Source: Corynebacterium freneyi
GTDB taxonomy: Bacteria; Actinomycetota; Actinomycetes; Mycobacteriales; Mycobacteriaceae
Assembly (NCBI RefSeq): GCF_030408835.1
Contig: NZ_CP047357.1
Location: 124,001-188,000 of the forward strand
Direction of reading: 5' to 3'
DNA length: 64,000 nucleotides
Shown piece by piece: positions 1 through 64,000 of this stretch. The notes beneath the pieces were generated by a model, which was not told the DNA's origin, searched no databases, and saw nothing but the letters and a program-made list of their open reading frames with translations. A program made the position numbers and the translations under genes. Numbering within the stretch: position 1 is the first letter of the stretch; the number at the start of each line of letters is the position of its first letter.

Positions 1-48
1 TGCCTGTCTTGCGACGGGCCGGAGGTTCGAATCCTCTCGCCTCCGCCA
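1..48 (+). tRNA. tRNA-Ser, 3' part only (window edge)
   Basis: The window opens inside a tRNA. A long variable arm (CTGTC, TTGC loop, GACGG) is followed by a T arm with TTCGAAT, then acceptor strand CGCCTCC, discriminator G and encoded CCA at 46-48. The long variable arm and G73 mark a class II serine tRNA. The anticodon lies outside the window. Confidence 0.8.
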
Positions 49-51
49 CTA

Positions 52-124
52 GCGCCCGTAGCTCAACGGATAGAGCATCTGACTACGGATCAGAAGGTTA
101 GGGGTTCGAATCCCTTCGGGCGCA
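52..124 (+). tRNA. tRNA-Arg(ACG)
   Basis: This is a complete 73-nt cloverleaf with acceptor GCGCCCG paired to CGGGCGC. The anticodon loop CTACGGA gives anticodon ACG, the substrate for A34-to-inosine editing by TadA (encoded at 8946). CCA is not encoded. It starts 3 nt after the preceding tRNA-Ser, so the two are probably co-transcribed. An identical copy lies at 3965-4037. Confidence 0.95.
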
Positions 125-132
125 CGATGTGA

Positions 133-162
133 CCCCGGTACGTGTTCGCGTGCCGGGGTTTT
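133..162 (+). terminator. Rho-independent terminator of the tRNA pair
   Basis: A 10-bp stem (CCCCGGTACG with CGTGCCGGGG, one G-T wobble) is followed by TTTTC. It lies 8 nt after tRNA-Arg. Confidence 0.8.
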
Positions 163-303
163 CGCATGCGGGGCCACCGTTGATGCGGTCGCCGTCGTTG
201 CCGCACTGGCCGATGTTGGTGATGTGGCAATAAACGGCGGCGTCGGTGCGTTGTGTGGGTCAGATCCAGAAAAGCAGTGTCCCCGACCCGCTGAGGAGCG
301 ATC

Positions 304-1290
304 ATGATCCGCACCGAGACCATCCTCGACCTGGCCACCATCGGCGGAAAGCAGACCCACGCCGAAGCCCTGCAGGGCTCCATCGCCCTGGCGCAGACCG
401 CCGAAAAGGCCGGGTACGAGCGGATCTGGTACGCCGAGCACCACAACATGCCGTCCATCGCGTCGTCGGCGCCGGCAGTGCTCATCGCCGCGATCGCCGC
501 GCGGACCGAGAAGATCAAGCTCGGCTCCGGCGGCGTCATGCTGCCGAACCACTCGCCGCTGACCATCGCGGAGCAGTTCGGCACCCTGGCGAACCTCCAC
601 CCGGGTCGCATCGAGCTGGGGCTGGGCCGCGCGCCGGGCACCGACCAGCGCACCATGCGGGCGCTGCGCCGCGATCCCCGTTCCGCCGACTCTTTCCCCC
701 AGGACGTCCAGGAGCTGCAGGGATATCTCGGCGACGAAACTCTCGTCCCCGGCATCAACGCGATCCCCGGCAAGGGGACGCACGTGCCGCTGTACATCCT
801 CGGTTCGTCGCTGTTCGGGGCGCAGCTCGCCGCGGCGCTCGGCCTGCCGTACGCGTTCGCCTCGCACTTCGCCCCCGACGCGATGCTGCAGGCGATGGAG
901 GTGTACCGCGAGAACTTCAAGCCCTCCGAGGTGCTGTCGGAGCCGCACGCCTTCGCCACCATGAACGTCGTCGCCTCCGACGACGAGGAAGACGCGGCCC
1001 GCCAGCTGGTCGCGGTCCAGCGTGGCCTGGTGCGGTCGCTGCTCGGCGGCGGCCGCCGCTTCACCGACGAGGAAGCCGACATGATCCTGGACAGCCCGCA
1101 GGGCATGCGGGTCAAGAACATGTTCGGCCACGTCGCGGTGGGCACGCCGGACCGTGTGCGGGAGCAGATCGCCGAATTCGGCCGGTACTCCACCGCCGAC
1201 GAACTCATCGTCGTCCACCAGGCCAACCGCCTCGACGACCGACTCCGGTCAGTCGAACTCACCGCGCGGGCGCTCGGCCTGGGGCGGTGA
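304..1290 (+). CDS. LLM-class (luciferase-like) flavin-dependent oxidoreductase
   Basis: The 328-aa protein has the bacterial-luciferase TIM-barrel signature: an early [14 protein letters not shown] segment, then [15 protein letters not shown] and [13 protein letters not shown], as in MsnO8-type LLM oxidoreductases. Such enzymes use FMNH2 or F420H2 to oxidise small organic substrates; the substrate here cannot be read from sequence. GAGGAG lies 6 nt before the ATG. No signal peptide or membrane segment is seen, so it is cytosolic. It converges with the FAD-dependent oxidoreductase downstream, with only 15 bp between the stop codons. Confidence 0.85.
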
Positions 1291-1305
1291 CGGGAAGGGG
1301 AGGGC

Positions 1306-2397
1306 TCAGCGCACCTTCTTGCCGTAGGTCTCCGCTATCGCCCGCGCCGTCGCCTTCGCATGCGGGCCCAGGCCCGTGATCGTCGCCGACCCCGGGCCCG
1401 TCCAATCGCCGTAACCCACCAAATGCAGACCCGGGACCGCCGGTTCGCGGCCATCCAGCAGCGACCGCACGGGGCCCAATGCCGGCCGGAAACCCGTGCA
1501 CCAGATCAGATGATCGAACCCGGCTGCGCCGTCATCGCCGTTGAGCTCGTCCATCGAGGAGAACATCGGCGTCGCCCGCAATCGCCCCTCGTCGCGGGCG
1601 GCGAGCACCTCGGGCAGCATCACGATGTCGCCCAACCGCGAATCCGGCCCCGGATCCTCCTCGTCACGCAGAATCGCCACCATTCGCTCCCGATTGCGAC
1701 GGAACAGCACCCGGCCATCGACGTCGTCGGGCATCCACTGCGGCTCGCGGCGCGTGAACCAGGTGACGTCGGCGACCCTCGTCAACTCCGCCGCGATCTG
1801 CGCCGCCGAGTTGGCCCCGCCGACCACCGCCACCTTCGAACCCCGGAACGGCTCCACCCCCGGATAGTTCGCCGAATGCCACTGCTTTCCGACGAACCGA
1901 CCCGGTAGATGGGGTACGAACGGCGCCGACCACGTGCCGGTCGCCGCGACGACGTGATCCGCCGCCCATGACCGGTCATCGGCGTGAATCAGGAACCGCC
2001 CGGCACCGGATCCCGAGGTCGAACCGGAAAGGGACGAGCCGTCGTCAAGCGAAGAACCGTCCCGCCCGCCGCGAAACTCCACCCGCGTGACGTGCACCGG
2101 GCGCTCCACGGGAATGGAATAGCGGTCCTCGTATTTGCGCAGGTAATCGATGACATGCGACGCCGGCGGGAAACCGTCGAACGCGGGCATCGGAATGCCG
2201 GGAAGGTTGGAGAATTCCGCCGTGGAAAACAGCGTCATCGACGGCCACACATGACGCCACGCGCCGCCCGGACCCTCCTGATCATCGAGGACCAGAACCT
2301 CGACACCCGCGCGCAACAGGTAATACGCCGTAGCCAACCCAGTCTGCCCGCCACCGATGATGACGACTTGATGGGAGGGGATCGGCGGAGAAGTCAT
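1306..2397 (-). CDS. FAD/NAD(P)-dependent monooxygenase-like oxidoreductase (CzcO/ArsO type)
   Basis: The 363-aa protein begins with a Rossmann FAD site (GGGQTGLATAYYLLRAG, residues ~14-30). GGAWRHVWPSMTLFS and a second dinucleotide site near VAVVGGANSAAQIA follow, the layout of single-component flavin monooxygenases of the CzcO/ArsO group. The substrate is unknown; no arsenic operon adjoins it. A Ser/Asp-rich loop near residues 116-130 carries a copy of the CGTCGTCAAGC repeat (2040-2050), encoding SSLDD-type sequence. The start is ATG at 2397. Confidence 0.8.
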   Translation of the reverse strand: MTSPPIPSHQVVIIGGGQTGLATAYYLLRAGVEVLVLDDQEGPGGAWRHVWPSMTLFSTAEFSNLPGIPMPAFDGFPPASHVIDYLRKYEDRYSIPVERPVHVTRVEFRGGRDGSSLDDGSSLSGSTSGSGAGRFLIHADDRSWAADHVVAATGTWSAPFVPHLPGRFVGKQWHSANYPGVEPFRGSKVAVVGGANSAAQIAAELTRVADVTWFTRREPQWMPDDVDGRVLFRRNRERMVAILRDEEDPGPDSRLGDIVMLPEVLAARDEGRLRATPMFSSMDELNGDDGAAGFDHLIWCTGFRPALGPVRSLLDGREPAVPGLHLVGYGDWTGPGSATITGLGPHAKATARAIAETYGKKVR

Positions 2398-2544
2398 GAC
2401 CCCACCCTAGTTTGATGCTGGCCCAGTCGAGGGCTACCGTTTCTTGGCCATGGGGTGACCGCGCGCGTCGTGCCACGGGCAATGCAACCCCGACCGCGAC
2501 GGCGCCGAATCGGAGCGCGCCACTTTCCGAAGGGAATCTCCGCC

Positions 2545-3792
2545 ATGCACCGCCCCGACGTTTCGAAGGGATCGCCGCGAATCGACGGACAACCGGTTGA
2601 CCGCGCCACTGCGGGAGCCCCGGCCGCGGGCCGCTCGAACCGCGTCGAATGGGCCGATGCCGCCAAGGCCATCTCCATCATCGGCGTGTGCGTGCTGCAT
2701 TCGATCATCGCCGTGCCCGGCGGCGGCGACTCCACCTGGAAGGCCGTCTACCAGGTCCTCGACCCGATCCGGATGCCGCTGTTCTTCATGGTCTCCGGCC
2801 TGTTCGCCCACCGCGTGATCACCCGGTCACTGTCGGACTTGTTCCTCCGCCGCATCTGGTTCCTGCTGGTGCCGTATCTGGCGTTCAAGACGATCACGGC
2901 GGTCGTGCGGGAAATCTCCGACCCCGGCTACCAGACGATGCGCCAATTCCTCCGCTCCGTCGTCGTCGGCGACCCCGGATTGTGGTTCCTGTACGTCCTC
3001 ATGGTGTTCAACCTGATCGCATGGGGGCTGCGGAAGGTGCCGCCCGCCCTGGTGGTGGCGCTGTCCTTCCTGCCGGGCCTGGCGTACGGGGTCTTCGGGC
3101 TCAACGAGTTCGAGAAGTACAATGAGATCAGCCACATCGTCCTGTACCTGCCGGCGTTCATGATCGGCCTGCACGCCCGTCGCCTGTGGCTGCGCCTGGG
3201 CGAGGTCGCCGACCCGGATCGCGTGCGTTCCCCGTTCACCGCCTACGCCGTCGCGGCGCTGGCCGTCGGCGCGTACCTGGCGTGGTGGGTGCTCGACGCC
3301 ACGACGACGGGCCTGCCCGGCCACGTCATCGGCCGCCTCACCGGCGTGATCCTGGCGGTGCCCGTCGCCATCGTCGCCGCGGTGCACCTGACCAAGATGC
3401 CGGTCGTGTCGAGCATCCTGTCCGCGATCGGCCGCAACACCCTGCCCATTTACGTCTCCCACCCGCTGGTGATCTGGATGGTCGGCGCGCCGCTCGGCGA
3501 CGCCGTCGTCGCCCACGGCTCCGGCTCGTTCACCGAAGTCGACGTCCGCATCCTGCTCAACCTGCTGCTGTGCACGATGGCCGGTTTCGTCATGTACGTG
3601 ATCGGCAAGATCCCGGTGGTCAACTGGGTGCTGTATCCGCCGGCGCTGCCGCGTGGACGCGCGGACGGAAAGAGCGTCGACCGTCGTCCAGCATCGACGC
3701 GGGCTCCGCGAGGCACCGGCGTTCGCGCGACAAACCGCCTCCGCACCGACGGCGAGCGCACGCGACGCCGGGAAGCCGAGCCCCGGAACTAG
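2545..3792 (+). CDS. Membrane acyltransferase, acyltransferase-3 family
   Basis: The 415-aa polytopic protein has about ten membrane segments. It opens with the family motif RVEWADAAKAISIIGVCVLHS, which contains the conserved His of acyltransferase-3 enzymes that acylate surface sugars or lipids. The chosen ATG has GAAGGGA 9 nt upstream; an in-frame GTG at 2455 would add a basic 30-residue leader with no ribosome-binding site. The last ~55 residues are a basic hydrophilic tail. The acceptor is unknown; mycomembrane or arabinogalactan components are a guess. It is upstream of the second tRNA-Arg. Confidence 0.82.
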   Translation: MHRPDVSKGSPRIDGQPVDRATAGAPAAGRSNRVEWADAAKAISIIGVCVLHSIIAVPGGGDSTWKAVYQVLDPIRMPLFFMVSGLFAHRVITRSLSDLFLRRIWFLLVPYLAFKTITAVVREISDPGYQTMRQFLRSVVVGDPGLWFLYVLMVFNLIAWGLRKVPPALVVALSFLPGLAYGVFGLNEFEKYNEISHIVLYLPAFMIGLHARRLWLRLGEVADPDRVRSPFTAYAVAALAVGAYLAWWVLDATTTGLPGHVIGRLTGVILAVPVAIVAAVHLTKMPVVSSILSAIGRNTLPIYVSHPLVIWMVGAPLGDAVVAHGSGSFTEVDVRILLNLLLCTMAGFVMYVIGKIPVVNWVLYPPALPRGRADGKSVDRRPASTRAPRGTGVRATNRLRTDGERTRRREAEPRN

Positions 3793-3873
3793 GCACGGCA
3801 AACGGGGCCCGGGAAAACGGGGCGCGGGGCGATGTTCGCTTGCCACGGCTTTTTCGCCCCGTGACCAGGCAAT

Positions 3874-3903
3874 TTGTTGCTTCGTGAGGCGCCGGTGTAA
3901 TGT
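3874..3903 (+). promoter_or_regulatory. Promoter of tRNA-Arg (second copy)
   Basis: A -35 TTGTTG (3874-3879) and a -10 TAATGT (3898-3903) are separated by 18 bp. The upstream sequence GTGACCAGGCAATTTG resembles that before tRNA-Ser(CGA) at 10081, suggesting a shared tRNA promoter design. Confidence 0.65.
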
Positions 3904-3964
3904 TCTTGTTCGTTGCAGCGGCACGGGCTCCGCCCCGAGCTGCGTTGCGGCAAACGCAGGAAAT

Positions 3965-4037
3965 GCGCCCGTAGCTCAACGGATAGAGCATCTGACTACG
4001 GATCAGAAGGTTAGGGGTTCGAATCCCTTCGGGCGCA
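3965..4037 (+). tRNA. tRNA-Arg(ACG), second identical copy
   Basis: The sequence is identical to 52-124 (acceptor GCGCCCG, anticodon loop CTACGGA, no encoded CCA). Identity continues four bases past the gene and then diverges. This copy has its own promoter and terminator. Confidence 0.95.
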
Positions 4038-4043
4038 CGATCA

Positions 4044-4072
4044 CCCCGGCAGGCATCGCCTGCCGGGGTTTT
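4044..4072 (+). terminator. Terminator of second tRNA-Arg
   Basis: A perfect 11-bp stem CCCCGGCAGGC / GCCTGCCGGGG with a 3-nt loop is followed by TTTT. Confidence 0.85.
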
Positions 4073-4152
4073 GCGTTTGCCCGGACGTCGGGACCCGCGC
4101 GGCGTATTCTTTCGCCACGAAACTTCGATCGATCGACCGGCGGGAGAATCGC

Positions 4153-4794
4153 ATGACGGAAGACAATCGCATGACGGACGGCAAACAGGAGCAGGGCGGG
4201 ACGTGGGGCGGCATCGTCGCCCTCGTGCTGATCGGCGTGGTGCTGGCGGGCGGCTGGTTTTTCTTCTTCAAGAAGGACCCGGTGGCCGTGGGCAGCTGCA
4301 TCGGGGAGGACGCGGTCGCCGAGGCCGACGGTTCGGGCGGTGAGGTGCCGGGCGCGGTGGACTGCGAATCCGACGAAGCCGCGTACCGGGTCCTGGCGAT
4401 CGGCGAGAAGCCCGAGGACGTCAAGTGCATCGACGTCCCGGGCGCGACGACGGTGCTGAGCTTCATGTACGCCGACGTGTCCACGTACTGCCTGGCGGGC
4501 GTCGACGAGGACGTCGAGCGCAACATCAACGACATCGAGGTCGGCGAGTGCGTGGCCATGGAGGGCGACACGGCCCTGCGCACGGACTGTGGGGAGCCGG
4601 GCGCGTTGGAGGTGCTCGCCCTCGATCCGGATCCGAAGACCTTCGATGAGCCGGCTCTGCCCGGCATGCCCGGCACGTGCGAGAAGTTGGGTGCGCCGGA
4701 GGCCACGCAGTACTACAAGTGGGGTCTGCCGGTCACCGGGTTCAGTTCGGCGGCGAATTACGACAAGGGCATGTGCCTGGCCGAGGTTTCCTGA
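4153..4794 (+). CDS. Membrane-anchored eight-cysteine protein (LppU/SCO3897-like), paralogue 1
   Basis: The 213-aa protein has a short hydrophilic N-terminus, one membrane segment (residues ~18-36) and an exported acidic domain with eight cysteines. It aligns over that domain with the product of 4947-6050, sharing CxDVPGAT, RNINxIxVGEC, TxCGxPG and APEAT..WG blocks, so the pair is a tandem duplication. The layout resembles the actinobacterial LppU/SCO3897 group, but function is unknown. GGGAG lies 6 nt before the ATG; a second ATG follows six codons in. A TATTCT -10 candidate is at 4105-4110. Confidence 0.7.
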   Translation: MTEDNRMTDGKQEQGGTWGGIVALVLIGVVLAGGWFFFFKKDPVAVGSCIGEDAVAEADGSGGEVPGAVDCESDEAAYRVLAIGEKPEDVKCIDVPGATTVLSFMYADVSTYCLAGVDEDVERNINDIEVGECVAMEGDTALRTDCGEPGALEVLALDPDPKTFDEPALPGMPGTCEKLGAPEATQYYKWGLPVTGFSSAANYDKGMCLAEVS

Positions 4795-4933
4795 CGCGGG
4801 CGGGAGTTTCCCCTGGGCAGAGGGTGTTAGCGTCGTCGGATTTGCTTGACGACGCCGCCGCGTGGTTGGTCACCGTTTGAGAACATTCGCCGGATTCGGC
4901 GTCCTCCGGGCTGACAAGCCGTCGCACCCGTTG

Positions 4934-4939
4934 TAATTT
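4934..4939 (+). promoter_or_regulatory. -10 element of a leaderless transcript (gene at 4947)
   Basis: TAATTT ends 7 nt before the ATG at 4947, leaving no room for a ribosome-binding site. This fits transcription starting at or next to the start codon. Confidence 0.5.
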
Positions 4940-4946
4940 TCGCCAC

Positions 4947-6050
4947 ATGAATGACCAACGGTGGAACAATGGCGGAAGCGGCGGTCCGGGCGGTCATGGC
5001 CAGCCCAACCCCTACGCGGGTGGCCCCGGCGGCTTCGGTGGGCCGACCGGCCCCGGAGGCCCCGGCGGCCACGGTCAACCCAACCCGTACGCGGGCGGCC
5101 CCGGCGGACAAGGCGGATTCGGCGAGCCGGCCGGTCCGGGTGGGCCCGGCGGCCCCTCCGGCACCGGCGGCCTGGGCTACCCCGGCATGGGAAACGGCCC
5201 GGGCATGCCGAACGGCCCCTACGGCGAGCAGCCCCAGGGGCAGCCGGAGCAGGGGAAGAAGAAGTCGCCGCTGATGCCGATCCTCATCATCGCGGCGGTG
5301 GTCGTGCTGGTGCTCGGCGGCGTCGTGGTCGCCACGTTCTTCGGCTCGGACGATGACATCGTCACCGCCGGACAATCGTCGGAGGACACGGACGACGCTG
5401 ACGGCTCCGGCAGCGGCTCCGATTCCGACGCCGACGCCGATTCCGGCGGTGGCTCGAGCAACGGATCGGACAGTGACTCGGGCACCGGCTCGGGCAGCGG
5501 TTCCGACCGCGATTCCGGTTCGAGCTCGGATGCGGACCCGGTGCCGGCCGTTGGCGATTGCGTCGTCAGGCTTGCCGAAGCCGGCGAGAGGATCGACACC
5601 CTCGACTTCCCCGAGGTCGTCGACTGCGACGACCCCGACGCCGTGTTCGAGGTTCTCCATGTGCGCCGTGATTCCTCGGGCCAACGGTGCGTCGACGTCC
5701 CCGGGGCGACGGACGCGCTGTCATACAGCCATGGCCCGGTCGAAGCGTTTTGCCTGGCCAAGGTGGGCGACGACAAGTCCCGCAACATCAATGGCATCAA
5801 GGTCGGCGAGTGCGCCGAGCCCGCCGGTGATGTCATGTACCGCACCGAATGCGGCGCCCCCGGTTCGTACCGGGTCGTGGCCACCTACGACGACCCCGGA
5901 CCCATGCAGGCGGAGTACGAGGGAGCCATCCCGCAGTGCGTGGACGCCGGCGCACCGGAGGCGACGATGGTGTTCCAGTGGGGCGTCGCCGACACCTACG
6001 ATTCCGTCGAGGAGTACCAACGCGGCATTTGCCTCGTCGAAGCCGGCTGA
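4947..6050 (+). CDS. Membrane-anchored eight-cysteine protein with Gly/Pro-rich head, paralogue 2
   Basis: The 367-aa protein is in three parts. Residues 1-108 are Gly/Pro-rich with the unit GGHGQPNPYAGGPGG present twice. A membrane segment spans ~109-131 and a Ser/Asp/Gly linker ~132-195. The exported domain has eight cysteines matching the upstream gene (4153) block for block. The proline/glycine head would sit in the cytosol and is the kind of tail that can act as a disordered scaffold. Function is unknown. The start ATG follows a -10 element directly, so translation is probably leaderless. Confidence 0.7.
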   Translation: MNDQRWNNGGSGGPGGHGQPNPYAGGPGGFGGPTGPGGPGGHGQPNPYAGGPGGQGGFGEPAGPGGPGGPSGTGGLGYPGMGNGPGMPNGPYGEQPQGQPEQGKKKSPLMPILIIAAVVVLVLGGVVVATFFGSDDDIVTAGQSSEDTDDADGSGSGSDSDADADSGGGSSNGSDSDSGTGSGSGSDRDSGSSSDADPVPAVGDCVVRLAEAGERIDTLDFPEVVDCDDPDAVFEVLHVRRDSSGQRCVDVPGATDALSYSHGPVEAFCLAKVGDDKSRNINGIKVGECAEPAGDVMYRTECGAPGSYRVVATYDDPGPMQAEYEGAIPQCVDAGAPEATMVFQWGVADTYDSVEEYQRGICLVEAG

Positions 6051-6084
6051 CCCGGCGCCGCCACCGGGGCGGCGGACACCGAAA

Positions 6085-6127
6085 GAGGGGCCGTCGTCAA
6101 GCAGGAAACGCTTGACGACGGCCCCTC
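6085..6127. terminator. Bidirectional terminator built from two inverted CGTCGTCAAGC repeats
   Basis: A perfect 18-bp stem (6085-6102 with 6110-6127) encloses a 7-nt loop between convergent genes. The inner part of each arm is the repeat CGTCGTCAAGC, which recurs throughout the window. Weak T content follows on either strand. Confidence 0.75.
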
Positions 6128-6143
6128 TCCATCGGGGAAACCC

Positions 6144-7100
6144 CTACACGTCGTTCTTGACCAGCTCATCCAGCGGCGTCGGAGACAGCAGGTACGGCGC
6201 GACCTCCAGGACGGTGCGGGCACCGCTCTCGCCGGCCTGGCGCAGACGGTACGCGGCGCGACCGTAGGCGACCTGCACGGCCGCCGTGAAGTCGGGATTG
6301 CGCTCCAGCTCCAGGGTGAAATCGATGACGTGGCGCGACGAGCCCGCCCGACCCTGCGTGACCACCGTGCCACCATGCGGCATGCCCTGGTGATCCCGGT
6401 CGAACTCCTCCTCGGAGATGAAGTCGACGATGGTCTCGTACCCCACGAAGTAATCCGGCATGGTCACGATGGCCTCGCGGATCGAATCATGGTCGGCCTC
6501 GTCGGCGACGATGTAGCAGTGGCGGATGTGGCACTTCTTCGCGTCCAGGTCGCCGCCCTCCCCACGCTTGACGGCGGCGATGGCATCCGGATTCGGCTTG
6601 GTGTACTGCACGCCCTTCTTCACGCCCGGCACGCGGCGCACCGCATCCGAATGGCCCTGCGACAGGCCCGGGCCCCAGAACGTCATCTGGTCCGACCCGG
6701 GCAGCGTCGCCGCACCGTACACGCGGGCGAGGGAGAAGAAACCCGGATCCCAACCGGTCGAAATGACCGCCACCTGGCCGCCCTCGCGAGCCGCGACGTC
6801 CATGTCCGCGCGATGCCGCGGGATGTCGCGGTGATTGTCGTACGTGTCGACGGTCGTGTACAGCTTCGCCAGCGCCGGCGCCTGCTCCGGCACGTCCGTG
6901 GCGGAACCGAGGCAAACGAACAGCACGTCGACGTCGTCGGCATGCTTGTCGACGTCCGCCGCGGGCAGCACCTTGGCGTCCGTGTCCAGGGAGTCGCGAC
7001 GCGAGAACACGCCGACGAGTTCCATGTCGGGCTGATCGGCGATGACGCGCTCGACGCTGCGGCCGAGATTTCCGTAGCCGATGATGGCGGCGCGGATCAT
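6144..7100 (-). CDS. ddh: meso-Diaminopimelate D-dehydrogenase
   Basis: The 318-aa protein makes meso-diaminopimelate from tetrahydrodipicolinate, ammonia and NADPH in one step, the corynebacterial shortcut of lysine and cell-wall synthesis. It matches C. glutamicum Ddh, as I know that sequence, almost end to end: IGYGNLGRSVE (NADPH site), VDTYDNHRDIPRHR, STGWDPG, FWGPGLSQGHSDA, MPDYFVGYE and the C-terminal VLEVAPYLLSP. The ATG at 7100 was chosen over one at 7148 because AAAGGA precedes it and the NADPH motif then begins at the usual place. A -10 candidate, TACGCT, lies at 7182-7187 with A-rich tracts upstream of it. Confidence 0.95.
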   Translation of the reverse strand: MIRAAIIGYGNLGRSVERVIADQPDMELVGVFSRRDSLDTDAKVLPAADVDKHADDVDVLFVCLGSATDVPEQAPALAKLYTTVDTYDNHRDIPRHRADMDVAAREGGQVAVISTGWDPGFFSLARVYGAATLPGSDQMTFWGPGLSQGHSDAVRRVPGVKKGVQYTKPNPDAIAAVKRGEGGDLDAKKCHIRHCYIVADEADHDSIREAIVTMPDYFVGYETIVDFISEEEFDRDHQGMPHGGTVVTQGRAGSSRHVIDFTLELERNPDFTAAVQVAYGRAAYRLRQAGESGARTVLEVAPYLLSPTPLDELVKNDV

Positions 7101-7316
7101 GGGGGGTCCTTTCGTCGGAGTCGCCCGTACGAGGCCGGTACGAAGCAACTCCGCCGCCGACTCCCGGGCGGTTACGGCACCAGCGTAGACCTCGCGGGAA
7201 ACGGTGTCAGTATTTTTTTCGCTGTTTTTTTAGATTTTTCGCGCATGCGCCGGCCCACATGCGCCCCGCGGCGGTGGCCCGCGGTGACGGCCTGCGGCGG
7301 TGGCCCGCAGCGGGGA

Positions 7317-8339
7317 CTAGAAGATGTCGATCCGCCCGCCCAGCCCCTCGGCCTGCACCAGGTCGCCGACCCAATCCCCGGTGCCGGGGCTGACGCGGAT
7401 GACCGGGCGCAACGACAACTTCGCGCCACCGTCGACCTTTCGCGAACCGGCCCGCGCCCGGTAGCGGCCGTGGGCGCGGAAACCGGCGTCGGCCAGCGTC
7501 GCCGCCGTGCCACGCTCGCGGAGCTCGGCGCGGGCGGCGGTGAGCAGCTCGATGACCTCGTCGAGGGCATCGACGACGGGGGCGACGTTGTTCTCGCACC
7601 AGGACATCACCATGTCGGGTTCCGCCCCCGCCACCCGCGTGCCGTCGCGGAACGACCCGGCGGCCAACGACAACGTCAACGGCCCGCCGTCATCGCCGAC
7701 GACCGCCAACGCATACGACAACAAGTGCGGCATATGCGAAATCCGGGCCACCGCACGGTCATGGTCGTCCGCCGTCGCGGGAATGACCTCGGACCCCACG
7801 AGCGCACCCAACGCCGCAACATCGCGGAACGTCTTCGTCCACTGCCGCGGCACCTCGGCCCCGTCCCGGCGTGCCTCGGCGGCCCGGTCGAAACAGACGA
7901 CCCACGCCGCGCCGTCGTAAAGCCCCGTACGAGTCGCCTCCCACCCCGACTCCTCCGAACCGGCCATCGGATGCGCGCCGACGTAACGGTCGCCCATCCC
8001 GCGCGCCTCGACTTCATCGAGAATCGCGCGCTTGACGCTCACCACATCCGTGATGCCGCAATCCGGCGCGAGCTCGGCGATCTGATCCAGCAGGCCACCC
8101 ACCGCGAACATGGGCACCCCGATGACGAGCAACGCCCGATCCTCCTGCGCCCGCCGCAGCACCGCCGCAAGATCCGTCGACGCGTCGAACCCCTCGGCGG
8201 CCGCAGCGTTCGCGGTCGCCGCGGAACGATTCCACCCGTACACCGGCGCACCCGCCGCCGCGAGATCGCGCATCAACGAACCCCCGATCAACCCGAGTCC
8301 GAGAATGCAGGTCGGCGTGGCGAAAGAGTCAATGGTCAC
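7317..8339 (-). CDS. tyrA: Prephenate dehydrogenase (tyrosine biosynthesis)
   Basis: The 340-aa protein oxidises prephenate, or arogenate in corynebacteria, in tyrosine synthesis. It opens with the NAD(P) site CILGLGLIGGSLMRDL, followed by IGVPMFAVGG, GAHPMAGSEESGWEA and SHMPHLLSYAL, all typical of TyrA. GTG at 8339 was chosen because it places the dinucleotide site about 12 residues in; a GTG at 8360 would add seven residues. No separate ACT domain is obvious. It diverges from the gene at 8378, with the two starts only 38 bp apart. Confidence 0.88.
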   Translation of the reverse strand: MTIDSFATPTCILGLGLIGGSLMRDLAAAGAPVYGWNRSAATANAAAAEGFDASTDLAAVLRRAQEDRALLVIGVPMFAVGGLLDQIAELAPDCGITDVVSVKRAILDEVEARGMGDRYVGAHPMAGSEESGWEATRTGLYDGAAWVVCFDRAAEARRDGAEVPRQWTKTFRDVAALGALVGSEVIPATADDHDRAVARISHMPHLLSYALAVVGDDGGPLTLSLAAGSFRDGTRVAGAEPDMVMSWCENNVAPVVDALDEVIELLTAARAELRERGTAATLADAGFRAHGRYRARAGSRKVDGGAKLSLRPVIRVSPGTGDWVGDLVQAEGLGGRIDIF

Positions 8340-8363
8340 CTGACAAGGATGACACACCACGAC

Positions 8364-8369
8364 TAGCCT
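8364..8369 (+). promoter_or_regulatory. -10 element of a leaderless transcript (tadA operon)
   Basis: TAGCCT ends 8 nt before the ATG at 8378, and no Shine-Dalgarno sequence is present. Confidence 0.55.
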
Positions 8370-8377
8370 GGGGTGGC

Positions 8378-8956
8378 ATGAGCACGACTTTTCCGGGGCA
8401 CGCGGACCCCGACCAGGGCCACCGCGACGATGACGACGACCGTTCCTACGCCGTCGCCGTCCTCCTCGGCGACGACGGGTGGACCGTGCGCGAACTCGGC
8501 GACGAGGCGCTGGACTCGCTGGCCGACGCCACCGCCCAAATGCGCCGCCTGCGCGCCGAACGCGCGTCGTTCGCGATGCTCAACATCGACGACGACTATT
8601 TCATCCTCCTGCGGCCCGTGCCCGGCGGCGTGCGCGTACTGCTTTCCGACGCCACCGCCTCGGTCACCGACGACATCGCCGCCGACGTCATGGACGAAAT
8701 CGACGAGGACATCCCCGACCTCGACGAAGACGAACTCGACGACGTCGACTCGTGGCCCGAGGGCGACCTGGAAATCCTCGCCGACCTCGGTGTGCCCGAA
8801 GACGTGCTGTCCGTCATCTGCGACGACCAATCCCTGTGGGCCTCCGAGCAACTGCACGCCATCGCGGCCGAGCTCGGCTTCGACGAAGCGCTTGCCGACG
8901 AAACCGGCGTCGACGTCGACGACCCGGACATCGACTACGCCCACGATGACGACTGA
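8378..8956 (+). CDS. tRNA adenosine deaminase-associated protein
   Basis: The 192-aa protein is very acidic (Asp/Glu-rich throughout) and is encoded directly before tadA, overlapping it by 11 nt. This is the usual position of the actinobacterial family named for that linkage. Visible blocks are YAVAVLLGDDGWTVREL, a two-stranded RPVPGGVRVLLSDAT and a C-terminal DVLSVICDDQSLWASEQL. A role supporting TadA is inferred only from conserved linkage; no catalytic motif is seen. Confidence 0.8.
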   Translation: MSTTFPGHADPDQGHRDDDDDRSYAVAVLLGDDGWTVRELGDEALDSLADATAQMRRLRAERASFAMLNIDDDYFILLRPVPGGVRVLLSDATASVTDDIAADVMDEIDEDIPDLDEDELDDVDSWPEGDLEILADLGVPEDVLSVICDDQSLWASEQLHAIAAELGFDEALADETGVDVDDPDIDYAHDDD

Positions 8957-9437
8957 CGGCCGCGCACTGCCACGACCCGAAACCCACGTCCGCGACGAAG
9001 AATGGATGCGCGCCGCCATCGACGTCGCCCGCCGCACCCCACCCGGCGACGTCCCCGTCGGCGCGATCATCGTCGGCCCCGACGGGACGGTCGTGGCGGA
9101 GGCGGCGAATCGTCGTGAAGCCGACGCCGACCCCACCGCCCACGCCGAAGTCCTGGCCATCCGCGCCGCCGCCCACGCACACGGCGACGGGTGGCGACTG
9201 GAGGAATGCACCCTCGTGGTGACCCTCGAACCATGCGTCATGTGCGCCGGCACCGCCGTCATGGCCCGCGTCGGCCGGATCGTGTTCGGTGCGTGGTCAC
9301 CGAAAACCGGGGCCTGCGGGTCGATTGTCGACGTCGTCCGCGACCCCGCCCACCCGTTCGCCCCCCACGTGCGCGGGGGAGTGCTCGCCGACGAATGCGC
9401 CGAGTTGCTGCCGGAGTTTTTCCGCGGCAAGCGGTGA
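8946..9437 (+). CDS. tadA: tRNA-specific adenosine deaminase
   Basis: The 163-aa deaminase converts A34 of tRNA-Arg(ACG) to inosine so that one tRNA reads CGU, CGC and CGA; two such tRNA genes lie in this window. The zinc-site signature is complete: TAHAEVLAI (HAE) and the PCVMC motif in TLEPCVMCAGT. Two GA-rich segments then lead to a C-terminal ECAELLPEFF helix. The ATG lies inside the upstream gene's end, so the two are translationally coupled. Confidence 0.93.
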   Translation: MTTDGRALPRPETHVRDEEWMRAAIDVARRTPPGDVPVGAIIVGPDGTVVAEAANRREADADPTAHAEVLAIRAAAHAHGDGWRLEECTLVVTLEPCVMCAGTAVMARVGRIVFGAWSPKTGACGSIVDVVRDPAHPFAPHVRGGVLADECAELLPEFFRGKR

Positions 9438-9641
9438 CGGTGCGGTAACGGGGTGACGGTGCGGTAACGGTTCGGCCAAGAGGTGAGTACTTTCCTGGCA
9501 TGTGGCGTGAACCGCGTTTATCGTCGTGGTTGAAGCTTCAAACGAAGAATCAACGGAACAATCCGCGAGCGTCGACCCGGGACGAAAGTCGGGAGCGACA
9601 ACGCGGAACGAAAACCGGGAACGAAAATCCAGGAGGACGAC

Positions 9642-9833
9642 ATGGGCAACTTCCAGAACAAGGCCGACGAGCTCGGTGGCAAGGCGAAGGAGGCCGCCGG
9701 CAACGCGGTCGGCAACGACGACCTGGCCAACGAGGGCAAGGGCGACCAGGTCAAGGCCGACGCCAAGCAGGCCGTCGAGGATGCCAAGGACAAGGTCACC
9801 GAGGGCCTCGGCAAGCTCAAGGGCGACGAGTAA
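9642..9833 (+). CDS. CsbD-family stress protein
   Basis: The 63-aa hydrophilic protein is composed of Lys/Asp/Ala-rich imperfect repeats (NKADELGGKAKEAAGNAVGN, then KGDQVKADAKQA and AKDKVTEG), the CsbD pattern of general stress proteins. An optimal AGGAGG lies 6 nt before the ATG. The upstream region contains several CGGGA(A)CGAAA-like units between 9580 and 9625 that could bind a regulator. It is a single-gene unit closed by a terminator. Confidence 0.88.
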   Translation: MGNFQNKADELGGKAKEAAGNAVGNDDLANEGKGDQVKADAKQAVEDAKDKVTEGLGKLKGDE

Positions 9834-9848
9834 GTTCGCAGCGCTTCG

Positions 9849-9884
9849 AACCGGGTCTCCGCGTCAGGCGGGGCCCGGTTTTTG
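9849..9884 (+). terminator. Terminator after csbD
   Basis: An imperfect stem ACCGGGTCTCCGC / GCGGGGCCCGGT is followed by five T residues. Confidence 0.7.
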
Positions 9885-9915
9885 CGTGTGTTGGGGTGCG
9901 GCGGCTTGGTCGGGT

Positions 9916-10077
9916 GTCGGTGTTGGAGCGGACGTGATCCCGCGTGCTCGTCGCAAGGCGTGGTCCGTTCGGCAGTCGGTGTTGGAGTGGACGTGATCGT
10001 GCGTGCTCGTCGGAAGGCGTGGTCCGTTCGGCGGTCGACGTTGGGGGGCGTGATCGTGCGTGCTCGTCGGGAAGCCC
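9916..10077. repeat. 59-bp tandem repeat, about 2.75 copies
   Basis: Units begin at 9916, 9975 and 10034 (GTCGGTGTTGGAG..., with inner GTGCTCGTCG and CGTGGTCCGTTCGGC). No credible gene lies here. There are no spacers, so it is not a CRISPR. Confidence 0.8.
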
Positions 10078-10091
10078 CGTGACCTGGCGAT

Positions 10092-10121
10092 TTGGTCGTT
10101 GAGGGGGGACTTCGATATGTT
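10092..10121 (+). promoter_or_regulatory. Promoter of tRNA-Ser(CGA)
   Basis: A -35 TTGGTC (10092-10097) and a -10 TATGTT (10116-10121) are separated by 18 bp. The preceding CGTGACCTGGCGATTTG matches the block before tRNA-Arg at ~3860. Confidence 0.65.
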
Positions 10122-10128
10122 TTTTCGC

Positions 10129-10219
10129 GGTGGCGTGTCCGAGCGGCCGAAGGTACTCGCCTCGAAAGCGAGTGTTGGGTAACCCCCAACCGAGGGTTCA
10201 AATCCCTCCGCCACCGCCA
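10129..10219 (+). tRNA. tRNA-Ser(CGA)
   Basis: This is a class II tRNA with acceptor GGTGGCG. The anticodon stem ACTCGC / GCGAGT carries loop CTCGAAA (anticodon CGA, reading UCG). A long variable arm (TTGGG/CCCAA) follows, and the gene ends with discriminator G and encoded CCA. Confidence 0.95.
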
Positions 10220-10222
10220 ACG

Positions 10223-10259
10223 GTCCCCCTACCTGTTAGTGCAGGTAGGGGGACTTTTT
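10223..10259 (+). terminator. Terminator of tRNA-Ser(CGA)
   Basis: A perfect 13-bp stem GTCCCCCTACCTG / CAGGTAGGGGGAC with a 6-nt loop is followed by TTTTT. Confidence 0.9.
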
Positions 10260-10350
10260 ATGTCCGGGCCGGCCGTAAGCGTGTCCCGTCCGCCCGCGTT
10301 TTGCCCCCCTTGGCCCGTCAACCCCGTCTGCCGGGCTGTTTCGGGGCGGC

Positions 10351-10435
10351 GAATTCGACAAATGCAGCCTCGCCTCTGGTGAACGCCGGTAAATGCCCAG
10401 GATGTGAAATCGTGTGGCTGCATTTGTCGTCTAAC
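10351..10435 (-). mobile_element. 85-bp inverted-repeat element, copy A (MITE/REP-like)
   Basis: Terminal inverted repeats CGACAAATGCAGCC and GGCTGCATTTGTCG enclose about 50 bp. The outer flanks are GAATTC on the left and GTCTAAC on the right. It is the reverse complement of copies at 18301 and 19566, with about 80% identity inside and near-identity at the ends. It encodes no protein and would need a transposase supplied in trans. It lies between tRNA-Ser and the MMPL gene. Confidence 0.75.
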
Positions 10436-10489
10436 TCCGACTGCTCGGGCCGTGATTGTGCCGCGTGGTGCGGGTGGGGCGCACGTGGT

Positions 10490-10600
10490 TGGGGTGCAGG
10501 TGGCTGCGTTGAGGCGGGGCGCGTGTGATTGCGGGAGGGGGTGCGGGTGGCTGCGTTGGGGCGGGGCGCGTGTGATTGCGGGTGGAGGGTGCGGGTGGCC
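10490..10600. repeat. ~47-bp G-rich tandem repeat
   Basis: Units share GGTGCRGGTGGCTGCGTTG and GCGGGGCGCGTGTGATTGCG. There are two full units (GTGGCTGCGTTG at about 10500 and 10547) and a partial third ending near 10600. No coding signal is evident. Confidence 0.65.
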
Positions 10601-11008
10601 GTGGCATGGATGCGGGGGGTTGCCGTCGCCGGGAGCTGCCTCGGCGCCGCTTCTTCGGTCCGCGCGCGCCGGCCGCTTTTGCTTGACGACGGCCCGTCTG
10701 AACGTCGAAGCGTCGTAAAGCAACTGCGAAGCCGGAACGCGACGGCGGCGCGGAAAGGACGGGGTGGGGCAGAAGGGATGCGAAGGTGGGGTAGAAGAGG
10801 CGCGAAAGGGAACGGGGAGGCGACGCGGGAGGGGCGGGGCAGACGGTGCGGTGCGGCGGGGCGATGTGCTTGCTGGGGCAATTGTTTCGCCTGTTGTCAC
10901 GCGAGGTACATGCCTACACGTATCCTGGGAGGGTGGCGCGCGCGTTCTGCGGCAAAACTGCCGCCCGCGCGCTCGCGAAGCAACGCGAGTGATAGGGGAA
11001 GTTGAGCG
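10601..11008. other. Non-coding stretch upstream of the MMPL gene
   Basis: I see no supportable gene. The stretch holds a head-to-head pair of the repeat, GCTTGACGACG (10681-10691) and CGTCGTAAAGC (10711-10721), 19 bp apart. A TATCCT at 10921-10926 is a possible -10 for the transporter. Confidence 0.5.
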
Positions 11009-14000
11009 ATGGCCAAGGTCCTGTTCAACCTCGGCAGGTGGTCCTACCTGCACAAATGGACGGTCATCATCGCATGGGTGCTGATCCTCTGCGGTGTCGG
11101 CGGTGCGGCCGGCGCATTCCAAAAGGGATTCGACGACCAGTTCTCGATCCCCGGCATGCCGTCGTCGATCGCCTCCCACATGATCGAGGACAAGTTCCCC
11201 AACGAAATCAACCCCATCCGCGAACAAACCGTCTACGTCGTGTTCGCCGCCCCCGAAGGCGAAAAACTCGAAGACCCCGGGAACATGGAAGCCGCCGACG
11301 CCGTCGTCGCCTCCATCAAGGACAACATCGACCAACTCACCGCCGACCAGATGCTCGTCAACCCGGTGCGGCTCAACCCCGAACTGCAACGCACCATCAT
11401 CGACGTCGGCACCAGCTCCGGCCTGCCGGAAAACGTCGCCAAGGCCGACGCCCACGCACTGCGCATGCTGTCCGAAGACGGCCGCTACGGCATCTCCCAA
11501 TTCGCCTTCGACGTCCGCGTCCCCAAGGACATCACCCCCGAAAACCGCCAGGCCCTGTTCGACGCCATGCAAATCGGCCGCGACGCCGGGCTGCAGGTCG
11601 AAGCGATGGGCCCCGGCATGATGGACCCCGTGGCCGTCAGCGCCACGTCGGAGATCATCGGCATCTCGGTCGCGGCGGCGGTGCTGATCGTGACGTTCGG
11701 CTCCCTCGTCGCCGCAGGCCTGCCGCTGATCACAGCCGTCGTCGGCATCGCGATCGGCTCGCTGCTCGTCGTGTTCATGACGTCGTTCACCACCGTCAAC
11801 TCCATCACCCCGGTGCTGGCGGTCATGATCGGCCTGGCCGTCGGCATCGACTACGCCCTGTTCATCCTGTCGCGCTACCGGTCCGAACGAGCCCGCGGGC
11901 TGACGAGAGCCGACGCCGTCGGCATGGCCACGGGCACGGCCGGTTCATCCGTCGTGTTCGCCGGCCTGACGGTCATCGTGGCGTTGGCGGCGCTGGTGCT
12001 GGCGAAGGTGCCGTTCCTGTCGCTGATGGGCATTTCCGCGGCGATCACCGTCGGCATCGCGGTGATCATTTCGCTGACGCTGCTGCCGGCGCTGATGGCG
12101 CTGTTCGGGGAGAAGATTTTCGCGGTGAAGATCCCGGGCATCGCGGGCAACCCGCTCAAGGGCAGCCGCCGCCCGCTGTTCGGGGGCAAGACGATGGGCC
12201 GCAGGTGGGTCGAGGCGATCCACAAGTCGCCGGGCCTGTTCCTGGTCGGCGCGGTCGGCATTTTGGTGGCGCTGTCGGTGCCGGCGGCGAACCTGCAGTT
12301 GGCGTTGCCGTCGGACTCGACGTCGCCGTACGGGTCGACGCAGCGCAATGCGATCGAGTTGGCGGCGGAGGGCTTCGGCCCGGGCCGTAATGCGCAGATG
12401 CTGATCGTCGCCGACGCGGATGACGTCAATCCGAATGCGGCGGTGCTGCAGCCGGTGGCGCGGGGTCTGATGTCGGGCGATCCGTCGATGTCGCCGGAGG
12501 ATGCGGCGCGGAAGGCGGCGTTCAGTTACGCGTTGGATCATTTCAAGAACAACGTCGACGTTGAGCACGTGCAGATGATCGGCATGAACGAGGACGGCAC
12601 GGGCGTGCAGATGATGCTCACGCCGAAGGCCGGCCCGCTTGATTCGGAGACGGGGTCGCTGATTGCGGCGTTGCGTGCGCAGCAGAATCAGATCGAGGAG
12701 GCCACGGGCCTGGTCACGGGCGTGACGGGGCTGATCCCGATTGAGCAGGACATCACGCAGCGGTTGTCGGATGCGATGCCGGTGTACCTGTCGGTGGTCA
12801 TCGGCCTGGCGATCGTGCTGCTGTTGCTGGTGTTCCGTTCGTTGGTGGTGCCGTTGACGGCGGGGCTGGGCTTCCTGTTGTCGGTTGGTGCGGCGTTCGG
12901 CGTGACGGTGCTGTTCTGGCAGGAGGGCCTGTGGGATCTGGTGCATACGCCGGGGCCGCTGGTCAGTTTCATTCCGATTTTCATGATCGGCGTGACGTTC
13001 GGTTTGGCGATGGACTATCAGGTGTTCCTGGTGTCGCGGATGCGGGAGCATTACACGCATTCGAAGGGGGTGTCGCGGCCGGGTTCGCGGTACAACGCGG
13101 TGGAGGAGTCGGTCATCGAGGGCTTCTCGTTGGGGGCGCGTGTGGTGACGGCGGCGGCGATCATCATGATCGCGGTGTTCGTGGCGTTCATCGGGCAGCC
13201 GTTGGCGTTCGTGAAGGTGTTCGGTTTCGCGTTGGGTGCGGCGGTGTTGTTCGATGCGTTCCTGGTGCGGATGACGTTGATTCCGGCGTCGATGTTCCTG
13301 TTGGGGCGTGCGACGTGGTGGATGCCGAAGTGGCTGGATCGGGTTTTGCCGTCGGTGGATGTCGAGGGTTCGGCGTTGGAGTCGAAGGCGGATGAGCTCG
13401 CGGCGGCGGGCAAGGCGGAGCGTGAGGCGGCGGCTTCGTCGCTTGACGACGGTTCGTCGGATTCCGGGGCGGCGAAGGGCCGCAAGCGGCGGAAGGGCCG
13501 CAAGGGCGGCAAAAACGGCAAGGATGCCAAGGACGCCAAGGGAACCGAAGCCGCCAAGGGGACCGAAGCCGCCAAGGGTGCCGGGGCGCTCGGCGGTGGT
13601 TCGGTCATCGGCGGTGCGGCCGCCGCGGCGCTGTCGCCGACGTTCCGGGAGCCGGCGCGGTCCACGGATGATGAGGCGACGACCGAGTTCCCGCTCGTCG
13701 ACGCCGAACTCGTCGAGGAGCCGAAGGGCCGCACGATCCGTGGCCCGGAGGTGCCGGTGACCTCGAAGCCGGAGTCGCAGCCGGAGCCGCACCGCACCCC
13801 GTTCAGCAGCCCCTACGCGGAGCGTCGTCTCAAGCGGGAGGAGGAGCGGGCCGCCCGTCTGAAGCGGGAGGCCGAGGAGAAGGAGGAGAAGGCGGCCGTC
13901 GAGCGAAGCGCGCAGCGGGTGTCGTGGCCGCCGCAGCAGCCCGCCGCGCCCGCCGGGCCGGTAGAGCCAGCCGAGTCGGCCGGGCCGGCCGAGCCAGCCG

Positions 14001-14143
14001 CGCCCGCCGAGCCGACCGAGCCCGCCGACGATTCGATCTCGGTCCAGGACCTCATCAAGCGCGAGGGCGGCCGCTCCCGCCCGCGCCGCCGCCGGGCCCT
14101 GTGGGACCCGCGCGACTACGACGAACTCGACGGAGACGACTGA
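11009..14143 (+). CDS. MMPL-family RND transporter
   Basis: The 1044-aa inner-membrane protein has two MMPL halves, each with one membrane helix, a large periplasmic loop and a five-helix bundle. The first bundle includes IGLAVGIDYALFILSRYRSERARG and the second GVTFGLAMDYQVFLVSRMREHY. These are the Asp-Tyr proton-relay motifs of mycobacterial MmpL and corynebacterial CmpL lipid exporters. A cell-envelope lipid such as a mycolate is the likely cargo but is not shown. Residues ~810-1044 form an unusually long Lys/Glu/Ala/Pro-rich cytosolic tail with KGTEAAKGTEAAKG repeats and a GCTTGACGACG copy (13441). GGGGAAG precedes the ATG. Confidence 0.88.
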   Translation: MAKVLFNLGRWSYLHKWTVIIAWVLILCGVGGAAGAFQKGFDDQFSIPGMPSSIASHMIEDKFPNEINPIREQTVYVVFAAPEGEKLEDPGNMEAADAVVASIKDNIDQLTADQMLVNPVRLNPELQRTIIDVGTSSGLPENVAKADAHALRMLSEDGRYGISQFAFDVRVPKDITPENRQALFDAMQIGRDAGLQVEAMGPGMMDPVAVSATSEIIGISVAAAVLIVTFGSLVAAGLPLITAVVGIAIGSLLVVFMTSFTTVNSITPVLAVMIGLAVGIDYALFILSRYRSERARGLTRADAVGMATGTAGSSVVFAGLTVIVALAALVLAKVPFLSLMGISAAITVGIAVIISLTLLPALMALFGEKIFAVKIPGIAGNPLKGSRRPLFGGKTMGRRWVEAIHKSPGLFLVGAVGILVALSVPAANLQLALPSDSTSPYGSTQRNAIELAAEGFGPGRNAQMLIVADADDVNPNAAVLQPVARGLMSGDPSMSPEDAARKAAFSYALDHFKNNVDVEHVQMIGMNEDGTGVQMMLTPKAGPLDSETGSLIAALRAQQNQIEEATGLVTGVTGLIPIEQDITQRLSDAMPVYLSVVIGLAIVLLLLVFRSLVVPLTAGLGFLLSVGAAFGVTVLFWQEGLWDLVHTPGPLVSFIPIFMIGVTFGLAMDYQVFLVSRMREHYTHSKGVSRPGSRYNAVEESVIEGFSLGARVVTAAAIIMIAVFVAFIGQPLAFVKVFGFALGAAVLFDAFLVRMTLIPASMFLLGRATWWMPKWLDRVLPSVDVEGSALESKADELAAAGKAEREAAASSLDDGSSDSGAAKGRKRRKGRKGGKNGKDAKDAKGTEAAKGTEAAKGAGALGGGSVIGGAAAAALSPTFREPARSTDDEATTEFPLVDAELVEEPKGRTIRGPEVPVTSKPESQPEPHRTPFSSPYAERRLKREEERAARLKREAEEKEEKAAVERSAQRVSWPPQQPAAPAGPVEPAESAGPAEPAAPAEPTEPADDSISVQDLIKREGGRSRPRRRRALWDPRDYDELDGDD

Positions 14144-14257
14144 CCCCGCCTCCGGCACCACCACATCACCGGCTGGGGCGCCCCCACACCGCGCCCCGGC
14201 CGCCGACGCCCGACCGGAACCCCGGCCGGGCCCGCGACTTTTCGAGGAGACCACCCC

Positions 14258-15553
14258 GTGACGGATTCAACGGCGAACGAGAAGAACTTCACCGTCGTCA
14301 AGCAGATGGACGGCGAGCCGGGGCGAGCCGGAATCATCCGCACCCCGCACGGGGACGTGGAAACCCCCGCGTTCATTCCCGTCGGCACCAAGGCGACGGT
14401 GAAAACGCTGACGCCCGAACAGATCCGGGCAACCGGCGCGCAGGCCGTGCTGTCCAACGCCTACCACCTGTACCTGCAGCCCGGCCCCGACATCGTCGAA
14501 GCCGCAGGCGGCCTGACGCGGTTCGAGAACTGGCACGGCCCCACGTTCACCGACTCCGGCGGATTCCAGGTGATGAGCCTCGGCGTCGGCTTCCGCAAGA
14601 CCCTCGCCATGGACGTCACCGGCCTGCAAAACGACGACATCGTCGCCCCCGGCAAGGAACGCAACGCCTTCGTCGACGAGGAGGGCGTCACCTTCCGCAG
14701 CCACATCGACGGCAGCTCGCACCGCTTCACGCCCGAGGTGTCCATGGGCATCCAGCACCAGCTCGGGGCGGACATCATTTTCGCGTTCGACGAACTGACC
14801 ACCCTGATGAACACCCGCCAATACCAGGAGGCCTCCGTCGAGCGGACGCACCGCTGGGCGAAACGCTGTCTCGACGAGCACGAACGACTGACGCGCGAAC
14901 GCAACCAGGTGCCGGGTCCGGTGGGCGACCTCGCCGAGGGGGAGCGGCCGCTGCAGCAGCTTTTCGGCGTCGTGCAGGGGGCCCAGTACGAGGATCTGCG
15001 GCGCCGTGCCGCGCGGGGGTTGGTGTCGCTTTCCGACGACGCCGAAGCCGCCGGGAAACTCGGCTTCGCCGGATACGGGATCGGAGGGGCGCTGGAAAAG
15101 CAGCGCCTGGGCGAGATCTGCCGGTGGGTCACCGACGAGCTGCCCGAGGACCGGCCGCGCCACCTGCTGGGAATTTCGGAGCCGGACGACATTTTCGCCG
15201 CCGTCGCCGCCGGCGCGGACACCTTCGACTGCGTCGCCCCGACCAGGCTGGCGCGCCGCGGCGGCGTGTACACCCTGGACGGGAAGATCACGCTGACGAA
15301 CGCGCGGTTCAAGACCGACTTCGGGCCCATCGATCCGGAGGTGGAGTCGTACACGTCGCTGAACTACTCGCGCGCGTACATCCACCACCTGCTCAAGGCG
15401 AAGGAGTACCTGGCGAGCACGCTGTGCACCATCCACAACGTGCACTTCATGGTGAAGCTGGTGGAGAACATCCGGGCGTCGATCCTCGACGGGACGTTCG
15501 ACGAGTACCGCGACGAGTTCCTCGGCCGGTACTACGCCGGGAAGAAAAAGTAG
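14258..15553 (+). CDS. tgt: tRNA-guanine(34) transglycosylase, zinc cysteines missing
   Basis: The 431-aa protein exchanges guanine 34 for a queuine-type base in GUN-anticodon tRNAs. The catalytic core is intact: FTDSGGFQ (Asp99), FGVVQG, and FDCVAPTRLARRG (Asp324, the nucleophile position). The zinc site is not. Where the family has CxCxxC, this protein reads Val362-Glu-Ser364-Tyr-Thr-Ser367, while the fourth ligand His393 remains. Flanking sequence (NYSRAYIHHL) is well conserved and in frame, so a frameshift is unlikely. The first ~12 residues include a CGTCGTCAAGC repeat. GAGGAG precedes the GTG start. It is close to the yhhQ-type and gluQ genes of the same pathway. Confidence 0.88.
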   Translation: MTDSTANEKNFTVVKQMDGEPGRAGIIRTPHGDVETPAFIPVGTKATVKTLTPEQIRATGAQAVLSNAYHLYLQPGPDIVEAAGGLTRFENWHGPTFTDSGGFQVMSLGVGFRKTLAMDVTGLQNDDIVAPGKERNAFVDEEGVTFRSHIDGSSHRFTPEVSMGIQHQLGADIIFAFDELTTLMNTRQYQEASVERTHRWAKRCLDEHERLTRERNQVPGPVGDLAEGERPLQQLFGVVQGAQYEDLRRRAARGLVSLSDDAEAAGKLGFAGYGIGGALEKQRLGEICRWVTDELPEDRPRHLLGISEPDDIFAAVAAGADTFDCVAPTRLARRGGVYTLDGKITLTNARFKTDFGPIDPEVESYTSLNYSRAYIHHLLKAKEYLASTLCTIHNVHFMVKLVENIRASILDGTFDEYRDEFLGRYYAGKKK

Positions 15554-15585
15554 CGGCGGGGCGGCCGCGGATGGCCGCCCCGCCG
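15554..15585. terminator. Bidirectional hairpin between convergent tgt and transporter genes
   Basis: A perfect 13-bp stem CGGCGGGGCGGCC / GGCCGCCCCGCCG has a 6-nt loop. There is no T tract. Confidence 0.6.
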
Positions 15586-15612
15586 GGGATTACCGCAGGG
15601 GCCGGGGGGGGT

Positions 15613-16443
15613 TTAGGCGGCCGCCGACACGTCGTAGTAGCCCTCGCGCTTCTTCACCCAGGCGATGACCTGGTACGTCACGGGCAGAACCACGACCTCC
15701 ACGCCGGTCTTCCACAGGAAACCGACGATGACGAAGTTGATGAAGTCACCCCACGTGGAGATGCCGATCGCCGACGCCGCGATGGAGCAGAAGATGAGGG
15801 TGTCGGCGAACTCGCCGACCACCGTCGAACCGATCAGACGCATCCACAGCGACTTCTCGCCCGTCCGACGCTTGATGGCCGTCAACGACCACGCGTTGAG
15901 CAGCTGCCCGACGAGGTAACCCGCCAGGCCCGCCAGCACCAGCTGCGGGACGGTGCCCAGGACGGTCTCGAACGCCTCCTGGTTTTCGTAGAAGCCCGCC
16001 GGAGGCAGGTTGATGGCGATGAAGAAGCTGGCCATGCCGATGGCCAGCACCGCGAAGCCCGTGTACACGGCGCGGCGGGTGGCGCGGAAACCGTACACCT
16101 CCGACAGTACGTCGCCGATGATGTAGCTCAGCGGGAAAAGGAAAAACGCACCGTCGGTGACCAGGCCGAACAATTCGACGCCCTTGGTGGCGGTGATGTT
16201 CGAGATCAGCAGGATGCCCGTGAAGATGCCCACCAGGATGGGGTACATCGACCGCTGCACGGGAACGTGGCGCGGCGCATCGGCCTCGATGGCGTCGACG
16301 TATTTCGAGGCGGAGCCGGCCTTCGCGGCGGCGCCTGCTGCGGTGCTGGTCTTGTCGGTGCGGGGGGAGTTCGTGGGCGTGAACGCGGGGGTCGCGGCAG
16401 CGCCCGGCCCAGAACCGTGGGCCGGAGATTCGGAATTGGTCAT
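15613..16443 (-). CDS. Queuosine-precursor transporter, YhhQ/VUT family
   Basis: The 276-aa membrane protein has a hydrophilic Ala/Pro-rich N-terminus (~55 residues) and then about six membrane helices. VUT/YhhQ family blocks are visible: ILLISNITATKGVELFG, FLFPLSYIIGDVLSEVYGF, LNAWSLTAIKRRTGEKSLWMR and STVVGEFADTLIFCSIA. The family imports queuine or preQ precursors, which fits its position facing tgt and near gluQ. The ATG at 16443 follows a -10-like TAGACT by 8 nt, so it is probably leaderless. Confidence 0.85.
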   Translation of the reverse strand: MTNSESPAHGSGPGAAATPAFTPTNSPRTDKTSTAAGAAAKAGSASKYVDAIEADAPRHVPVQRSMYPILVGIFTGILLISNITATKGVELFGLVTDGAFFLFPLSYIIGDVLSEVYGFRATRRAVYTGFAVLAIGMASFFIAINLPPAGFYENQEAFETVLGTVPQLVLAGLAGYLVGQLLNAWSLTAIKRRTGEKSLWMRLIGSTVVGEFADTLIFCSIAASAIGISTWGDFINFVIVGFLWKTGVEVVVLPVTYQVIAWVKKREGYYDVSAAA

Positions 16444-16451
16444 GGGGCGTG

Positions 16452-16457
16452 AGTCTA
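16452..16457 (-). promoter_or_regulatory. -10 element, leaderless start of the YhhQ-type gene
   Basis: TAGACT on the minus strand lies 8 nt before the ATG at 16443. Confidence 0.45.
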
Positions 16458-16513
16458 ATGCCCCGCCGCGCCACGACCGCATCCGAGCAGCGGAAAACGG
16501 CCGGTGGCCCCGC

Positions 16514-17101
16514 CTAGTTCGCGGCGTCGCCCGTACGCGGGTCGATTGCAACCGGGGCGGCGTCGACCAAAGCACGCAACTCCGACTGTGCCTTGTGGAG
16601 AATGCCGACCACCTCATCGACGTCCTTCGGATGTCGACCGTTGAGCAGCGGGTACGCGTCGCCCCACGTGTAATCGGTGGGCACCGTCTTCGCCTGCACC
16701 GTCACCAGCGCCTCGCGCAGCACCGCGATCGCGCCGATCAACGCCCGCGGCCCCGGGGTGAAGCCCATCACCAGCGACGGCTTGCCCATCAGCACGCCCG
16801 AACCCATCGGGCGGGAGCACCAGTCGATGGCGTTCGTGATCACCGCCGGCGCCGTGTGGTTGTACTCCGGGGTGATGATCACCAGCCCATCCGCGTCACG
16901 CACCGCGGCCCGCAGCTCGCGGACGATCTCCGGCTCCTGGCCCGGAACGTCGAGGTCCTCGTCGTAAAACGGAACGTCGCGCAGGCGGTCGAAGACGGCG
17001 GCGGTGTCGCCCTCCGGCAGATGGTGGATGAAAGCCTCCGCCAACTGACGGTTGGTCGAGGCCTTGCGGAGGGACCCCACGAAAATGACGTAGTTGCTCA
17101 T
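16514..17101 (-). CDS. NADPH-dependent FMN reductase
   Basis: The 195-aa flavodoxin-fold protein has the family's phosphate-binding loop FVGSLRKASTNRQLA near the N-terminus and the flavin motif ITPEYNHTAPAVITNAIDW, as in ArsH/chromate-reductase-type quinone or azo reductases. It supplies reduced FMN or detoxifies quinones; the substrate is not determined. ATG at 17101 was chosen over an upstream start at 17224 because the fold begins at once and a TATCGT -10 element lies 6 nt upstream. Confidence 0.85.
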   Translation of the reverse strand: MSNYVIFVGSLRKASTNRQLAEAFIHHLPEGDTAAVFDRLRDVPFYDEDLDVPGQEPEIVRELRAAVRDADGLVIITPEYNHTAPAVITNAIDWCSRPMGSGVLMGKPSLVMGFTPGPRALIGAIAVLREALVTVQAKTVPTDYTWGDAYPLLNGRHPKDVDEVVGILHKAQSELRALVDAAPVAIDPRTGDAAN

Positions 17102-17107
17102 GCGCCA

Positions 17108-17113
17108 ACGATA
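17108..17113 (-). promoter_or_regulatory. -10 element, leaderless start of the FMN reductase
   Basis: TATCGT on the minus strand is separated by 6 nt from the ATG at 17101. Confidence 0.5.
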
Positions 17114-17191
17114 CCGCCGGACACCCGCCGCCGACACCACGGATTCGCGGCCGGAGGCGACGAGACGGGCGTCGTAAAGCAACCCCTTACC

Positions 17192-17197
17192 TAGGCT
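17192..17197 (+). promoter_or_regulatory. -10 element, leaderless start of gluQ
   Basis: TAGGCT ends 7 nt before the ATG at 17205. The repeat CGTCGTAAAGC (17170-17180) sits just upstream, between the two divergent genes. Confidence 0.55.
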
Positions 17198-17204
17198 GGA
17201 AAAC

Positions 17205-18227
17205 ATGCACGCCGCCGCCGACACCCCCGCCCGCCCCTACGTCGGGCGATACGCGCCATCGCCGACCGGCCACCTCCACCTGGGGAACCTGCGCACCGCC
17301 GTCATCGCATGGGCGCGCGCCCGCGCCGCCGGCGGCCGATTCCTCGTGCGCATCGAAGACATCGACCGCCAACGATCCCGCCCCGAATACGAGGCCCGCC
17401 AACTCGCCGACCTCGCCGCCATCGGCCTCGACTGGGACGACGAACCCGTCCGCCAATCCGACCGCCACCCGCTTTACGACGACGCAATCCGCCGCCTGCC
17501 CACATACCCCTGCTACTGCTCCCGCAAGGACATCCAACGCGAACTCGCCGAAATCGGCGGCGCACCCCACGGCGCCCCCGGCGCATACCCCGGGACCTGC
17601 CGCGACCTGACCGACGACCAGCGGGCCGACAAAGCCGCAGCACTCGCCGCCGACGGGCGCGGACCATCCCTGCGACTGCGCTCCGACGTGCGCGAATGGA
17701 CCGCCCGCGACGCCCTGCACGGCACCATCGCCGGCGACGTCGACGACATGGTGCTGCGACGCGCCGACGGAATGTGGGCCTACAACCTCGCCGTCGTCGT
17801 CGACGACGCCGACCAGGGCGTCACCGAAATCGTGCGCGGCGACGACCTGCTGAGCTCCGCGCCCCGGCAGGCGCACCTCGCGCATCTGCTCGGCGTGCCC
17901 GAGCCGATGTACGCGCATGTGCCGCTCGTCGTCAGCGCCGAGGGGCGGCGGCTGGCCAAACGCGACGGCGATGTGACGCTGCGCGACATCACCGCCGAGC
18001 AGGCGAAACGGTGGATCATCGAGTCGTTGCGGGCGGGGGCGGGCGTTGCGGGCGCGGGCGGTGCGGAAGCCTTGCGCGAGGATGCCGCCGGTGTGGGCGC
18101 TGACGCAGCTGGTGCGGGGGCGGGCGGTGCGGGCGCAGATGTTTTCGCCGAGGTCGACGACATCGCCGACCTGCCGGAGGTCTTCGACCTGATGGCGATT
18201 CCTCGGGAGCGCGTCGTCTTTCGCTGA
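17205..18227 (+). CDS. gluQ: Glutamyl-Q tRNA(Asp) synthetase
   Basis: The 340-aa protein is a truncated class I GluRS that attaches glutamate to queuosine 34 of tRNA-Asp rather than to a tRNA end. The HIGH-type motif is in [17 protein letters not shown] and the KMSKS counterpart in [12 protein letters not shown]. The zinc-type CxC...Y...C cluster ([22 protein letters not shown]) is complete, and the anticodon-binding domain is absent as expected. Residues ~278-310 are an Ala/Gly low-complexity insert. The family acts only on Q-modified tRNA, agreeing with tgt and the YhhQ-type gene nearby. Confidence 0.92.
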
Positions 18228-18300
18228 TCGGCCGTTATCCCGGTTCGCCCCCGCTGCTCACCCCCGCGTCCGCCCCCGGCCCGCCTTCCCAGCCCACGGC

Positions 18301-18385
18301 GTTAGACGACAAATGCAGCCTCGCGATTTCGCGTCCTGGGATTATACCAGCGTTCACCTGGCGTGAGGCTGCATTTGTCGAATTC
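18301..18385 (+). mobile_element. 85-bp inverted-repeat element, copy B
   Basis: It starts GTTAGAC and ends GAATTC. Terminal inverted repeats CGACAAATGCAGCCTC / GAGGCTGCATTTGTCG are perfect over 16 bp. It sits directly upstream of the AbiEi/DUF559-like gene, in the same orientation as copy C on the other side. Confidence 0.8.
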
Positions 18386-18438
18386 GGGGGGGGATCCTCG
18401 CGCTGCGAAAACCTCCCGCGCGTGCCACGCTTCCCGTC

Positions 18439-19458
18439 ATGGGGGAATCAGGGGAAAATTCAGGCATTCATCCAGCCGGTTCACGGTCCGATGCAACGGG
18501 GCCGGTCAACGCCACAAGGAAGCCCGGCGCCACGGGACCGGCCGACGCAACCGAGCCGACGCTGACCCGCGCCGACGTGCTCCGGCTGATGTCGGAACGC
18601 GACCTCCGGCGCGCGGTCGACAACGGTTGGATCACGCGGGTGCGCCGCGGCGTGTACCGGTTGAACGTCACCATGCTCCAGCTGCGCATGCACCTCATCG
18701 CCGCCCGCGCCCCGGAAGCGGTGTTTGCGCTGCTCATCGCCGCCCACGCATGGGGTCTGCGGAAAACCGTCCCCCGCGACCTCGACGTTTACGTCGCCCG
18801 CACCAGGCGGGGCGTGCGCGGGGCGAGGGCGCATCGTCGTAAAGCATTGCGGTACGTCCAACGCGACGGTTTCCGCTTTACGACGCTCACCGAAACCCTC
18901 GCCGACCTGGTCGACGTATGGGGCCCGGGGATCGTGGCCAACGTCGTGGACCGGCGGTATCCCACACTGGCGGGGCGGGCCGAACTCATCGCCGAAGCAG
19001 CGGAACTGCCGGCCGGAAAACGCGGCAAAATCCTGCCGATCCTCGAATGGGCGCCCGACCACGCCTACTCCCGCATTGAAGCCCGGATCGCGCGGGCGCT
19101 GCAACTGCGCGGCGTCGACATCGAACTCAACGTGCGCATCGGCGCGCACACCTGGGACATCGTGCACCACGGCGCGCGGCTGGTGATCGAATTCGACTCG
19201 CTGAAATACCACCTGGACAAATGGGCGTTCCGCGAGGATCGCGCGCGGCAAAACGCGCTGATCAGGTTGGATTACGCGATCTTGCGGTACTCGGACTCCG
19301 ACGTCGACCTGCGTTTCGACGAAATGATCGACGAAATCTGCGACACCATCGCCTGGCGGCTCGGCGGGACGCGGACGCGATCGGCCTGGGACAAGTTCCC
19401 CTGCTCCGAGGTGTACGGGTGGCGCGAGATCGCCGCCGAGGAGGGGCCGTGGCGCTGA
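18439..19458 (+). CDS. AbiEi-like winged-helix / DUF559-like nuclease-fold protein
   Basis: The 339-aa protein has two parts. Residues ~35-110 resemble the AbiEi antitoxin-type winged helix (LTRADVLRLMSERDLRRAV, then ITRVRRGVYRL). Residues ~215-310 resemble DUF559/Vsr-type PD-(D/E)xK folds: DIELNVRIGAHTWDIVHHGA, then LVIEFDSLKYHLDKWAF and RLDYAILRYSD. No toxin gene adjoins, so a complete toxin-antitoxin pair is not supported; a solitary defence or regulatory protein is possible. The gene is bracketed by copies B and C of the 85-bp element and contains an inverted pair of the short repeat (18835, 18875). Confidence 0.65.
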   Translation: MGESGENSGIHPAGSRSDATGPVNATRKPGATGPADATEPTLTRADVLRLMSERDLRRAVDNGWITRVRRGVYRLNVTMLQLRMHLIAARAPEAVFALLIAAHAWGLRKTVPRDLDVYVARTRRGVRGARAHRRKALRYVQRDGFRFTTLTETLADLVDVWGPGIVANVVDRRYPTLAGRAELIAEAAELPAGKRGKILPILEWAPDHAYSRIEARIARALQLRGVDIELNVRIGAHTWDIVHHGARLVIEFDSLKYHLDKWAFREDRARQNALIRLDYAILRYSDSDVDLRFDEMIDEICDTIAWRLGGTRTRSAWDKFPCSEVYGWREIAAEEGPWR

Positions 19459-19565
19459 GGCGTGGGTGTGTGATGCGGCGGGTCGGTGCGGGGCGTGTGA
19501 GGCGGGCCGGTGGTGAGGCGACGGAGTGTGTGAGGCGGAGGGGTGCCGTGAGGGGGCCGCGCGGA

Positions 19566-19645
19566 GTTAGACGACAAATGCAGCCTCTCGATTTCGACTC
19601 CTGGGGTTATACCGGCGTTCACCCGGCGTGAGGCTGCATTTGTCG
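19566..19645 (+). mobile_element. 85-bp inverted-repeat element, copy C
   Basis: It has the same GTTAGAC start, 16-bp terminal repeats and 80-bp core length as copy B. The right flank differs (ACTAAG instead of AATTC). Confidence 0.8.
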
Positions 19646-19713
19646 ACTAAGTCGTGGATGCGGCGGGTGGCGTGCGGGGCGTCGAGCGCGCTGCGGGGCG
19701 TGCGGGCCGTGGC

Positions 19714-19719
19714 TAGCCT
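19714..19719 (+). promoter_or_regulatory. -10 element, leaderless start of the flavodoxin-like gene
   Basis: TAGCCT is followed by 6 nt and then the ATG at 19726. No ribosome-binding site is present. Confidence 0.55.
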
Positions 19720-19725
19720 GGGGCC

Positions 19726-20298
19726 ATGAACGCCACGAACGACCCCGAGACGACCGACGCCAACGGCGCCGACGCCACCCACGGCGCACCAGAAAGCGGG
19801 CCGACGCTGCTGGTCGTGCACCACTCGCCGACCCCACTGCTCCGGGCCGTCCGCGACGCCGCACTCGACGGCGCCCGCCACCCCGACATCGAGGGAGTCA
19901 ACGTCCGCGTCGTCGAAGCCCTCGACGCCACCGCCGCCGACGTTCTCGCCGCCGACGCATACCTGCTGGGCACGTCGGCGAACTTCGGCTACATCTCCGG
20001 AGCGCTGAAGCACTTCTTCGACTCGACGTTCGCCGAGGTCAACGCGGCCACCGAAGCCGGGGAGATCCCCAAGGGCCGGCCGGTGTCGTGGTGGATCCGC
20101 GGCGGCCACGACGTCACCGGCGCCGCGAAGGCCATCCGCTCCCTGACCACCGGCTTCGGGTGGGAAATCGCGGCGGAACCCGTCGAATTCGTCGGCGCCC
20201 CCGACGACGCGATGAACGAACGGCTGCTCGAACTCGGCGGCACGATGGCCGCGCTGCTGATGGACGCCGCCGGCACAGACCAGGAGGCACCCCGATGA
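19726..20298 (+). CDS. Flavodoxin-family NAD(P)H-dependent oxidoreductase
   Basis: The 190-aa protein has the flavodoxin-like order of strands: TLLVVHHSPTPLLRAVRDAA (phosphate loop), then ADAYLLGTSANFGYISGALKHFFD (flavin-contacting loop) and SWWIRGGHDVTGA. It resembles WrbA-type or FMN-dependent reductases. Residues 1-24 are a low-complexity Asn/Asp/Ala leader. Its stop codon overlaps the start of the AMP nucleosidase gene (ATGA), so the two are translationally coupled. Confidence 0.78.
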   Translation: MNATNDPETTDANGADATHGAPESGPTLLVVHHSPTPLLRAVRDAALDGARHPDIEGVNVRVVEALDATAADVLAADAYLLGTSANFGYISGALKHFFDSTFAEVNAATEAGEIPKGRPVSWWIRGGHDVTGAAKAIRSLTTGFGWEIAAEPVEFVGAPDDAMNERLLELGGTMAALLMDAAGTDQEAPR

Positions 20299-21839
20299 GC
20301 GCGCCCTTCGCCACCACCACCGGCTACGGAGACCTCTACGACGATCCGGCCGAGGCGGTGGACCGGCTGATCGAGATCTACGACGCGAACACGGCGTACC
20401 TGGTGGATCGCTACGCGAAGGCCTGCGCGGACGTCGCGGGCGGCGGCGACGCCCCTGCGCCGGTGACGGCGTGCTACCCGGAGCTGCGATTCACGGTGGA
20501 CGTGGTGGAGGGCGTCGACGCGGCGCTGTCCCATGGTTTCGTCGACCGCGCGGGCACGTACGCGACGACGATCGCCCGGCCGCGGCTTTTCGCCCGCTAC
20601 CTGCGGGGGCAGATCGCGGACCTGCTGGCCAACCACGGCGGCCAGATCGAGGTCCGCGTTTCGGACACGCCGATTCCGCTGCGCTTGACGCCGACGTTCG
20701 ACGACGCGGCGCCGGTCGAGGGCCTCGACGCGGCTGATTTGGCGGCGATCGACCGTGGTTTCACGCCGGTGGATTCGGCGTTCGTCGACGACGTCATCGC
20801 GGATGGCGAGGCGGATTTCCTGTCGCTGCCGGTCAAGCCGCTGAGTCTGTTCGCCGCGCCGCGCGTGGATCTGGCGTTGCAGCGGCTGGAGCATTACACG
20901 GGTTCGAATGCGGGGCACATCCAGCGTTTCGTGTTGTTCACCAACTATCAGCTGCACACGGACGTTTTCCTGGAGTATGCGGCGTCGCTTGCGGCGGACG
21001 GCGTCGCGGGCGCCCCCGGTGGGGATGTCTTGGCCGAGGAGGAGGGGACGTCGTCAAGCCCGTACGTGCGGTTGGTCTGCCCGGGTGACGTGTCGTTTCC
21101 GATCGGGCGGGTGCCGGCGCCGGCGGAGTGTCGGGCGCATGCGTCGTCGGCGCAGATGCCGGCGTACCACCTGGTGCGGGAGGACGGGCTGGGCGTGACG
21201 ATCATCGACATCGGCGTCGGCCCGTCGAATGCGAAGACGATCACGGATTGCCTGGCGGTGCTGCGGCCGCATTGCTGGATGATGGTGGGCCATTGCGCCG
21301 GGTTGGACGGCCGGATGCGCATCGGCGACATGATCCTGGCCAACGGCTACGACCGGTCGGATGGGGTGTTGGATCATTTGGTGCCGTTGGAGAAGCCGAT
21401 TCCGCCGATCGCGGAGGTGCAGATGGCGGTGACGGCGGCGTTGCGGCGGGTGTCGGGCCTGGATGGCGATGAGCTGCGCAAGCGGTTGCGGACGGGCACG
21501 GTGTTGTCGACGTCGGATCGCAATTGGGAGTGGCGGGCGCAGTCGGACATTTACCGGGAGCTGCAGAAGTCGACGGCGATCGGGGTGGAGATGGAGTCGG
21601 CGACGATTGCGGCGAACGGGTATCGCTTCCGGGTGCCGTATGGGGCGTTGTTGAGCGTGTCGGATATGCCGTTGCATGATCAGCCGAAGTTGCCGAAGGC
21701 GGCGCGTGCGTTTTATCAGGCGTCGAAGGTGGAGCATTTGATGACGGCGGTTCGGGCGTGCGAGGCGATGTCGGCGAATCCGGGGGAGTTGCATTCGCGG
21801 AAGTTGCGCAGGCCGGTGGGGGAGGTGGCGTTCCGGTAG
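20295..21839 (+). CDS. amn: AMP nucleosidase
   Basis: The 514-aa protein cleaves AMP to adenine and ribose 5-phosphate. The N-terminal ~200-residue Amn domain includes ACYPELRF, RPRLFARYLRGQI and RVDLALQRLEHYTG. It is followed by a nucleoside-phosphorylase-type domain with DIGVGPSNAKTITDCLAVLRP, WMMVGHCAGLDGRMRIGD and the substrate-binding IGVEMESATIAANGYR. The ATG overlaps the preceding stop. The codon choice shifts to third-position G (TTG, GCG) towards the 3' end. A CGTCGTCAAGC copy encodes a Ser-rich loop at 21049. Confidence 0.92.
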   Translation: MSAPFATTTGYGDLYDDPAEAVDRLIEIYDANTAYLVDRYAKACADVAGGGDAPAPVTACYPELRFTVDVVEGVDAALSHGFVDRAGTYATTIARPRLFARYLRGQIADLLANHGGQIEVRVSDTPIPLRLTPTFDDAAPVEGLDAADLAAIDRGFTPVDSAFVDDVIADGEADFLSLPVKPLSLFAAPRVDLALQRLEHYTGSNAGHIQRFVLFTNYQLHTDVFLEYAASLAADGVAGAPGGDVLAEEEGTSSSPYVRLVCPGDVSFPIGRVPAPAECRAHASSAQMPAYHLVREDGLGVTIIDIGVGPSNAKTITDCLAVLRPHCWMMVGHCAGLDGRMRIGDMILANGYDRSDGVLDHLVPLEKPIPPIAEVQMAVTAALRRVSGLDGDELRKRLRTGTVLSTSDRNWEWRAQSDIYRELQKSTAIGVEMESATIAANGYRFRVPYGALLSVSDMPLHDQPKLPKAARAFYQASKVEHLMTAVRACEAMSANPGELHSRKLRRPVGEVAFR

Positions 21840-21974
21840 TCGGTGGCGGTCGCGCGTTCGGGGGTGCGCGTGTCGGGAGTGCGGGCCTGTTGGGGGCGGG
21901 CATTTTTGCTTGACGACGGTCGGTCGCCGCGCGGTTCGGCGTGGCGGTAGCGGCGACCGATTCGCCCTTGCGAC

Positions 21975-21991
21975 ATACCCCCAGTGGGTAT
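21975..21991. promoter_or_regulatory. CsoR-type copper operator over the copper-operon promoter
   Basis: The palindrome ATACCC-CCAGT-GGGTAT matches the G/C-rich dyad bound by CsoR repressors (TACCC...GGGTA core). It lies between a -35-like TTGCGA (21968-21973) and a -10-like TATAAC (21989-21994), where Cu-free CsoR would block RNA polymerase. CsoR is the last gene of the same operon. Confidence 0.78.
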
Positions 21992-22066
21992 AACGTCGGC
22001 TGTGTGCACGTGAGTGCATTCGATGGATGCGGCCGTCGACGCGCGGCCGGGAATGGGAGATCAAGC

Positions 22067-22285
22067 ATGAGCATCAAGGCCAACTACATCGTCACGGGCA
22101 TGACCTGCGGACACTGCGAGGCGTCGGTGAAGGAGGAGGTCGGCGAGGTCGCGGGAGTCACCGCGGTCGAGGTCGATCGCGCCAACGACGCGATGACCGT
22201 GATCTCCGACGAGTCGGTCGACCCGGCCGCCGTCATCGCCGCCGTGGAGGAGGCGGGCTACGAGGCTCGTCCGGCCGGGGCATGA
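22067..22285 (+). CDS. copZ: Copper chaperone, heavy-metal-associated (HMA) domain
   Basis: The 72-aa single HMA domain has the Cu(I) site MTCGHC (residues ~11-16). It ends with the VIAAVEEAGYEA edge typical of CopZ-type chaperones that hand copper to CopA. GGGAGA precedes the ATG. It is the first gene of the operon, 76 nt after the operator, and its stop overlaps the next start. Confidence 0.9.
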   Translation: MSIKANYIVTGMTCGHCEASVKEEVGEVAGVTAVEVDRANDAMTVISDESVDPAAVIAAVEEAGYEARPAGA

Positions 22286-22428
22286 GCCCCGCGGTTCGTC
22301 TTGGCGCGTATGCGCTGATTCTGGCGGTGGTGTTCGTCCTCGCCTACGTCCTCGCGGGCGTATTCGTACCCGAGGGCGTCGTCGAGGCGTGGCTGGATTC
22401 CGCGGCGACGAACACCCACGCGCACTGA
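22282..22428 (+). CDS. Small single-pass membrane protein in the copper operon
   Basis: The 48-aa ORF starts with an ATGA overlap on the copZ stop. It has one long membrane helix (residues ~6-28, LGAYALILAVVFVLAYVLAG) and ends with a His-containing tail (TNTHAH) that might bind metal. No family is recognised with certainty. The overlapping start and position between copZ and copA favour a real, translationally coupled gene. Confidence 0.6.
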   Translation: MSPAVRLGAYALILAVVFVLAYVLAGVFVPEGVVEAWLDSAATNTHAH

Positions 22429-22530
22429 CACCCACGCGTACTGACACCCACCCTCATTAACGCCGCCGCGCCCCTTGCCAGCCGGTCGGGGCGCGCGGCA
22501 ATCGGCAACCGGCAACAAGGAAGTGAATCG

Positions 22531-24960
22531 ATGTCGACGCCCACGGACACCGCGGGTCGGCAGTTTGATCTCGATGTCGGCGGCATGACCTGTGCGTCGT
22601 GCGCGAACCGCGTCGAACGCAAGCTCAACAAACTCGACGGCGTCACCGCGACCGTCAACTACGCCACCGAAAAGGCGCACGTCACGGTGCCCGAGGGGTT
22701 CGATCCGCAGCAACTGATCGACACCATCGACGCCGCCGGCTACTCCGCCACGCTGCCGCCCCCGCCGCAACCCGAGGGTGGCGGCGGGCAACCGGGAGAC
22801 GGGGCGTCGTCAAGCAATGCGGGGCAGACCGCCGCGGACCGTGAGCTGGAGGCCCTGCGCAACCGGCTGATCGGGTCGGCGGTGCTGTCGGTGCCGGTGA
22901 TCCTGATCTCGATGTTCCCGGTGCTGCAGTTCACGAACTGGCAGTGGCTGGCGTTGACGCTGACCGCGCCGGTGGTGGTGTGGGCCGGCTGGCCGTTCCA
23001 CCGCGCGACGTGGAAGAACCTGCGTCTCGGCGAGGCGACGATGGACACGCTGATCACCGTCGGCACGGTGTCGGCGTTCGCGTGGTCGCTGTACGCGCTG
23101 TTCCTGGGCACCGCGGGCACGCCGGGGCTCAAGCACGAGTTCACGTTGTCCGTCGCGCCGACGGATGGGGCGGCGAACGTGTATCTCGAAGTCGCCGCGG
23201 GCGTGATCATGTTCGTGCTGGGCGGTCGGTACTTCGAGAAACGCGCCAAGCACCGCGCCGGCGACGCGTTGCGCGCGATGCTGGACCTCGGCGCCAAGGA
23301 CGTGCGTTTGCTTGACGACGCCGGCGAAAGGCTCGTTCCGGCGTCGACGCTGAAGGTGGGGGACCGTTTCGTGGTGCGGCCCGGCGAGAAGATCGCCACG
23401 GACGGGCGGGTCGTCGAAGGGGGATCGGCGGTCGACGAGTCGATGCTCACCGGCGAGTCGGTGCCGGTGGAGGTGCGCGTCGGCGACGACGTCACCGGTG
23501 CGACGGTCAACGCGTCGGGGCGGTTGGTCGTGGAGGCCACGCGCGTCGGCGCGGACACGCAGCTGGCGCAGATGGCGAAGCTGGTGGAGGCCGCGCAGTC
23601 GGGGAAGGCCGAGGTCCAGCGTTTGGCGGACCGGATTTCCGGAGTGTTCGTGCCCGTGGTCATCGCGATTGCGGTGGCGACGCTCGGCGCGTGGCTGGGG
23701 GCGGGTTTCCCGCCGTCGGCGGCGTTCACCGCGGCGGTGGCGGTGCTGATCATCGCGTGCCCGTGCGCCCTGGGCCTGGCGACGCCGACCGCGCTGCTGG
23801 TGGGCACCGGCCGGGGCGCGCAGATGGGCGTGCTGCTGAAGGGGCCGGAGGTCCTGGAGTCGACGCGGCGCGTGGACACCATCGTGCTGGACAAGACCGG
23901 CACGGTGACCAGCGGAGACATGGCGTTGGTCGAGGCGTGGGCCGGCGAGGGCGTCGACCGGGCCGAGTTGTTGCGCCGCGCCGGGGCGGTGGAGTCCGCG
24001 TCGGAGCATCCCATCGCGCGGGCCATCGCCGACGGTGCGCGGGCGGAGTTGGCCGGCGCGTCGCCCGTAGTGGGCGGGAATCTGCTGGTCGACGGCGGCG
24101 ACGATCGGCCGTCGCTGCCGCCGGTGGCGGATTTCGTCAATCTGCCGGGCCGCGGCGTGCGGGCGAGCGTGCGCACCTCCGACGGGCCGGTGGAGGTGAC
24201 CGTCGGGCGCAATCTCGGTGAGATGCCCGCCGACTTGGCCGAGCGTTTCGACGCCGCCGTGTCCGCCGGTCGCACCGCCGTGACCGTCGCGTGGGAGGGC
24301 GACATCCGCGGTGTGCTGGTCGTGTCCGATCAGGTGAAGCCGACGTCGGCGAAGGCGATTGCCGAACTTCGCGGGCTTGGACTGGAACCGGTGCTGCTGA
24401 CGGGCGACAATGAGGTCGTCGCAAAGCATGTCGCCGATGAGGTGGGCATCGACGACATTCGTGCGGAGGTCATGCCCGCCGACAAGGTCGACGTGGTCAA
24501 GGAGCTGCAGGCCGAGGGACGGGTCGTCGCGATGGTCGGCGACGGCGTCAACGATGCGGCGGCCCTCGCGCAGGCCGACCTGGGCCTGGCGATGGGCACC
24601 GGCACCGACGCCGCGATCCAGGCGTCCGACGTGACGCTCGTGCGCGGCGACCTCATGGCCGCCGTCGACGCGGTGCGGCTGGCGCGACGGACGCTGGCCA
24701 CGATCAAGGGAAACCTGTTCTGGGCGTTCGCCTACAACGTGGCGGCGATTCCGCTGGCGGCGCTGGGGCTGCTCAACCCGATGCTGGCGGGCGCGGCGAT
24801 GGCGTTTTCGTCGGTGTTCGTGGTGTCCAACAGTCTGCGGCTGAAGGGCTTCCGCAGCAAGGCGGAGCATGTCGGTGATGGTGCCGCCGAGCATGTCGGT
24901 GATGGTGCCGCCGAGCGTGCCGACGACGGCCCCGCGGATCGCGTGAAGGAAGGGGTCTAG
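22531..24960 (+). CDS. copA: Copper-exporting P1B-type ATPase
   Basis: The 809-aa pump moves Cu(I) out of the cytosol. It has one N-terminal HMA domain (CASC, residues 21-24), a Ser/Gly/Pro linker with a CGTCGTCAAGC copy, and eight membrane helices. The membrane copper site CPC is at 410-412, the phosphorylated Asp454 is in DKTGT, and [13 protein letters not shown] and [10 protein letters not shown] mark the ATP-binding and hinge regions. A 24-bp tandem duplication near 24866-24915 repeats EHVGDGAA at the C-terminus. AAGGAAG precedes the ATG, and csoR follows without a gap. Confidence 0.95.
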
Positions 24961-25302
24961 ATGTCCGACGGAATCGAATGCTGCGGCGGTGACGCCGATG
25001 CCGGCGACTGCGGGTGTCACGCGCACCACGGGTACATCAGCGACAAGAAGCGCTACCTCGCGCGGCTCAAGCGCATCGAGGGGCAGGTCCGCGGCGTGCA
25101 TCGGATGATCGACGAGGAGGAGTACTGCATCGACATCCTCACGCAGATCTCCGCGCTGAGCTCGGCGTTGAAGTCGGTGTCGCTGGCGCTGCTGGAGGAC
25201 CACATGCGCCACTGCGTCGTCTCCGCCGCGCAGAGCGGTGGCGACGAGCTGGAGGTCAAGCTCCGGGAGGCCAACGACGCCATCCGCCGCCTGGCCAAAT
25301 AG
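24961..25302 (+). CDS. csoR: Copper-sensing repressor CsoR
   Basis: The 113-aa four-helix-bundle repressor has the Cu(I) triad Cys56, His81 and Cys85, with the same 25- and 4-residue spacing as in mycobacterial CsoR. The core YLARLKRIEGQVRGVHRMI is typical of the family. The N-terminal ~24 residues are unusually rich in Cys and His (ECCGG, DCGCHAHHG), possibly a second metal-binding patch. The ATG follows the copA stop codon immediately. It probably represses the operon via the palindrome at 21975. Confidence 0.93.
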   Translation: MSDGIECCGGDADAGDCGCHAHHGYISDKKRYLARLKRIEGQVRGVHRMIDEEEYCIDILTQISALSSALKSVSLALLEDHMRHCVVSAAQSGGDELEVKLREANDAIRRLAK

Positions 25303-25398
25303 TCGGCCGCGCCGGGCGAACGGGGCGTAGGCCTCCGCGGCGGGGCGGCAGCATCCGGGGCGGGTACGGCCACTGACCCGGGGCGCTGGCCAGGGATT

Positions 25399-25427
25399 TT
25401 GTGGAAACTGGACCCCTTGGGTAATCT
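25399..25427 (+). promoter_or_regulatory. Promoter of tRNA-Ser(GGA)
   Basis: A -35 TTGTGG (25399-25404) and a -10 TAATCT (25422-25427) are separated by 17 bp. Confidence 0.65.
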
Positions 25428-25434
25428 TCGACGC

Positions 25435-25522
25435 GGAGGATTCGCCTAGCGGCCTATGGCGCTCGCCTGGAACGCGAGTTGGGAGCAATCCCTCAGGGGT
25501 TCAAATCCCCTATCCTCCGCCA
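25435..25522 (+). tRNA. tRNA-Ser(GGA)
   Basis: This is a class II cloverleaf with acceptor GGAGGAT / ATCCTCC. The anticodon loop CTGGAAC gives GGA (reads UCC/UCU). A long variable arm, discriminator G and encoded CCA are present. Confidence 0.95.
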
Positions 25523-25523
25523 A

Positions 25524-25560
25524 AGAAAGCCCCCTGGTCCTGTGACCAGGGGGGCTTTCG
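25524..25560. terminator. Bidirectional terminator, tRNA-Ser / BASS transporter
   Basis: GAAAGCCCCCTGGTC pairs with GACCAGGGGGGCTTTC. A-rich and T-rich ends flank the stem, so it can serve the converging transporter gene as well. Confidence 0.8.
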
Positions 25561-26640
25561 CTATTCGGAGTGGGCGGGTTCGCGGATGAGGCGGGGCACG
25601 ATCTTCACCATGATCACCATCGCCACCAGTTCCACCATCGTTTGCGTGACGACGGCCAGCGCCGCGATTTCCAACCCCTCGGGCAGGGACAGGGCCAACG
25701 GCAACACGACGAGGGAATTGCGCGTCACCGCGGAAAAGGCGACCGCGCGGACGGCCGGCACGTCGAGGCGCGCGAACTTCGCCGACGCGACGCCCAGCCC
25801 CAGGGCGATGGGCACGTAGGCGGCGTACAGCGGCACCAACCGCGCGAGATCCCCGAAACGCGACGTCACGTCGGCGATCTGCGAGGCGATGACCAACGCG
25901 AGCACCGCCATCATCAACGGCACCATCGCCGCGGCCATGACATCCTCCACGGTGCGCGCGACATGGCGGACGCCTCCGGGAGGGGCGGCGGGGACGTCGT
26001 CAAGCGAAACGACCCTGCCGCTGGCGGCCTGCACCACCGCCGCAGCCGTCAGCGGCACCAGGATGAGAAACGCGAACGACGTGATGAACGGGCCCGGATC
26101 GAGGAACCCCTCCAGCGCCTCGCCGGCGAAAAGCTGGCCCGGGCCGACGAACATCAGCAGGTACACCGGCAACGACACCATCTGCAACAACAGCAGCAAC
26201 GGCGTCGCCGCCAGCAACCGCGCCCGCGCCCCGCCCGCCAGCCCCGTGAACGGAATGACGTAATCGATGCACGGCGCCAACAACACCAGCAGCATGCCGA
26301 TGAGCAGCCCCCGGTCATCCTGGACGAACCTGGACAGGCCGAACACCACCCACGGCGTGACGAAGAAATTCACGCCCACGATCGCCGCACCGAAGCGAAT
26401 GTCGCCGAACGCGCGGCCGATGCGGGTGATCGGCACCGACAGGAACGTGGCGAACAGCAGCAACCCCAACGTCGGCGTGGTCCACCACGCCAACGCCGCC
26501 GGCAGGCCCGGCAACCCGACGCGCTCCGCGCCGAGGCCGATGGCCGCGCCGACGGCGATGGCCGCGAAATACAGCGGCACCTGGTTGTCGTCCCACCACT
26601 GCGGCACGGACCGGCCGCGGCGCACTCCGGGGTTCGTCAC
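25561..26640 (-). CDS. BASS/arsenite-resistance-type membrane transporter
   Basis: The 359-aa protein has about ten membrane segments. It shows bile-acid:Na+ symporter/ACR3-like sequence: PTLGLLLFATFLSVPI, VNFFVTPWVVFGL, LLAPCIDYVIPFTGLAGG and SAVTRNSLVVLPLAL. Members include arsenite exporters and organic-anion symporters; no arsenic genes adjoin, so the substrate is open. A cytosolic loop near residue 215 (VVSLDDV) carries a CGTCGTCAAGC copy. GTG at 26640 is preceded by GGGAGG. Confidence 0.75.
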   Translation of the reverse strand: MTNPGVRRGRSVPQWWDDNQVPLYFAAIAVGAAIGLGAERVGLPGLPAALAWWTTPTLGLLLFATFLSVPITRIGRAFGDIRFGAAIVGVNFFVTPWVVFGLSRFVQDDRGLLIGMLLVLLAPCIDYVIPFTGLAGGARARLLAATPLLLLLQMVSLPVYLLMFVGPGQLFAGEALEGFLDPGPFITSFAFLILVPLTAAAVVQAASGRVVSLDDVPAAPPGGVRHVARTVEDVMAAAMVPLMMAVLALVIASQIADVTSRFGDLARLVPLYAAYVPIALGLGVASAKFARLDVPAVRAVAFSAVTRNSLVVLPLALSLPEGLEIAALAVVTQTMVELVAMVIMVKIVPRLIREPAHSE

Positions 26641-26779
26641 GACGCCTCCCTTCGCGCGGTGTGCCGCCCCGCCGCAAACGCGGCGGAACCCGTCCCCACC
26701 GAATCTAGTGAAGGACGGGCTCCGGCGCGGATGCGCGAGCTTCCGCGGAGGTGACGCCGGGCAACGGCCGTGCAGCCGG

Positions 26780-27685
26780 TCAGCGCAGGTTGTCGGCCAT
26801 GATGCGACCCATGGCGCGCGAACCCTCCAGCGTCGGGTGCAGCTTCATGTTGTGGTCGCTGGTCTGGTCGTAGATGCCGGAGACGTAACGCTGCGAATCC
26901 GGGGCGGCGCAGGTGCCGTGGCCGACGGTGGCGGCCTTCATATCCACGAACCGGATGCCGTTGGCCGCGGCGGCGTTGCGGATCGACGACTGCAGGCCGG
27001 TTTCGACGGCGGCGATGCCCGGCAGCATGATCGGCGACGGCTGGTTCGGAGTGACGTTGATCAGGCAGACGTTGTCGCCCGCGCCGAGCTCCGGGTAGCC
27101 GGCCATGACGATCTCGGCGTTGGGGGCGGCCTCCTGCACGCGACGCTTCATGTCGGCGATGGTGGCGTGGTAGCCGCTGGGCAAGGACCCCGCGACACCC
27201 GCGACGTGCGTGCCGGTGTCGACCCACTGCAGCACGTCGAGGCCGCCGTACATGACGGCGACCTTGCGGGTGCCCGGACCGAGATCACCGTTGGCGATGG
27301 CTGCGGTCACCGAGTTGATCAGGTCCAGGTAGGGGACGCGGCCGGTGCCGTTGCAGGAGTAGTCGGCCAGCGGCACGTCGAGGATGCCGGCGGCGACGCG
27401 CGGCCAGTTCTCGGGGTCCTGCGGGCAACCGCCGGGGCCGTGGACGGGGGCGCGGGAGCCGCTGTTCGGGGCCGTGCCCGCGATGATGTGGCCGGCGGGC
27501 AGCGTCGGATTGGCCGCGAAGGAGTCGCCGAAGACGACGAGCTCCGTGCCCGCCGGGTTGGCGTCGGCGGTGGGCGCCGCGACCGTGGCGCCGGCTGCGA
27601 CGAGGCCGGTGGCGCAGGCGGCGGTGGCGAGGGCGATGGTGGAGCGGCGCAGCCCGGACAGGCGCGCGCGAAGGCTGAGGCTCAT
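26780..27685 (-). CDS. Secreted SGNH/GDSL hydrolase
   Basis: The 301-aa protein has an N-terminal signal peptide: a basic start, a hydrophobic run at ~16-37, and a likely cut near residue 42. The SGNH blocks follow: VVFGDSFAANP (nucleophile Ser55), an Asn/Gly-containing SCNGTGRV and MYGGLDVL loop, and the C-terminal SDHNMKLHP with the catalytic Asp/His pair. It is an exported esterase or lipase-like enzyme, possibly acting on mycomembrane lipids; the substrate is unknown. ATG at 27685 is preferred to an in-frame TTG two codons upstream. Confidence 0.82.
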   Translation of the reverse strand: MSLSLRARLSGLRRSTIALATAACATGLVAAGATVAAPTADANPAGTELVVFGDSFAANPTLPAGHIIAGTAPNSGSRAPVHGPGGCPQDPENWPRVAAGILDVPLADYSCNGTGRVPYLDLINSVTAAIANGDLGPGTRKVAVMYGGLDVLQWVDTGTHVAGVAGSLPSGYHATIADMKRRVQEAAPNAEIVMAGYPELGAGDNVCLINVTPNQPSPIMLPGIAAVETGLQSSIRNAAAANGIRFVDMKAATVGHGTCAAPDSQRYVSGIYDQTSDHNMKLHPTLEGSRAMGRIMADNLR

Positions 27686-27790
27686 GGGCAATAAGTCTCG
27701 GTTCTATAACGACGGCTGTCAATCATGTTTCGCTTTCGGGGGCCAAAGCCGCCGACGGCGCGGGGTTGGCGCCGTCGGCACCGACTGGGT

Positions 27791-27796
27791 TATGGT
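27791..27796 (+). promoter_or_regulatory. -10 element of the SRP RNA gene
   Basis: TATGGT precedes the predicted RNA 5' end by about 4-7 nt. Confidence 0.5.
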
Positions 27797-27799
27797 GTG

Positions 27800-27892
27800 G
27801 GCCGGACCCCATGCGGCGTCCATCTCGTGAACTCCCCCAGGGCAGGAATGCAGCAAGGGTCAGCGGGCTCTGGCGGGTGCGTGGGGTCCCCT
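27800..27892 (+). ncRNA. ffs: Signal recognition particle RNA, small bacterial type
   Basis: The ends pair (GGACCCCATGC with GCGTGGGGTCC) and enclose the conserved domain IV hairpin: CCAGGGCAGGAATGCAGC and AAGGGTCAGCGGGCTCTGG, the actinobacterial form of the Ffh-binding asymmetric loop. It is about 93 nt long. It guides Ffh to signal sequences. The exact ends are estimated from the helix. Confidence 0.88.
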
Positions 27893-28112
27893 CATGTCTT
27901 GGGGCATGTCTCGGGGCCCATGTCTTGGGGTTTCGGCCGCTGCGCCCGGGGGAGGCGTCGTCAAGCACAACGACGGCAGGGCACCCGCGACGGCCACGAT
28001 GCAGCGTCACGCCGTTGTGCTCTATTCTTTCCGTTGACAACTGCACCGGTCCACGGTGGCCGTCATCCCGGGCGGCCCGACCGGCGCCGTCGATGGATGA
28101 AGGATGCCTGCC

Positions 28113-29387
28113 ATGAAGCTGGATTCGTACGATTCCCACGAGCTGGCGCAGCTCAAGGATGATCTCGCGAAGGAATACGCCGACCTCAAGGCCAAGGGCC
28201 TGAAGCTCGACCTCACCCGAGGCAAGCCGTCGGCGGAGCAGCTCGACTTCGCCAACCCGCTGCTGGGACTGCCGGCACCGGACTACGTCACGGACGACGG
28301 CGAAGACGTCCGCAATTACGGCAACCTCAAGGGCATCGCGGGCATCCGCGAGCTGTGGGCGGGCCTGCTGGACCTGCCGGTGGCCAACGTCATCGCCGGC
28401 GACGCGTCGAGCCTGAACATCCAGTTCGACCTGATCAGCTGGGCCATGCAGTTCGGCACCGCCGACTCCGAGCGCCCGTGGAACGAGGAGCCGGTGCTGA
28501 AGTGGCTGTGCCCGGTGCCCGGCTACGACCGCCACTTCTCCATCACCGAGCATTTCGGCTTCGAGATGATCCCGGTGCCGCTCAACGACGACGGCCCGGA
28601 CATGGACATGGTCGAGCGTCTCGTCGCCGCGGACCCGCAGATCAAGGGCATGTGGAATGTGCCGGTGTTCTCCAACCCGACGGGCGTCACCTACTCGGAG
28701 GAGGTCTGCCGACGTCTCGTGGAGATGCCGACGGCCGCCCCGGACTTCCGCCTGATCTGGGACAACGCCTACATGGTGCACACCCTCACCGACGAGTTCC
28801 CGGCCAACCACCCGGTGATCACGTGGGCCGAGGAGGCCGGCAACGGCAATCGCGTGTGGGAGTTCGCGTCGACGTCGAAGATCACGTTCGCCGGCGCGGG
28901 CGTGGCGTTCTTCGCGTCGTCGGAGGCGAACATCGTCGACTACGTGCGGCATGCGTCGATTCGCGGCATCGGCCCGAACAAGGTCAACCAGCTGGCGCAC
29001 CTGAAGTTCTTCGGCGACGCCGACGGGGTGCGCGCGCAGATGATGCGCCACCGGGAGTCGCTGGCTCCGAAGTTCGACCGCGTGCTGGAGCTGTTGAACG
29101 AGCGGCTGGGCGAGTACGGCGTGGCCGAGTGGACGACGCCGAAGGGCGGGTACTTCATTTCGCTCGACGTCGTCGACGGCACGGCCCGCCGCGTGATCGA
29201 GCTGGCCAAGGAGGCCGGCATCGCGCTGACCGGCCCGGGTTCGTCGTTCCCGCTGAAGGACGACCCCAACGACCGCAACATTCGCCTGGCGCCGTCGCTG
29301 CCGCCGATCGAGGAGCTCGAGGCGGCGATGGACGGCGTGGCCACGTGCGTGCTGCTGGCGGCGGCCGAGCGGTTCGCGGCTCGCTAG
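28113..29387 (+). CDS. aspT: Aspartate aminotransferase
   Basis: The 424-aa PLP enzyme transfers the amino group between glutamate and oxaloacetate. It is of the corynebacterial fold-type I subgroup: LDLTRGKPSAEQLDF at the N-terminus, NYGNLKGIAGIRELWA, NVPVFSNPTGVTYS, the cofactor Asp/Tyr in LIWDNAYMVH, the Schiff-base Lys in FASTSKITFAGAGVAF and the carboxylate Arg in NIRLAPSLPP. ATG at 28113 was chosen because AAGGA sits 9 nt upstream; an ATG at 28104 overlaps that site. A TATTCT -10 is at 28023-28028. Position upstream of dnaX agrees with C. glutamicum aspT. Confidence 0.92.
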   Translation: MKLDSYDSHELAQLKDDLAKEYADLKAKGLKLDLTRGKPSAEQLDFANPLLGLPAPDYVTDDGEDVRNYGNLKGIAGIRELWAGLLDLPVANVIAGDASSLNIQFDLISWAMQFGTADSERPWNEEPVLKWLCPVPGYDRHFSITEHFGFEMIPVPLNDDGPDMDMVERLVAADPQIKGMWNVPVFSNPTGVTYSEEVCRRLVEMPTAAPDFRLIWDNAYMVHTLTDEFPANHPVITWAEEAGNGNRVWEFASTSKITFAGAGVAFFASSEANIVDYVRHASIRGIGPNKVNQLAHLKFFGDADGVRAQMMRHRESLAPKFDRVLELLNERLGEYGVAEWTTPKGGYFISLDVVDGTARRVIELAKEAGIALTGPGSSFPLKDDPNDRNIRLAPSLPPIEELEAAMDGVATCVLLAAAERFAAR

Positions 29388-29397
29388 CGGGAGTTTC

Positions 29398-30330
29398 GTG
29401 GATCTTCGGGAGACTGCTTATTGGGCGCGCCGCCTTTTTCCGGGGGCGGTGCGCATCGCCGAGCGCGGGGCGACGTTGCCGGGTCGGCGTCGCGTCAAGT
29501 CGCGGCCGGGCATTCCGGTGACGGTCGCGGAGTTTTCGCTTTACGACGAGCCCGCCGACGCCGATGAGGTGCCCGAGGTCGTCGACGGCGTCGATGCAGT
29601 CGGGGTGGTCGGCGGCGGTGAGGTCGTCGAAGGCGGTGCCGGTGAGCCCGCCGGGGGTGCAGAGGCCGAGGCTGCTGGCGCCGGTGCCGAGGCGCGGCGT
29701 CGTGAGGTCGCCGCGTTCACGGTGGATTTCGGGCGCGTCGACGTGGGGCTGCGCACGCCGGGCGACGATGACGTCCGCGTCGAGATGTTCCTGGTCGCCT
29801 ACCCGGATTCCGTGGGCGGCGCCGATTCCGGCGATGACTCGGCCATGGCCCGCATCGTCGCCGGTGCCGCTGCGGTGGTCGCCGATGATCCCGAGGCCGC
29901 GGGGCCGACGCCGGGGTCGGTGATCCCGGATGCCGTGCGCATCGGCCTGGATTCCGGGCCCGGGGTGCCCGGGGAGGGGTCTGCGGACGATTCTGCGGGC
30001 GATTCGGCGGGGGATCCCGCCGGGCAGTCGGGTTTCGCGGCGTCGGGCGCCACCACGCCGCACTTGTTGTGCGTCGTGCCGTACGTGTGGCCGGATGGCG
30101 TGCCGACCATCACGGAGGAGCCCGGCAGGATCTCGCTTCACCAGGAGGCGGGCGGTGTCGCCGACGCCGTCACCGGTGGGGCGCGCCTGACCACGGTGAC
30201 GCAGTTGGTCCCGATCACCGACGACGAGTACGCGCATGCCGACGCACACGGCGTCGATTCGTTGATGCGGTTGCTCGCCGAAGCGGACGCGGACCTTCGC
30301 GATCTGCGGCGTGGGTCGGTGGCGCAGTAG
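29398..30330 (+). CDS. Hypothetical protein, possible suppressor-of-fused-like C-terminus
   Basis: The 310-aa protein starts with GTG 10 nt after aspT and is probably co-transcribed. Three segments are visible: a basic head with VTVAEFSLYDE, two low-complexity Ala/Gly/Glu stretches (~50-100 and ~190-215), and a conserved-looking C-terminus (VTQLVPITDDEYAHADAHG then LLAEADADLRDLRRGSV). The C-terminus resembles the end of bacterial SUFU-domain proteins, but this is a weak call. No signal peptide or membrane helix is seen. Confidence 0.55.
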   Translation: MDLRETAYWARRLFPGAVRIAERGATLPGRRRVKSRPGIPVTVAEFSLYDEPADADEVPEVVDGVDAVGVVGGGEVVEGGAGEPAGGAEAEAAGAGAEARRREVAAFTVDFGRVDVGLRTPGDDDVRVEMFLVAYPDSVGGADSGDDSAMARIVAGAAAVVADDPEAAGPTPGSVIPDAVRIGLDSGPGVPGEGSADDSAGDSAGDPAGQSGFAASGATTPHLLCVVPYVWPDGVPTITEEPGRISLHQEAGGVADAVTGGARLTTVTQLVPITDDEYAHADAHGVDSLMRLLAEADADLRDLRRGSVAQ

Positions 30331-30375
30331 GGGAAGGGGCCTTACGCTTTCCGTCATGAACGAAAGGCGGATGCG

Positions 30376-31383
30376 ATGACCGACATCGGGGATTTCCTCT
30401 TTCATTCACGCCCCCTGTGGGGCGTCGATGGTCCGACGTGGCTGGTGCTCATGGGGGTCGGGCTCGGCGTCGGCTTCGTGCTGTGGCTCATCGCGGACAT
30501 TGCCGGGAAGGTGCGTGCCCACAAGGGCATCCGCGAGGCAACCGAGCGGCCGCAGGGTTGGGCGGTGCACACCGCGGCGTCGATGCCCCCGCAGCATGCG
30601 GCGTACCTGTGCGGTGGACGCCGCCGCGTGACCGACCTCGCATTCGCCGAGTTGGAGATGGCCGGGGCGCTGACGACTCAGGAACACACGAACGACAAGA
30701 TCAGGTTGTCCCCCGAGGTCACCGCGGGAACCGGTTCGTGGGCGCCGGGGGTTGCGGGCCCGGCGCAGGGGCTCAGCCCGGCGGCGACGACGATGCTCGA
30801 GGGAGCGAGGCCGCACGGGATGATCAACAAGAGATCCCGGAGTTTCGTGATCGGCGAGGTCGAGACGATCCGCAGGGAACTCGCCGACGCGGGTTTGGTG
30901 TCCCCGCACCGGATTCACCCCCATTCCGCCATGGCCCTCGCCGCGTTCGGGATGTACTTCCTGATCAGCGTCATCAGGACGATGATCGCGGCGGGCAACG
31001 GCCGCCCGGTCGAGGGGATGGTGGTCATTCTTTTCTTGGGTCTGCTCCTCGTCATCGGCATCGCGAACTTCCGCCGCTTTCCCCTGGACATCGGCGACCA
31101 GCTCACGGAACGGGGCATTCAGGTCCGCGGAGCGTTGGAGGCGGAGGTGTCGCGTCTGGGAGACACGGTGGTAATGCTCCCGGATCGCCGTCAGGGCCTC
31201 ATGCTCGTGGCGGTCGGAGGATTGGCGGCTGCGGGCGTCGTGTCCCCGCTGTTGCTGGACGCGTACGACAAATTCATGTGGACGGGCACGATCGGCGGCG
31301 GGGACGGCTCATCGACGTCCGGCTGCGGCAGCGGCGGTGACGGGGGCTGCGGCGGCGGAGGGTGCGGGGGCTGCGGTTCATGA
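30376..31383 (+). CDS. TIGR04222-like membrane protein with Gly/Cys-rich tail
   Basis: The 335-aa protein has four membrane helices (~21-41, 185-205, 214-231, 275-292) and a ~140-residue soluble domain between the first two. That domain has RRRVTDLAFAELEMAGAL and KIRLSP, resembling the TIGR04222 domain. It ends in a Gly/Ser/Cys tail with Cys at 317, 325, 330 and 333 (GCGSGGDGGCGGGGCGGCGS). With four helices the tail would sit on the same side as the N-terminus, probably outside. The DUF692 enzyme gene starts in its stop codon (ATGA), making this tail the obvious candidate substrate. Confidence 0.75.
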   Translation: MTDIGDFLFHSRPLWGVDGPTWLVLMGVGLGVGFVLWLIADIAGKVRAHKGIREATERPQGWAVHTAASMPPQHAAYLCGGRRRVTDLAFAELEMAGALTTQEHTNDKIRLSPEVTAGTGSWAPGVAGPAQGLSPAATTMLEGARPHGMINKRSRSFVIGEVETIRRELADAGLVSPHRIHPHSAMALAAFGMYFLISVIRTMIAAGNGRPVEGMVVILFLGLLLVIGIANFRRFPLDIGDQLTERGIQVRGALEAEVSRLGDTVVMLPDRRQGLMLVAVGGLAAAGVVSPLLLDAYDKFMWTGTIGGGDGSSTSGCGSGGDGGCGGGGCGGCGS

Positions 31384-32285
31384 CCGGACCGGCAGCCCTC
31401 ACCGGACCGGCTGCCCTGACCGGCCCGACCATCGCGTGGCGTCCGGGCACGGCGGTGGCGGTGTCGGCGGCGGCGCCGGCGTGGACGGAGGTCGTCGCCG
31501 ATTCGCTCTTCCCGGCCGACGGCGATGCCGCTTCCGCCGCAGCGCCGGTCACCGTCCCGCCGCCGTTGGCCGGGCTCATCGAGCGGGGCACGGCGGTGGT
31601 TCCGCATGGGTTGCGGTTGTCGTTGGCGTCGGCGGATCCGGACGACGTGGGCGACCCGTCGGTGCTGGCGCGGGCGGCGGAGGCGTTGGGGTCGCCGTTG
31701 GCCAGCGAGCACATCGCGTTCACCAGGGCGGGCGGCGTCGACGTGGGGCATTTGGTGGCGCCGCCGCAGACGATGGAGCAAGTCGGCGTCATCGCGCGCA
31801 ATTACCGTGCCGTGGTGGATCGGATTCCGGTGCCGGTGGCGTTGGAGCATGTGTCGGCGATGGTGGATTGGCCGGAGTCGACGATGGCGGAGGGTGATTT
31901 CGCGGCGGAGGTGTGCGCGGCGACGGGGGCGGGGCTGGTCCTGGACGTGGCCAACGTGTACGCCAATGCGGTCAACCGTGGTCTCGATCCGGTGGCGGAG
32001 TTGGCGCGCTTCCCGGTCGAGCCGATCGCCTACGTGCACGTGGCGGGTGGTCACATGCGCGCCGGGCGGTACGTCGATTCGCATGTCGATCCGGTGCCGC
32101 CGCAGGTTCTGGAGTTGTTGTCGGCGTTGGCGGATCGGTGTCGGGCGGCGGGTCGTCCCGCGCCGCCGACGATGATCGAGCGGGATGGGGCGTACCCGAC
32201 GTCAGAGGAGATGCTGGCCGAGCTGGGGGCGGTGGCTGCCGCGCTTGACGACGCCCACCGGCCGGACCGAGGGGCCGGCGGGTGA
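31380..32285 (+). CDS. DUF692 multinuclear non-haem iron oxidase (MNIO)
   Basis: The 301-aa protein belongs to the DUF692/UPF0276 TIM-barrel family, whose studied members (such as MbnB) use two or three iron atoms to modify cysteines in peptides. Likely metal ligands are all present: His76, SEHIAF (Glu110, His111), LEHVS (Glu156), LDVANVYAN (Asp189, Asn192), YVHVAGGH (His220, His225), DSHVDP (His235) and MIERDG (Glu267). The first ~18 residues repeat AALTGP. ATG overlaps the upstream stop; a GTG at 31362 is possible. The 3' end carries GCTTGACGACG and overlaps the next gene. Confidence 0.9.
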   Translation: MTGPAALTGPAALTGPTIAWRPGTAVAVSAAAPAWTEVVADSLFPADGDAASAAAPVTVPPPLAGLIERGTAVVPHGLRLSLASADPDDVGDPSVLARAAEALGSPLASEHIAFTRAGGVDVGHLVAPPQTMEQVGVIARNYRAVVDRIPVPVALEHVSAMVDWPESTMAEGDFAAEVCAATGAGLVLDVANVYANAVNRGLDPVAELARFPVEPIAYVHVAGGHMRAGRYVDSHVDPVPPQVLELLSALADRCRAAGRPAPPTMIERDGAYPTSEEMLAELGAVAAALDDAHRPDRGAGG

Positions 32286-32776
32286 GTGCGGCGGACCACG
32301 CCCGGCTGGCGGCGAGGCAGGCGGCGGTGGCGAGGGCGTTGGCGTCGTCAAGCCAGGACGCCGCGGACGAAGCGCTCGCCGGGGATGCGGGGCCGGCGCT
32401 GGACGCGGCGCAGGTGGCGTGGTCGCGGACGCAGCTGCGGATCAAGAGGTCCGGCTCGATCGCGCACCGGGCGCCGTTGTTGGCGGAGTTCCTGTCGGCG
32501 TGGCGGGGCGTGACCGCGGAGTACCTGGACTGGGTCGAATCCGGTGGGGGAGCAGCCGGCGAATCGACGCGTGCGGAGGCCGCGGAGTTTTCGGCGCATG
32601 TGTGCGGGCGGATGGCGGTGCCGTCGGCGGTGGTCGATGAACTGCTGGTGTTGCGGGATCTCGCGGCGGGGTCGGCGCGGGTGCGGATGGTGCGCGACCA
32701 TGGGCGGTGGATGGTCCGGGTGGGGAGTCGGCGGCGGTTCGGCGGCCGGGACCGGTCGAATGCGGGCGGTGCGTGA
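32282..32776 (+). CDS. Small partner protein of the DUF692 operon
   Basis: The 164-aa basic, helical protein starts with GTG overlapping the DUF692 stop (GTGA), so the two are probably translated together. MNIO enzymes commonly have a small partner that recruits the substrate; this position suits that role, but I recognise no known partner domain. Visible blocks are AQVAWSRTQLRIKRSGSIAHRA and LLAEFLSAWRGVTAEYLDWV; the C-terminus is Arg-rich. A Ser-rich loop near residues 22-25 carries a CGTCGTCAAGC copy. Confidence 0.65.
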   Translation: MSAADHARLAARQAAVARALASSSQDAADEALAGDAGPALDAAQVAWSRTQLRIKRSGSIAHRAPLLAEFLSAWRGVTAEYLDWVESGGGAAGESTRAEAAEFSAHVCGRMAVPSAVVDELLVLRDLAAGSARVRMVRDHGRWMVRVGSRRRFGGRDRSNAGGA

Positions 32777-32790
32777 TCCGGGGTGGCCGG

Positions 32791-32796
32791 TAGGCT
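32791..32796 (+). promoter_or_regulatory. -10 element, leaderless start of dnaX
   Basis: TAGGCT is followed by 6 nt and the GTG at 32803. Confidence 0.55.
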
Positions 32797-32802
32797 GGGC
32801 CC

Positions 32803-35637
32803 GTGGCTCTGTACAGGAAGTATCGTCCGGCGACGTTTGCCGAGGTCGTGGGGCAGCGGCATGTGACCGACCCCCTGTCCGCGGCCCTGGAATCGCGTGG
32901 CGCGGACGGGACCCCGGACCGGATCAACCATGCGTACCTGTTCTCGGGGCCGCGTGGTTGCGGCAAGACGTCGTCGGCGCGGATTTTGGCGCGCAGCCTC
33001 AATTGCGCGGAGGGGCCGACGGCGACGCCGTGCGGGAAGTGCGCTTCGTGCGTGGCGCTGGGGCCGGGTGGCCCGGGCAATCTGGACGTGGTGGAGCTGG
33101 ATGCGGCGTCGCACAACAAGGTCGAGGACATGCGCGATCTGCGCGCGAAGGCGATGTACGCGCCGGCGGAGTCGCGGTACCGCATTTTCATCATCGATGA
33201 GGCGCACATGGTCACGCAGCAGGGTTTCAATGCGCTGCTGAAGATCGTGGAGGAACCGCCGGAGCATCTGATCTTCATTTTCGCGACGACGGAACCGGAG
33301 AGCGTGCTGACGACGATTCGGTCGCGCACGCATCATTACCCGTTCCGGTTGTTGCCGCCGAATCTGATGCGGGGGCTGTTGGAGCGCATCGTCGGCGAGG
33401 AGCGGGTTCCGGTTGCCGATGACGTGTATCCGCTGGTCGTGCGTGCCGGTGGCGGTTCACCGCGTGATTCGCTGTCGGTGATGGATCAGCTGTTGGCGGG
33501 CGCGGGCCCGGACGGCGTGACGTACGACTTGGCGGCGGGTCTGCTGGGCGTGACGGATCAGTCGTTGCTTGACGACGCGTTGTCGGCTCTCTCTTCGGCC
33601 GATCGGGCCGCGTTGTTCGGGTGCGTGGACCGCGTGATCAGGTCCGGGCAGGATCCGAAGCGGTTCGCGGAGGATCTTCTGGGCCGGGTGCGTGATTTGC
33701 TGGTCATCGCGGCGGTGCCGAATGCGATGGAGGAGGGGCTGGTCGATGCTCCCGAGGATCGCGTGGAGGCGATGCGGGAGCAGGCGACGTCGGTGCCGAC
33801 GGGCACGTTGACCAGGTTCGCCGATGTGCTGCAGCGGGGTTTGCCGGACATGTCCGGTGCGACGTCGCCGCGGTTGTTGCTCGAGGTGTTGTGCGCGCGG
33901 ATGCTGTTGCCGGCCTCGGAGCAGACGGTGGAGTCGTTGATCCAGCGCATCGAGGCGTTGGAGCGCGGTGGCGTCGGTGGTGCCGCGGCGGGTGCAGCCG
34001 GTGGTGCGGGCGTCGCGCAGGGCCATGCCGGTCAGGCGCCTCAGCAGTCGCAGCCGCAGTACGGGCGGCAGCAGGCTCAGCAGCGGCAGCAGGTTCCGCA
34101 ACCCCAGCAGCCTCAGCAGTCGGCGCCGGCCGGTGGCGTGGGCGGTCCCGCCGATGATCCCAACCTGTCGCCGTTGCAGCGTGCGCGGTTGGCGCGTCAG
34201 GCGCAGAATCCGCAGGCGGCCCAGCAGGCGCAGCAGCCGCCGGTTCAGCAGCCGGAGCCCGAGCAGTCGGGTCCCGCCCCGCAGCCTCAGCAGCCCGAGC
34301 CCCCGGTGCAGCAGCCGCAGGCTCAGCACGCTGCGCCCCAGCAGCCCGGTGCGCATGATGTTCCGGATCAGGAGGAGCAGGCTCGCAAGGCGCTCGAGAT
34401 GCGCGAGATTTCCCGCCGCATGCAGGAGCAGGCCCGTGAGCATGAGCGTGCGGAGCGCGAACGTCTGGCCAAGGAACGCGAGGCCGCGACCCGTGCCGCC
34501 GAAGGCGACGAGGGTGCCGTGCCCCCGCAGCCCGAGGAGGCGGAGGCGTCGTCACGCGATCACCTGGCGTCGCTGCGCCAGGCGTGGCCGCAGGTCGTCG
34601 AGTACGCCGGCGAGAACAACATTCCCGTGCGGGTCATGGCCTCGCAGGCCGTGCCCATCGCACTCGACGATGGCGTGCTGACCATCGGCCACCACACCGG
34701 CGCGCTGGCCAACCGACTCAACGATGCCGCCAATGCCGCCGCGCTCGGTGCCGCCGTCCAGCGGGTGGAGGGCATCGAGGTCGAGGTGCGGTGCGTCGTC
34801 GGCACGGCGCCGCGAGGTGGCGCGGACCGATCGGGCGCGCGCCCGCGTCAACACCAGGCTCCGGCCGCCGAGGGTTCGGAGGACGCGAAACCCTCCGAAC
34901 AACCGAACCCGGCGACCGTCGAGCAACCCAGCCAGGCACCCACTGAACAGCCGACCCCGGCGCCCGCTGAACCGTCGAGCTCGGCACCTGCTGAACAGTC
35001 GGGCCCGGTGCCCGCGTATCGACGGATCCTCGAGGAACGCCGCCGCGCCCAAGAAGCCGCGCAGCGAAACGCCGAAGACTCGAACGGTCGATCCGGAAAC
35101 CGGGGTGGACCGGGCGACGGGACGGGCCAGGCGGCGCAGGGCGGCCACCCCGGCGTGTCCGACGCGCTCGCAGCGGCCCGCCAGGCGGTGCAGCAGACCG
35201 CAGCGGCCCGGGACCAGGGTGCGGGTGAGCCGAAGAAGTACGTTCCGCCGCCGCCGGCACCGGGAACGCAGGGCGTGGTCAAACGCCGCTACGACGACGT
35301 TCCCCCGCCGCCCGAACCGTACGATGACGTGCCTCCGCCGCCGGAGCCATACGATGACGTGCCTCCGCCGCCCGAACCGGACTTCGGCGGCCACCCCGAC
35401 TACGGTGGCCGCCGCGGTCGTCACGACGTCGGCGGACCGACGCCATCGACGCCCACGGGCCCGTCGGGAACGGGCGGAGCGACCCCGCCGGCGCCCGGCG
35501 TCGACCGGGACGGCCTCGACGACGAGGAACGCGAACTCATCGACGCCGCCCGCACCCCGGGAGAGCTGGACCATCGCGACCAGAAAACCGTCGTAATGGA
35601 ACTGCTGGCCAAGGAACTCGGCGCCAAGCCCATGTAA
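32803..35637 (+). CDS. dnaX: DNA polymerase III subunit gamma/tau
   Basis: The 944-aa clamp-loader ATPase has Walker [17 protein letters not shown] (~residue 47), a four-Cys zinc module (LNCAEG, CGKCASC), Walker B with DEAH near 131, and the sensor region [11 protein letters not shown]. From ~395 onward lie long Gln/Pro-rich and Lys/Glu-rich linkers, a conserved tau-like domain near 585-670, and a final segment with three copies of [10 protein letters not shown]. It is longer than most homologues because of these linkers. No poly-A slippage site was noted, so only tau may be made. Confidence 0.93.
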
Positions 35638-35663
35638 GTACCCGGGGCATCCGGAGGCGCCGC

Positions 35664-35669
35664 TACAAT
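35664..35669 (+). promoter_or_regulatory. Possible -10 of the ybaB-recR unit
   Basis: TACAAT lies 105 nt before the ybaB start. No clear -35 is seen. Confidence 0.4.
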
Positions 35670-35774
35670 CGGCGGCGACATGGGCGAACAACGCCCGACC
35701 GGGCGGCGCGGCCAGGCCGCACCCCGGCCCCCGCCGCCCCGGCAACCCACCACCGAACCGCAAAGGACACCCCC

Positions 35775-36101
35775 ATGAGCCAGCCCGACATGAACGCCAT
35801 CCTCGCCCAGGCCCAGCAGATGCAGGCCCAGCTCGAAGCCGCCCAGGCCGAGATCGTCGCCTCCTCCGTCGTCGGCGAGGCCGGCAATGGCCTGGTCAAG
35901 GTCACCATGCTCGGCTCCGGTGAGGTCACCGACGTTCAGATCGACCCGAAGGTCGTCGACCCCGAAGACGTCGACGGGCTGCAGGACCTCATCCTCGGCG
36001 CGTTCGGCGACGCCACCAAGAAGGTCCAGGACCTCGCCCAGGAGAAGATGGGCCCGCTGCAGGAGGGCTTCGGCGGCCTCGGCGGCGACTTCGGCTTCTA
36101 G
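35775..36101 (+). CDS. YbaB/EbfC nucleoid-associated protein
   Basis: The 108-aa protein has the YbaB pattern: an N-terminal Gln/Ala helix ([20 protein letters not shown]), the central strands [20 protein letters not shown], and a C-terminal helix ([21 protein letters not shown]). Dimers of this family bind DNA. AAAGGAC precedes the ATG. Location between dnaX and recR is conserved across bacteria. Confidence 0.93.
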
Positions 36102-36115
36102 GACCGGCCACCGAA

Positions 36116-36802
36116 TTGTTCGAAGGACCGCTTCAAGATCTCATCGATGAGTTCGCGCGCCTGCCAGGCATCGGGCCGAAAAGCGCGCAGCGCATCGCCT
36201 TCCACCTGCTGAAGGTGGAACCGGAGGACGTCGACCGCCTCCAATCGGCTCTGGCGCGGGTGCGCGACGGCGTGCACTTCTGCCGCATCTGCGGGAACAT
36301 CTCCGCCGACGAGGTGTGCCGCTACTGCGCCGACACCCGCCGCGACCGCGGGCTGATCTGCGTCGTCGAAGAAGCCCGCGACATCCAGGCCATCGAGCGC
36401 ACCGGCGAATACGAAGGCCGCTACCACGTGCTCGGCGGCGCACTCGACCCGCTGGGCGGCGTCGGGCCGAACGAACTCAACATCCGCACCCTCCTGCAGC
36501 GCATCGGCGGGGTGCTCGCCGACGTCCCCGCCCCGCCCGGCTTCGGCCCCGGGGACGATTCGCCCAACGGGGAGATCGACGCCGACGGCAACGTGCCCGC
36601 CCCGGAGATCACCGAGGTGATCATCGCCACCGACCCCAACACCGAAGGGGAGGCGACGTCGACGTACCTGGCGCGGCTGCTCCGGGACTTCCCGGGATTG
36701 GCGGTGACGCGGTTGGCGTCGGGCATGCCGCTCGGCGGCGACCTGGAATACGTCGACGAGTTGACGCTGTCGCGCGCCCTGACCGGACGCCTGGCCGTGT
36801 GA
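36116..36802 (+). CDS. recR: Recombination mediator RecR
   Basis: The 228-aa protein acts with RecF and RecO to load RecA at gaps. It has the N-terminal helix-hairpin-helix ([17 protein letters not shown]), a four-Cys zinc finger ([16 protein letters not shown]) and a Toprim domain ([15 protein letters not shown], then [18 protein letters not shown]). An insert of about 20 residues (~140-160) lies inside Toprim. The start is TTG, 14 nt after ybaB. The last codons form the first unit of a ~27-bp tandem repeat. Confidence 0.93.
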
Positions 36803-36859
36803 CCCCAGGCCGGGCGCCTGGCAGTGGGACCCCGGCCGGACGCTTGGCCGTCTGACCTC
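36783..36859. repeat. ~27-bp tandem repeat at the recR end
   Basis: Three units begin at 36783, 36810 and 36836 (CCGGRCGCCTGGCCGTGTGA-like). The first encodes the RecR C-terminus and stop. Confidence 0.7.
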
Positions 36860-36864
36860 CGCCG

Positions 36865-37632
36865 TCAGATCTCCTGCCACTCCGGCTTGCACTGGTAGGC
36901 GTACCGGTAGTACTCGGCGTTTTCCAGCTGCGATGCCGCCTGCTGGTCGACGATGACCGTGGCGTGCGGGTGGTACTGGAGGACCGACGCGGGGCACAGG
37001 GCGGACACCGGCCCCTCGCACAGGGCCTCGACGGCGTCGGCCTTGACGATGCCGGTGGCCAGCAGCAACAGGTGACGCGCCCGCCCGATGGTGGCGAGTC
37101 CCTGCGTCACCACGTGGTGGGGGACGTCGTCGATGGAATCGAAGAAACGGGCGTTGTCCTCGATGGTGCGGGGGTGGAGCGTCTTCACGCGGGTCCCCGA
37201 CGACAGGGAGCTGCCGGGCTCGTTGAACCCGATGTGGCCGTCGGTGCCGACGCCGAGCAGCTGGATGTCGATGCCACCGGCCGCGGTGATCGCCCGGTCG
37301 TAGTCGCTGGCATGCCGGGGATCGAGGCCGTTGGGGGACTGCACGAGGGCGTCTTCGATGTCGACGTGCGCGGTCAGTTCGCGGCGGATGGTGGCGTGGT
37401 AGCTCTGCGGGTGGTCGGGGCCCAGGCCGATGTATTCGTCGAGGAGGAACGCGCGGCACTTCGCGAAGGACAGTCCCTCTTCACGGTGGCGTCGCACCAG
37501 TTCGCGGTATGCGCCGACGGGGGTGGATCCGGTGGCGAGGCCGAGCGTGGCGCCCTGTTTGACGTAGCGCGCCATGACGTCGGCGGCGAGCAGCCCGACT
37601 TCCTCGGGGGTGTCCAGGATGATGATCTCCAC
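36865..37632 (-). CDS. nagB: Glucosamine-6-phosphate deaminase
   Basis: The 255-aa enzyme converts glucosamine 6-phosphate to fructose 6-phosphate and ammonia. Family blocks include [56 protein letters not shown] and [20 protein letters not shown]. The start is GTG one base after the nagA stop, with AAAGGAA inside the nagA end. It is last in the gntR-nagA-nagB operon. Confidence 0.95.
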
Positions 37633-37633
37633 G

Positions 37634-38887
37634 TCAGCGTTCCTTTCGCTTTCCCGCCGTGATCACGGTCGGCGGAGTCGGGGCCCGTCCGTCGCGTGGG
37701 GCCGGGTTGCGTGCGGGGGCATCGTCGCAAAGTAGCAAATCGGCCCGCTTTCCGACGCAAATGGTCCCCCGATCAGCGAATCCGGCTGCCTTCGCCCCGG
37801 TGGACGACGCCATCTGCGCGACGTCGGCGGGGTCGATGCTGCGGTGGAGCATGCGCAGGACTTGGTCGTGGATGGTGGTCGTTCCGCCGGCGATGGCCCC
37901 GGGGGAGGAGGTGGAATCGCCGTGGTCCTCGGCGGTGGTCGTGGTGAGGCGGGCGACGCCCCCTGTGACGGTGACGGGGAGGGCGCCCAGGACGTAGTCG
38001 CCGTCGGGCATGCCGGTGGCGGCCATGGCGTCGGAGATCAGCGTGATTCCGCTCGGGCCGGTGGTCACGCGGACCAGGTCGACCATGGCGTCGGAGAGGT
38101 GGACGCCGTCGGCGATGAGTTCGACGACGGCCTCGCCTCGGGCCGCGGCCGCCAGCAGCGCACCGGCGGCGCCCGGGTCGCGGTGGTGGACGGGGGGCAT
38201 GGCGTTGAACAGGTGGGTCGCGGTGACGGTGAGGCCCAGGTCGGTGGCGGCGTCGATGACGCGGGCGGTGACGTCGTAGTCGGCGTCGGTGTGGCCGAAG
38301 GAGACCGCGAGGCCGCGGTCGGCGCAGACGCGCAGGAGGTCGTCGATGCGGTCGGTTTCCGGTGCCAGCGTGATGGTGCGGACGTGGCCCCGTCCGGCGT
38401 CGAGGAGCATCTCCAGGGCGTCGGGGTCGCCCGGCACGATGGCGCGAGGATCCTGGGCGCCGCAGCGGCAGGCGTTGAGGAACGGGCCCTCCAGGTGAAT
38501 GCCGTCGACGTGGCCGTCGTCGGCGACCTCGGCGAGTACCGCCACCTGGCGGGCGAGGGCATCCGGCAGCGCGGAGACGGTCGACGCGAGCAGCGTCGTG
38601 GTGCCCCACCGGCGGTGATGGGCGGCGGCGACGGCGGACCCCTCCGCATCCGAGGTGGGGAACCCATGCCCCGCCGCCCCGTGGTTGTGCACGTCGACCA
38701 GTCCCGGCAGGATCAGCGGATCCCCGTCCGCCTCGGGGTCGCCGGGCCGGGTGGGACGCACCTGGGTGATCACGCCGTCGGCCCACGCCACGTAGGCGTT
38801 CGGCAGCACTCCCTCCGGGGTGACCGCGCGACCGATGACGTGGTCGTCGCATCGCCCGGCGGCGGGGCCGTCGCTCGGCTCGGTCAT
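37634..38887 (-). CDS. nagA: N-acetylglucosamine-6-phosphate deacetylase
   Basis: The 417-aa amidohydrolase removes acetate from GlcNAc 6-phosphate and feeds NagB. The metal-site blocks are in order: [57 protein letters not shown] and the catalytic Asp in [11 protein letters not shown]. The C-terminus has the [13 protein letters not shown] strand typical of amidohydrolases. ATG at 38887 lies 4 nt after the gntR stop. Confidence 0.92.
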
Positions 38888-38891
38888 GGTG

Positions 38892-39728
38892 CTACTCCCG
38901 CCCGTCGCGAAGGCGCATGCGCAGGGTGAAACGGTCCGGCCGATACGTCGACGTGCACACCTCCACGGGGCGGCCGCGGCTCGACGAAAGCCGGCGAATG
39001 CGCAGAACCGGCTGGCCGACGTCGATGCCCAGAGCGCGGCCGACGTCCGCCGTCGCCGCGGCCGCCGTGCACACCTGCTCGGCTTCGTCGATCGGGACGT
39101 CGAACTTCGACGCCAGGATCGAATACACCGACGTGTGCACCGGCCGCTCCAAAAGACCCGGGACGAGGCGGGCGTTGTACCAGGCGTCGTCGACGGAATA
39201 CGGCAGGCCGTCGCCAAGCCGCACGCGGACCAGGTGCAGATGCGGGCCATCGCCGAGGAACTCCGCCACCGACTCCGGCGGCTCGGTCCGTTCGGAAACG
39301 AGGATCATCGCCGACGGTTCCGCACCCTGCTGCGTCATCTCGGCGGTGAAGCTGCCCAAACTCAGGTCGGAGCGCAACGGACGCTTGGCCACGAAGGTGC
39401 CCTTGCCGCGGAAACTCTCCACCGTGCCGTCGGCGACCATGTCCCCGATCGCACGGCGGACGGTGATGCGGCTGACGCCGAAGACCTCCTCGAGCACGCG
39501 CTCACCGGGCAGGGAGTCGCCCGGCCGCAGGTCGTCGTGGCAGACCTCGGTGAGGATCTCCTTGAGCTGCGCGTGTTTGGGGATCGGGCCGGGTTCGATG
39601 CTGTGGCGCGACAGCAGAGCGAGAGTGCGTTGTGCCGAGGAGGCCACCTTGGAGGCGGCCGGGGTGGGAGCGTCGGTACGGGCATCCGCCGGACCCGGTG
39701 CCGGGGCTGGGGCGGAAGGGGAGGTCAT
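38892..39728 (-). CDS. GntR/HutC-family regulator of the nag operon
   Basis: The 278-aa regulator has an Ala/Pro-rich leader, a winged helix-turn-helix (~55-118; GDSLPGERVLEEVFGVSRIT, VRRAIGDMVADGTVESFRGKGTFV) and a UTRA ligand domain (~130-270) like DasR/NagR. It is first in the operon with nagA and nagB, so an amino-sugar phosphate is the probable inducer. The ATG follows a TACAAT -10 by 6 nt, and a palindrome overlaps that -10, pointing to autoregulation. Confidence 0.88.
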   Translation of the reverse strand: MTSPSAPAPAPGPADARTDAPTPAASKVASSAQRTLALLSRHSIEPGPIPKHAQLKEILTEVCHDDLRPGDSLPGERVLEEVFGVSRITVRRAIGDMVADGTVESFRGKGTFVAKRPLRSDLSLGSFTAEMTQQGAEPSAMILVSERTEPPESVAEFLGDGPHLHLVRVRLGDGLPYSVDDAWYNARLVPGLLERPVHTSVYSILASKFDVPIDEAEQVCTAAAATADVGRALGIDVGQPVLRIRRLSSSRGRPVEVCTSTYRPDRFTLRMRLRDGRE

Positions 39729-39734
39729 GCGCCC

Positions 39735-39751
39735 ATTGTATGACCGGTCAT
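39735..39751 (-). promoter_or_regulatory. gntR promoter -10 with overlapping palindromic operator
   Basis: On the minus strand TACAAT (39735-39740) lies 6 nt before the ATG. The perfect 12-bp palindrome ATGACCGGTCAT (39740-39751) abuts it. A bound GntR dimer would block RNA polymerase. Confidence 0.65.
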
Positions 39752-39896
39752 GACAAGTGGCGTGGCGGCGGAGGCATGGCCGGCGTCACGCGCGCCGCAC
39801 GACGGTCGCCGTCGCCGTCAGGCCCGCGCCGCCGGGCGGGTCGCTGCGGCTGCCGATGCCGTGCGACGGACCGTGCACGGAAAAGACTCGTCCCCG

Positions 39897-40727
39897 CTAC
39901 CGCTCGCTCTTCGGCCGCGGCTTCGACGCGATCCGCTCGGCGCGCAGCCGGTCGATGACCGGCAGGTCCAGAGGCTCCAGCGTCGCGACGTCGACGCCCA
40001 TCGCCCGCGCCAGCAGCAGGTCCGCCAGCTGCGGGTTGCGCGCCAGCACCGGCCCGTGCAGGTACGTGGCCACGATGCTGCCCTGCACCGCGCCTTCGTC
40101 GCCGCCGGTCGGGGTTTCGGTGGCTTCGTGCTTGACGACGCCCACCTTCCCACCGTCGGCCGCCCGCACCGGACCCGGCGCACGGCCAGGCTCGGGTTGA
40201 CGCTCGGGGCCCTCGTTGCCGACTCCGCGGATGACTCGGCCCAGGGGGCGTGCGTCCGCGCCGAGCCGCGTGCGACCCATGTGGTTTTCGAAGCCCGTGA
40301 GCGTTGCGGTGAGCTCGTCGGAAAGCGATGCGGTGCGGATCTCGCCGATCGCCCGGGTCTCCATCGACGTGGTGACGCAATCGAGGAGGCCCAGCCCCGC
40401 AACCTCCCGGCCGCCGGCGCGGAAGGACTCGCCGAGGATCTGGAAACCGGCGCAGATCGCCAGAATCGGTCGTCCCGCGGCGGCGGCGCGCGCCAGACCG
40501 CCGTCCTTGGCCAGGTGCTCCGCGGCGATGGTCTGGGCCGCGTCCTCGCCGCCGCCGATGGTGTACACGTCCAGGCGCTCCGGCACCGCCTCGCCCAGCT
40601 TGATCGGGGTGATGGCGGCGTCGAAACCACGGCGGCGGGCGCGTTCCCGCAGCACCAGGGCGTTGCCGTCGTCGCCGTACGTGCCCAGCACGTCGGGCAG
40701 GATCAGGCCGATGTTCAGATCAGTCAT
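39897..40727 (-). CDS. gatD: Lipid II isoglutaminyl synthase, glutaminase subunit GatD
   Basis: The 276-aa class I glutamine amidotransferase supplies ammonia to MurT for amidation of D-Glu in lipid II. The nucleophile Cys92 is in ILAICAGFQILGE and the catalytic His224 in TYLHGPVLARNPQLAD. Residues ~171-212 form a Pro/Gly/Glu insert containing VGVVKHE, encoded by a GCTTGACGACG copy (40128). The gene overlaps murT by 8 nt. Confidence 0.92.
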   Translation of the reverse strand: MTDLNIGLILPDVLGTYGDDGNALVLRERARRRGFDAAITPIKLGEAVPERLDVYTIGGGEDAAQTIAAEHLAKDGGLARAAAAGRPILAICAGFQILGESFRAGGREVAGLGLLDCVTTSMETRAIGEIRTASLSDELTATLTGFENHMGRTRLGADARPLGRVIRGVGNEGPERQPEPGRAPGPVRAADGGKVGVVKHEATETPTGGDEGAVQGSIVATYLHGPVLARNPQLADLLLARAMGVDVATLEPLDLPVIDRLRAERIASKPRPKSER

Positions 40728-42036
40728 GGGAGCCTCGCTCGTCCTCGGCCTCGGCGGCGGTGGCGACTGCGCCCCGCTCGATGGCCTTCTTCAGGTCGCG
40801 GAATGCGGTGTAGTTCGCCAGCACCTCGACGCGGCCGGGCGGGCACGCGGCGATGGCCTCCAGCGGATCATGCAGCAGACGGTGCTCGATGCCCGCGTAC
40901 AGCAGGCGGACCGCCAGATCGGTGCCGCGTTCGCCCGACGCCACGACGGTCTGCCCGCCGAAGTTCTCGAACACGACGTCCCACAGCCACGACAGGTCCT
41001 CGCCGTCGGCGACGTGGCCGTTGACGGCGATGACCACCCCGTCGGCGGAACGGTCGACCATCGACAGCGCCTCCTGCCACCCGGCGGGGTTCTTCGCCAG
41101 CAGCATGCGCACCTCGTGGTCGCCGACGGTCATGGTGGAGTAGCGGCCGGCGACGTTGTCGACCGTCTCGGCGGCCGACGCGGCGACGACGGCCTCCGCG
41201 CCCAGCTCGACGGCGGCGGCGGTGGCCAGCGTGGCGTTGCCGCGGTTGGCGTCGCCCGGCAGCGCCAGGTCGAGGGGGATGGTCGTGCCGTATGGCGTGG
41301 TGATCCCTTCCGCCGTGATCGCCCAGGCGGGGGCGGGTCGTCGGAAAGCGCCGCCTCCCGGGAGGTCCTTCACCGCGTACCAGTCGTCGCCGTCGCGGAT
41401 GATCGGCCCGCCGGTGCGGGGGCAGCTCGTCGCGTCGTTGGTCCAGCCGCAGCCGGCGGAGACCCACACGACGTTCTTCGCGTCCCACACCGCCGACGCG
41501 ATGAGCGGATCGTCGCAGTTCGCGATGACCGTCGCCTGCGGATTCGCGTTGACCGCATCACGCAGCGACCGTTCGATCTTGTTGATCTCGCCCACCCGGT
41601 CCAGCTGGTCGCGCGACAGGTTCAGCATCACCAGCACCCGCGGCTCGAGGTCCGCGGCGATGTGCGCGACGTGCAGTTCGTCGACCTCCAGGACCAGCGT
41701 GTCCGCGTTCGGGGAGGCCATCAGCGCGGAGATGACGCCGGCGTCCATGTTGTCGCCGCCTTCGTTGGTGGCCACGGAGTCGCCAGCGGCGCGCATCGCG
41801 GCGGCGAGCATGCGGGTGGTGGTGGACTTGCCGTTGGTGCCGGTGATGATCGCCGCCGGCCGGCCGCCGCCGAGTTGCCCCAGGATGCCGGGGTCGATCT
41901 TCTGGGCGATGAGCCCGCCGATCATGCCGCCGGAGCCGCGCCCGGTGCGTCGCGACGCCCACGTCGCCGCTGCGGCCGCCGTCGTCGCGATGCGCGACCG
42001 GAGGCTCCTGCGGCGGGAATTGCTGCTCTTGGTCAT
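40720..42036 (-). CDS. murT: Lipid II isoglutaminyl synthase, ligase subunit MurT
   Basis: The 438-aa Mur-ligase-like enzyme uses ATP and GatD-derived ammonia to amidate lipid II. The P-loop IITGTNGKSTTTR is at ~63-75. Cysteines in SAGCGWTNDATSCPR fit the zinc-ribbon insert of MurT. The C-terminal DUF1727 domain includes LAKNPAGWQEALSMV and DGVVIAVNGHVADGEDLSWLWDV. A basic hydrophobic N-terminus (~1-30) is present. Confidence 0.92.
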   Translation of the reverse strand: MTKSSNSRRRSLRSRIATTAAAAATWASRRTGRGSGGMIGGLIAQKIDPGILGQLGGGRPAAIITGTNGKSTTTRMLAAAMRAAGDSVATNEGGDNMDAGVISALMASPNADTLVLEVDELHVAHIAADLEPRVLVMLNLSRDQLDRVGEINKIERSLRDAVNANPQATVIANCDDPLIASAVWDAKNVVWVSAGCGWTNDATSCPRTGGPIIRDGDDWYAVKDLPGGGAFRRPAPAWAITAEGITTPYGTTIPLDLALPGDANRGNATLATAAAVELGAEAVVAASAAETVDNVAGRYSTMTVGDHEVRMLLAKNPAGWQEALSMVDRSADGVVIAVNGHVADGEDLSWLWDVVFENFGGQTVVASGERGTDLAVRLLYAGIEHRLLHDPLEAIAACPPGRVEVLANYTAFRDLKKAIERGAVATAAEAEDERGSHD

Positions 42037-42158
42037 GGGGGCATTCTAGGCCCTCGCGGTCGGCGGGCCGTGGTGCGCGCCGGGTTGCGCGTGACGACGT
42101 CCCGCCTTCCCGCGCACCGTCGCAAAGCAGGGGAACGCCGGTGCGCTACATGCTGGCG

Positions 42159-43253
42159 CTACATGTTCTCCAGCAGCCGCAGGAATGCCTCGTCGCTGAC
42201 CAGCGGAATGTCCTTGCGGTGGGCGTGCATCGCCTTGCCGGTGAGCTCCTCGGGCGTGACGTCGGCGGGCCGGTTGCACACGAGCACGGACGTCTCGCGC
42301 GTGACCTTCTCCGAGTACGCCAGGCCCGCCCGGACGCCCGCGCCGATGATGTCGTCGGCGGGCGTGGCCAGCTCGGGGGCGATGGCGAATTCCATGCCGA
42401 CCTTCAGTTTGCCGCCGGGCCGGTACGTGCCCGGGTTGGGGTTGGGGCGCGGGGCCTCCATCGCGTCGACGCGGATGCCGGATCGTTGCAGGCCGACGTT
42501 GTCCGCCCGCAGGTCGTCGGTGGGCCAGGTGGCGAAGGTGCTTGACGACGGCCCGTCTCCGGCCCGTTCGCCCTGGGCGCGCCAAAGGTCGACGAGCAGT
42601 TCGACGTCGGCCATGGTGCGTTCACGTTCGGGCACGCCGACGTTGTCGACGCTGGCCACCGGCGACGGGGCGTCCAGGCCGTAGGTGCGGGCGACGCCGC
42701 GCAGGCGGGTGTCGGGCAGATCGACGCCCTGGAGACGCGCGGTGGCCAGCGTGTCCGTCACCCGCGTCGGTGCCGGGATGCGGCCCGCCCGCACGCGACC
42801 ACGGCCGCGGCCACGGCGGCCCCGGTTGGCCCGATTGGCGTGGCGACGCGCCCGCTTCGCCTCTTCGACGATGAAACCCCAGGTGCGGGGCAGGTCATGG
42901 GTGATCAGCTCACGGCTGTCGAGGAGTTCGCCCACCGTGCCCAGCACCGTGCCGAACCGCGGGGCGCCGTCGAGGTCGGACGGCTCCAGGCCGTGCAGGT
43001 GCACCGGGCCGGGGTCCTCGCCGATGGTGAACACGCCGTGCCACGTGCGCGTGATCTCGCCGTCGGCGGAAAACGTGGCCAAACCCAGCGCCACCATCCG
43101 CGACGACTTCGGGTGGATGCCCGTCGACTTCACCACCGCGGCGACGTACGGGGACCCCGCATCGGCGTCTTCCGCCGCAGCGGCGCCTTCCCCCGCCGAC
43201 GACGCATCGTCGGACGGGGACGGCCCCGGCTGCGCTGACGGCGAACGATCCAT
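42159..43253 (-). CDS. dnaQ: DnaQ-like exonuclease-fold protein with BRCT domain, catalytic residues lost
   Basis: The 364-aa protein sits where corynebacteria carry dnaQ and keeps the fold (YVAAVVKSTGIHPKSSRMVA; ELITHDLPRTWGFIVEEA; ERTMADVELLVDLW) plus a C-terminal BRCT-type domain (~275-364, AYSEKVTRETSVLVCN). The Exo I acidic pair is missing: Val40 and Lys42 replace Asp and Glu. In Exo II the usual Asp is also replaced. It is probably not an active proofreader. Its start codon abuts the leuA stop. A CGTCGTCAAGC copy encodes a Ser-rich loop (42540). Confidence 0.8.
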   Translation of the reverse strand: MDRSPSAQPGPSPSDDASSAGEGAAAAEDADAGSPYVAAVVKSTGIHPKSSRMVALGLATFSADGEITRTWHGVFTIGEDPGPVHLHGLEPSDLDGAPRFGTVLGTVGELLDSRELITHDLPRTWGFIVEEAKRARRHANRANRGRRGRGRGRVRAGRIPAPTRVTDTLATARLQGVDLPDTRLRGVARTYGLDAPSPVASVDNVGVPERERTMADVELLVDLWRAQGERAGDGPSSSTFATWPTDDLRADNVGLQRSGIRVDAMEAPRPNPNPGTYRPGGKLKVGMEFAIAPELATPADDIIGAGVRAGLAYSEKVTRETSVLVCNRPADVTPEELTGKAMHAHRKDIPLVSDEAFLRLLENM

Positions 43254-45218
<1,965 letters not shown>

Positions 45219-45240
<22 letters not shown>

Positions 45241-45266
45241 CACAGAAGGAGGAGTGCGCGCTGCAT
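45219..45266 (-). CDS. leuA leader peptide (four consecutive leucines)
   Basis: The 15-codon ORF MQRALLLLCRDGARH ends 141 nt before leuA on the same strand and has four successive Leu codons (CTC CTC CTT CTG). Ribosome stalling there when leucyl-tRNA is scarce would release the downstream pairing. AAGGTAGG lies about 6 nt before the ATG. Confidence 0.7.
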
Positions 45267-45631
45267 GTGACCTACCTTACCCCGTCGGCTTTTCGTTTTT
45301 CACGTTCCGGGGGAGTCGAGGGTGTGCCGGAGTCGGAGGGTGGTCGCGTGCGGCGGGCGTCGTAAAGCGGCGTGGCGGAGTGCGGCGGACCCCGTTTAAG
45401 TGGCGCGGCGGCGGGCGTCGGGCGTCGTAAAGCAGCGTGGCGTTATGCTCCGCGAGGAATTTTGTCGAAAACCTTGGAAGCTCTTAGGCATCCGTTTGGG
45501 TCGACTTATCTTTACATGTTCAACTTAGCTGTCACGAAAACGGACTTCGCGCCGCCCGCCACGATGACGTGCGGGCGGTGCCGACACGAAGCGCACGATT
45601 GAGCGTGCGCACACGGAAAGGCGGGATATAG

Positions 45632-46573
45632 GTGTCCTCACCTTCGCGCATCGTGGGCCTGGACGTCGCCCGGGGCCTCGCGATCATCGGAATGATAATC
45701 GTGCACATGGCTTCACTGCTGTGGAGCACGAAAGTCATCATCAACGGCGTGCCCTCGGCACTGTTCGCGGTCATCGCCGGCACGACCCTCATGGTGATCG
45801 GCCGCAACTACACCTTCGACACGCTCCTGCGGCTCATCGTCCGAGGCGGCGTCGTCATGCTGCTCGGCCTGGCCCTGCTGCCCGTCGGCGGCCAAATCCA
45901 GGTCGTGCTGGTGGCCATGGGCCTGACCATGATCATCGTCTCCTGGGTTCCGCCGCTGAACGTCTGGTGGAAGCTGGCCCTGTTCGCCGTCGCCACCGTC
46001 GCGGCCACCGTCCGGTACGCCCCGTACACCCTGCCGCAGATCTACCCGCTGCTCGCATGGATCGCGTATTTCATCGGCGGCATGCTGCTTTACGACGTCT
46101 ACCTGAAGAGCTTCGTCACCGGATCGAAGCGGCGGGCGTCCCTGACGTGGGCCGTCACCGGCGTCAGCCTCGTCGTCGTCGCGATCGGCATGTACTTCCG
46201 CTTCCAGATGGACGTGCCCGGATGGCTGCGATTCACCGGCCACACCGGCGTCCTGGGGGAGATCCTGCTCTCCGTCGCCGCATCCGCCGTCATCTTCCAC
46301 CTGTGCCTCATCGTCGGCGAGAAGGCACCGAAGGTCGTGTACCCCGTCGCCGCCATGGGCTCGATGTCGCTGACCGTGTACATCCTCCACGTCCTCACCG
46401 CCTACTGGTGGCAGCAGAACATCGCGCTGCATTCGACGCTGTCCGCGTTGGGCTTCGTCGTGTTCTTCCTGGTCATTGCCGCGCTGTGGAAGCACTTCCT
46501 GGGCAAGGGCCCCATGGAGCGACTCGTCGCCCGCATCATCGACCTCGCGGTTCCGGCCGGAAAGAAGGCTTGA
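45632..46573 (+). CDS. DUF418/heparan-glucosaminide acetyltransferase-like membrane protein
   Basis: The 313-aa protein has about ten membrane helices. Its N-terminus RIVGLDVARGLAIIGMIIVHM carries the conserved Asp-Arg-Gly and His of DUF418 and DUF1624 acyltransferase-like proteins. It is probably an inner-membrane acyl carrier or transferase with unknown acceptor. GTG at 45632 has AAAGGCGGG about 8 nt upstream. The upstream 45450-45600 region is AT-rich for this genome and likely holds the promoter. The serine protease gene starts 2 nt after its stop. Confidence 0.72.
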   Translation: MSSPSRIVGLDVARGLAIIGMIIVHMASLLWSTKVIINGVPSALFAVIAGTTLMVIGRNYTFDTLLRLIVRGGVVMLLGLALLPVGGQIQVVLVAMGLTMIIVSWVPPLNVWWKLALFAVATVAATVRYAPYTLPQIYPLLAWIAYFIGGMLLYDVYLKSFVTGSKRRASLTWAVTGVSLVVVAIGMYFRFQMDVPGWLRFTGHTGVLGEILLSVAASAVIFHLCLIVGEKAPKVVYPVAAMGSMSLTVYILHVLTAYWWQQNIALHSTLSALGFVVFFLVIAALWKHFLGKGPMERLVARIIDLAVPAGKKA

Positions 46574-46575
46574 AA

Positions 46576-47781
46576 GTGAAAAACGCAAAAGCAACTGCAG
46601 CGGCATTCGCGGTCGGATTCCTGGCCCTCGGCGCCACCCCGGCCCACGCACTGGAGCACGCCCAGGAGGCGCCGTCGTCGCCGGAGAGCAACGCGACCCT
46701 CTCGCTGAAAATCGGCCGCGCCGGCGGTTTCGGAGACTGCACCGGATCCCTGATCGCCGACCAGTGGGTGCTCACCGCGCGGCACTGCCTGGAGTCGGTG
46801 AACAACGAAGGGTCGCAGGCCCGCATCGGAGACGAGGTCTTCGACGTCGACTCGTGGGCGATGGCGCCGACCGCGGACATCGGCCTGATGCACCTGGACC
46901 GCAAGGTCACCTCCGTCGAGCCGGTCGAGCTCGCGGACGAGGTGCCGCAGCCCGGCGACATCGGCACCCTTTACGGCTGGAGCAGCAGCTCGTCGTTGGC
47001 CCGCAAGGGGAAGCTGCCGATGGCCCGCATGGAGGTCAGGGAAGTTCTCGGCGGAATGGCCCCGGCCCCCGGCGACGGCGAGATGGGTGATCCGGGCGAG
47101 GTCGACGGCGTCGAATCCATCCCGGCGCCGGGCGGTCCGGTCGTCGACGGCAGCATGCCGCCGGTGATGCCCGACGGCGACGTGCAGCCGTCGATTTCGC
47201 CCGACGGCACCGAGAGCATCCCCGCCTTCGGCGGCCCGCTTTCCGACGGCAGCGTCCCCGCCCCCGGCGGATCGGACGATGAAGGCCTGGTGATTCCCGC
47301 CCCCGGCGGGCCGGGCGCACCGGGCATGATGCCGGGTGAGCCGGGGGCGATGCCGGGTAACGGCGTTCCGGGCGATGACCCGTCGGTCACCACCATGATC
47401 GCCAGCGACATCATCGACGTGCATTCGCTCGACGGCGAAGGCACCCAGGGCGGCGACTCCGGCTCCCCGTTCTTCGTCGACGGCAAGGTCGCCGGCGTCG
47501 CCACGGCCGGCACGTCGAACGGCGACCCGGATCTGCCGTCGCCAAGCGCGGCAATCACCACCGTCGCCGGTTCCGCCCCGTGGATCCGCGGAGTGATCGA
47601 CGGAACCGACACCGCCAGCGTCCTGGATGCCTCGAACACCCCCGAGCCGCCGTCGGTGTTCCAGACCAGCGGCGACCGCAAGGGCGTCTACCTCGCGATC
47701 GCCCTCACCGGCCTGATCGCGGCCACCGCTGTTGCGCAGGTGATGAGCCGCCGCAACCGCAACGGCGCGGACGGCGCCTGA
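46576..47781 (+). CDS. Exported, membrane-anchored trypsin-like serine protease
   Basis: The 401-aa protein has a signal peptide (~1-25, cut after PAHA) and a chymotrypsin fold with His70 (LTARHC), Asp101 (TADIGLMHL) and Ser295 (GGDSGSPFF). A C-terminal membrane helix (~372-392) is followed by a basic stop-transfer. Between Asp and Ser lies an unusual ~115-residue Pro/Gly/Asp-rich insert with repeated ESIPAPGG / IPAPGGPG units. GTG at 46576 follows AAGAAGG by 7 nt and the upstream stop by 2 nt, so it is coupled to the membrane acyltransferase-like gene. Confidence 0.85.
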   Translation: MKNAKATAAAFAVGFLALGATPAHALEHAQEAPSSPESNATLSLKIGRAGGFGDCTGSLIADQWVLTARHCLESVNNEGSQARIGDEVFDVDSWAMAPTADIGLMHLDRKVTSVEPVELADEVPQPGDIGTLYGWSSSSSLARKGKLPMARMEVREVLGGMAPAPGDGEMGDPGEVDGVESIPAPGGPVVDGSMPPVMPDGDVQPSISPDGTESIPAFGGPLSDGSVPAPGGSDDEGLVIPAPGGPGAPGMMPGEPGAMPGNGVPGDDPSVTTMIASDIIDVHSLDGEGTQGGDSGSPFFVDGKVAGVATAGTSNGDPDLPSPSAAITTVAGSAPWIRGVIDGTDTASVLDASNTPEPPSVFQTSGDRKGVYLAIALTGLIAATAVAQVMSRRNRNGADGA

Positions 47782-47795
47782 CCGCCCCTGAAACG

Positions 47796-47836
47796 GCCAC
47801 TGCCGACCACGAATGACATGGTCGGCAGTGGCTTTT
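47796..47836 (+). terminator. Terminator of the protease operon
   Basis: A perfect 14-bp stem GCCACTGCCGACCA / TGGTCGGCAGTGGC with a 9-nt loop is followed by TTTT. Confidence 0.9.
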
Positions 47837-47858
47837 CCGCGATTCGGCCAGTGTGCGG

Positions 47859-47972
47859 TTGATCGCGTCCTTGTCCTCGCGGAGTCCTCACGGAATACAA
47901 CGTCGCGATGCAACGTCGCGCCGGAGGACCGAGGTGGAGTCGTGGAAGTGGACGAAGCCGTTCCTTGCTCGT
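47859..47972 (-). pseudogene. Decayed fragment of leuA
   Basis: About 110 bp aligns with leuA 44527-44638 in the same orientation. TTGATCGCGTCCTTGTCCT is identical, then ACGGAA, ACGTCGCG, GGAGGA-CGAGGTGGAGT and GAAGTGGACGA blocks match, with a few indels. In leuA this encodes the [15 protein letters not shown] region. The copy has frame-disrupting insertions and no gene around it, so it is a remnant of a duplication. Confidence 0.75.
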
Positions 47973-48003
47973 CGAAGCGTCGGCGTATGGGAAGCTGAGG
48001 CCC

Positions 48004-49281
48004 ATGACATCCACCCGCGGCGAATCCCGGACGGCGAGATCGTCGGCAAGCGCGTCGACGGAGTCCCCGGCCAGGCGCCGCGACCGCGGCCCCCGCCGTC
48101 GGCGCGGCGCATCGGAGGCGTCCCGCATCCTCGCGGCATACGCGGCCACGCGGGTGCTGCTCCTCGCCGGGTTGGCGGCCACGGTGTTCGCGAACCGGTG
48201 GGCGATCGGCGGAGCCGCACCCACCTGGTCCGACACCCTCGACGGCGCCTGGGACGCGCTGACCGCCTGGGACGCCCGCTGGATGACCGACATCGCGGAG
48301 AACGGCTACTTCGGCATCGGCGACGTCGACGGCGAACCCGGGCACTGGCGCTCGCTGGCCTTCTTCCCGCTGGTGCCGTACCTCATCCGAGCGGTGTCCT
48401 TCGTGACCTTCCTGCCCGGCAACGCCGCCGGCATGGTCCTGTCGCTGGTCGCCGGGATGTTCGTCGCCTTCGGGGCGGCGGCACTGGCCCGCCGGATGGG
48501 GATGGGTTCGCGGGAGCGCGTCATCGCCTCGGTGCTCGCGACCACGGCGCCCATGGCCGTCGTCATGCTCATGCCCTACACCGAGGCGGTGTTCCTGGCG
48601 TTGGCGGCGTGGGGGCTCGTGGCGATCATCGACCGGCGGTGGGTGGCGGCCGGCGCCCTCATCCTGGTGGCGGGACTCGCCCGCACCACCGCGCTGGGCC
48701 TGTTCATCGTGTTGGCGCTGGCCGTCTTCGCCCACGACCGGCGCAACCCGAGGGCCTGGGCCGCGGCTGCCGTCGCCCCACTCGGCTGGGTGGCGTACCT
48801 CGTGTGGGCGTCATCGCACCTGGAGGACGCGGGCGGCTACTTCGGCGCCCAGCACCACGGGTGGAACTCCGCCGTCGACGGCGGCAAGGCCACCCTGCGC
48901 TGGCTGTGGTTCAGCTTCACCGAATCGCAGGAAACCGGGTACGCACTGTCTGCGGTGGTCATCGTGGCGGTCGCCGCGACCATGGCGTGGGCGTTCTTCG
49001 GCTGGGTGGGCGGTCGCGCCGGGATCGGCCTCGACCGGTGGGGCAAGGCCTGGCCGGTGCTCCTGTTCTCCTGCCTGGCCGTGGGGCAGATCCTCGTCAG
49101 CGATGGCCTCATGCACTCGCGGCCCCGCCTGTTCCTGTCGGGGGTGCTGGTGTTGCTGGTGTTTGCGCCGGTGATCGCGCGACTGCGCACCTTTGACCGC
49201 GCCTGGTTCCTCGCGGGCTGGCTGCTCGGCTCGGCCTGGGTCGGCTGGTACTTGCTCGTCCCCTTCGAATGGGCGATTTAG
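48004..49281 (+). CDS. GT-C type mannosyltransferase-like membrane protein
   Basis: The 425-aa protein has a basic Ser/Arg-rich N-terminus (~40 residues) and then about ten membrane helices. The first loop contains TAWDARWMTDIAENGYFG, the Asp-Arg-Trp pattern of PIG-V-type and related GT-C mannosyltransferases that use polyprenyl-phosphate mannose. A role in lipomannan or phosphatidylinositol mannoside assembly is plausible but inferred. The ATG is preceded by GAAGCTGAGG, a weak ribosome-binding site. The leuA fragment lies just upstream. Confidence 0.7.
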   Translation: MTSTRGESRTARSSASASTESPARRRDRGPRRRRGASEASRILAAYAATRVLLLAGLAATVFANRWAIGGAAPTWSDTLDGAWDALTAWDARWMTDIAENGYFGIGDVDGEPGHWRSLAFFPLVPYLIRAVSFVTFLPGNAAGMVLSLVAGMFVAFGAAALARRMGMGSRERVIASVLATTAPMAVVMLMPYTEAVFLALAAWGLVAIIDRRWVAAGALILVAGLARTTALGLFIVLALAVFAHDRRNPRAWAAAAVAPLGWVAYLVWASSHLEDAGGYFGAQHHGWNSAVDGGKATLRWLWFSFTESQETGYALSAVVIVAVAATMAWAFFGWVGGRAGIGLDRWGKAWPVLLFSCLAVGQILVSDGLMHSRPRLFLSGVLVLLVFAPVIARLRTFDRAWFLAGWLLGSAWVGWYLLVPFEWAI

Positions 49282-49313
49282 GCGTGGGGCCTGGGCGCGA
49301 TGTGGGCGCAGAG

Positions 49314-49577
49314 GTCGTTTCGGTGCGGTTGTTTCGGCGCTGATTCGGTGTTGATGCGGCGCTGATTCGGCGGCGTCGCCCAAAACGACTCATCGGGCCC
49401 CTGTAAAAGCCCAGGTCGCCGTGAGTGCTGCTGAGTCGTTTCGGGCGATGTCCCGCCCGTTGTGTACGCATGTGGCCTGTGTGGCGGATGTGGCCGATGT
49501 GGATGGAGGTGTCGGGGCGCGTGGTGCGGGCGGGTCAGATGGTACGGGTGCGGTGAGGCTCCCGACCTAAAGCCCGT
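49314..49577. repeat. 264-bp direct repeat, copy 1
   Basis: This segment is repeated at 49694-49957 with about 90% identity. Inside it, TCGCCCAAAACGACTCA (49376-49392) and TGAGTCGTTTCGGGCGA (49432-49448) form 17-bp inverted repeats with one mismatch, enclosing 39 bp like a small MITE. I see no gene in 49282-49970. Confidence 0.8.
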
Positions 49578-49693
49578 GCGGGTGTGGCGGATGTTGCTGG
49601 TGTGTGGCCAGTTGCTTGACGACGTCCGGCCCTCCGCGCGTACGGGCCCAGCATCGGGGCCATGGCCGGGTGGCCGGGCGTTGTTCCGGTGCG

Positions 49694-49957
49694 GTCGTTT
49701 CGGTGCGGTTGTTTCGGCGCGGATTCGGTGTTGATGCGGCGTTGATTCGGCAGCGTCGCCCAAAACGACTCACCGACCTTCGGCAAAAGCCCAGGTCGTC
49801 GCGAGTGCTGCTGAGTCGTTTCGGGCGATGTCCCGCCCGTTGTGCACGCATGTGGCCTGTGTTGCGGGTGTGGCCGATGTGGATGGAGGTGTCGGGGTGC
49901 GTGGTGCGGGCGGGTCAGATGGTACGGGTGCGGTGAGGCTCCCGACCTAAAGCCCTG
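49694..49957. repeat. 264-bp direct repeat, copy 2
   Basis: The second copy is offset by exactly 380 bp. It has the same internal inverted repeats (49756-49772 and 49812-49828). Between the copies is a GCTTGACGACG repeat (49614). Confidence 0.8.
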
Positions 49958-49970
49958 CGGCGCAGGGCCC

Positions 49971-50816
49971 CTAAACGCTCTTGCGGGACAGTGCCACGGT
50001 CGAGGCGATCATCGCGATCAACGCCGCCCCCATCCAGATCCACTGCGTGCCCACCGCCTGGAACTTCTCGCCGAGCACCACGTACCCCAACACGAACGCC
50101 ACCACCGGCTCCGCGCACGTCATGGCCGGCAGGGAATTCCGCAATGCCCCCGCATTGAACGATGCCTGCTGCACCGCCACCCCGATCAACGCCAAGCCGA
50201 TCAGCGACCACGTCTCCCACGACGCCACGAACGCCGCCAAATCCTCGTGAACCCAAATGTCCACGACGGCCTTCGACAGCACGGCGACGAACCCGTACAA
50301 CCAACCCGTCGCCAACCCCAGGACCAGCGCCTTCTGCGACCCCAGCCAGGTGGCGGCGGCGTGATACATCACGGCGAACACCACGGCGCCGACGATCAGC
50401 GCCGGAATCCACCGCGACAACGGCGGCCGCGGATCACCCGGCAACGGCCGCCCCAACAGCACCAGCACGGTGACGGCGATGGTCAGCAACACCGCCCACG
50501 CGGTCTCCGCCTTCGAGATCCTGCGCCCCGCGAACTTCGCCGACAACGGCAACGTGAACATCAGCGACATCACCAGCAACGGCTGGACCAGCAACAATGT
50601 GCCGAACGCCAGCGCCGCGACCTGCAGGCCGTACCCCGTCAACGCGAGCAACACGCCGGCCCACCACGTCGGGCGGGTCACGACGGACCACACGCCGGAC
50701 ATCGTCCCCGCATCCGCGGGCAGTTCGTCGGCCAACTGGTGCCTGATCACGGTCCCCCACGCGATCGTCAACGCGGAGCCGAGGCCCAGGATGACCGCGA
50801 GGAGTTCGTTATGCAC
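49971..50816 (-). CDS. DMT-superfamily membrane transporter
   Basis: The 281-aa protein has nine or ten membrane helices in an EamA-like arrangement: LLAVILGLGSALTIAWGTV at the start, LLLVQPLLVMSLMFTLPLSA in the first half and AEPVVAFVLGYVVLGEKF in the second. Substrate is unknown. GTG at 50816 is preceded at 6 nt by TAATCT on the minus strand, so the mRNA is probably leaderless. Confidence 0.78.
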   Translation of the reverse strand: MHNELLAVILGLGSALTIAWGTVIRHQLADELPADAGTMSGVWSVVTRPTWWAGVLLALTGYGLQVAALAFGTLLLVQPLLVMSLMFTLPLSAKFAGRRISKAETAWAVLLTIAVTVLVLLGRPLPGDPRPPLSRWIPALIVGAVVFAVMYHAAATWLGSQKALVLGLATGWLYGFVAVLSKAVVDIWVHEDLAAFVASWETWSLIGLALIGVAVQQASFNAGALRNSLPAMTCAEPVVAFVLGYVVLGEKFQAVGTQWIWMGAALIAMIASTVALSRKSV

Positions 50817-50822
50817 ATGGAC

Positions 50823-50828
50823 AGATTA
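50823..50828 (-). promoter_or_regulatory. -10 element, leaderless start of the DMT transporter
   Basis: TAATCT on the minus strand is separated by 6 nt from the GTG at 50816. The repeat CGTCGTAAAGC lies 13 bp further upstream (50842). Confidence 0.5.
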
Positions 50829-51038
50829 CCGAGGCGGCGGCCGTCGTAAAGCACGTGCCCGCGCCCAACCGGCGCAGGGGAAGCAAAGGCCTGTTCGGCG
50901 GCGGAATCTCGGGAAGCAGCGGCGACGGCCACTGTTGTATCGTTTACGGGAAACCGGAGTGCGGCGCACGCACGACGGCAATGGCCCGGGCGGAGCGTGC
51001 CCGGGCTGACGGTCGAACAGGTCTGGAGGACGCCGACC

Positions 51039-52304
51039 ATGGCATTGGTCGTACAGAAGTACGGTGGTTCATCGCTGGAAAACGCGGAGCGCATTCGCCG
51101 CGTGGCGGAGCGCATCGTGGAGACCAAAAAACAGGGCAACGACGTCGTGGTCGTCTGCTCGGCGATGGGCGACACCACGGACGAGCTGCTGGATCTGGCG
51201 AATCAGGTCAATCCGGTGCCGCCGGCGCGCGAGATGGACATGCTGCTGACCGCCGGCGAGCGCATTTCGAACTCGCTGGTGGCGATGGCCATCGCGAGCC
51301 TCGGTGCGTCGGCGCGGTCGTTCACGGGCTCGCAGGCGGGCGTGATCACGACGGAGCGCCACGGCAACGCGCGCATCGTCGAGGTGACGCCGGGCCGCGT
51401 GCGCGAGGCGCTGGACGAGGGCCACATTTGCCTGGTGGCCGGGTTCCAGGGCGTCAACCGCGAAACGAAGGACGTGACCACGCTGGGCCGCGGCGGGTCG
51501 GACACGACGGCCGTGGCGCTGGCCGCGGCGCTGGAAGCCGACGTCTGCGAGATTTACTCGGACGTCGACGGCGTGTACACGGCGGACCCGCGCATCGTGC
51601 CGAACGCGCAGCGCCTGGACACCATTTCCTTCGAGGAGATGTTGGAGATGGCCGCAGTGGGCGCGAAGATTCTGCAGTTGCGCTGCGTGGAGTATGCGCG
51701 GGCGTTCAACGTGCCGCTGCGCGTGCGTTCGTCCTACAGCAATGAAATCGGCACCCTCGTCAATGGATCAGTGGAGGATATTCCCGTGGAAGAAGCAGTT
51801 CTCACCGGCGTCGCGCATGATCGCTCGGAGGCCAAGATCACCGTTCTGGGCATCCCGGATGTCGCGGGCCAGGCGGCGCAGGTGTTCCGTGCGGTGGCGG
51901 ATGCGGAGATCAACATCGACATGGTGTTGCAGAACGTGTCGTCGATCGACGACAACCGCACGGACATCACGTTCACGTGCCCGCGTGCGGATGGGCCGCG
52001 TGCGTTGGAGTTGTTGAAGAAGCTGCAGGCCGAGGGTGACTGGCAGGACGTGCTTTACGACGATCACGTGGGCAAGGTGTCGCTCGTCGGTGCCGGCATG
52101 AAGTCGCACCCCGGAGTCACCGCGACGTTCTGCGAGGCGTTGGCGGAGGCCGGCGTGAACATCGAGTTGATTTCGACGTCGGAGATCCGCATTTCGGTGC
52201 TGATCCGCGACAATGACCTCGATGCCGCCGTCCGTGCGCTGCACGAGGCGTTCCAGCTCGGCGGCGAGGAAGAGGCCGTCGTGTACGCGGGTACGGGCCG
52301 CTAG
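51039..52304 (+). CDS. lysC: Aspartokinase, alpha subunit
   Basis: The 421-aa enzyme phosphorylates aspartate, the entry step to lysine, threonine and methionine. The kinase domain has [16 protein letters not shown] at the N-terminus, then [17 protein letters not shown] and [16 protein letters not shown]. Two ACT domains follow from ~residue 265 ([19 protein letters not shown] and [15 protein letters not shown]), which bind Lys and Thr for feedback inhibition. The length equals that of C. glutamicum LysC. GGAGG lies 9 nt before the ATG. asd follows 195 nt downstream. Confidence 0.96.
51786..52304 (+). CDS. Aspartokinase, beta subunit (internal in-frame start)
   Basis: GTG at 51786 is preceded by GGAGG (51773-51777) with an 8-nt spacer, inside lysC and in frame. 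It would give a 172-residue ACT-domain subunit starting MEEAVLTGV, the same length as the known C. glutamicum beta subunit. The local sequence around the site is AT-richer than the rest of the gene. Confidence 0.82.
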
Positions 52305-52448
52305 TTCGGGTGTCGGGGCCGGTTGCGGCTGGTCCCGGTCCGGGTGGCCGGTGCTTTACGACGGTCCGGTTGCGGCGTAGTTTCGCAGTTGCGCCGTGGT
52401 TTGCGGGTGCGTGTCCGGCCGCCCGTTTTCACGAGTTTTCACGTTTGA

Positions 52449-53531
<1,083 letters not shown>

Positions 53532-53616
53532 TTCACGCGCGTCGGCGTGGTTCGCGCACGCCGATGTAGTTCGCCGCGCGGTGCCCGGGTGTTCCGGGTG
53601 CCGCGCGGCTTCTGCG

Positions 53617-54219
53617 TCAGATGGCGGTCAGTCGTCGTGAAGCGGGGCCGTCGTCGTCGGAGGCTTTGTCCGCTTCTTCGGGGCCTTCGGCGGCGGCGAC
53701 GAGGTCCTGGCGGGCGCGGGCCACGCGGGAGCGGATGGTGCCCACGCGCACGCCGGCGATGTCCGCGGCTTCCTTGTAGGTGTAGCCGAGCACCTGGGTG
53801 AGGATCAGTGCTTCACGACGATCCTCGTCCAGCGATTCCATGAGCACCCGCGCGTCGACGAGCTCGGCCCAGGAGGTGCCGGTCGACGATGCCTGGGTGG
53901 CGTCTTCCCACTCGACGGCGGATTTGCGGGGCCGTGCCATGTCGTGGCGGACGGAGTCGACCCAGGCGCGGCGGGCCAGCGACAGCAGCCATGTGCGGGC
54001 CGAGGAGCGGCCGGCGAATCGGGGCAGGGCCGACATGACGCGCAGGTAGGTTTCCTGCGTCAGATCGTCGGCGACGTCGGCGTTGGCCAGGTGGGCCAGG
54101 AGGCGCCACACGTCGTTCTGGGTGGCGCGGATGAACTCGGTCAACGCGGCGCGGTCGCCGCGGCCGGCCTTCAGGGCCAGGGCGGTGACGCGCTCGTCTT
54201 CGCGCTGCCGATCAGTCAT
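53617..54219 (-). CDS. sigC: ECF sigma factor, SigC type
   Basis: The 200-aa sigma factor has region 2 (ALTEFIRATQNDVWRLLAHL and DVADDLTQETYLRVMSALPR) and region 4 (LDEDRREALILTQVLGYTYK, then EAADIAGVRVGTIRSRVARAR). The position between asd and katA is that of C. glutamicum sigC, which I recall being linked to respiratory control. No anti-sigma gene is seen beside it. It is divergent from katA with a 142-bp shared upstream region. Confidence 0.88.
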   Translation of the reverse strand: MTDRQREDERVTALALKAGRGDRAALTEFIRATQNDVWRLLAHLANADVADDLTQETYLRVMSALPRFAGRSSARTWLLSLARRAWVDSVRHDMARPRKSAVEWEDATQASSTGTSWAELVDARVLMESLDEDRREALILTQVLGYTYKEAADIAGVRVGTIRSRVARARQDLVAAAEGPEEADKASDDDGPASRRLTAI

Positions 54220-54361
54220 GCCGCAACTTTAGCAAGTCGGCGTCCGCAGAGGTACATCTCATAAGCTGACGGCAATCAATAAGCGACTATATATAGCACG
54301 AGACTGATAAGTCCTGTATGGTGGGCGTCAACGCCTCCCCCAGAGCAAGAAGGAGCATCAC

Positions 54362-55858
54362 ATGACCTCCAGCAAGGACATCGCCGACCAGGGACTGGAC
54401 ACCGGCACCGGCAACGGCGGCACCACCCGTCTCAACGGCGCCCCCGTCTCCTCCGAACAGCACTCGGTGACCACCGGCCCCCAGGGCGGCGTCGTGGTCC
54501 ACGACGTGCATCTGATCGAAAAGCTCTCCCACTTCAACCGCGAGCGCATCCCGGAGCGCGTCGTCCACGCCAAGGGCGGCGGCGCCTTCGGCGAGCTCAC
54601 CGTCACCGAGGACGTGAGCAAGTACACCAAGGCGGGCCTGTTCCAGCCGGGCACGGTCACGCCGATGCTCGCCCGTTTCTCCACCGTCGCCGGCGAGCAG
54701 GGTTCGCCCGACGGTTGGCGCGACGTCCGCGGCTTCGCGCTGAAGTTCTACACCGATGAGGGCAACTACGACATCGTCGGCAACAACACCCCGGTGTTCT
54801 TCATCCGCGACGGCATCAAGTTCCCGGATTTCATCCACTCCCAGAAGCGTCTGCCGGACACGGGTCTGCGCGACGCCAACATGCAGTGGGATTTCTGGAC
54901 GTCGTCGCCGGAGTCCGCCCACCAGGTCACCTACCTCATGGGTGACCGGGGCATCCCGAAGACCTGGCGCAACATGGACGGTTTCGGCTCCCACACGTAC
55001 CAGTGGATCAACGAGGCCGGCGAGCGGTTCTGGGTGAAGTACCACTTCAAGACCCGCCAGGGCTGGGATTTCCTCACCGACGCCGAGGCCGAGGAGCTCG
55101 TCGGCCAGGACACCGACCATTCCCGCAAGGATCTCTTCGAGGCCATCGAGCGCGGCGACTTCCCGACGTGGGACGTCAAGGTGCAGATCATGCCCTTCGA
55201 CGACGCCGCCGGTTACCGCTGGAATCCCTTCGACCTGACCAAGACCTGGTCGCAGAAGGATTACCCGCTGATTCCCGTGGGGCACTTCACGCTCAACGAG
55301 AATCCGCGCAACTTCTTCGCCCAGATCGAGCAGGCCGCATTCGCGCCGTCGAACCTGGTCGAGGGCGTCGGGCTGTCGCCGGACAAGATGCTGCTGGCCC
55401 GCGCGTTTGCCTACTCCGACGCTCACCGGTACCGTCTGGGCGCCAACCACGATCAGCTGCCGGTCAACCGGCCGGTCGTGCAGGTGAACACGTTCTCCCA
55501 GGACGGCGCCGCCACTCACCGTTTCGCCGATCCGTCGCTGCCGGTCCACGGTTCCAATGCTGCCGGTCGCGGCGCCCAGGAGTCCGTCGATCACGGTGAT
55601 TTGGGCCTGTGGGCGGCCGAGGGCGAGGAGCCGTTCCGCGGCGCGTACATCCAGCACGCCGAGGACGACGACTTCGGCCAGGCGGGGACTCTCGTCCGTG
55701 AGGTGCTTGACGACGCCGCCCGCGACCGCTTGGCCGGCAACATCGCCCGTGCGATGGAGGGCGTGAGCCCGGAGGTCGAGGAGCGCGTGTACCAGTACTG
55801 GACCAACGTCGACGAGTGGCTCGGCGCCGAGGTCCGGGCGCGTTTCACCGCCAAGTAA
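54362..55858 (+). CDS. katA: Haem catalase
   Basis: The 498-aa small-subunit (clade 3-like) catalase decomposes H2O2. The distal His69 is in RERIPERVVHAKG, the distal Asn in DIVGNNTPVFFIRD, and the proximal haem Tyr region in ARAFAYSDAHRYRLG. NADPH-pocket residues lie around HYQWINEAGERFWVKYHF-type sequence. AAGGAG lies about 6 nt before the ATG. The upstream region has an AT-rich CTATATATAG palindrome (54287-54296), a likely promoter or operator. The C-terminus carries LDDAARDR from a GCTTGACGACG copy. Confidence 0.95.
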   Translation: MTSSKDIADQGLDTGTGNGGTTRLNGAPVSSEQHSVTTGPQGGVVVHDVHLIEKLSHFNRERIPERVVHAKGGGAFGELTVTEDVSKYTKAGLFQPGTVTPMLARFSTVAGEQGSPDGWRDVRGFALKFYTDEGNYDIVGNNTPVFFIRDGIKFPDFIHSQKRLPDTGLRDANMQWDFWTSSPESAHQVTYLMGDRGIPKTWRNMDGFGSHTYQWINEAGERFWVKYHFKTRQGWDFLTDAEAEELVGQDTDHSRKDLFEAIERGDFPTWDVKVQIMPFDDAAGYRWNPFDLTKTWSQKDYPLIPVGHFTLNENPRNFFAQIEQAAFAPSNLVEGVGLSPDKMLLARAFAYSDAHRYRLGANHDQLPVNRPVVQVNTFSQDGAATHRFADPSLPVHGSNAAGRGAQESVDHGDLGLWAAEGEEPFRGAYIQHAEDDDFGQAGTLVREVLDDAARDRLAGNIARAMEGVSPEVEERVYQYWTNVDEWLGAEVRARFTAK

Positions 55859-55862
55859 AGGA

Positions 55863-55920
55863 AAACCCGCCCGCGGGTGCCTCGAACCGGTGGTTCGGGG
55901 ACCGTGCGGGCGGGTTTCTG
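55863..55920. terminator. Bidirectional terminator of katA and the acidic-protein gene
   Basis: AAACCCGCCCGC (55863-55874) pairs with GCGGGCGGGTTT (55906-55917). The loop contains a second hairpin (CTCGAACC / GGTTCGGG). Confidence 0.8.
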
Positions 55921-55959
55921 CTCGGCGGGAGAAGTGCTTCTGGCCGCCGAACGGCAGAA

Positions 55960-56523
55960 TTACTTCTGCGCGCCGAACAAGAAGCCGACCGGGTCGAAGG
56001 CCGGCTGCTCGGGGGCGGACTCGACCGTAGCCTCGGCCTCGGCCTGCTCGGTGGCGGACTCGGCCTGTTCGGCCGGGGCGCCGGTTGCAGCCGGAGCCTC
56101 GGTCTCGGCCTGCTCGGGGGCGGGCTCGGTCGGAGCGTCGGCCTGCTCCGCGTCGGAGTCGGCCGGGGTCTCGGGCAGGATGACCTCGGGCTCCTCGGGC
56201 GCGGCCTCGGCGGGGGTCTCGCCGGACTCGGTCGGGGTGGATCCGGCATCCGGGGCCGAGTCGGAGCCGGAGTCGATGACCGCACCATTGACGGCGTTGA
56301 CGTCCACGACGTCGGAGACGTGGGTGGAGTTGTCGTCCTCGACCTCGACGTCGAGGAAATCCTCGCCGAACGGCAGGTTGACGTCGCCGAAGGTGGAACC
56401 CAGGTTGATGTTGCCGCCGCCGATCTGCTCGAGGGCGGGGAACGGGGACTCGATGACGATGTAGGGGCCGTCCGGGATCGCGTCGACGACCTCGGCGATG
56501 GCGGAAATGGTGGCGGCGTCCAT
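55960..56523 (-). CDS. Acidic small-protein family, member 1 (long form)
   Basis: The 187-aa protein has no signal peptide or membrane helix. Residues 1-82 are homologous to the two next genes: MDAATISAIAEVVDAIP, SPFPALEQI, INLGSTFGDVNLPFGEDFLD and EDDNSTHVSDVVDV. Residues ~83-187 are an Ala/Glu/Pro/Thr-rich extension (repeated APAEQAES-type units) ending in FDPVGFLFGAQK. I do not recognise the family. Small acidic proteins without signal peptides recall corynebacterial PorA/PorH, but no sequence match supports that. AGAGGAAG precedes the ATG. Confidence 0.75.
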   Translation of the reverse strand: MDAATISAIAEVVDAIPDGPYIVIESPFPALEQIGGGNINLGSTFGDVNLPFGEDFLDVEVEDDNSTHVSDVVDVNAVNGAVIDSGSDSAPDAGSTPTESGETPAEAAPEEPEVILPETPADSDAEQADAPTEPAPEQAETEAPAATGAPAEQAESATEQAEAEATVESAPEQPAFDPVGFLFGAQK

Positions 56524-56801
56524 GATGCGCTTCCTCTGCTTCGGAGCTAAACGAGTTATCTGACGATTTGTGGAATTTAGGGGGACCGCCGCCCGCCACC
56601 GGCGTAAATCGCGGTGGGGGAGCGGGCCCCCAAGTCGTTGGTGCGGCAGGGTTCTGCACCGGTGGGGACAAACGGTGTTTCGGCGAAAAGCCGCCCCGGA
56701 ACGCCGTGGCGTTCCGGGGCAGCCGTGTGAGCGGAAAGTCCCGCCCGCGCGAATGAAGCTGCGCGCGTGTTCCGGATCAGATGACCGGGAAAGAGGGGAG
56801 A

Positions 56802-57053
56802 CTAGGCCTTGACGCCGTTGCCCGCGTTGATGTCCAGGATGTCCTCGACGTGGGTGGAGTTGTCGTCCTTGATCTCGATGTCGAGGAAGTCCTCGCCGAA
56901 CGGCAGGTTGATGTCGCCGAAGGTGGAACCCAGGTTGATGTCGCGGCCGGCGATCTGCTCCAGGGCCGGGAACGGGGAGCCGACGGTGATGTACGGACCG
57001 TCGGGCAGGGCCTCGACGAGCTCGGCGGCGGCGGAAATGGTGTTGGCGTCCAT
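56802..57053 (-). CDS. Acidic small-protein family, member 2
   Basis: The 83-aa protein is the core only: MDANTISAAAELVEALPDG, SPFPALEQIAGRDINLGS, FGDINLPFGEDFLDIEI and DDNSTHVEDILDINAGNG. It is about 85% identical to member 3. AAAGGAAG precedes the ATG with the same GCGCATC spacer as member 1. Intergenic sequences after members 2 and 3 share TTCCGGATCARATGACC, so the whole unit was duplicated. Function is unknown. Confidence 0.78.
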   Translation of the reverse strand: MDANTISAAAELVEALPDGPYITVGSPFPALEQIAGRDINLGSTFGDINLPFGEDFLDIEIKDDNSTHVEDILDINAGNGVKA

Positions 57054-57188
57054 GATGCGCTTCCTTTGCGTGGAGTTGAAAGAGTTGGTTGACGGAAATT
57101 CGGGCGGCGGTGTGGACGGGAACTTCCGTACGCGCGGACGGAACCGCACGCGTGGTTTCCGGATCAAATGACCCGGAGGGGGCTACTA

Positions 57189-57443
57189 CTAGCCGGCGGC
57201 GACGCCGTTGCCCGCGGTGATGTCCAGGATGTCGGACACGTGGGTGGAGTTGTCGTCCTCGACCTTGATGTCGAGGAAGTCCTCGCCGAACGGCAGGTTG
57301 ATGTCACCGAAGGTGGAACCCAGGTTGATGTCGCGGCCGGCGATCTGCTCCAGGGCCGGGAACGGGGTCTCGACGGCGAGGTACGGGCCGTTGGGCAGGG
57401 CCTCGATGAGCTCGGCAGCGGCGGAAATGGTGTTGGCGTCCAT
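57189..57443 (-). CDS. Acidic small-protein family, member 3
   Basis: The 84-aa core-type protein is near-identical to member 2 from residue 1 to the end, with small changes (PNGPYLAVETPFPALEQ, DIKVEDDNSTHVSDILDI). AGGGGAG precedes the ATG. It is first in the minus-strand array, so the promoter driving all three may lie in the AT-richer region upstream (57540-57780). Confidence 0.78.
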   Translation of the reverse strand: MDANTISAAAELIEALPNGPYLAVETPFPALEQIAGRDINLGSTFGDINLPFGEDFLDIKVEDDNSTHVSDILDITAGNGVAAG

Positions 57444-58260
57444 GTGAACGACTCCCCTTTTTTGGATGGCGTGGTGGCTGAGAACCGCGGCCCTCGGCGG
57501 GCTCCGGTGGGCGACCCCCTGAGGCCTCCCTGAATCTCTCGGGGTAGACACTAAGACCGCTCTTTGCTTTCCGCAATGGGGTTCACGGGCCCGGCGAGTA
57601 CGGACAATTGTCTTCCGGCGCTTCGATTATCGGATTTATTGGCGTACCCCTAAAAGTGCAGAACACGCGTTGTTTACGTGGCGTTCATGTGCGCCATGCG
57701 AATGGCTAACGGTGTGAACCCGTTCTAATTTTGGCACTGCCAGCGGAAACGGTTGGGTAATGGCATTCATGAAAGTGAGCCTCACCTAAGAAACGGGCGT
57801 GGAGGGTGGGGTGCCGGGTGTTGTTCGGGACGCTTTTCGATCGTCGGAGTTCACGCCTTCGTTACCCTGTAAGATGTGAGCTAATGCACACTCTGGCCTG
57901 AGTCTCAGCCCGTGCCATTCGCCCCCGCTCGGGGGTAGTGCAGTAACCCGGTGTAACACGAATGCCCGACCTGTCTCGGTTACCCCGGCTGCGCCCCCAC
58001 CTGCGCGATTCCACCTCCGGCCGGGTTCCGACGAGCCACGCGATCCGGTCATGCGACGTTGCCCATCGCCCCGGCCACGGCCACCTAGAGTGTCAGATCC
58101 CCGCCCAAACGCCACCGGGCCCCTCTCCCGCAGCAAGGTGGGAGAGGGGCCCGGTGGCGTCGCAAGGCAATTGGCACGGCACGCGCGACGCAACGCGCCA
58201 TTCATGCCGCACACGCGGCGCACGACGGCGCCCGCGGCGATGACGCCTGATCCGCCGCGG
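57444..58260. other. 817-bp non-coding region between the acidic-protein array and mrpG
   Basis: I see no supportable gene. The 57540-57780 part is AT-richer than its surroundings and contains the palindrome GACAATTGTC (57602-57611). TTAGGTGAGGCTCACTTTC (minus strand, 57771-57789) resembles a DtxR iron-box at about 13 of 19 positions. Further right are the hairpin at 58111-58158 and a small CCCCCGC / GCGGGGG-like dyad near 57925. Confidence 0.5.
58111..58158. terminator. Perfect 19-bp GC hairpin downstream of the mrp operon
   Basis: The arms 58111-58129 and 58140-58158 are perfectly complementary (GCCACCGGGCCCCTCTCCC type), with a 10-nt loop. No T tract is present. Its position after mrpG suggests a transcription end or RNA-stability element. 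Confidence 0.6.
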
Positions 58261-58617
58261 CTACCCCGCGTTCGTCGGCCGCCGATCCGAATGGTCCTCG
58301 GCGGACCCGTCCCGCGCACCGAGCACGGCACGCGCCAGCACCTCCGACGCGACGGTGGCGACGACGAGCATCGACACGATCGCCAGCAACCCGGTGAGCA
58401 CCTTGCCCACCGTCAACGTCCCCTGATCGAACTCGAGGATCGCATTGCCCACCACCAGCAGCGGCGCACCGACCATGACGCCGGCGGACAGCTGATTCAT
58501 GCGCGACAGCGCATCCGGCGCACGCCACATGGCCACCGCCGCACCGAGCAGGTACAGCGACCCGCCGATGACGGTCAGGGCGAACAGGACCGTCGTGATC
58601 ACTCCTCCGATGCCCAT
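58261..58617 (-). CDS. mrpG: Mrp antiporter subunit G
   Basis: The 118-aa protein has three membrane helices. The family sequence is LFALTVIGGSLYLLGAAVAMWRAPDALSRMNQLSA, followed by VGAPLLVVGNAI. It is part of the Mrp Na+/H+ antiporter complex. The acidic C-terminal tail is cytosolic. It is the last gene of the operon, 3 nt after mrpF. Confidence 0.9.
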   Translation of the reverse strand: MGIGGVITTVLFALTVIGGSLYLLGAAVAMWRAPDALSRMNQLSAGVMVGAPLLVVGNAILEFDQGTLTVGKVLTGLLAIVSMLVVATVASEVLARAVLGARDGSAEDHSDRRPTNAG

Positions 58618-58620
58618 GAC

Positions 58621-58896
58621 CTACCTCCTTCCCCGCGAAATCACGCGGGCCAGGCCGACGGTCGACAGAATGCCCAGCAGGCCCGCCAGCATGGCGATGT
58701 CGAACGTGATGGCCGTTTCCCGCAGCAGGGCGGTGGTCAGGAACACGCCGACCATCGAAAAGAACGCGACGTCGGACATCACCGCACGCGACACGTTTCC
58801 CTTGACGCGGAACACCTGGATGACGGTCAGCACGAACGCCAGCGAGCACAGCGCGACGCCGATGCCCGCGATGACCTGCACCACGGAGTCAGTCAT
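58621..58896 (-). CDS. mrpF: Mrp antiporter subunit F
   Basis: The 91-aa protein has three membrane helices with the MrpF pattern VFRVKGNVSRAVMSDVAFFSMVG. ATG at 58896 overlaps the mrpE end by 8 nt and gives the usual length; a longer ORF start at 58977 runs through mrpE and was rejected. Confidence 0.9.
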   Translation of the reverse strand: MTDSVVQVIAGIGVALCSLAFVLTVIQVFRVKGNVSRAVMSDVAFFSMVGVFLTTALLRETAITFDIAMLAGLLGILSTVGLARVISRGRR

Positions 58897-59482
58897 GGCG
58901 GTTCTCCTTTCGGTCGGCGGGGGCCGGGTCATCATGCTTGACGACGCCGGCGTTCCGGTCGCCCGGCCCACCGCCATCGGTGGCCGGCTCCGGAATGACG
59001 TCGTCCTCCATCGGGTCGTCGACCACCGTGACGGAGTCGGGCAGGCTCGGCAGCCCCTGCGCGGTTTCGGCGGCGGTGCCGATGACCTCGTCGGGGTCGG
59101 AGTGCACTTCCGGGTCGTAGTCGTCGAAGACGAAGGCCTCCGGGCGGGGCAGATCGCGCACCCGCGGGGACATGCGCTCCTCCATGTCGTACAGCGAATC
59201 GCAGACGCCCTCGAAATCCGCGCCGAACACCGCGTGGACGATGAACATGCGGCGACCGCCCTCCAGGGCGCGGATGCCGCAGACGAGGGTGCCCGGCGTC
59301 ATGGTGATCGACGCCGACAAACCCACGATTTCGGTGTCGGTGGTGATGCGCAGCGGCATGCCGATGAGGATCGGCTTCTGCTTTTGCCTGGCCCGGAACG
59401 TATCCGCGATCACCTCCGTCGCGGCGATGACGACCTGACCGGTCAACCACGCGCCGTAGGCGGGAATGTGCAGGATGCTCAT
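58889..59482 (-). CDS. mrpE: Mrp antiporter subunit E
   Basis: The 197-aa protein has the MrpE core (GAYGAWLTGQVV-type membrane start, VIADTFRARQKQKPILIGMPL, ASITMTPGTLVCGI and FIVHAVFG). An unusually long acidic hydrophilic tail (~120-197) follows. The tail's end contains NAGVVKHDD, encoded by a GCTTGACGACG copy (58936), close to the mrpF start. ATG at 59482 overlaps the mrpD stop (ATGA). Confidence 0.88.
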   Translation of the reverse strand: MSILHIPAYGAWLTGQVVIAATEVIADTFRARQKQKPILIGMPLRITTDTEIVGLSASITMTPGTLVCGIRALEGGRRMFIVHAVFGADFEGVCDSLYDMEERMSPRVRDLPRPEAFVFDDYDPEVHSDPDEVIGTAAETAQGLPSLPDSVTVVDDPMEDDVIPEPATDGGGPGDRNAGVVKHDDPAPADRKENRHD

Positions 59483-61125
59483 CGGGTCGCCCCTTCCCGG
59501 GCGGACTCGGCCGCGGCCGAAACGCCCGTGTCGTTGCCCACGCCGTCGATCATGCCGACGCCGTTGGTGGCGGCGCCGCCCATGTCGACGTTGTCCAGGT
59601 TGCCGTAGGAGATCGCCGACGCCGGGTCGCCCAGGGCGGCCTCGACGTAGGCGGGCACGTCGACCAGCGCGTCGCCGGCCGCACCCGTCCACCCGGCGAC
59701 GACGCCGACGAAGACGAACATGGCCACGCTGACCGCCGCCAGGAACACCGACGGCGCCGCCAGGGCCCCGCGGACCCGCAGCGAATCGTCGATGCCCTGC
59801 ATCGGGCGGCCCCAGAACACGCCGCGCCACACGCGGACCATCGCCAACAGGGCGCCCAGCGACGCCAGGACGATGACGGTGATGACCACCGCCGACCGGG
59901 CGTCACCGCCCGACGCCGCCGCGACGACGACGCCGACCTTGCCCCACAGGCCCGAAAACGGCGGGAAGCCGACGATGGAAAACGCCATCGCCGCGAACAC
60001 CCACGCCACCAGCTGATCCCGCCGGGCCAGCCCCGACAGGCGCGACAACGTGCCCGTGCCGTACGTTTCCTCGATCGCACCGGAGACCAGCACCAGCGAA
60101 CCGACGGTGACCATGTGGTGCAGCGCGTAGAAGATGCCGGCGGCCAACACGGCGGAGGCGTCGCCGTCGGTGAAGGCCAGCACCACCAGGATGAACGGCA
60201 TGCCGTTGACCATCTGGTACGCCAGCACCCGGCGCATGGTCGACTCCGCCAGGCCCGCGTAGGCGCCCAACAGCATCGACGCCGCCATCAGGACGATGAT
60301 CGGCCACTGCCACGACGGATCCATGTCCACGATGACCACGTAAATGCGGAACAGCATGTACACGGCCACCTTGGTGTGCACCGCCGAGAAAATCGCCATC
60401 ACCGCCGGCGACGTCGACGGGTAGGTGCGCGGCAGCCACGTGTGCACCGGCGCCAGACCCGCCTTCACGCTCAGCGCGATGATGACCAGACCCAGCGCCA
60501 CCGCACCCGGCCCGCCGCCCGCGGCCGACCCGGCCAGCAGCGCGATGTTCACCGCGCCGACCGAGCCGTACACCAGGGCGACGCCGATGAGCAGCACCGT
60601 CGACGTCATCAAATTGACCAGCACGAACGACCGGCCGGCCGCGAGGCGATGCCACGTGCCCGTCACCGCGATCAGGCCGTACGACGGAAGCAGCATCACC
60701 TCCATGAACACGAAGAAGTTGAACAAGTCGGCGGTGAGGAACGCGCCGGCCATGCCCGCCAACATCATCAGCGTCAGCGACGCGAAGAAACGCGACTTGT
60801 TCTCGCCGGCGACCTGCGCGAACCACGCGCCTGCGAACACCACCATCGACGCCACGCCCAACATGAGCAGGGAAAACGCGTCGGCGACGAAGGGAATGGA
60901 CACGCCGCCGGGGAACCCGCCGACGTTGTGGCCGATCGGGCCGGAGTCCATCACCCGGTACAGCAGCGCACACGCCACCACGGCCATGCCGGCCGGAGTG
61001 GCGATCGACAGCGCCATCCGCACCGGAGCCCACGGCAACACCGCCGCGACGCCGGCGAACAACAGCGGAAGAATCGCCACCAGGGGCAGCAGAGCGGAGA
61101 CCGTCTCCGCGGACATGCCGGTCAT
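59479..61125 (-). CDS. mrpD: Mrp antiporter subunit D
   Basis: The 548-aa protein is homologous to complex I subunits ND2/ND4/ND5, with about 14 membrane helices. Key blocks are LMMLAGMAGAFLTADLFNFFVF, VMLLPSYGLIAVTG (the conserved Glu precedes it), SVKAGLAPVHTWLP and IFYALHHMVTVGSLVLVSGAI. It forms a proton pathway of the antiporter. The C-terminal ~45 residues are a soluble extension. The start overlaps the mrpC stop by one base. Confidence 0.93.
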   Translation of the reverse strand: MTGMSAETVSALLPLVAILPLLFAGVAAVLPWAPVRMALSIATPAGMAVVACALLYRVMDSGPIGHNVGGFPGGVSIPFVADAFSLLMLGVASMVVFAGAWFAQVAGENKSRFFASLTLMMLAGMAGAFLTADLFNFFVFMEVMLLPSYGLIAVTGTWHRLAAGRSFVLVNLMTSTVLLIGVALVYGSVGAVNIALLAGSAAGGGPGAVALGLVIIALSVKAGLAPVHTWLPRTYPSTSPAVMAIFSAVHTKVAVYMLFRIYVVIVDMDPSWQWPIIVLMAASMLLGAYAGLAESTMRRVLAYQMVNGMPFILVVLAFTDGDASAVLAAGIFYALHHMVTVGSLVLVSGAIEETYGTGTLSRLSGLARRDQLVAWVFAAMAFSIVGFPPFSGLWGKVGVVVAAASGGDARSAVVITVIVLASLGALLAMVRVWRGVFWGRPMQGIDDSLRVRGALAAPSVFLAAVSVAMFVFVGVVAGWTGAAGDALVDVPAYVEAALGDPASAISYGNLDNVDMGGAATNGVGMIDGVGNDTGVSAAAESAREGATR

Positions 61126-61568
61126 CAGCGATCACCGTCCTGGGGCGATACGGGCGGGTAGTGCTCCATCCGAACCGCTCCCGCACCCGAACCGGCGTCG
61201 GCCGGGCGCAGGCGGCGGGCCTTGCGGCCGGCTGTCGACAACTGGGCATTGGCCTCCCGGTCCTCGCGGATCCGTGTGTCGTCGTCGCGGCCCAGGGCCG
61301 ACATCGCCAACATGAAGGCCGTCACCGCCATGGTGATGACGATGGCCGTCAACACGAACGCCTGCGGCAGCGCATCCGCCGCCGTCTCCGCCTCCGCATT
61401 GCCCATCAGGGGCTCCTGCCGCCAGGCGCCCACGCCCGTCGACAGGATGATCAGGTTCGCCGCATGCGAGATGAACGTCATCCCGATGATGATGCGCACC
61501 ATGCCGCGCTGCAGCACCAGGTACGCGCCGCCGCCGGCGAGCACGGCCGCGATGAGCGCGATGATCAT
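61125..61568 (-). CDS. mrpC: Mrp antiporter subunit C
   Basis: The 147-aa NuoK-like protein has three membrane helices. The family blocks are YLVLQRGMVRIIIGMTFISHAANLIIL and DALPQAFVLTAIVITMAVTAFMLA. An Arg/Asp-rich cytosolic tail extends past residue 100. It overlaps mrpA by 4 nt. Confidence 0.92.
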   Translation of the reverse strand: MIIALIAAVLAGGGAYLVLQRGMVRIIIGMTFISHAANLIILSTGVGAWRQEPLMGNAEAETAADALPQAFVLTAIVITMAVTAFMLAMSALGRDDDTRIREDREANAQLSTAGRKARRLRPADAGSGAGAVRMEHYPPVSPQDGDR

Positions 61569-64000
61569 GCCCGCACCTCCTTCTTGTCGGAACCGTTCTT
61601 CTCGCCGCCGCCGGAACCGCCGGGACCATCCCCGCCGGCACCGGACCCGGAGACCGGACCATGCCCCGACGAGCCGTCGTAAAGCTCGTCCGGGACGCCC
61701 TCGCCCGCCGGATCCCCGTACGCGGAATCCGCGGCGACGGCCTGATCCGGCTTCTGCTGCGGCGGAACGGCAAGCCCCGTGCGATGCACCACCGTCGGGC
61801 CAAGCTCATCATCGGACTTCGGCGACCCCGGACGAGTCGGCCCGCCCAGATGATTGAGCGCCGTGGCCACGATGCCCAGCACCGCCAGGTACACGCCCAC
61901 GTCGAAAATCAACGCCGTGGTCAGATGCTGCCCGGCCACCGTGCCATGCAGCGGAGCCAGGAACGAGCCCTCCAGGAAACCGACGAAACCGATGACGATG
62001 GCCACGATCACGCCGAAACCGCTGAACAGGTACGGCACGTTGCGGCCCATCAGCGGGCGGTCATCCGGATTCGACAGGTACTTCAGCATCAGCGCCGACG
62101 AACCGATCAACGCCGCATTGAAGCCGCCGCCCGGCTCGTTGCCGCCGCGGTACAGCACGATCACCGACAGCACCAGCAGCAGCGGCGTCATCCACCGCAC
62201 CAGCCTGCGCAACGGCAGCGAATTCAGACCCGGCTGCGGCAGCGGCCCCGGACGACCCGGGTGATGCGGCCACCGCGGCATCGACGCCACCACCGCGGCC
62301 ATCGCGATGCCCGCCATGCCCAGCACGGCGAGCTCGCCCAACGTATCGAAGGCACGGAACTCGACGAGGATCGTGTTGACCACGTTGTCCTCCGACGTGA
62401 TCTTCGGGCCCTCCTCGAGGTACCACTGCGCGATCTCCGGCTTGTCGCGGCGACCCGTCAGGGTCCACACCGCACCGAAGGTCGCCAGGCCCACGCCGAC
62501 GCCCACCACCGCCGCGACCATGCGGCGATTGCGGCCCGTGCCCGAGAAGGCGCGGGGCTGGTGGCGCAGCACCAGCATCATCAGCACGACCGTTAGCACC
62601 TCCACCAGGAACTGCGTCATGGCCACGTCCGGCGCACCCAACAGCAGCACCTGCAGGGTCACGCCCGTGCCGGTGACGCCCAACAGCACCGCCGCCTGCA
62701 GGCGATTGCGGGCCTGCATCGTGGCGACGACGCCGATGACGACCACCGTCAACGGGATCAGGTCCATCCACGAATCGATGCCGTCGATCTTGTCCGGCAG
62801 CTCCATGCCGCCGAGGCCCGGCGCCAGCAGAACCGCACCCGCGTAGACCACGAGCACCGACAACATCGGCAGCAGGTGGCGCGTCGGCGCATGCGAATCG
62901 CCGATCGCCGCGAAGGAACGGCCCACCCGGCCGGCGGCGCGCGTTCCGAACGACAGCGCCTGCACGCCCGTGAACGGGAACAGCTTCCGGCCCGCCAGGG
63001 CCTCGTTCATCCGGCCGCGCATCAGCACCAGCAGCACGCCGACGACGAGCACGCCCACAGAAATGAGCAGCGGCACGTTGACGCCGTGCCACAGGGCCAG
63101 GTGCGTCTCGGCGTAGCCGCCGCCGAGCACCGTGCGGGACACCGAATCGAGCGGGCCGTCGAGCAGCGGGCCGACGAAGAACGCCAGCGGCAGCGACACG
63201 ACGCCCGGGATCGCGGCGGGCAGCCACAGGGCGACGGGCGCCTCGCGGACCTCGGACATGTCGCGGGGGCCGTCGACGAACGCGCCGAAGATCAGGCGCG
63301 CCGAATACGTGAACGTGGCGATCGCGCCGATCGTGGCGGCCACCAGCAGCACCACCACGCCGGCGTCGGCCAGCGGGGCATCGGTGAACGCCTCGAGCAT
63401 GCCCTCCTTCGACAGGAAGCCCAGCGTCGGCGGGATCGCCGCCATCGACGCCGCGCCGATCACCATCGACCCGAAGGTCCACGGCATGCGGCGCCACAGC
63501 GGGCCCAGGCGACGGATGTCGCGCGTGCCCGTCTGATGGTCGACCGTGCCGGCCAGCATGAACAAAGACGACTTGAACAGCGCGTGCGCCAGCGTGTGCA
63601 CCACCGCGGCGACGATGGCGAAGTGCGTGCCCACGCCGATCGTGGCGACGATCCAACCCAGCTGCGACACCGTCGAGTACGCCACCAGGCGCTTCAGGTC
63701 CGTCTGCTGGATGGCGAACATGGCCGCGGACACCGCCGTGGTCATGCCCACGACGATGAGCAGCACCTGCCACGCCTGCACGTGCGAGAACGCCGTCGCG
63801 AAGCGGATGAGCAGGTACACGCCGGCCTTGACCACCGCCGCGGCGTGCAGGAACGCCGACACCGGCGTCGCCGCCGCCATCGCCTCCGGCAGCCACGCCT
63901 GGAACGGCACCTGCGCCGCCTTGGTGAACGCACCCAACGCCACCAGCACCGCGACGACCGTGGTCACCGTGGCGTCGCCGCCGGGACGCCACACCTCGTG
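61565..64000 (-). CDS. mrpA: Mrp antiporter subunit A fused to B (N-terminus beyond the window)
   Basis: At least 810 residues are present; the start lies beyond 64000. The visible part begins inside the ND5-like channel (TKAAQVPFQAWLPEAMAAATPVSAFLHAA, FAIQQTDLKRLVAYSTVSQLG, LAHALFKSSLFMLAG). The MrpA-specific C-terminal region follows, then an MrpB domain (LLLVLSVIVLYRGGNEPGGGFNAALIGSSAL and FDVGVYLAVLGI), so A and B are fused as usual in actinobacteria. A Gly/Ser/Asp-rich tail of ~80 residues with a GCTTTACGACG-type copy (61675) ends the protein. Confidence 0.93.
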   Translation of the reverse strand, partial: HEVWRPGGDATVTTVVAVLVALGAFTKAAQVPFQAWLPEAMAAATPVSAFLHAAAVVKAGVYLLIRFATAFSHVQAWQVLLIVVGMTTAVSAAMFAIQQTDLKRLVAYSTVSQLGWIVATIGVGTHFAIVAAVVHTLAHALFKSSLFMLAGTVDHQTGTRDIRRLGPLWRRMPWTFGSMVIGAASMAAIPPTLGFLSKEGMLEAFTDAPLADAGVVVLLVAATIGAIATFTYSARLIFGAFVDGPRDMSEVREAPVALWLPAAIPGVVSLPLAFFVGPLLDGPLDSVSRTVLGGGYAETHLALWHGVNVPLLISVGVLVVGVLLVLMRGRMNEALAGRKLFPFTGVQALSFGTRAAGRVGRSFAAIGDSHAPTRHLLPMLSVLVVYAGAVLLAPGLGGMELPDKIDGIDSWMDLIPLTVVVIGVVATMQARNRLQAAVLLGVTGTGVTLQVLLLGAPDVAMTQFLVEVLTVVLMMLVLRHQPRAFSGTGRNRRMVAAVVGVGVGLATFGAVWTLTGRRDKPEIAQWYLEEGPKITSEDNVVNTILVEFRAFDTLGELAVLGMAGIAMAAVVASMPRWPHHPGRPGPLPQPGLNSLPLRRLVRWMTPLLLVLSVIVLYRGGNEPGGGFNAALIGSSALMLKYLSNPDDRPLMGRNVPYLFSGFGVIVAIVIGFVGFLEGSFLAPLHGTVAGQHLTTALIFDVGVYLAVLGIVATALNHLGGPTRPGSPKSDDELGPTVVHRTGLAVPPQQKPDQAVAADSAYGDPAGEGVPDELYDGSSGHGPVSGSGAGGDGPGGSGGGEKNGSDKKEVRA

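Follow-up and report, generated by a model that had tools for sequence, protein, structure and literature searches.

The word CRTCGNNAAGC, which is scattered over the genomes of three quarters of 201 Corynebacterium species, is best explained as an uptake signal that a Tad pilus with ComEA and ComEC would read, an explanation to which we assign a probability of roughly 80%. In the window (the whole 64-kb stretch of Corynebacterium freneyi DNA analyzed here) it is most often seen as CGTCGTMAAGC (M = A/C), the motif that the original prediction had compared to a DNA-uptake signal; this interpretation is supported by most of the tests made on sequences, among them the absence of polarity, the existence of dialects, conservation at silent sites and the small number of copies on plasmid-sized contigs.

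Occurrence in the window

CGTCGTMAAGC is present in 35 copies (21 CGTCGTCAAGC and 14 CGTCGTAAAGC, as originally counted), 16 on the forward and 19 on the reverse strand, and all coordinates first given for them were right except one, 40128, which is off by two and should read 40130. The predicted copies are thus real, but the motif with M = A/C was drawn too narrowly: CGTCGNNAAGC is the real word, with 54 copies (27 on each strand) that include the 35, CGTCGTMAAGC is its local form and M = A/C a preference of this species. The 'one-base variants' previously listed at 9111, 24417, 42118 and 53633 are copies of the general form. Among 104 copies of CGTCGNNAAGC that were sampled, 53 have TC or TA as their middle bases. 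The core tends to be followed by A (22/35) and to have a purine two bases ahead of it (33/35), but neither is a fixed part of the word. Outside called genes lie 13 of the 35 copies, the number first reported, and 16 of the 54, the noncoding share of the window being 15.2% by the gene caller used. In 30 simulations of an order-5 Markov model of the window, CGTCGTMAAGC had a mean of 3.0 copies and CGTCGNNAAGC a mean of 3.9 (maximum 7 in both cases). The copies and the one folded structure are as follows (G164 is a relative used for comparison).

1884..1894 (-) CGTCGGAAAGC, in gene 1306-2397 (-)
2040..2050 (+) CGTCGTCAAGC, genic; intact in G164
4844..4854 (-) CGTCGTCAAGC, intergenic
6084..6128 (no strand) terminator-like perfect 19-bp hairpin with two inverted copies (6092-6102 +, 6110-6120 -)
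6092..6102 (+) CGTCGTCAAGC, intergenic, left stem of hairpin; CGTCGCAAAGC in G164
6110..6120 (-) CGTCGTCAAGC, intergenic, right stem of hairpin; CGTCGTAAAGC in G164
6944..6954 (-) CGTCGACAAGC, genic
7913..7923 (+) CGTCGTAAAGC, genic; intact in G164
8641..8651 (-) CGTCGGAAAGC, genic
8890..8900 (-) CGTCGGCAAGC, genic
9111..9121 (+) CGTCGTGAAGC, genic
10065..10075 (+) CGTCGGGAAGC, intergenic
10681..10691 (-) CGTCGTCAAGC, intergenic; inverted neighbour of 10711
10711..10721 (+) CGTCGTAAAGC, intergenic; inverted neighbour of 10681
13441..13451 (-) CGTCGTCAAGC, in MMPL-like transporter gene
14293..14303 (+) CGTCGTCAAGC, in tgt
15028..15038 (-) CGTCGGAAAGC, in tgt
17170..17180 (+) CGTCGTAAAGC, intergenic
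17471..17481 (-) CGTCGTAAAGC, genic
18835..18845 (+) CGTCGTAAAGC, genic; inverted neighbour of 18875
18875..18885 (-) CGTCGTAAAGC, genic; inverted neighbour of 18835
21049..21059 (+) CGTCGTCAAGC, in AMP nucleosidase gene
21908..21918 (-) CGTCGTCAAGC, intergenic
22805..22815 (+) CGTCGTCAAGC, in heavy-metal P-type ATPase gene
23310..23320 (-) CGTCGTCAAGC, in heavy-metal P-type ATPase gene; CGTCGGAAAGC in G164
24417..24427 (+) CGTCGCAAAGC, in heavy-metal P-type ATPase gene
25995..26005 (+) CGTCGTCAAGC, genic
27956..27966 (+) CGTCGTCAAGC, intergenic
29538..29548 (-) CGTCGTAAAGC, genic
32243..32253 (-) CGTCGTCAAGC, genic
32343..32353 (+) CGTCGTCAAGC, genic
33567..33577 (-) CGTCGTCAAGC, genic
37747..37757 (-) CGTCGGAAAGC, genic
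39209..39219 (+) CGTCGCCAAGC, genic
40130..40140 (-) CGTCGTCAAGC, genic
40316..40326 (+) CGTCGGAAAGC, genic
41339..41349 (+) CGTCGGAAAGC, genic
42118..42128 (+) CGTCGCAAAGC, intergenic
42540..42550 (-) CGTCGTCAAGC, genic
45358..45368 (+) CGTCGTAAAGC, intergenic
45423..45433 (+) CGTCGTAAAGC, intergenic
46087..46097 (-) CGTCGTAAAGC, genic
47238..47248 (-) CGTCGGAAAGC, genic
47537..47547 (+) CGTCGCCAAGC, genic
48041..48051 (+) CGTCGGCAAGC, intergenic
49614..49624 (-) CGTCGTCAAGC, intergenic
50842..50852 (+) CGTCGTAAAGC, intergenic
52052..52062 (-) CGTCGTAAAGC, genic
52353..52363 (-) CGTCGTAAAGC, intergenic
53633..53643 (+) CGTCGTGAAGC, genic
53810..53820 (-) CGTCGTGAAGC, genic
55705..55715 (-) CGTCGTCAAGC, in catalase-like gene
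58936..58946 (-) CGTCGTCAAGC, genic
61675..61685 (+) CGTCGTAAAGC, genic
63794..63804 (+) CGTCGCGAAGC, genic

The genes on either side of the hairpin (fold -41.4 kcal/mol, z -10.0) converge on it, with ends at 6050 (+) and 6144 (-); it would be the inverted pair first described as a terminator. Close inverted pairs are few: nine sampled genomes gave eight inverted neighbours no more than 60 bases apart and four that ran in the same direction.

Genome-wide properties

The 2.88-Mb genome contains 698 copies of CGTCGTMAAGC (353 forward, 345 reverse; reversed-pattern control 8 + 10 = 18) and 1,786 of CRTCGNNAAGC, i.e., CGTCGNNAAGC with A also allowed as the second base (898 + 888; reversed control 132), or about one copy per 1.6 kb. 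The window exceeds the genome density 2.3-fold for the local form and only about 1.4-fold for the general one (54 in 64 kb; 1,786 in 2.88 Mb). Both outcomes that the original prediction had named as speaking against it are thereby excluded, a count near the fifth-order Markov expectation (35 copies vs. a mean of 3.0) as well as an enrichment confined to the window (698 copies genome-wide vs. 18 in the control).

The mixed orientation noted at the outset holds in the window and, as absence of replication polarity, genome-wide: samples of nine genomes gave 178 leading-strand vs. 183 lagging-strand copies, and 100 of the 353 forward copies of CGTCGTMAAGC lie within the first 797 kb of the genome, where 97.7 are expected. 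KOPS, which are strongly strand-polar between origin and terminus, were rejected on these counts and on the 353 vs. 345 copies per strand. A Chi-like recombination hotspot word controlling a nuclease of the RecBCD/AdnAB type would likewise be abundant, chromosomal and scarce on plasmid-sized contigs, and recombination would conserve it too; known Chi words, however, are strongly oriented with replication, whereas the present word has no orientation bias, is enriched outside genes, has a free two-base middle and forms species dialects within one genus, so that we regard this explanation as improbable.

Of 104 sampled copies of CGTCGNNAAGC, 28 (27%) are noncoding, in a sample with a noncoding share of 13.9%, and 76 are genic. 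That 58 of these 76 fall into two of six frame classes could point to codon or peptide usage as the cause of the frequency, but shuffling of synonymous codons (128 genes, 100 shuffles) left a mean of 11.3 and a maximum of 17 copies against the 76 observed, and the order-5 Markov mean of 3.9 stands against 54. Repetitive mobile elements of the REP/BIME kind share a longer palindromic unit beyond the word, whereas the flanks here hold little information; silent sites are conserved and plasmid-sized contigs poor in copies, which also argues against these explanations, and we consider an origin from either source highly improbable. The Chi, KOPS, REP and codon explanations all fail their tests.

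Third codon positions within the core are identical to G164 in a proportion of 0.897 (n = 107), as compared to 0.693 within 60 bases; the corresponding values for intergenic cores are 0.868 (n = 53) and 0.722 for their surroundings, and the two N positions interchange between the two genomes. In this comparison conservation is lower in the gene stretches around copies than elsewhere in the genes, which fits the earlier remark that genic copies fall in loops or linkers. A point against the uptake reading is that copies are no scarcer where the window did not align with G164: these 23.5% of bases contain 20 of the 54, wholly or in part.

Distribution, dialects and plasmid-sized contigs

The comparison with related species that had been proposed revealed CRTCGNNAAGC at no less than four times the control in 151 of 201 Corynebacterium genomes, with a median of 1,150 copies (about 150 to 2,000 in word-bearing species) and with dialects; eight genomes showed weak enrichment and 42 were at background. 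Among 140 genomes from 30 other genera of the family the maximum was 2.7-fold over control. Dialects differ in the middle NN and in base 2, which is G in 34/39 copies in G004 and A in 28/30 in G006. A plain k-mer analysis yielded no clear word in G033, G039, G139, G152 and G163, of which G139 and G033 were resolved afterwards; the enrichment in G163 was dismissed as simple repeats.

Eighteen plasmid-sized contigs from 14 motif-rich genomes carry 16 copies, as compared to 126.8 expected at genome density and 9.4 at control density (reversed-sequence count 5), a set that includes L193 (a 6-kb contig of G069 with a chemoreceptor gene, which may be a contaminant) and excludes L194 (1.9 kb) and L202 (chromosome). 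The six contigs with a relaxase or replicase gene hold four copies vs. 52 expected.

A restriction-modification, methylation or other self-marking site, or a word like HIP1, whose enrichment has nothing to do with uptake, might also be bipartite with a spacer, genome-wide and scarce on plasmid-sized contigs. HIP1 is palindromic, though, and CGTCGNNAAGC differs from its own reverse complement; its middle varies within the genome, and species groups differ in base 2; and restriction systems change fast, whereas the word is present in 151 of 201 species. We judge this alternative unlikely, and equally so the binding site of an abundant nucleoid protein or DNA-binding regulator, with which the spacing of about 1.6 kb and the intergenic position of some copies would agree: 76 of 104 sampled copies are genic, polarity is lacking, and a nucleoid protein would presumably coat plasmids too, yet plasmid-sized contigs are near background.

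Putative uptake machinery and Tad types

The genes whose presence had been suggested as a check on an uptake signal were found: ComEC is encoded in 201/201 Corynebacterium genomes, a ComEA-like gene (by sequence pattern) lies upstream of ComEC at 20/20 loci read, and a TadA-type ATPase scored above the cut-off in 77/80 genomes; the genome studied here has a Tad locus. Since ComEC and Tad are both near universal, having or lacking them was discarded as what separates motif-rich from motif-poor species. Tad, ComEA-like and ComEC genes also occur in wordless species, which speaks against the uptake reading, and no known component accounts for the loss.

T2SSE scores, used at first to divide 77 genomes (Fisher p = 7e-15), were discarded for this purpose because the borderline genomes G047, G084 and G129 had been assigned with the motif counts known. 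Tad types were instead based on TadA profile scores (from six type-1 sequences, so that the score gap leans towards type 1) together with the TadB-C fusion and a tree, both independent of the profile; the remaining genomes at background, along with several more, were scored later. Among the genomes scored, the word is enriched at least 2-fold in 43/53 of type 1, 3/3 intermediate and 0/31 of type 2. The ten type-1 genomes without it are G014, G039, G082, G133, G152, G163, G171, G172, G181 and G183. In the intermediate genomes G013, G077 and G123 the classic word reaches 5- to 6.5-fold, and a related word is in modest excess (72-73 copies, 4.6- to 7.2-fold). This related word, GGCGTCGRNNNRAR, exceeds 100 copies in 7/31 type-2 genomes, of which only G066, G072, G135 and G148 are independent finds, since the pattern was built on samples of G010, G015 and G033. 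Motif class is thus observed to go with Tad type, an agreement that may be due to shared descent alone.

A Chi or codon effect was rejected for GGTGGCGTCG in type-2 species, where it occurs on both strands and in several frames with an A-rich tail. Weaker type-2 candidates, not claimed here, are GGCGTCAAT in G054 and TGGCGTCC[CA] in G158; GGCGTCC[TCA]C in G128, also not claimed, is frame-biased and perhaps codon-driven. No clear candidate word was found in the type-2 genome G030, and G107 yielded a palindromic repeat instead.

Under the preferred reading as an uptake signal, a putative receptor on the Tad/Flp pilus would bind free DNA that carries the word; the DNA would then be drawn into the cell, passed to ComEA and from there to ComEC, and enter the chromosome by recombination. 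If tagged DNA is preferred, as predicted, new or repaired copies would be likelier to be passed on, so that copies would accumulate and persist at silent and intergenic sites; plasmids would be nearly free of the word because no recombination with the chromosome is expected for them. A search for the receptor via the dialect switch between G004 and G006 found identical mature Flp pilins, whereas the TadE, TadG-like and ComEA-like proteins all differ slightly, which does not single out a candidate. Against the uptake reading, the listings of the literature searches showed no account of a naturally transforming Corynebacterium.

Comparison with known systems

The DUS of Neisseriaceae, likewise a short word of about 9-12 bases, is read by the minor pilin ComP, occurs every 1-2 kb on both strands and has species dialects. 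A type IV filament and ComEC machinery are common to both systems, here known from genes; unlike the DUS, the Corynebacterium word belongs to a Gram-positive host with a Tad/Flp pilus, is unrelated, has a free two-base middle and has a putative receptor. For the USS of Pasteurellaceae, excerpts of two sources give PpdA/ComN as predicted receptor (PMC12616744) and inverted pairs as building terminators (PMC5217627). Abundance and two dialect groups are shared with the USS, and the inverted pair in the window may match its terminators. The USS has an A-rich part behind its core and in this resembles the type-2 word, whereas word, phylum and pilus system differ and uptake by Corynebacterium is a prediction. 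Micrococcus luteus is described, in parts of two papers, as transforming via Tad/Flp pili with ComEA/ComEC (PMC4322843, PMC6370729); its tad-2 cluster also has a TadB-TadC fusion according to a section of PMC4322843, the main text of which does not contain the phrase 'uptake sequence'. The actinobacterial Tad/Flp pilus, ComEA and ComEC are shared with this Tad-1/Tad-2 system, but M. luteus requires two tad clusters, and competence of Corynebacterium is a prediction.

Implications

Such self-DNA uptake tags have to our knowledge been reported only in two Gram-negative families so far. We think it probable, though with clearly less confidence than for the uptake signal as such, that Corynebacterium has a self-DNA uptake language of its own, the third to evolve independently and the first among Gram-positives, and that Tad/Flp pili read it. 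In this reading its two word classes, CRTCGNNAAGC and GGCGTCG plus A-rich tail, would have diversified in step with two Tad lineages, and a change of dialect from one species to a close one would be a barrier to gene exchange. This confidence was lowered slightly because the later scoring added six wordless type-1 genomes and placed G013, G077 and G123, with both words, as intermediate. If true, uptake signals would have a third origin, in another phylum and with another pilus, and the rules by which they arise, drift into dialects and are lost would become testable. Most Corynebacterium species would be predicted to be naturally transformable, now or recently, which would help genetic work on them and the tracing of gene flow from one species to another.

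Form and distribution of the word

All 35 copies of CGTCGTMAAGC (M = A/C) listed in the original prediction are present in the window, one of them with a coordinate wrong by two, and this local form occurs 353 times forward and 345 times reverse in the C. freneyi genome, versus 18 times for the reversed pattern. One-base variants are scarce in the window except at the two bases 3' of CGTCG, a tolerance that gave the first hint of a free middle. Regarding a k-mer sample of 15 Corynebacterium genomes (80 kb each; 144 kb for C. freneyi), a clear top word was not found in five.

Top words of the k-mer sample (G numbers are compared genomes)
C. freneyi: CGTCGT[CA]AAGC
G004: CGTCGGCAAGC
G019: CGTCGAGAAGC
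G097, G192: CGTCGACAAGC
G043: CGTCGGAAAGC
G006, G053: CATCGGCAAGC
G010, G015: GGTGGCGTCG, set apart from the group fitting CRTCGNNAAGC

The general word CRTCGNNAAGC covers the top words of C. freneyi, G004, G019, G097, G192, G043, G006 and G053; among 105 C. freneyi copies, 104 have G at base 2. Counted in 201 Corynebacterium genomes against its reversed control, it reached at least 4-fold in 151 (153 to 2,032 copies, median 1,150; 86,503 forward and 86,368 reverse in sum), 2- to 4-fold in 8 and less than 2-fold in 42. The maximum among 140 genomes from 30 other genera of the family was 2.7-fold over control, and single genomes of Rhodococcus, Mycolicibacterium and Millisia were at background. 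Eight named Corynebacterium genomes, obtained via a TadA search, are each identical in count to one of the 201, which are on this basis presumably Corynebacterium.

Copies of CRTCGNNAAGC in named genomes
C. haemomassiliense: 1,456
C. lemuris: 919
Corynebacterium sp. KPL1814: 1,064
C. alimapuense: 440
Two Corynebacterium MAGs: 741 and 642
C. meridianum: 157 (weak)
C. pygosceleis: 144 (weak)

Chance, codon usage and polarity

Chance as the cause of the word is contradicted by an order-5 Markov null (mean of 3.9 copies in 30 simulations of the window versus 54 observed), and codon usage by shuffling synonymous codons 100 times within 128 genes from a simple codon-usage caller (11.3 versus 76 copies). 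The genic copies are spread over six frame classes, 58 of the 76 falling in two, and 28 of 104 sampled copies are non-genic, the noncoding share being 13.9%. Replication polarity was not found in samples of nine genomes (178 leading versus 183 lagging copies, assigned from local GC skew as a rough indicator); the first 797 kb of the C. freneyi genome hold 100 of the 353 forward copies versus 97.7 expected.

The inverted pair described as a terminator is terminator-like: the copies at 6092 and 6110 sit within a mismatch-free 19-bp stem flanked by convergent genes. Close inverted pairs are few in the genome samples. Uptake words of H. influenzae lie in terminator stems (PMC5217627). Other repeats were also seen. 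A 74-base element at 10356-10429, 18307-18380 and 19572-19645 of the window has ends that match as a 14-base inverted repeat without mismatch, CGACAAATGCAGCC (found 6 times versus 0.55 expected); by its sequence it resembles a miniature mobile element or some other small repeat. In the sister species G107 and G017, which lack the putative uptake word, inverted pairs of REP/BIME type are scattered around GTTTTGCAGAGTTTGATGCCG (stretches L265 10508-15027, L221 808-2686 and L212 1239-1284).

Conservation and plasmid-sized DNA

The orthologous region of G164 (48,958 aligned bases, 86% identity) keeps 26 of 34 fully aligned window copies intact; the figures are 12 of 16 in G175 and 1 of 4 in the more distant G099. 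Identity to G164 at third codon positions is 0.897 in the core (n = 107), 0.693 within 60 bases either side and 0.749 elsewhere, and the intergenic core reaches 0.868 (n = 53) versus 0.722; G175 follows the same trend (0.865 versus 0.675 at third positions). The flanks are below the rest at every codon position in G164, so copies occupy gene regions that tolerate change. Between relatives the middle pair of bases varies, the remaining nine being mostly unchanged. By these alignments, the word appears to be maintained by selection or drive. However, 20 of 54 copies lie wholly or partly inside the 23.5% of the window without alignment to G164; copies are thus not restricted to shared DNA, which counts against maintenance.

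Eighteen secondary contigs (6-145 kb, 334 kb read) from 14 motif-rich genomes carry 16 copies, versus 126.8 at genome density and 9.4 at control density, and five of the reversed pattern. One protein was tested on each of ten contigs, giving a TrwC relaxase in five and a replicase in one; these six hold 4 copies versus 52 predicted. Two contigs of G117, L197 (encoding a Type ISP restriction-modification protein) and L198 (a TrwC relaxase), have one copy each in 20 kb. L193 (G069:C2, 5,990 bases), possibly a contaminant contig, encodes a methyl-accepting chemotaxis protein, which is not expected in Corynebacterium.

Predicted uptake machinery and Tad types

The comEA, comEC and pilus genes to be looked for under the original prediction were found: ComEC in 201/201 genomes of the genus, a ComEA-like protein (called by helix-hairpin-helix and SLBB-like sequence patterns) upstream of it in each of 20 loci examined (10 from motif-rich genomes, 10 from background or weak ones), and a TadA-type ATPase above the Pfam cut-off in 77/80 genomes, two of the three misses being in assemblies of 370-380 contigs and one in an assembly of 80. 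The actinobacterium Micrococcus luteus transforms via Tad/Flp pili, ComEA and ComEC (PMC4322843, PMC6370729).

Tad locus of C. freneyi (names other than TadA are presumed from signatures)
G000:C1:209.8-214.9 kb, about 22 kb beyond the window end: TadZ/Ssd-like, TadA, TadB, TadC, Flp pilin, TadE, TadG-like

Word copies at 14503-14513 and 10901-10911 of stretch L005 lie one in tadE and one in the TadZ/Ssd-like gene.

Regarding 63 chosen Tad loci classed by TadA profile score, 43 scored at least 472 and 20 at most 400; each of the latter has a 349-421-residue ORF that begins at the TadA end and resembles a TadB-C fusion. A 100/100 branch of the TadA tree (62 rows; G129 omitted as too short) separates the two groups: on the type-1 side CRTCGNNAAGC is at least 2-fold over control in 38 members (at least 4-fold in 33) and lacking in 4, and on the type-2 side 6 members carry a related word, GGCGTCGRNNNRAR, whereas 14 have neither word. 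TadA scores of another 27 genomes, among them all background genomes still untyped (and G129, typed earlier; G000 and G033 were scored a second time alongside), added 11 type-2 and 10 type-1 genomes (six of these without the word) and three intermediates with the classic word, G013, G077 and G123 (421-425 bits); a TadA match was absent in the fragmented assemblies G024 and G092. Combined, CRTCGNNAAGC is present in 43/53 type-1, 3/3 intermediate and 0/31 type-2 genomes.

The related word, which has an A-rich tail and is read in several frames, exceeds 100 copies in seven genomes, every one type-2 (e.g., 214/213 by strand in G033, control 20). It also occurs in the three intermediates (72-73 copies, 4.6- to 7.2-fold) and in the type-1 genome G014 (45 copies, 4.1-fold), so the separation of words by Tad type is imperfect at the weak end. 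The intermediates, with a modest excess of both words, are possibly a third Tad lineage. The agreement between word and Tad type may reflect descent, and is no proof of the word being read by Tad. Samples of G054, G158 and G128 (L255-L262, L267-L270) offer further type-2 dialect candidates: GGCGTCAAT, TGGCGTCC[CA] and the frame-biased GGCGTCC[TCA]C.

Implications

In most of the sequence tests made, the word acts like an uptake signal. An uptake word in Corynebacterium or another actinobacterium was not found among the open-licence PMC matches listed; for three named Corynebacterium genomes, a spaced-motif survey reports pairs related to CRISPR. We infer that Corynebacterium would take up DNA and prefer DNA tagged with the word; any protein named as its reader would be a candidate. 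G004 and G006 are close by TadA and have identical mature pilins, and differ at base 2 (G in 34/39 versus A in 28/30 copies), a dialect pair that constitutes a natural experiment for the receptor.
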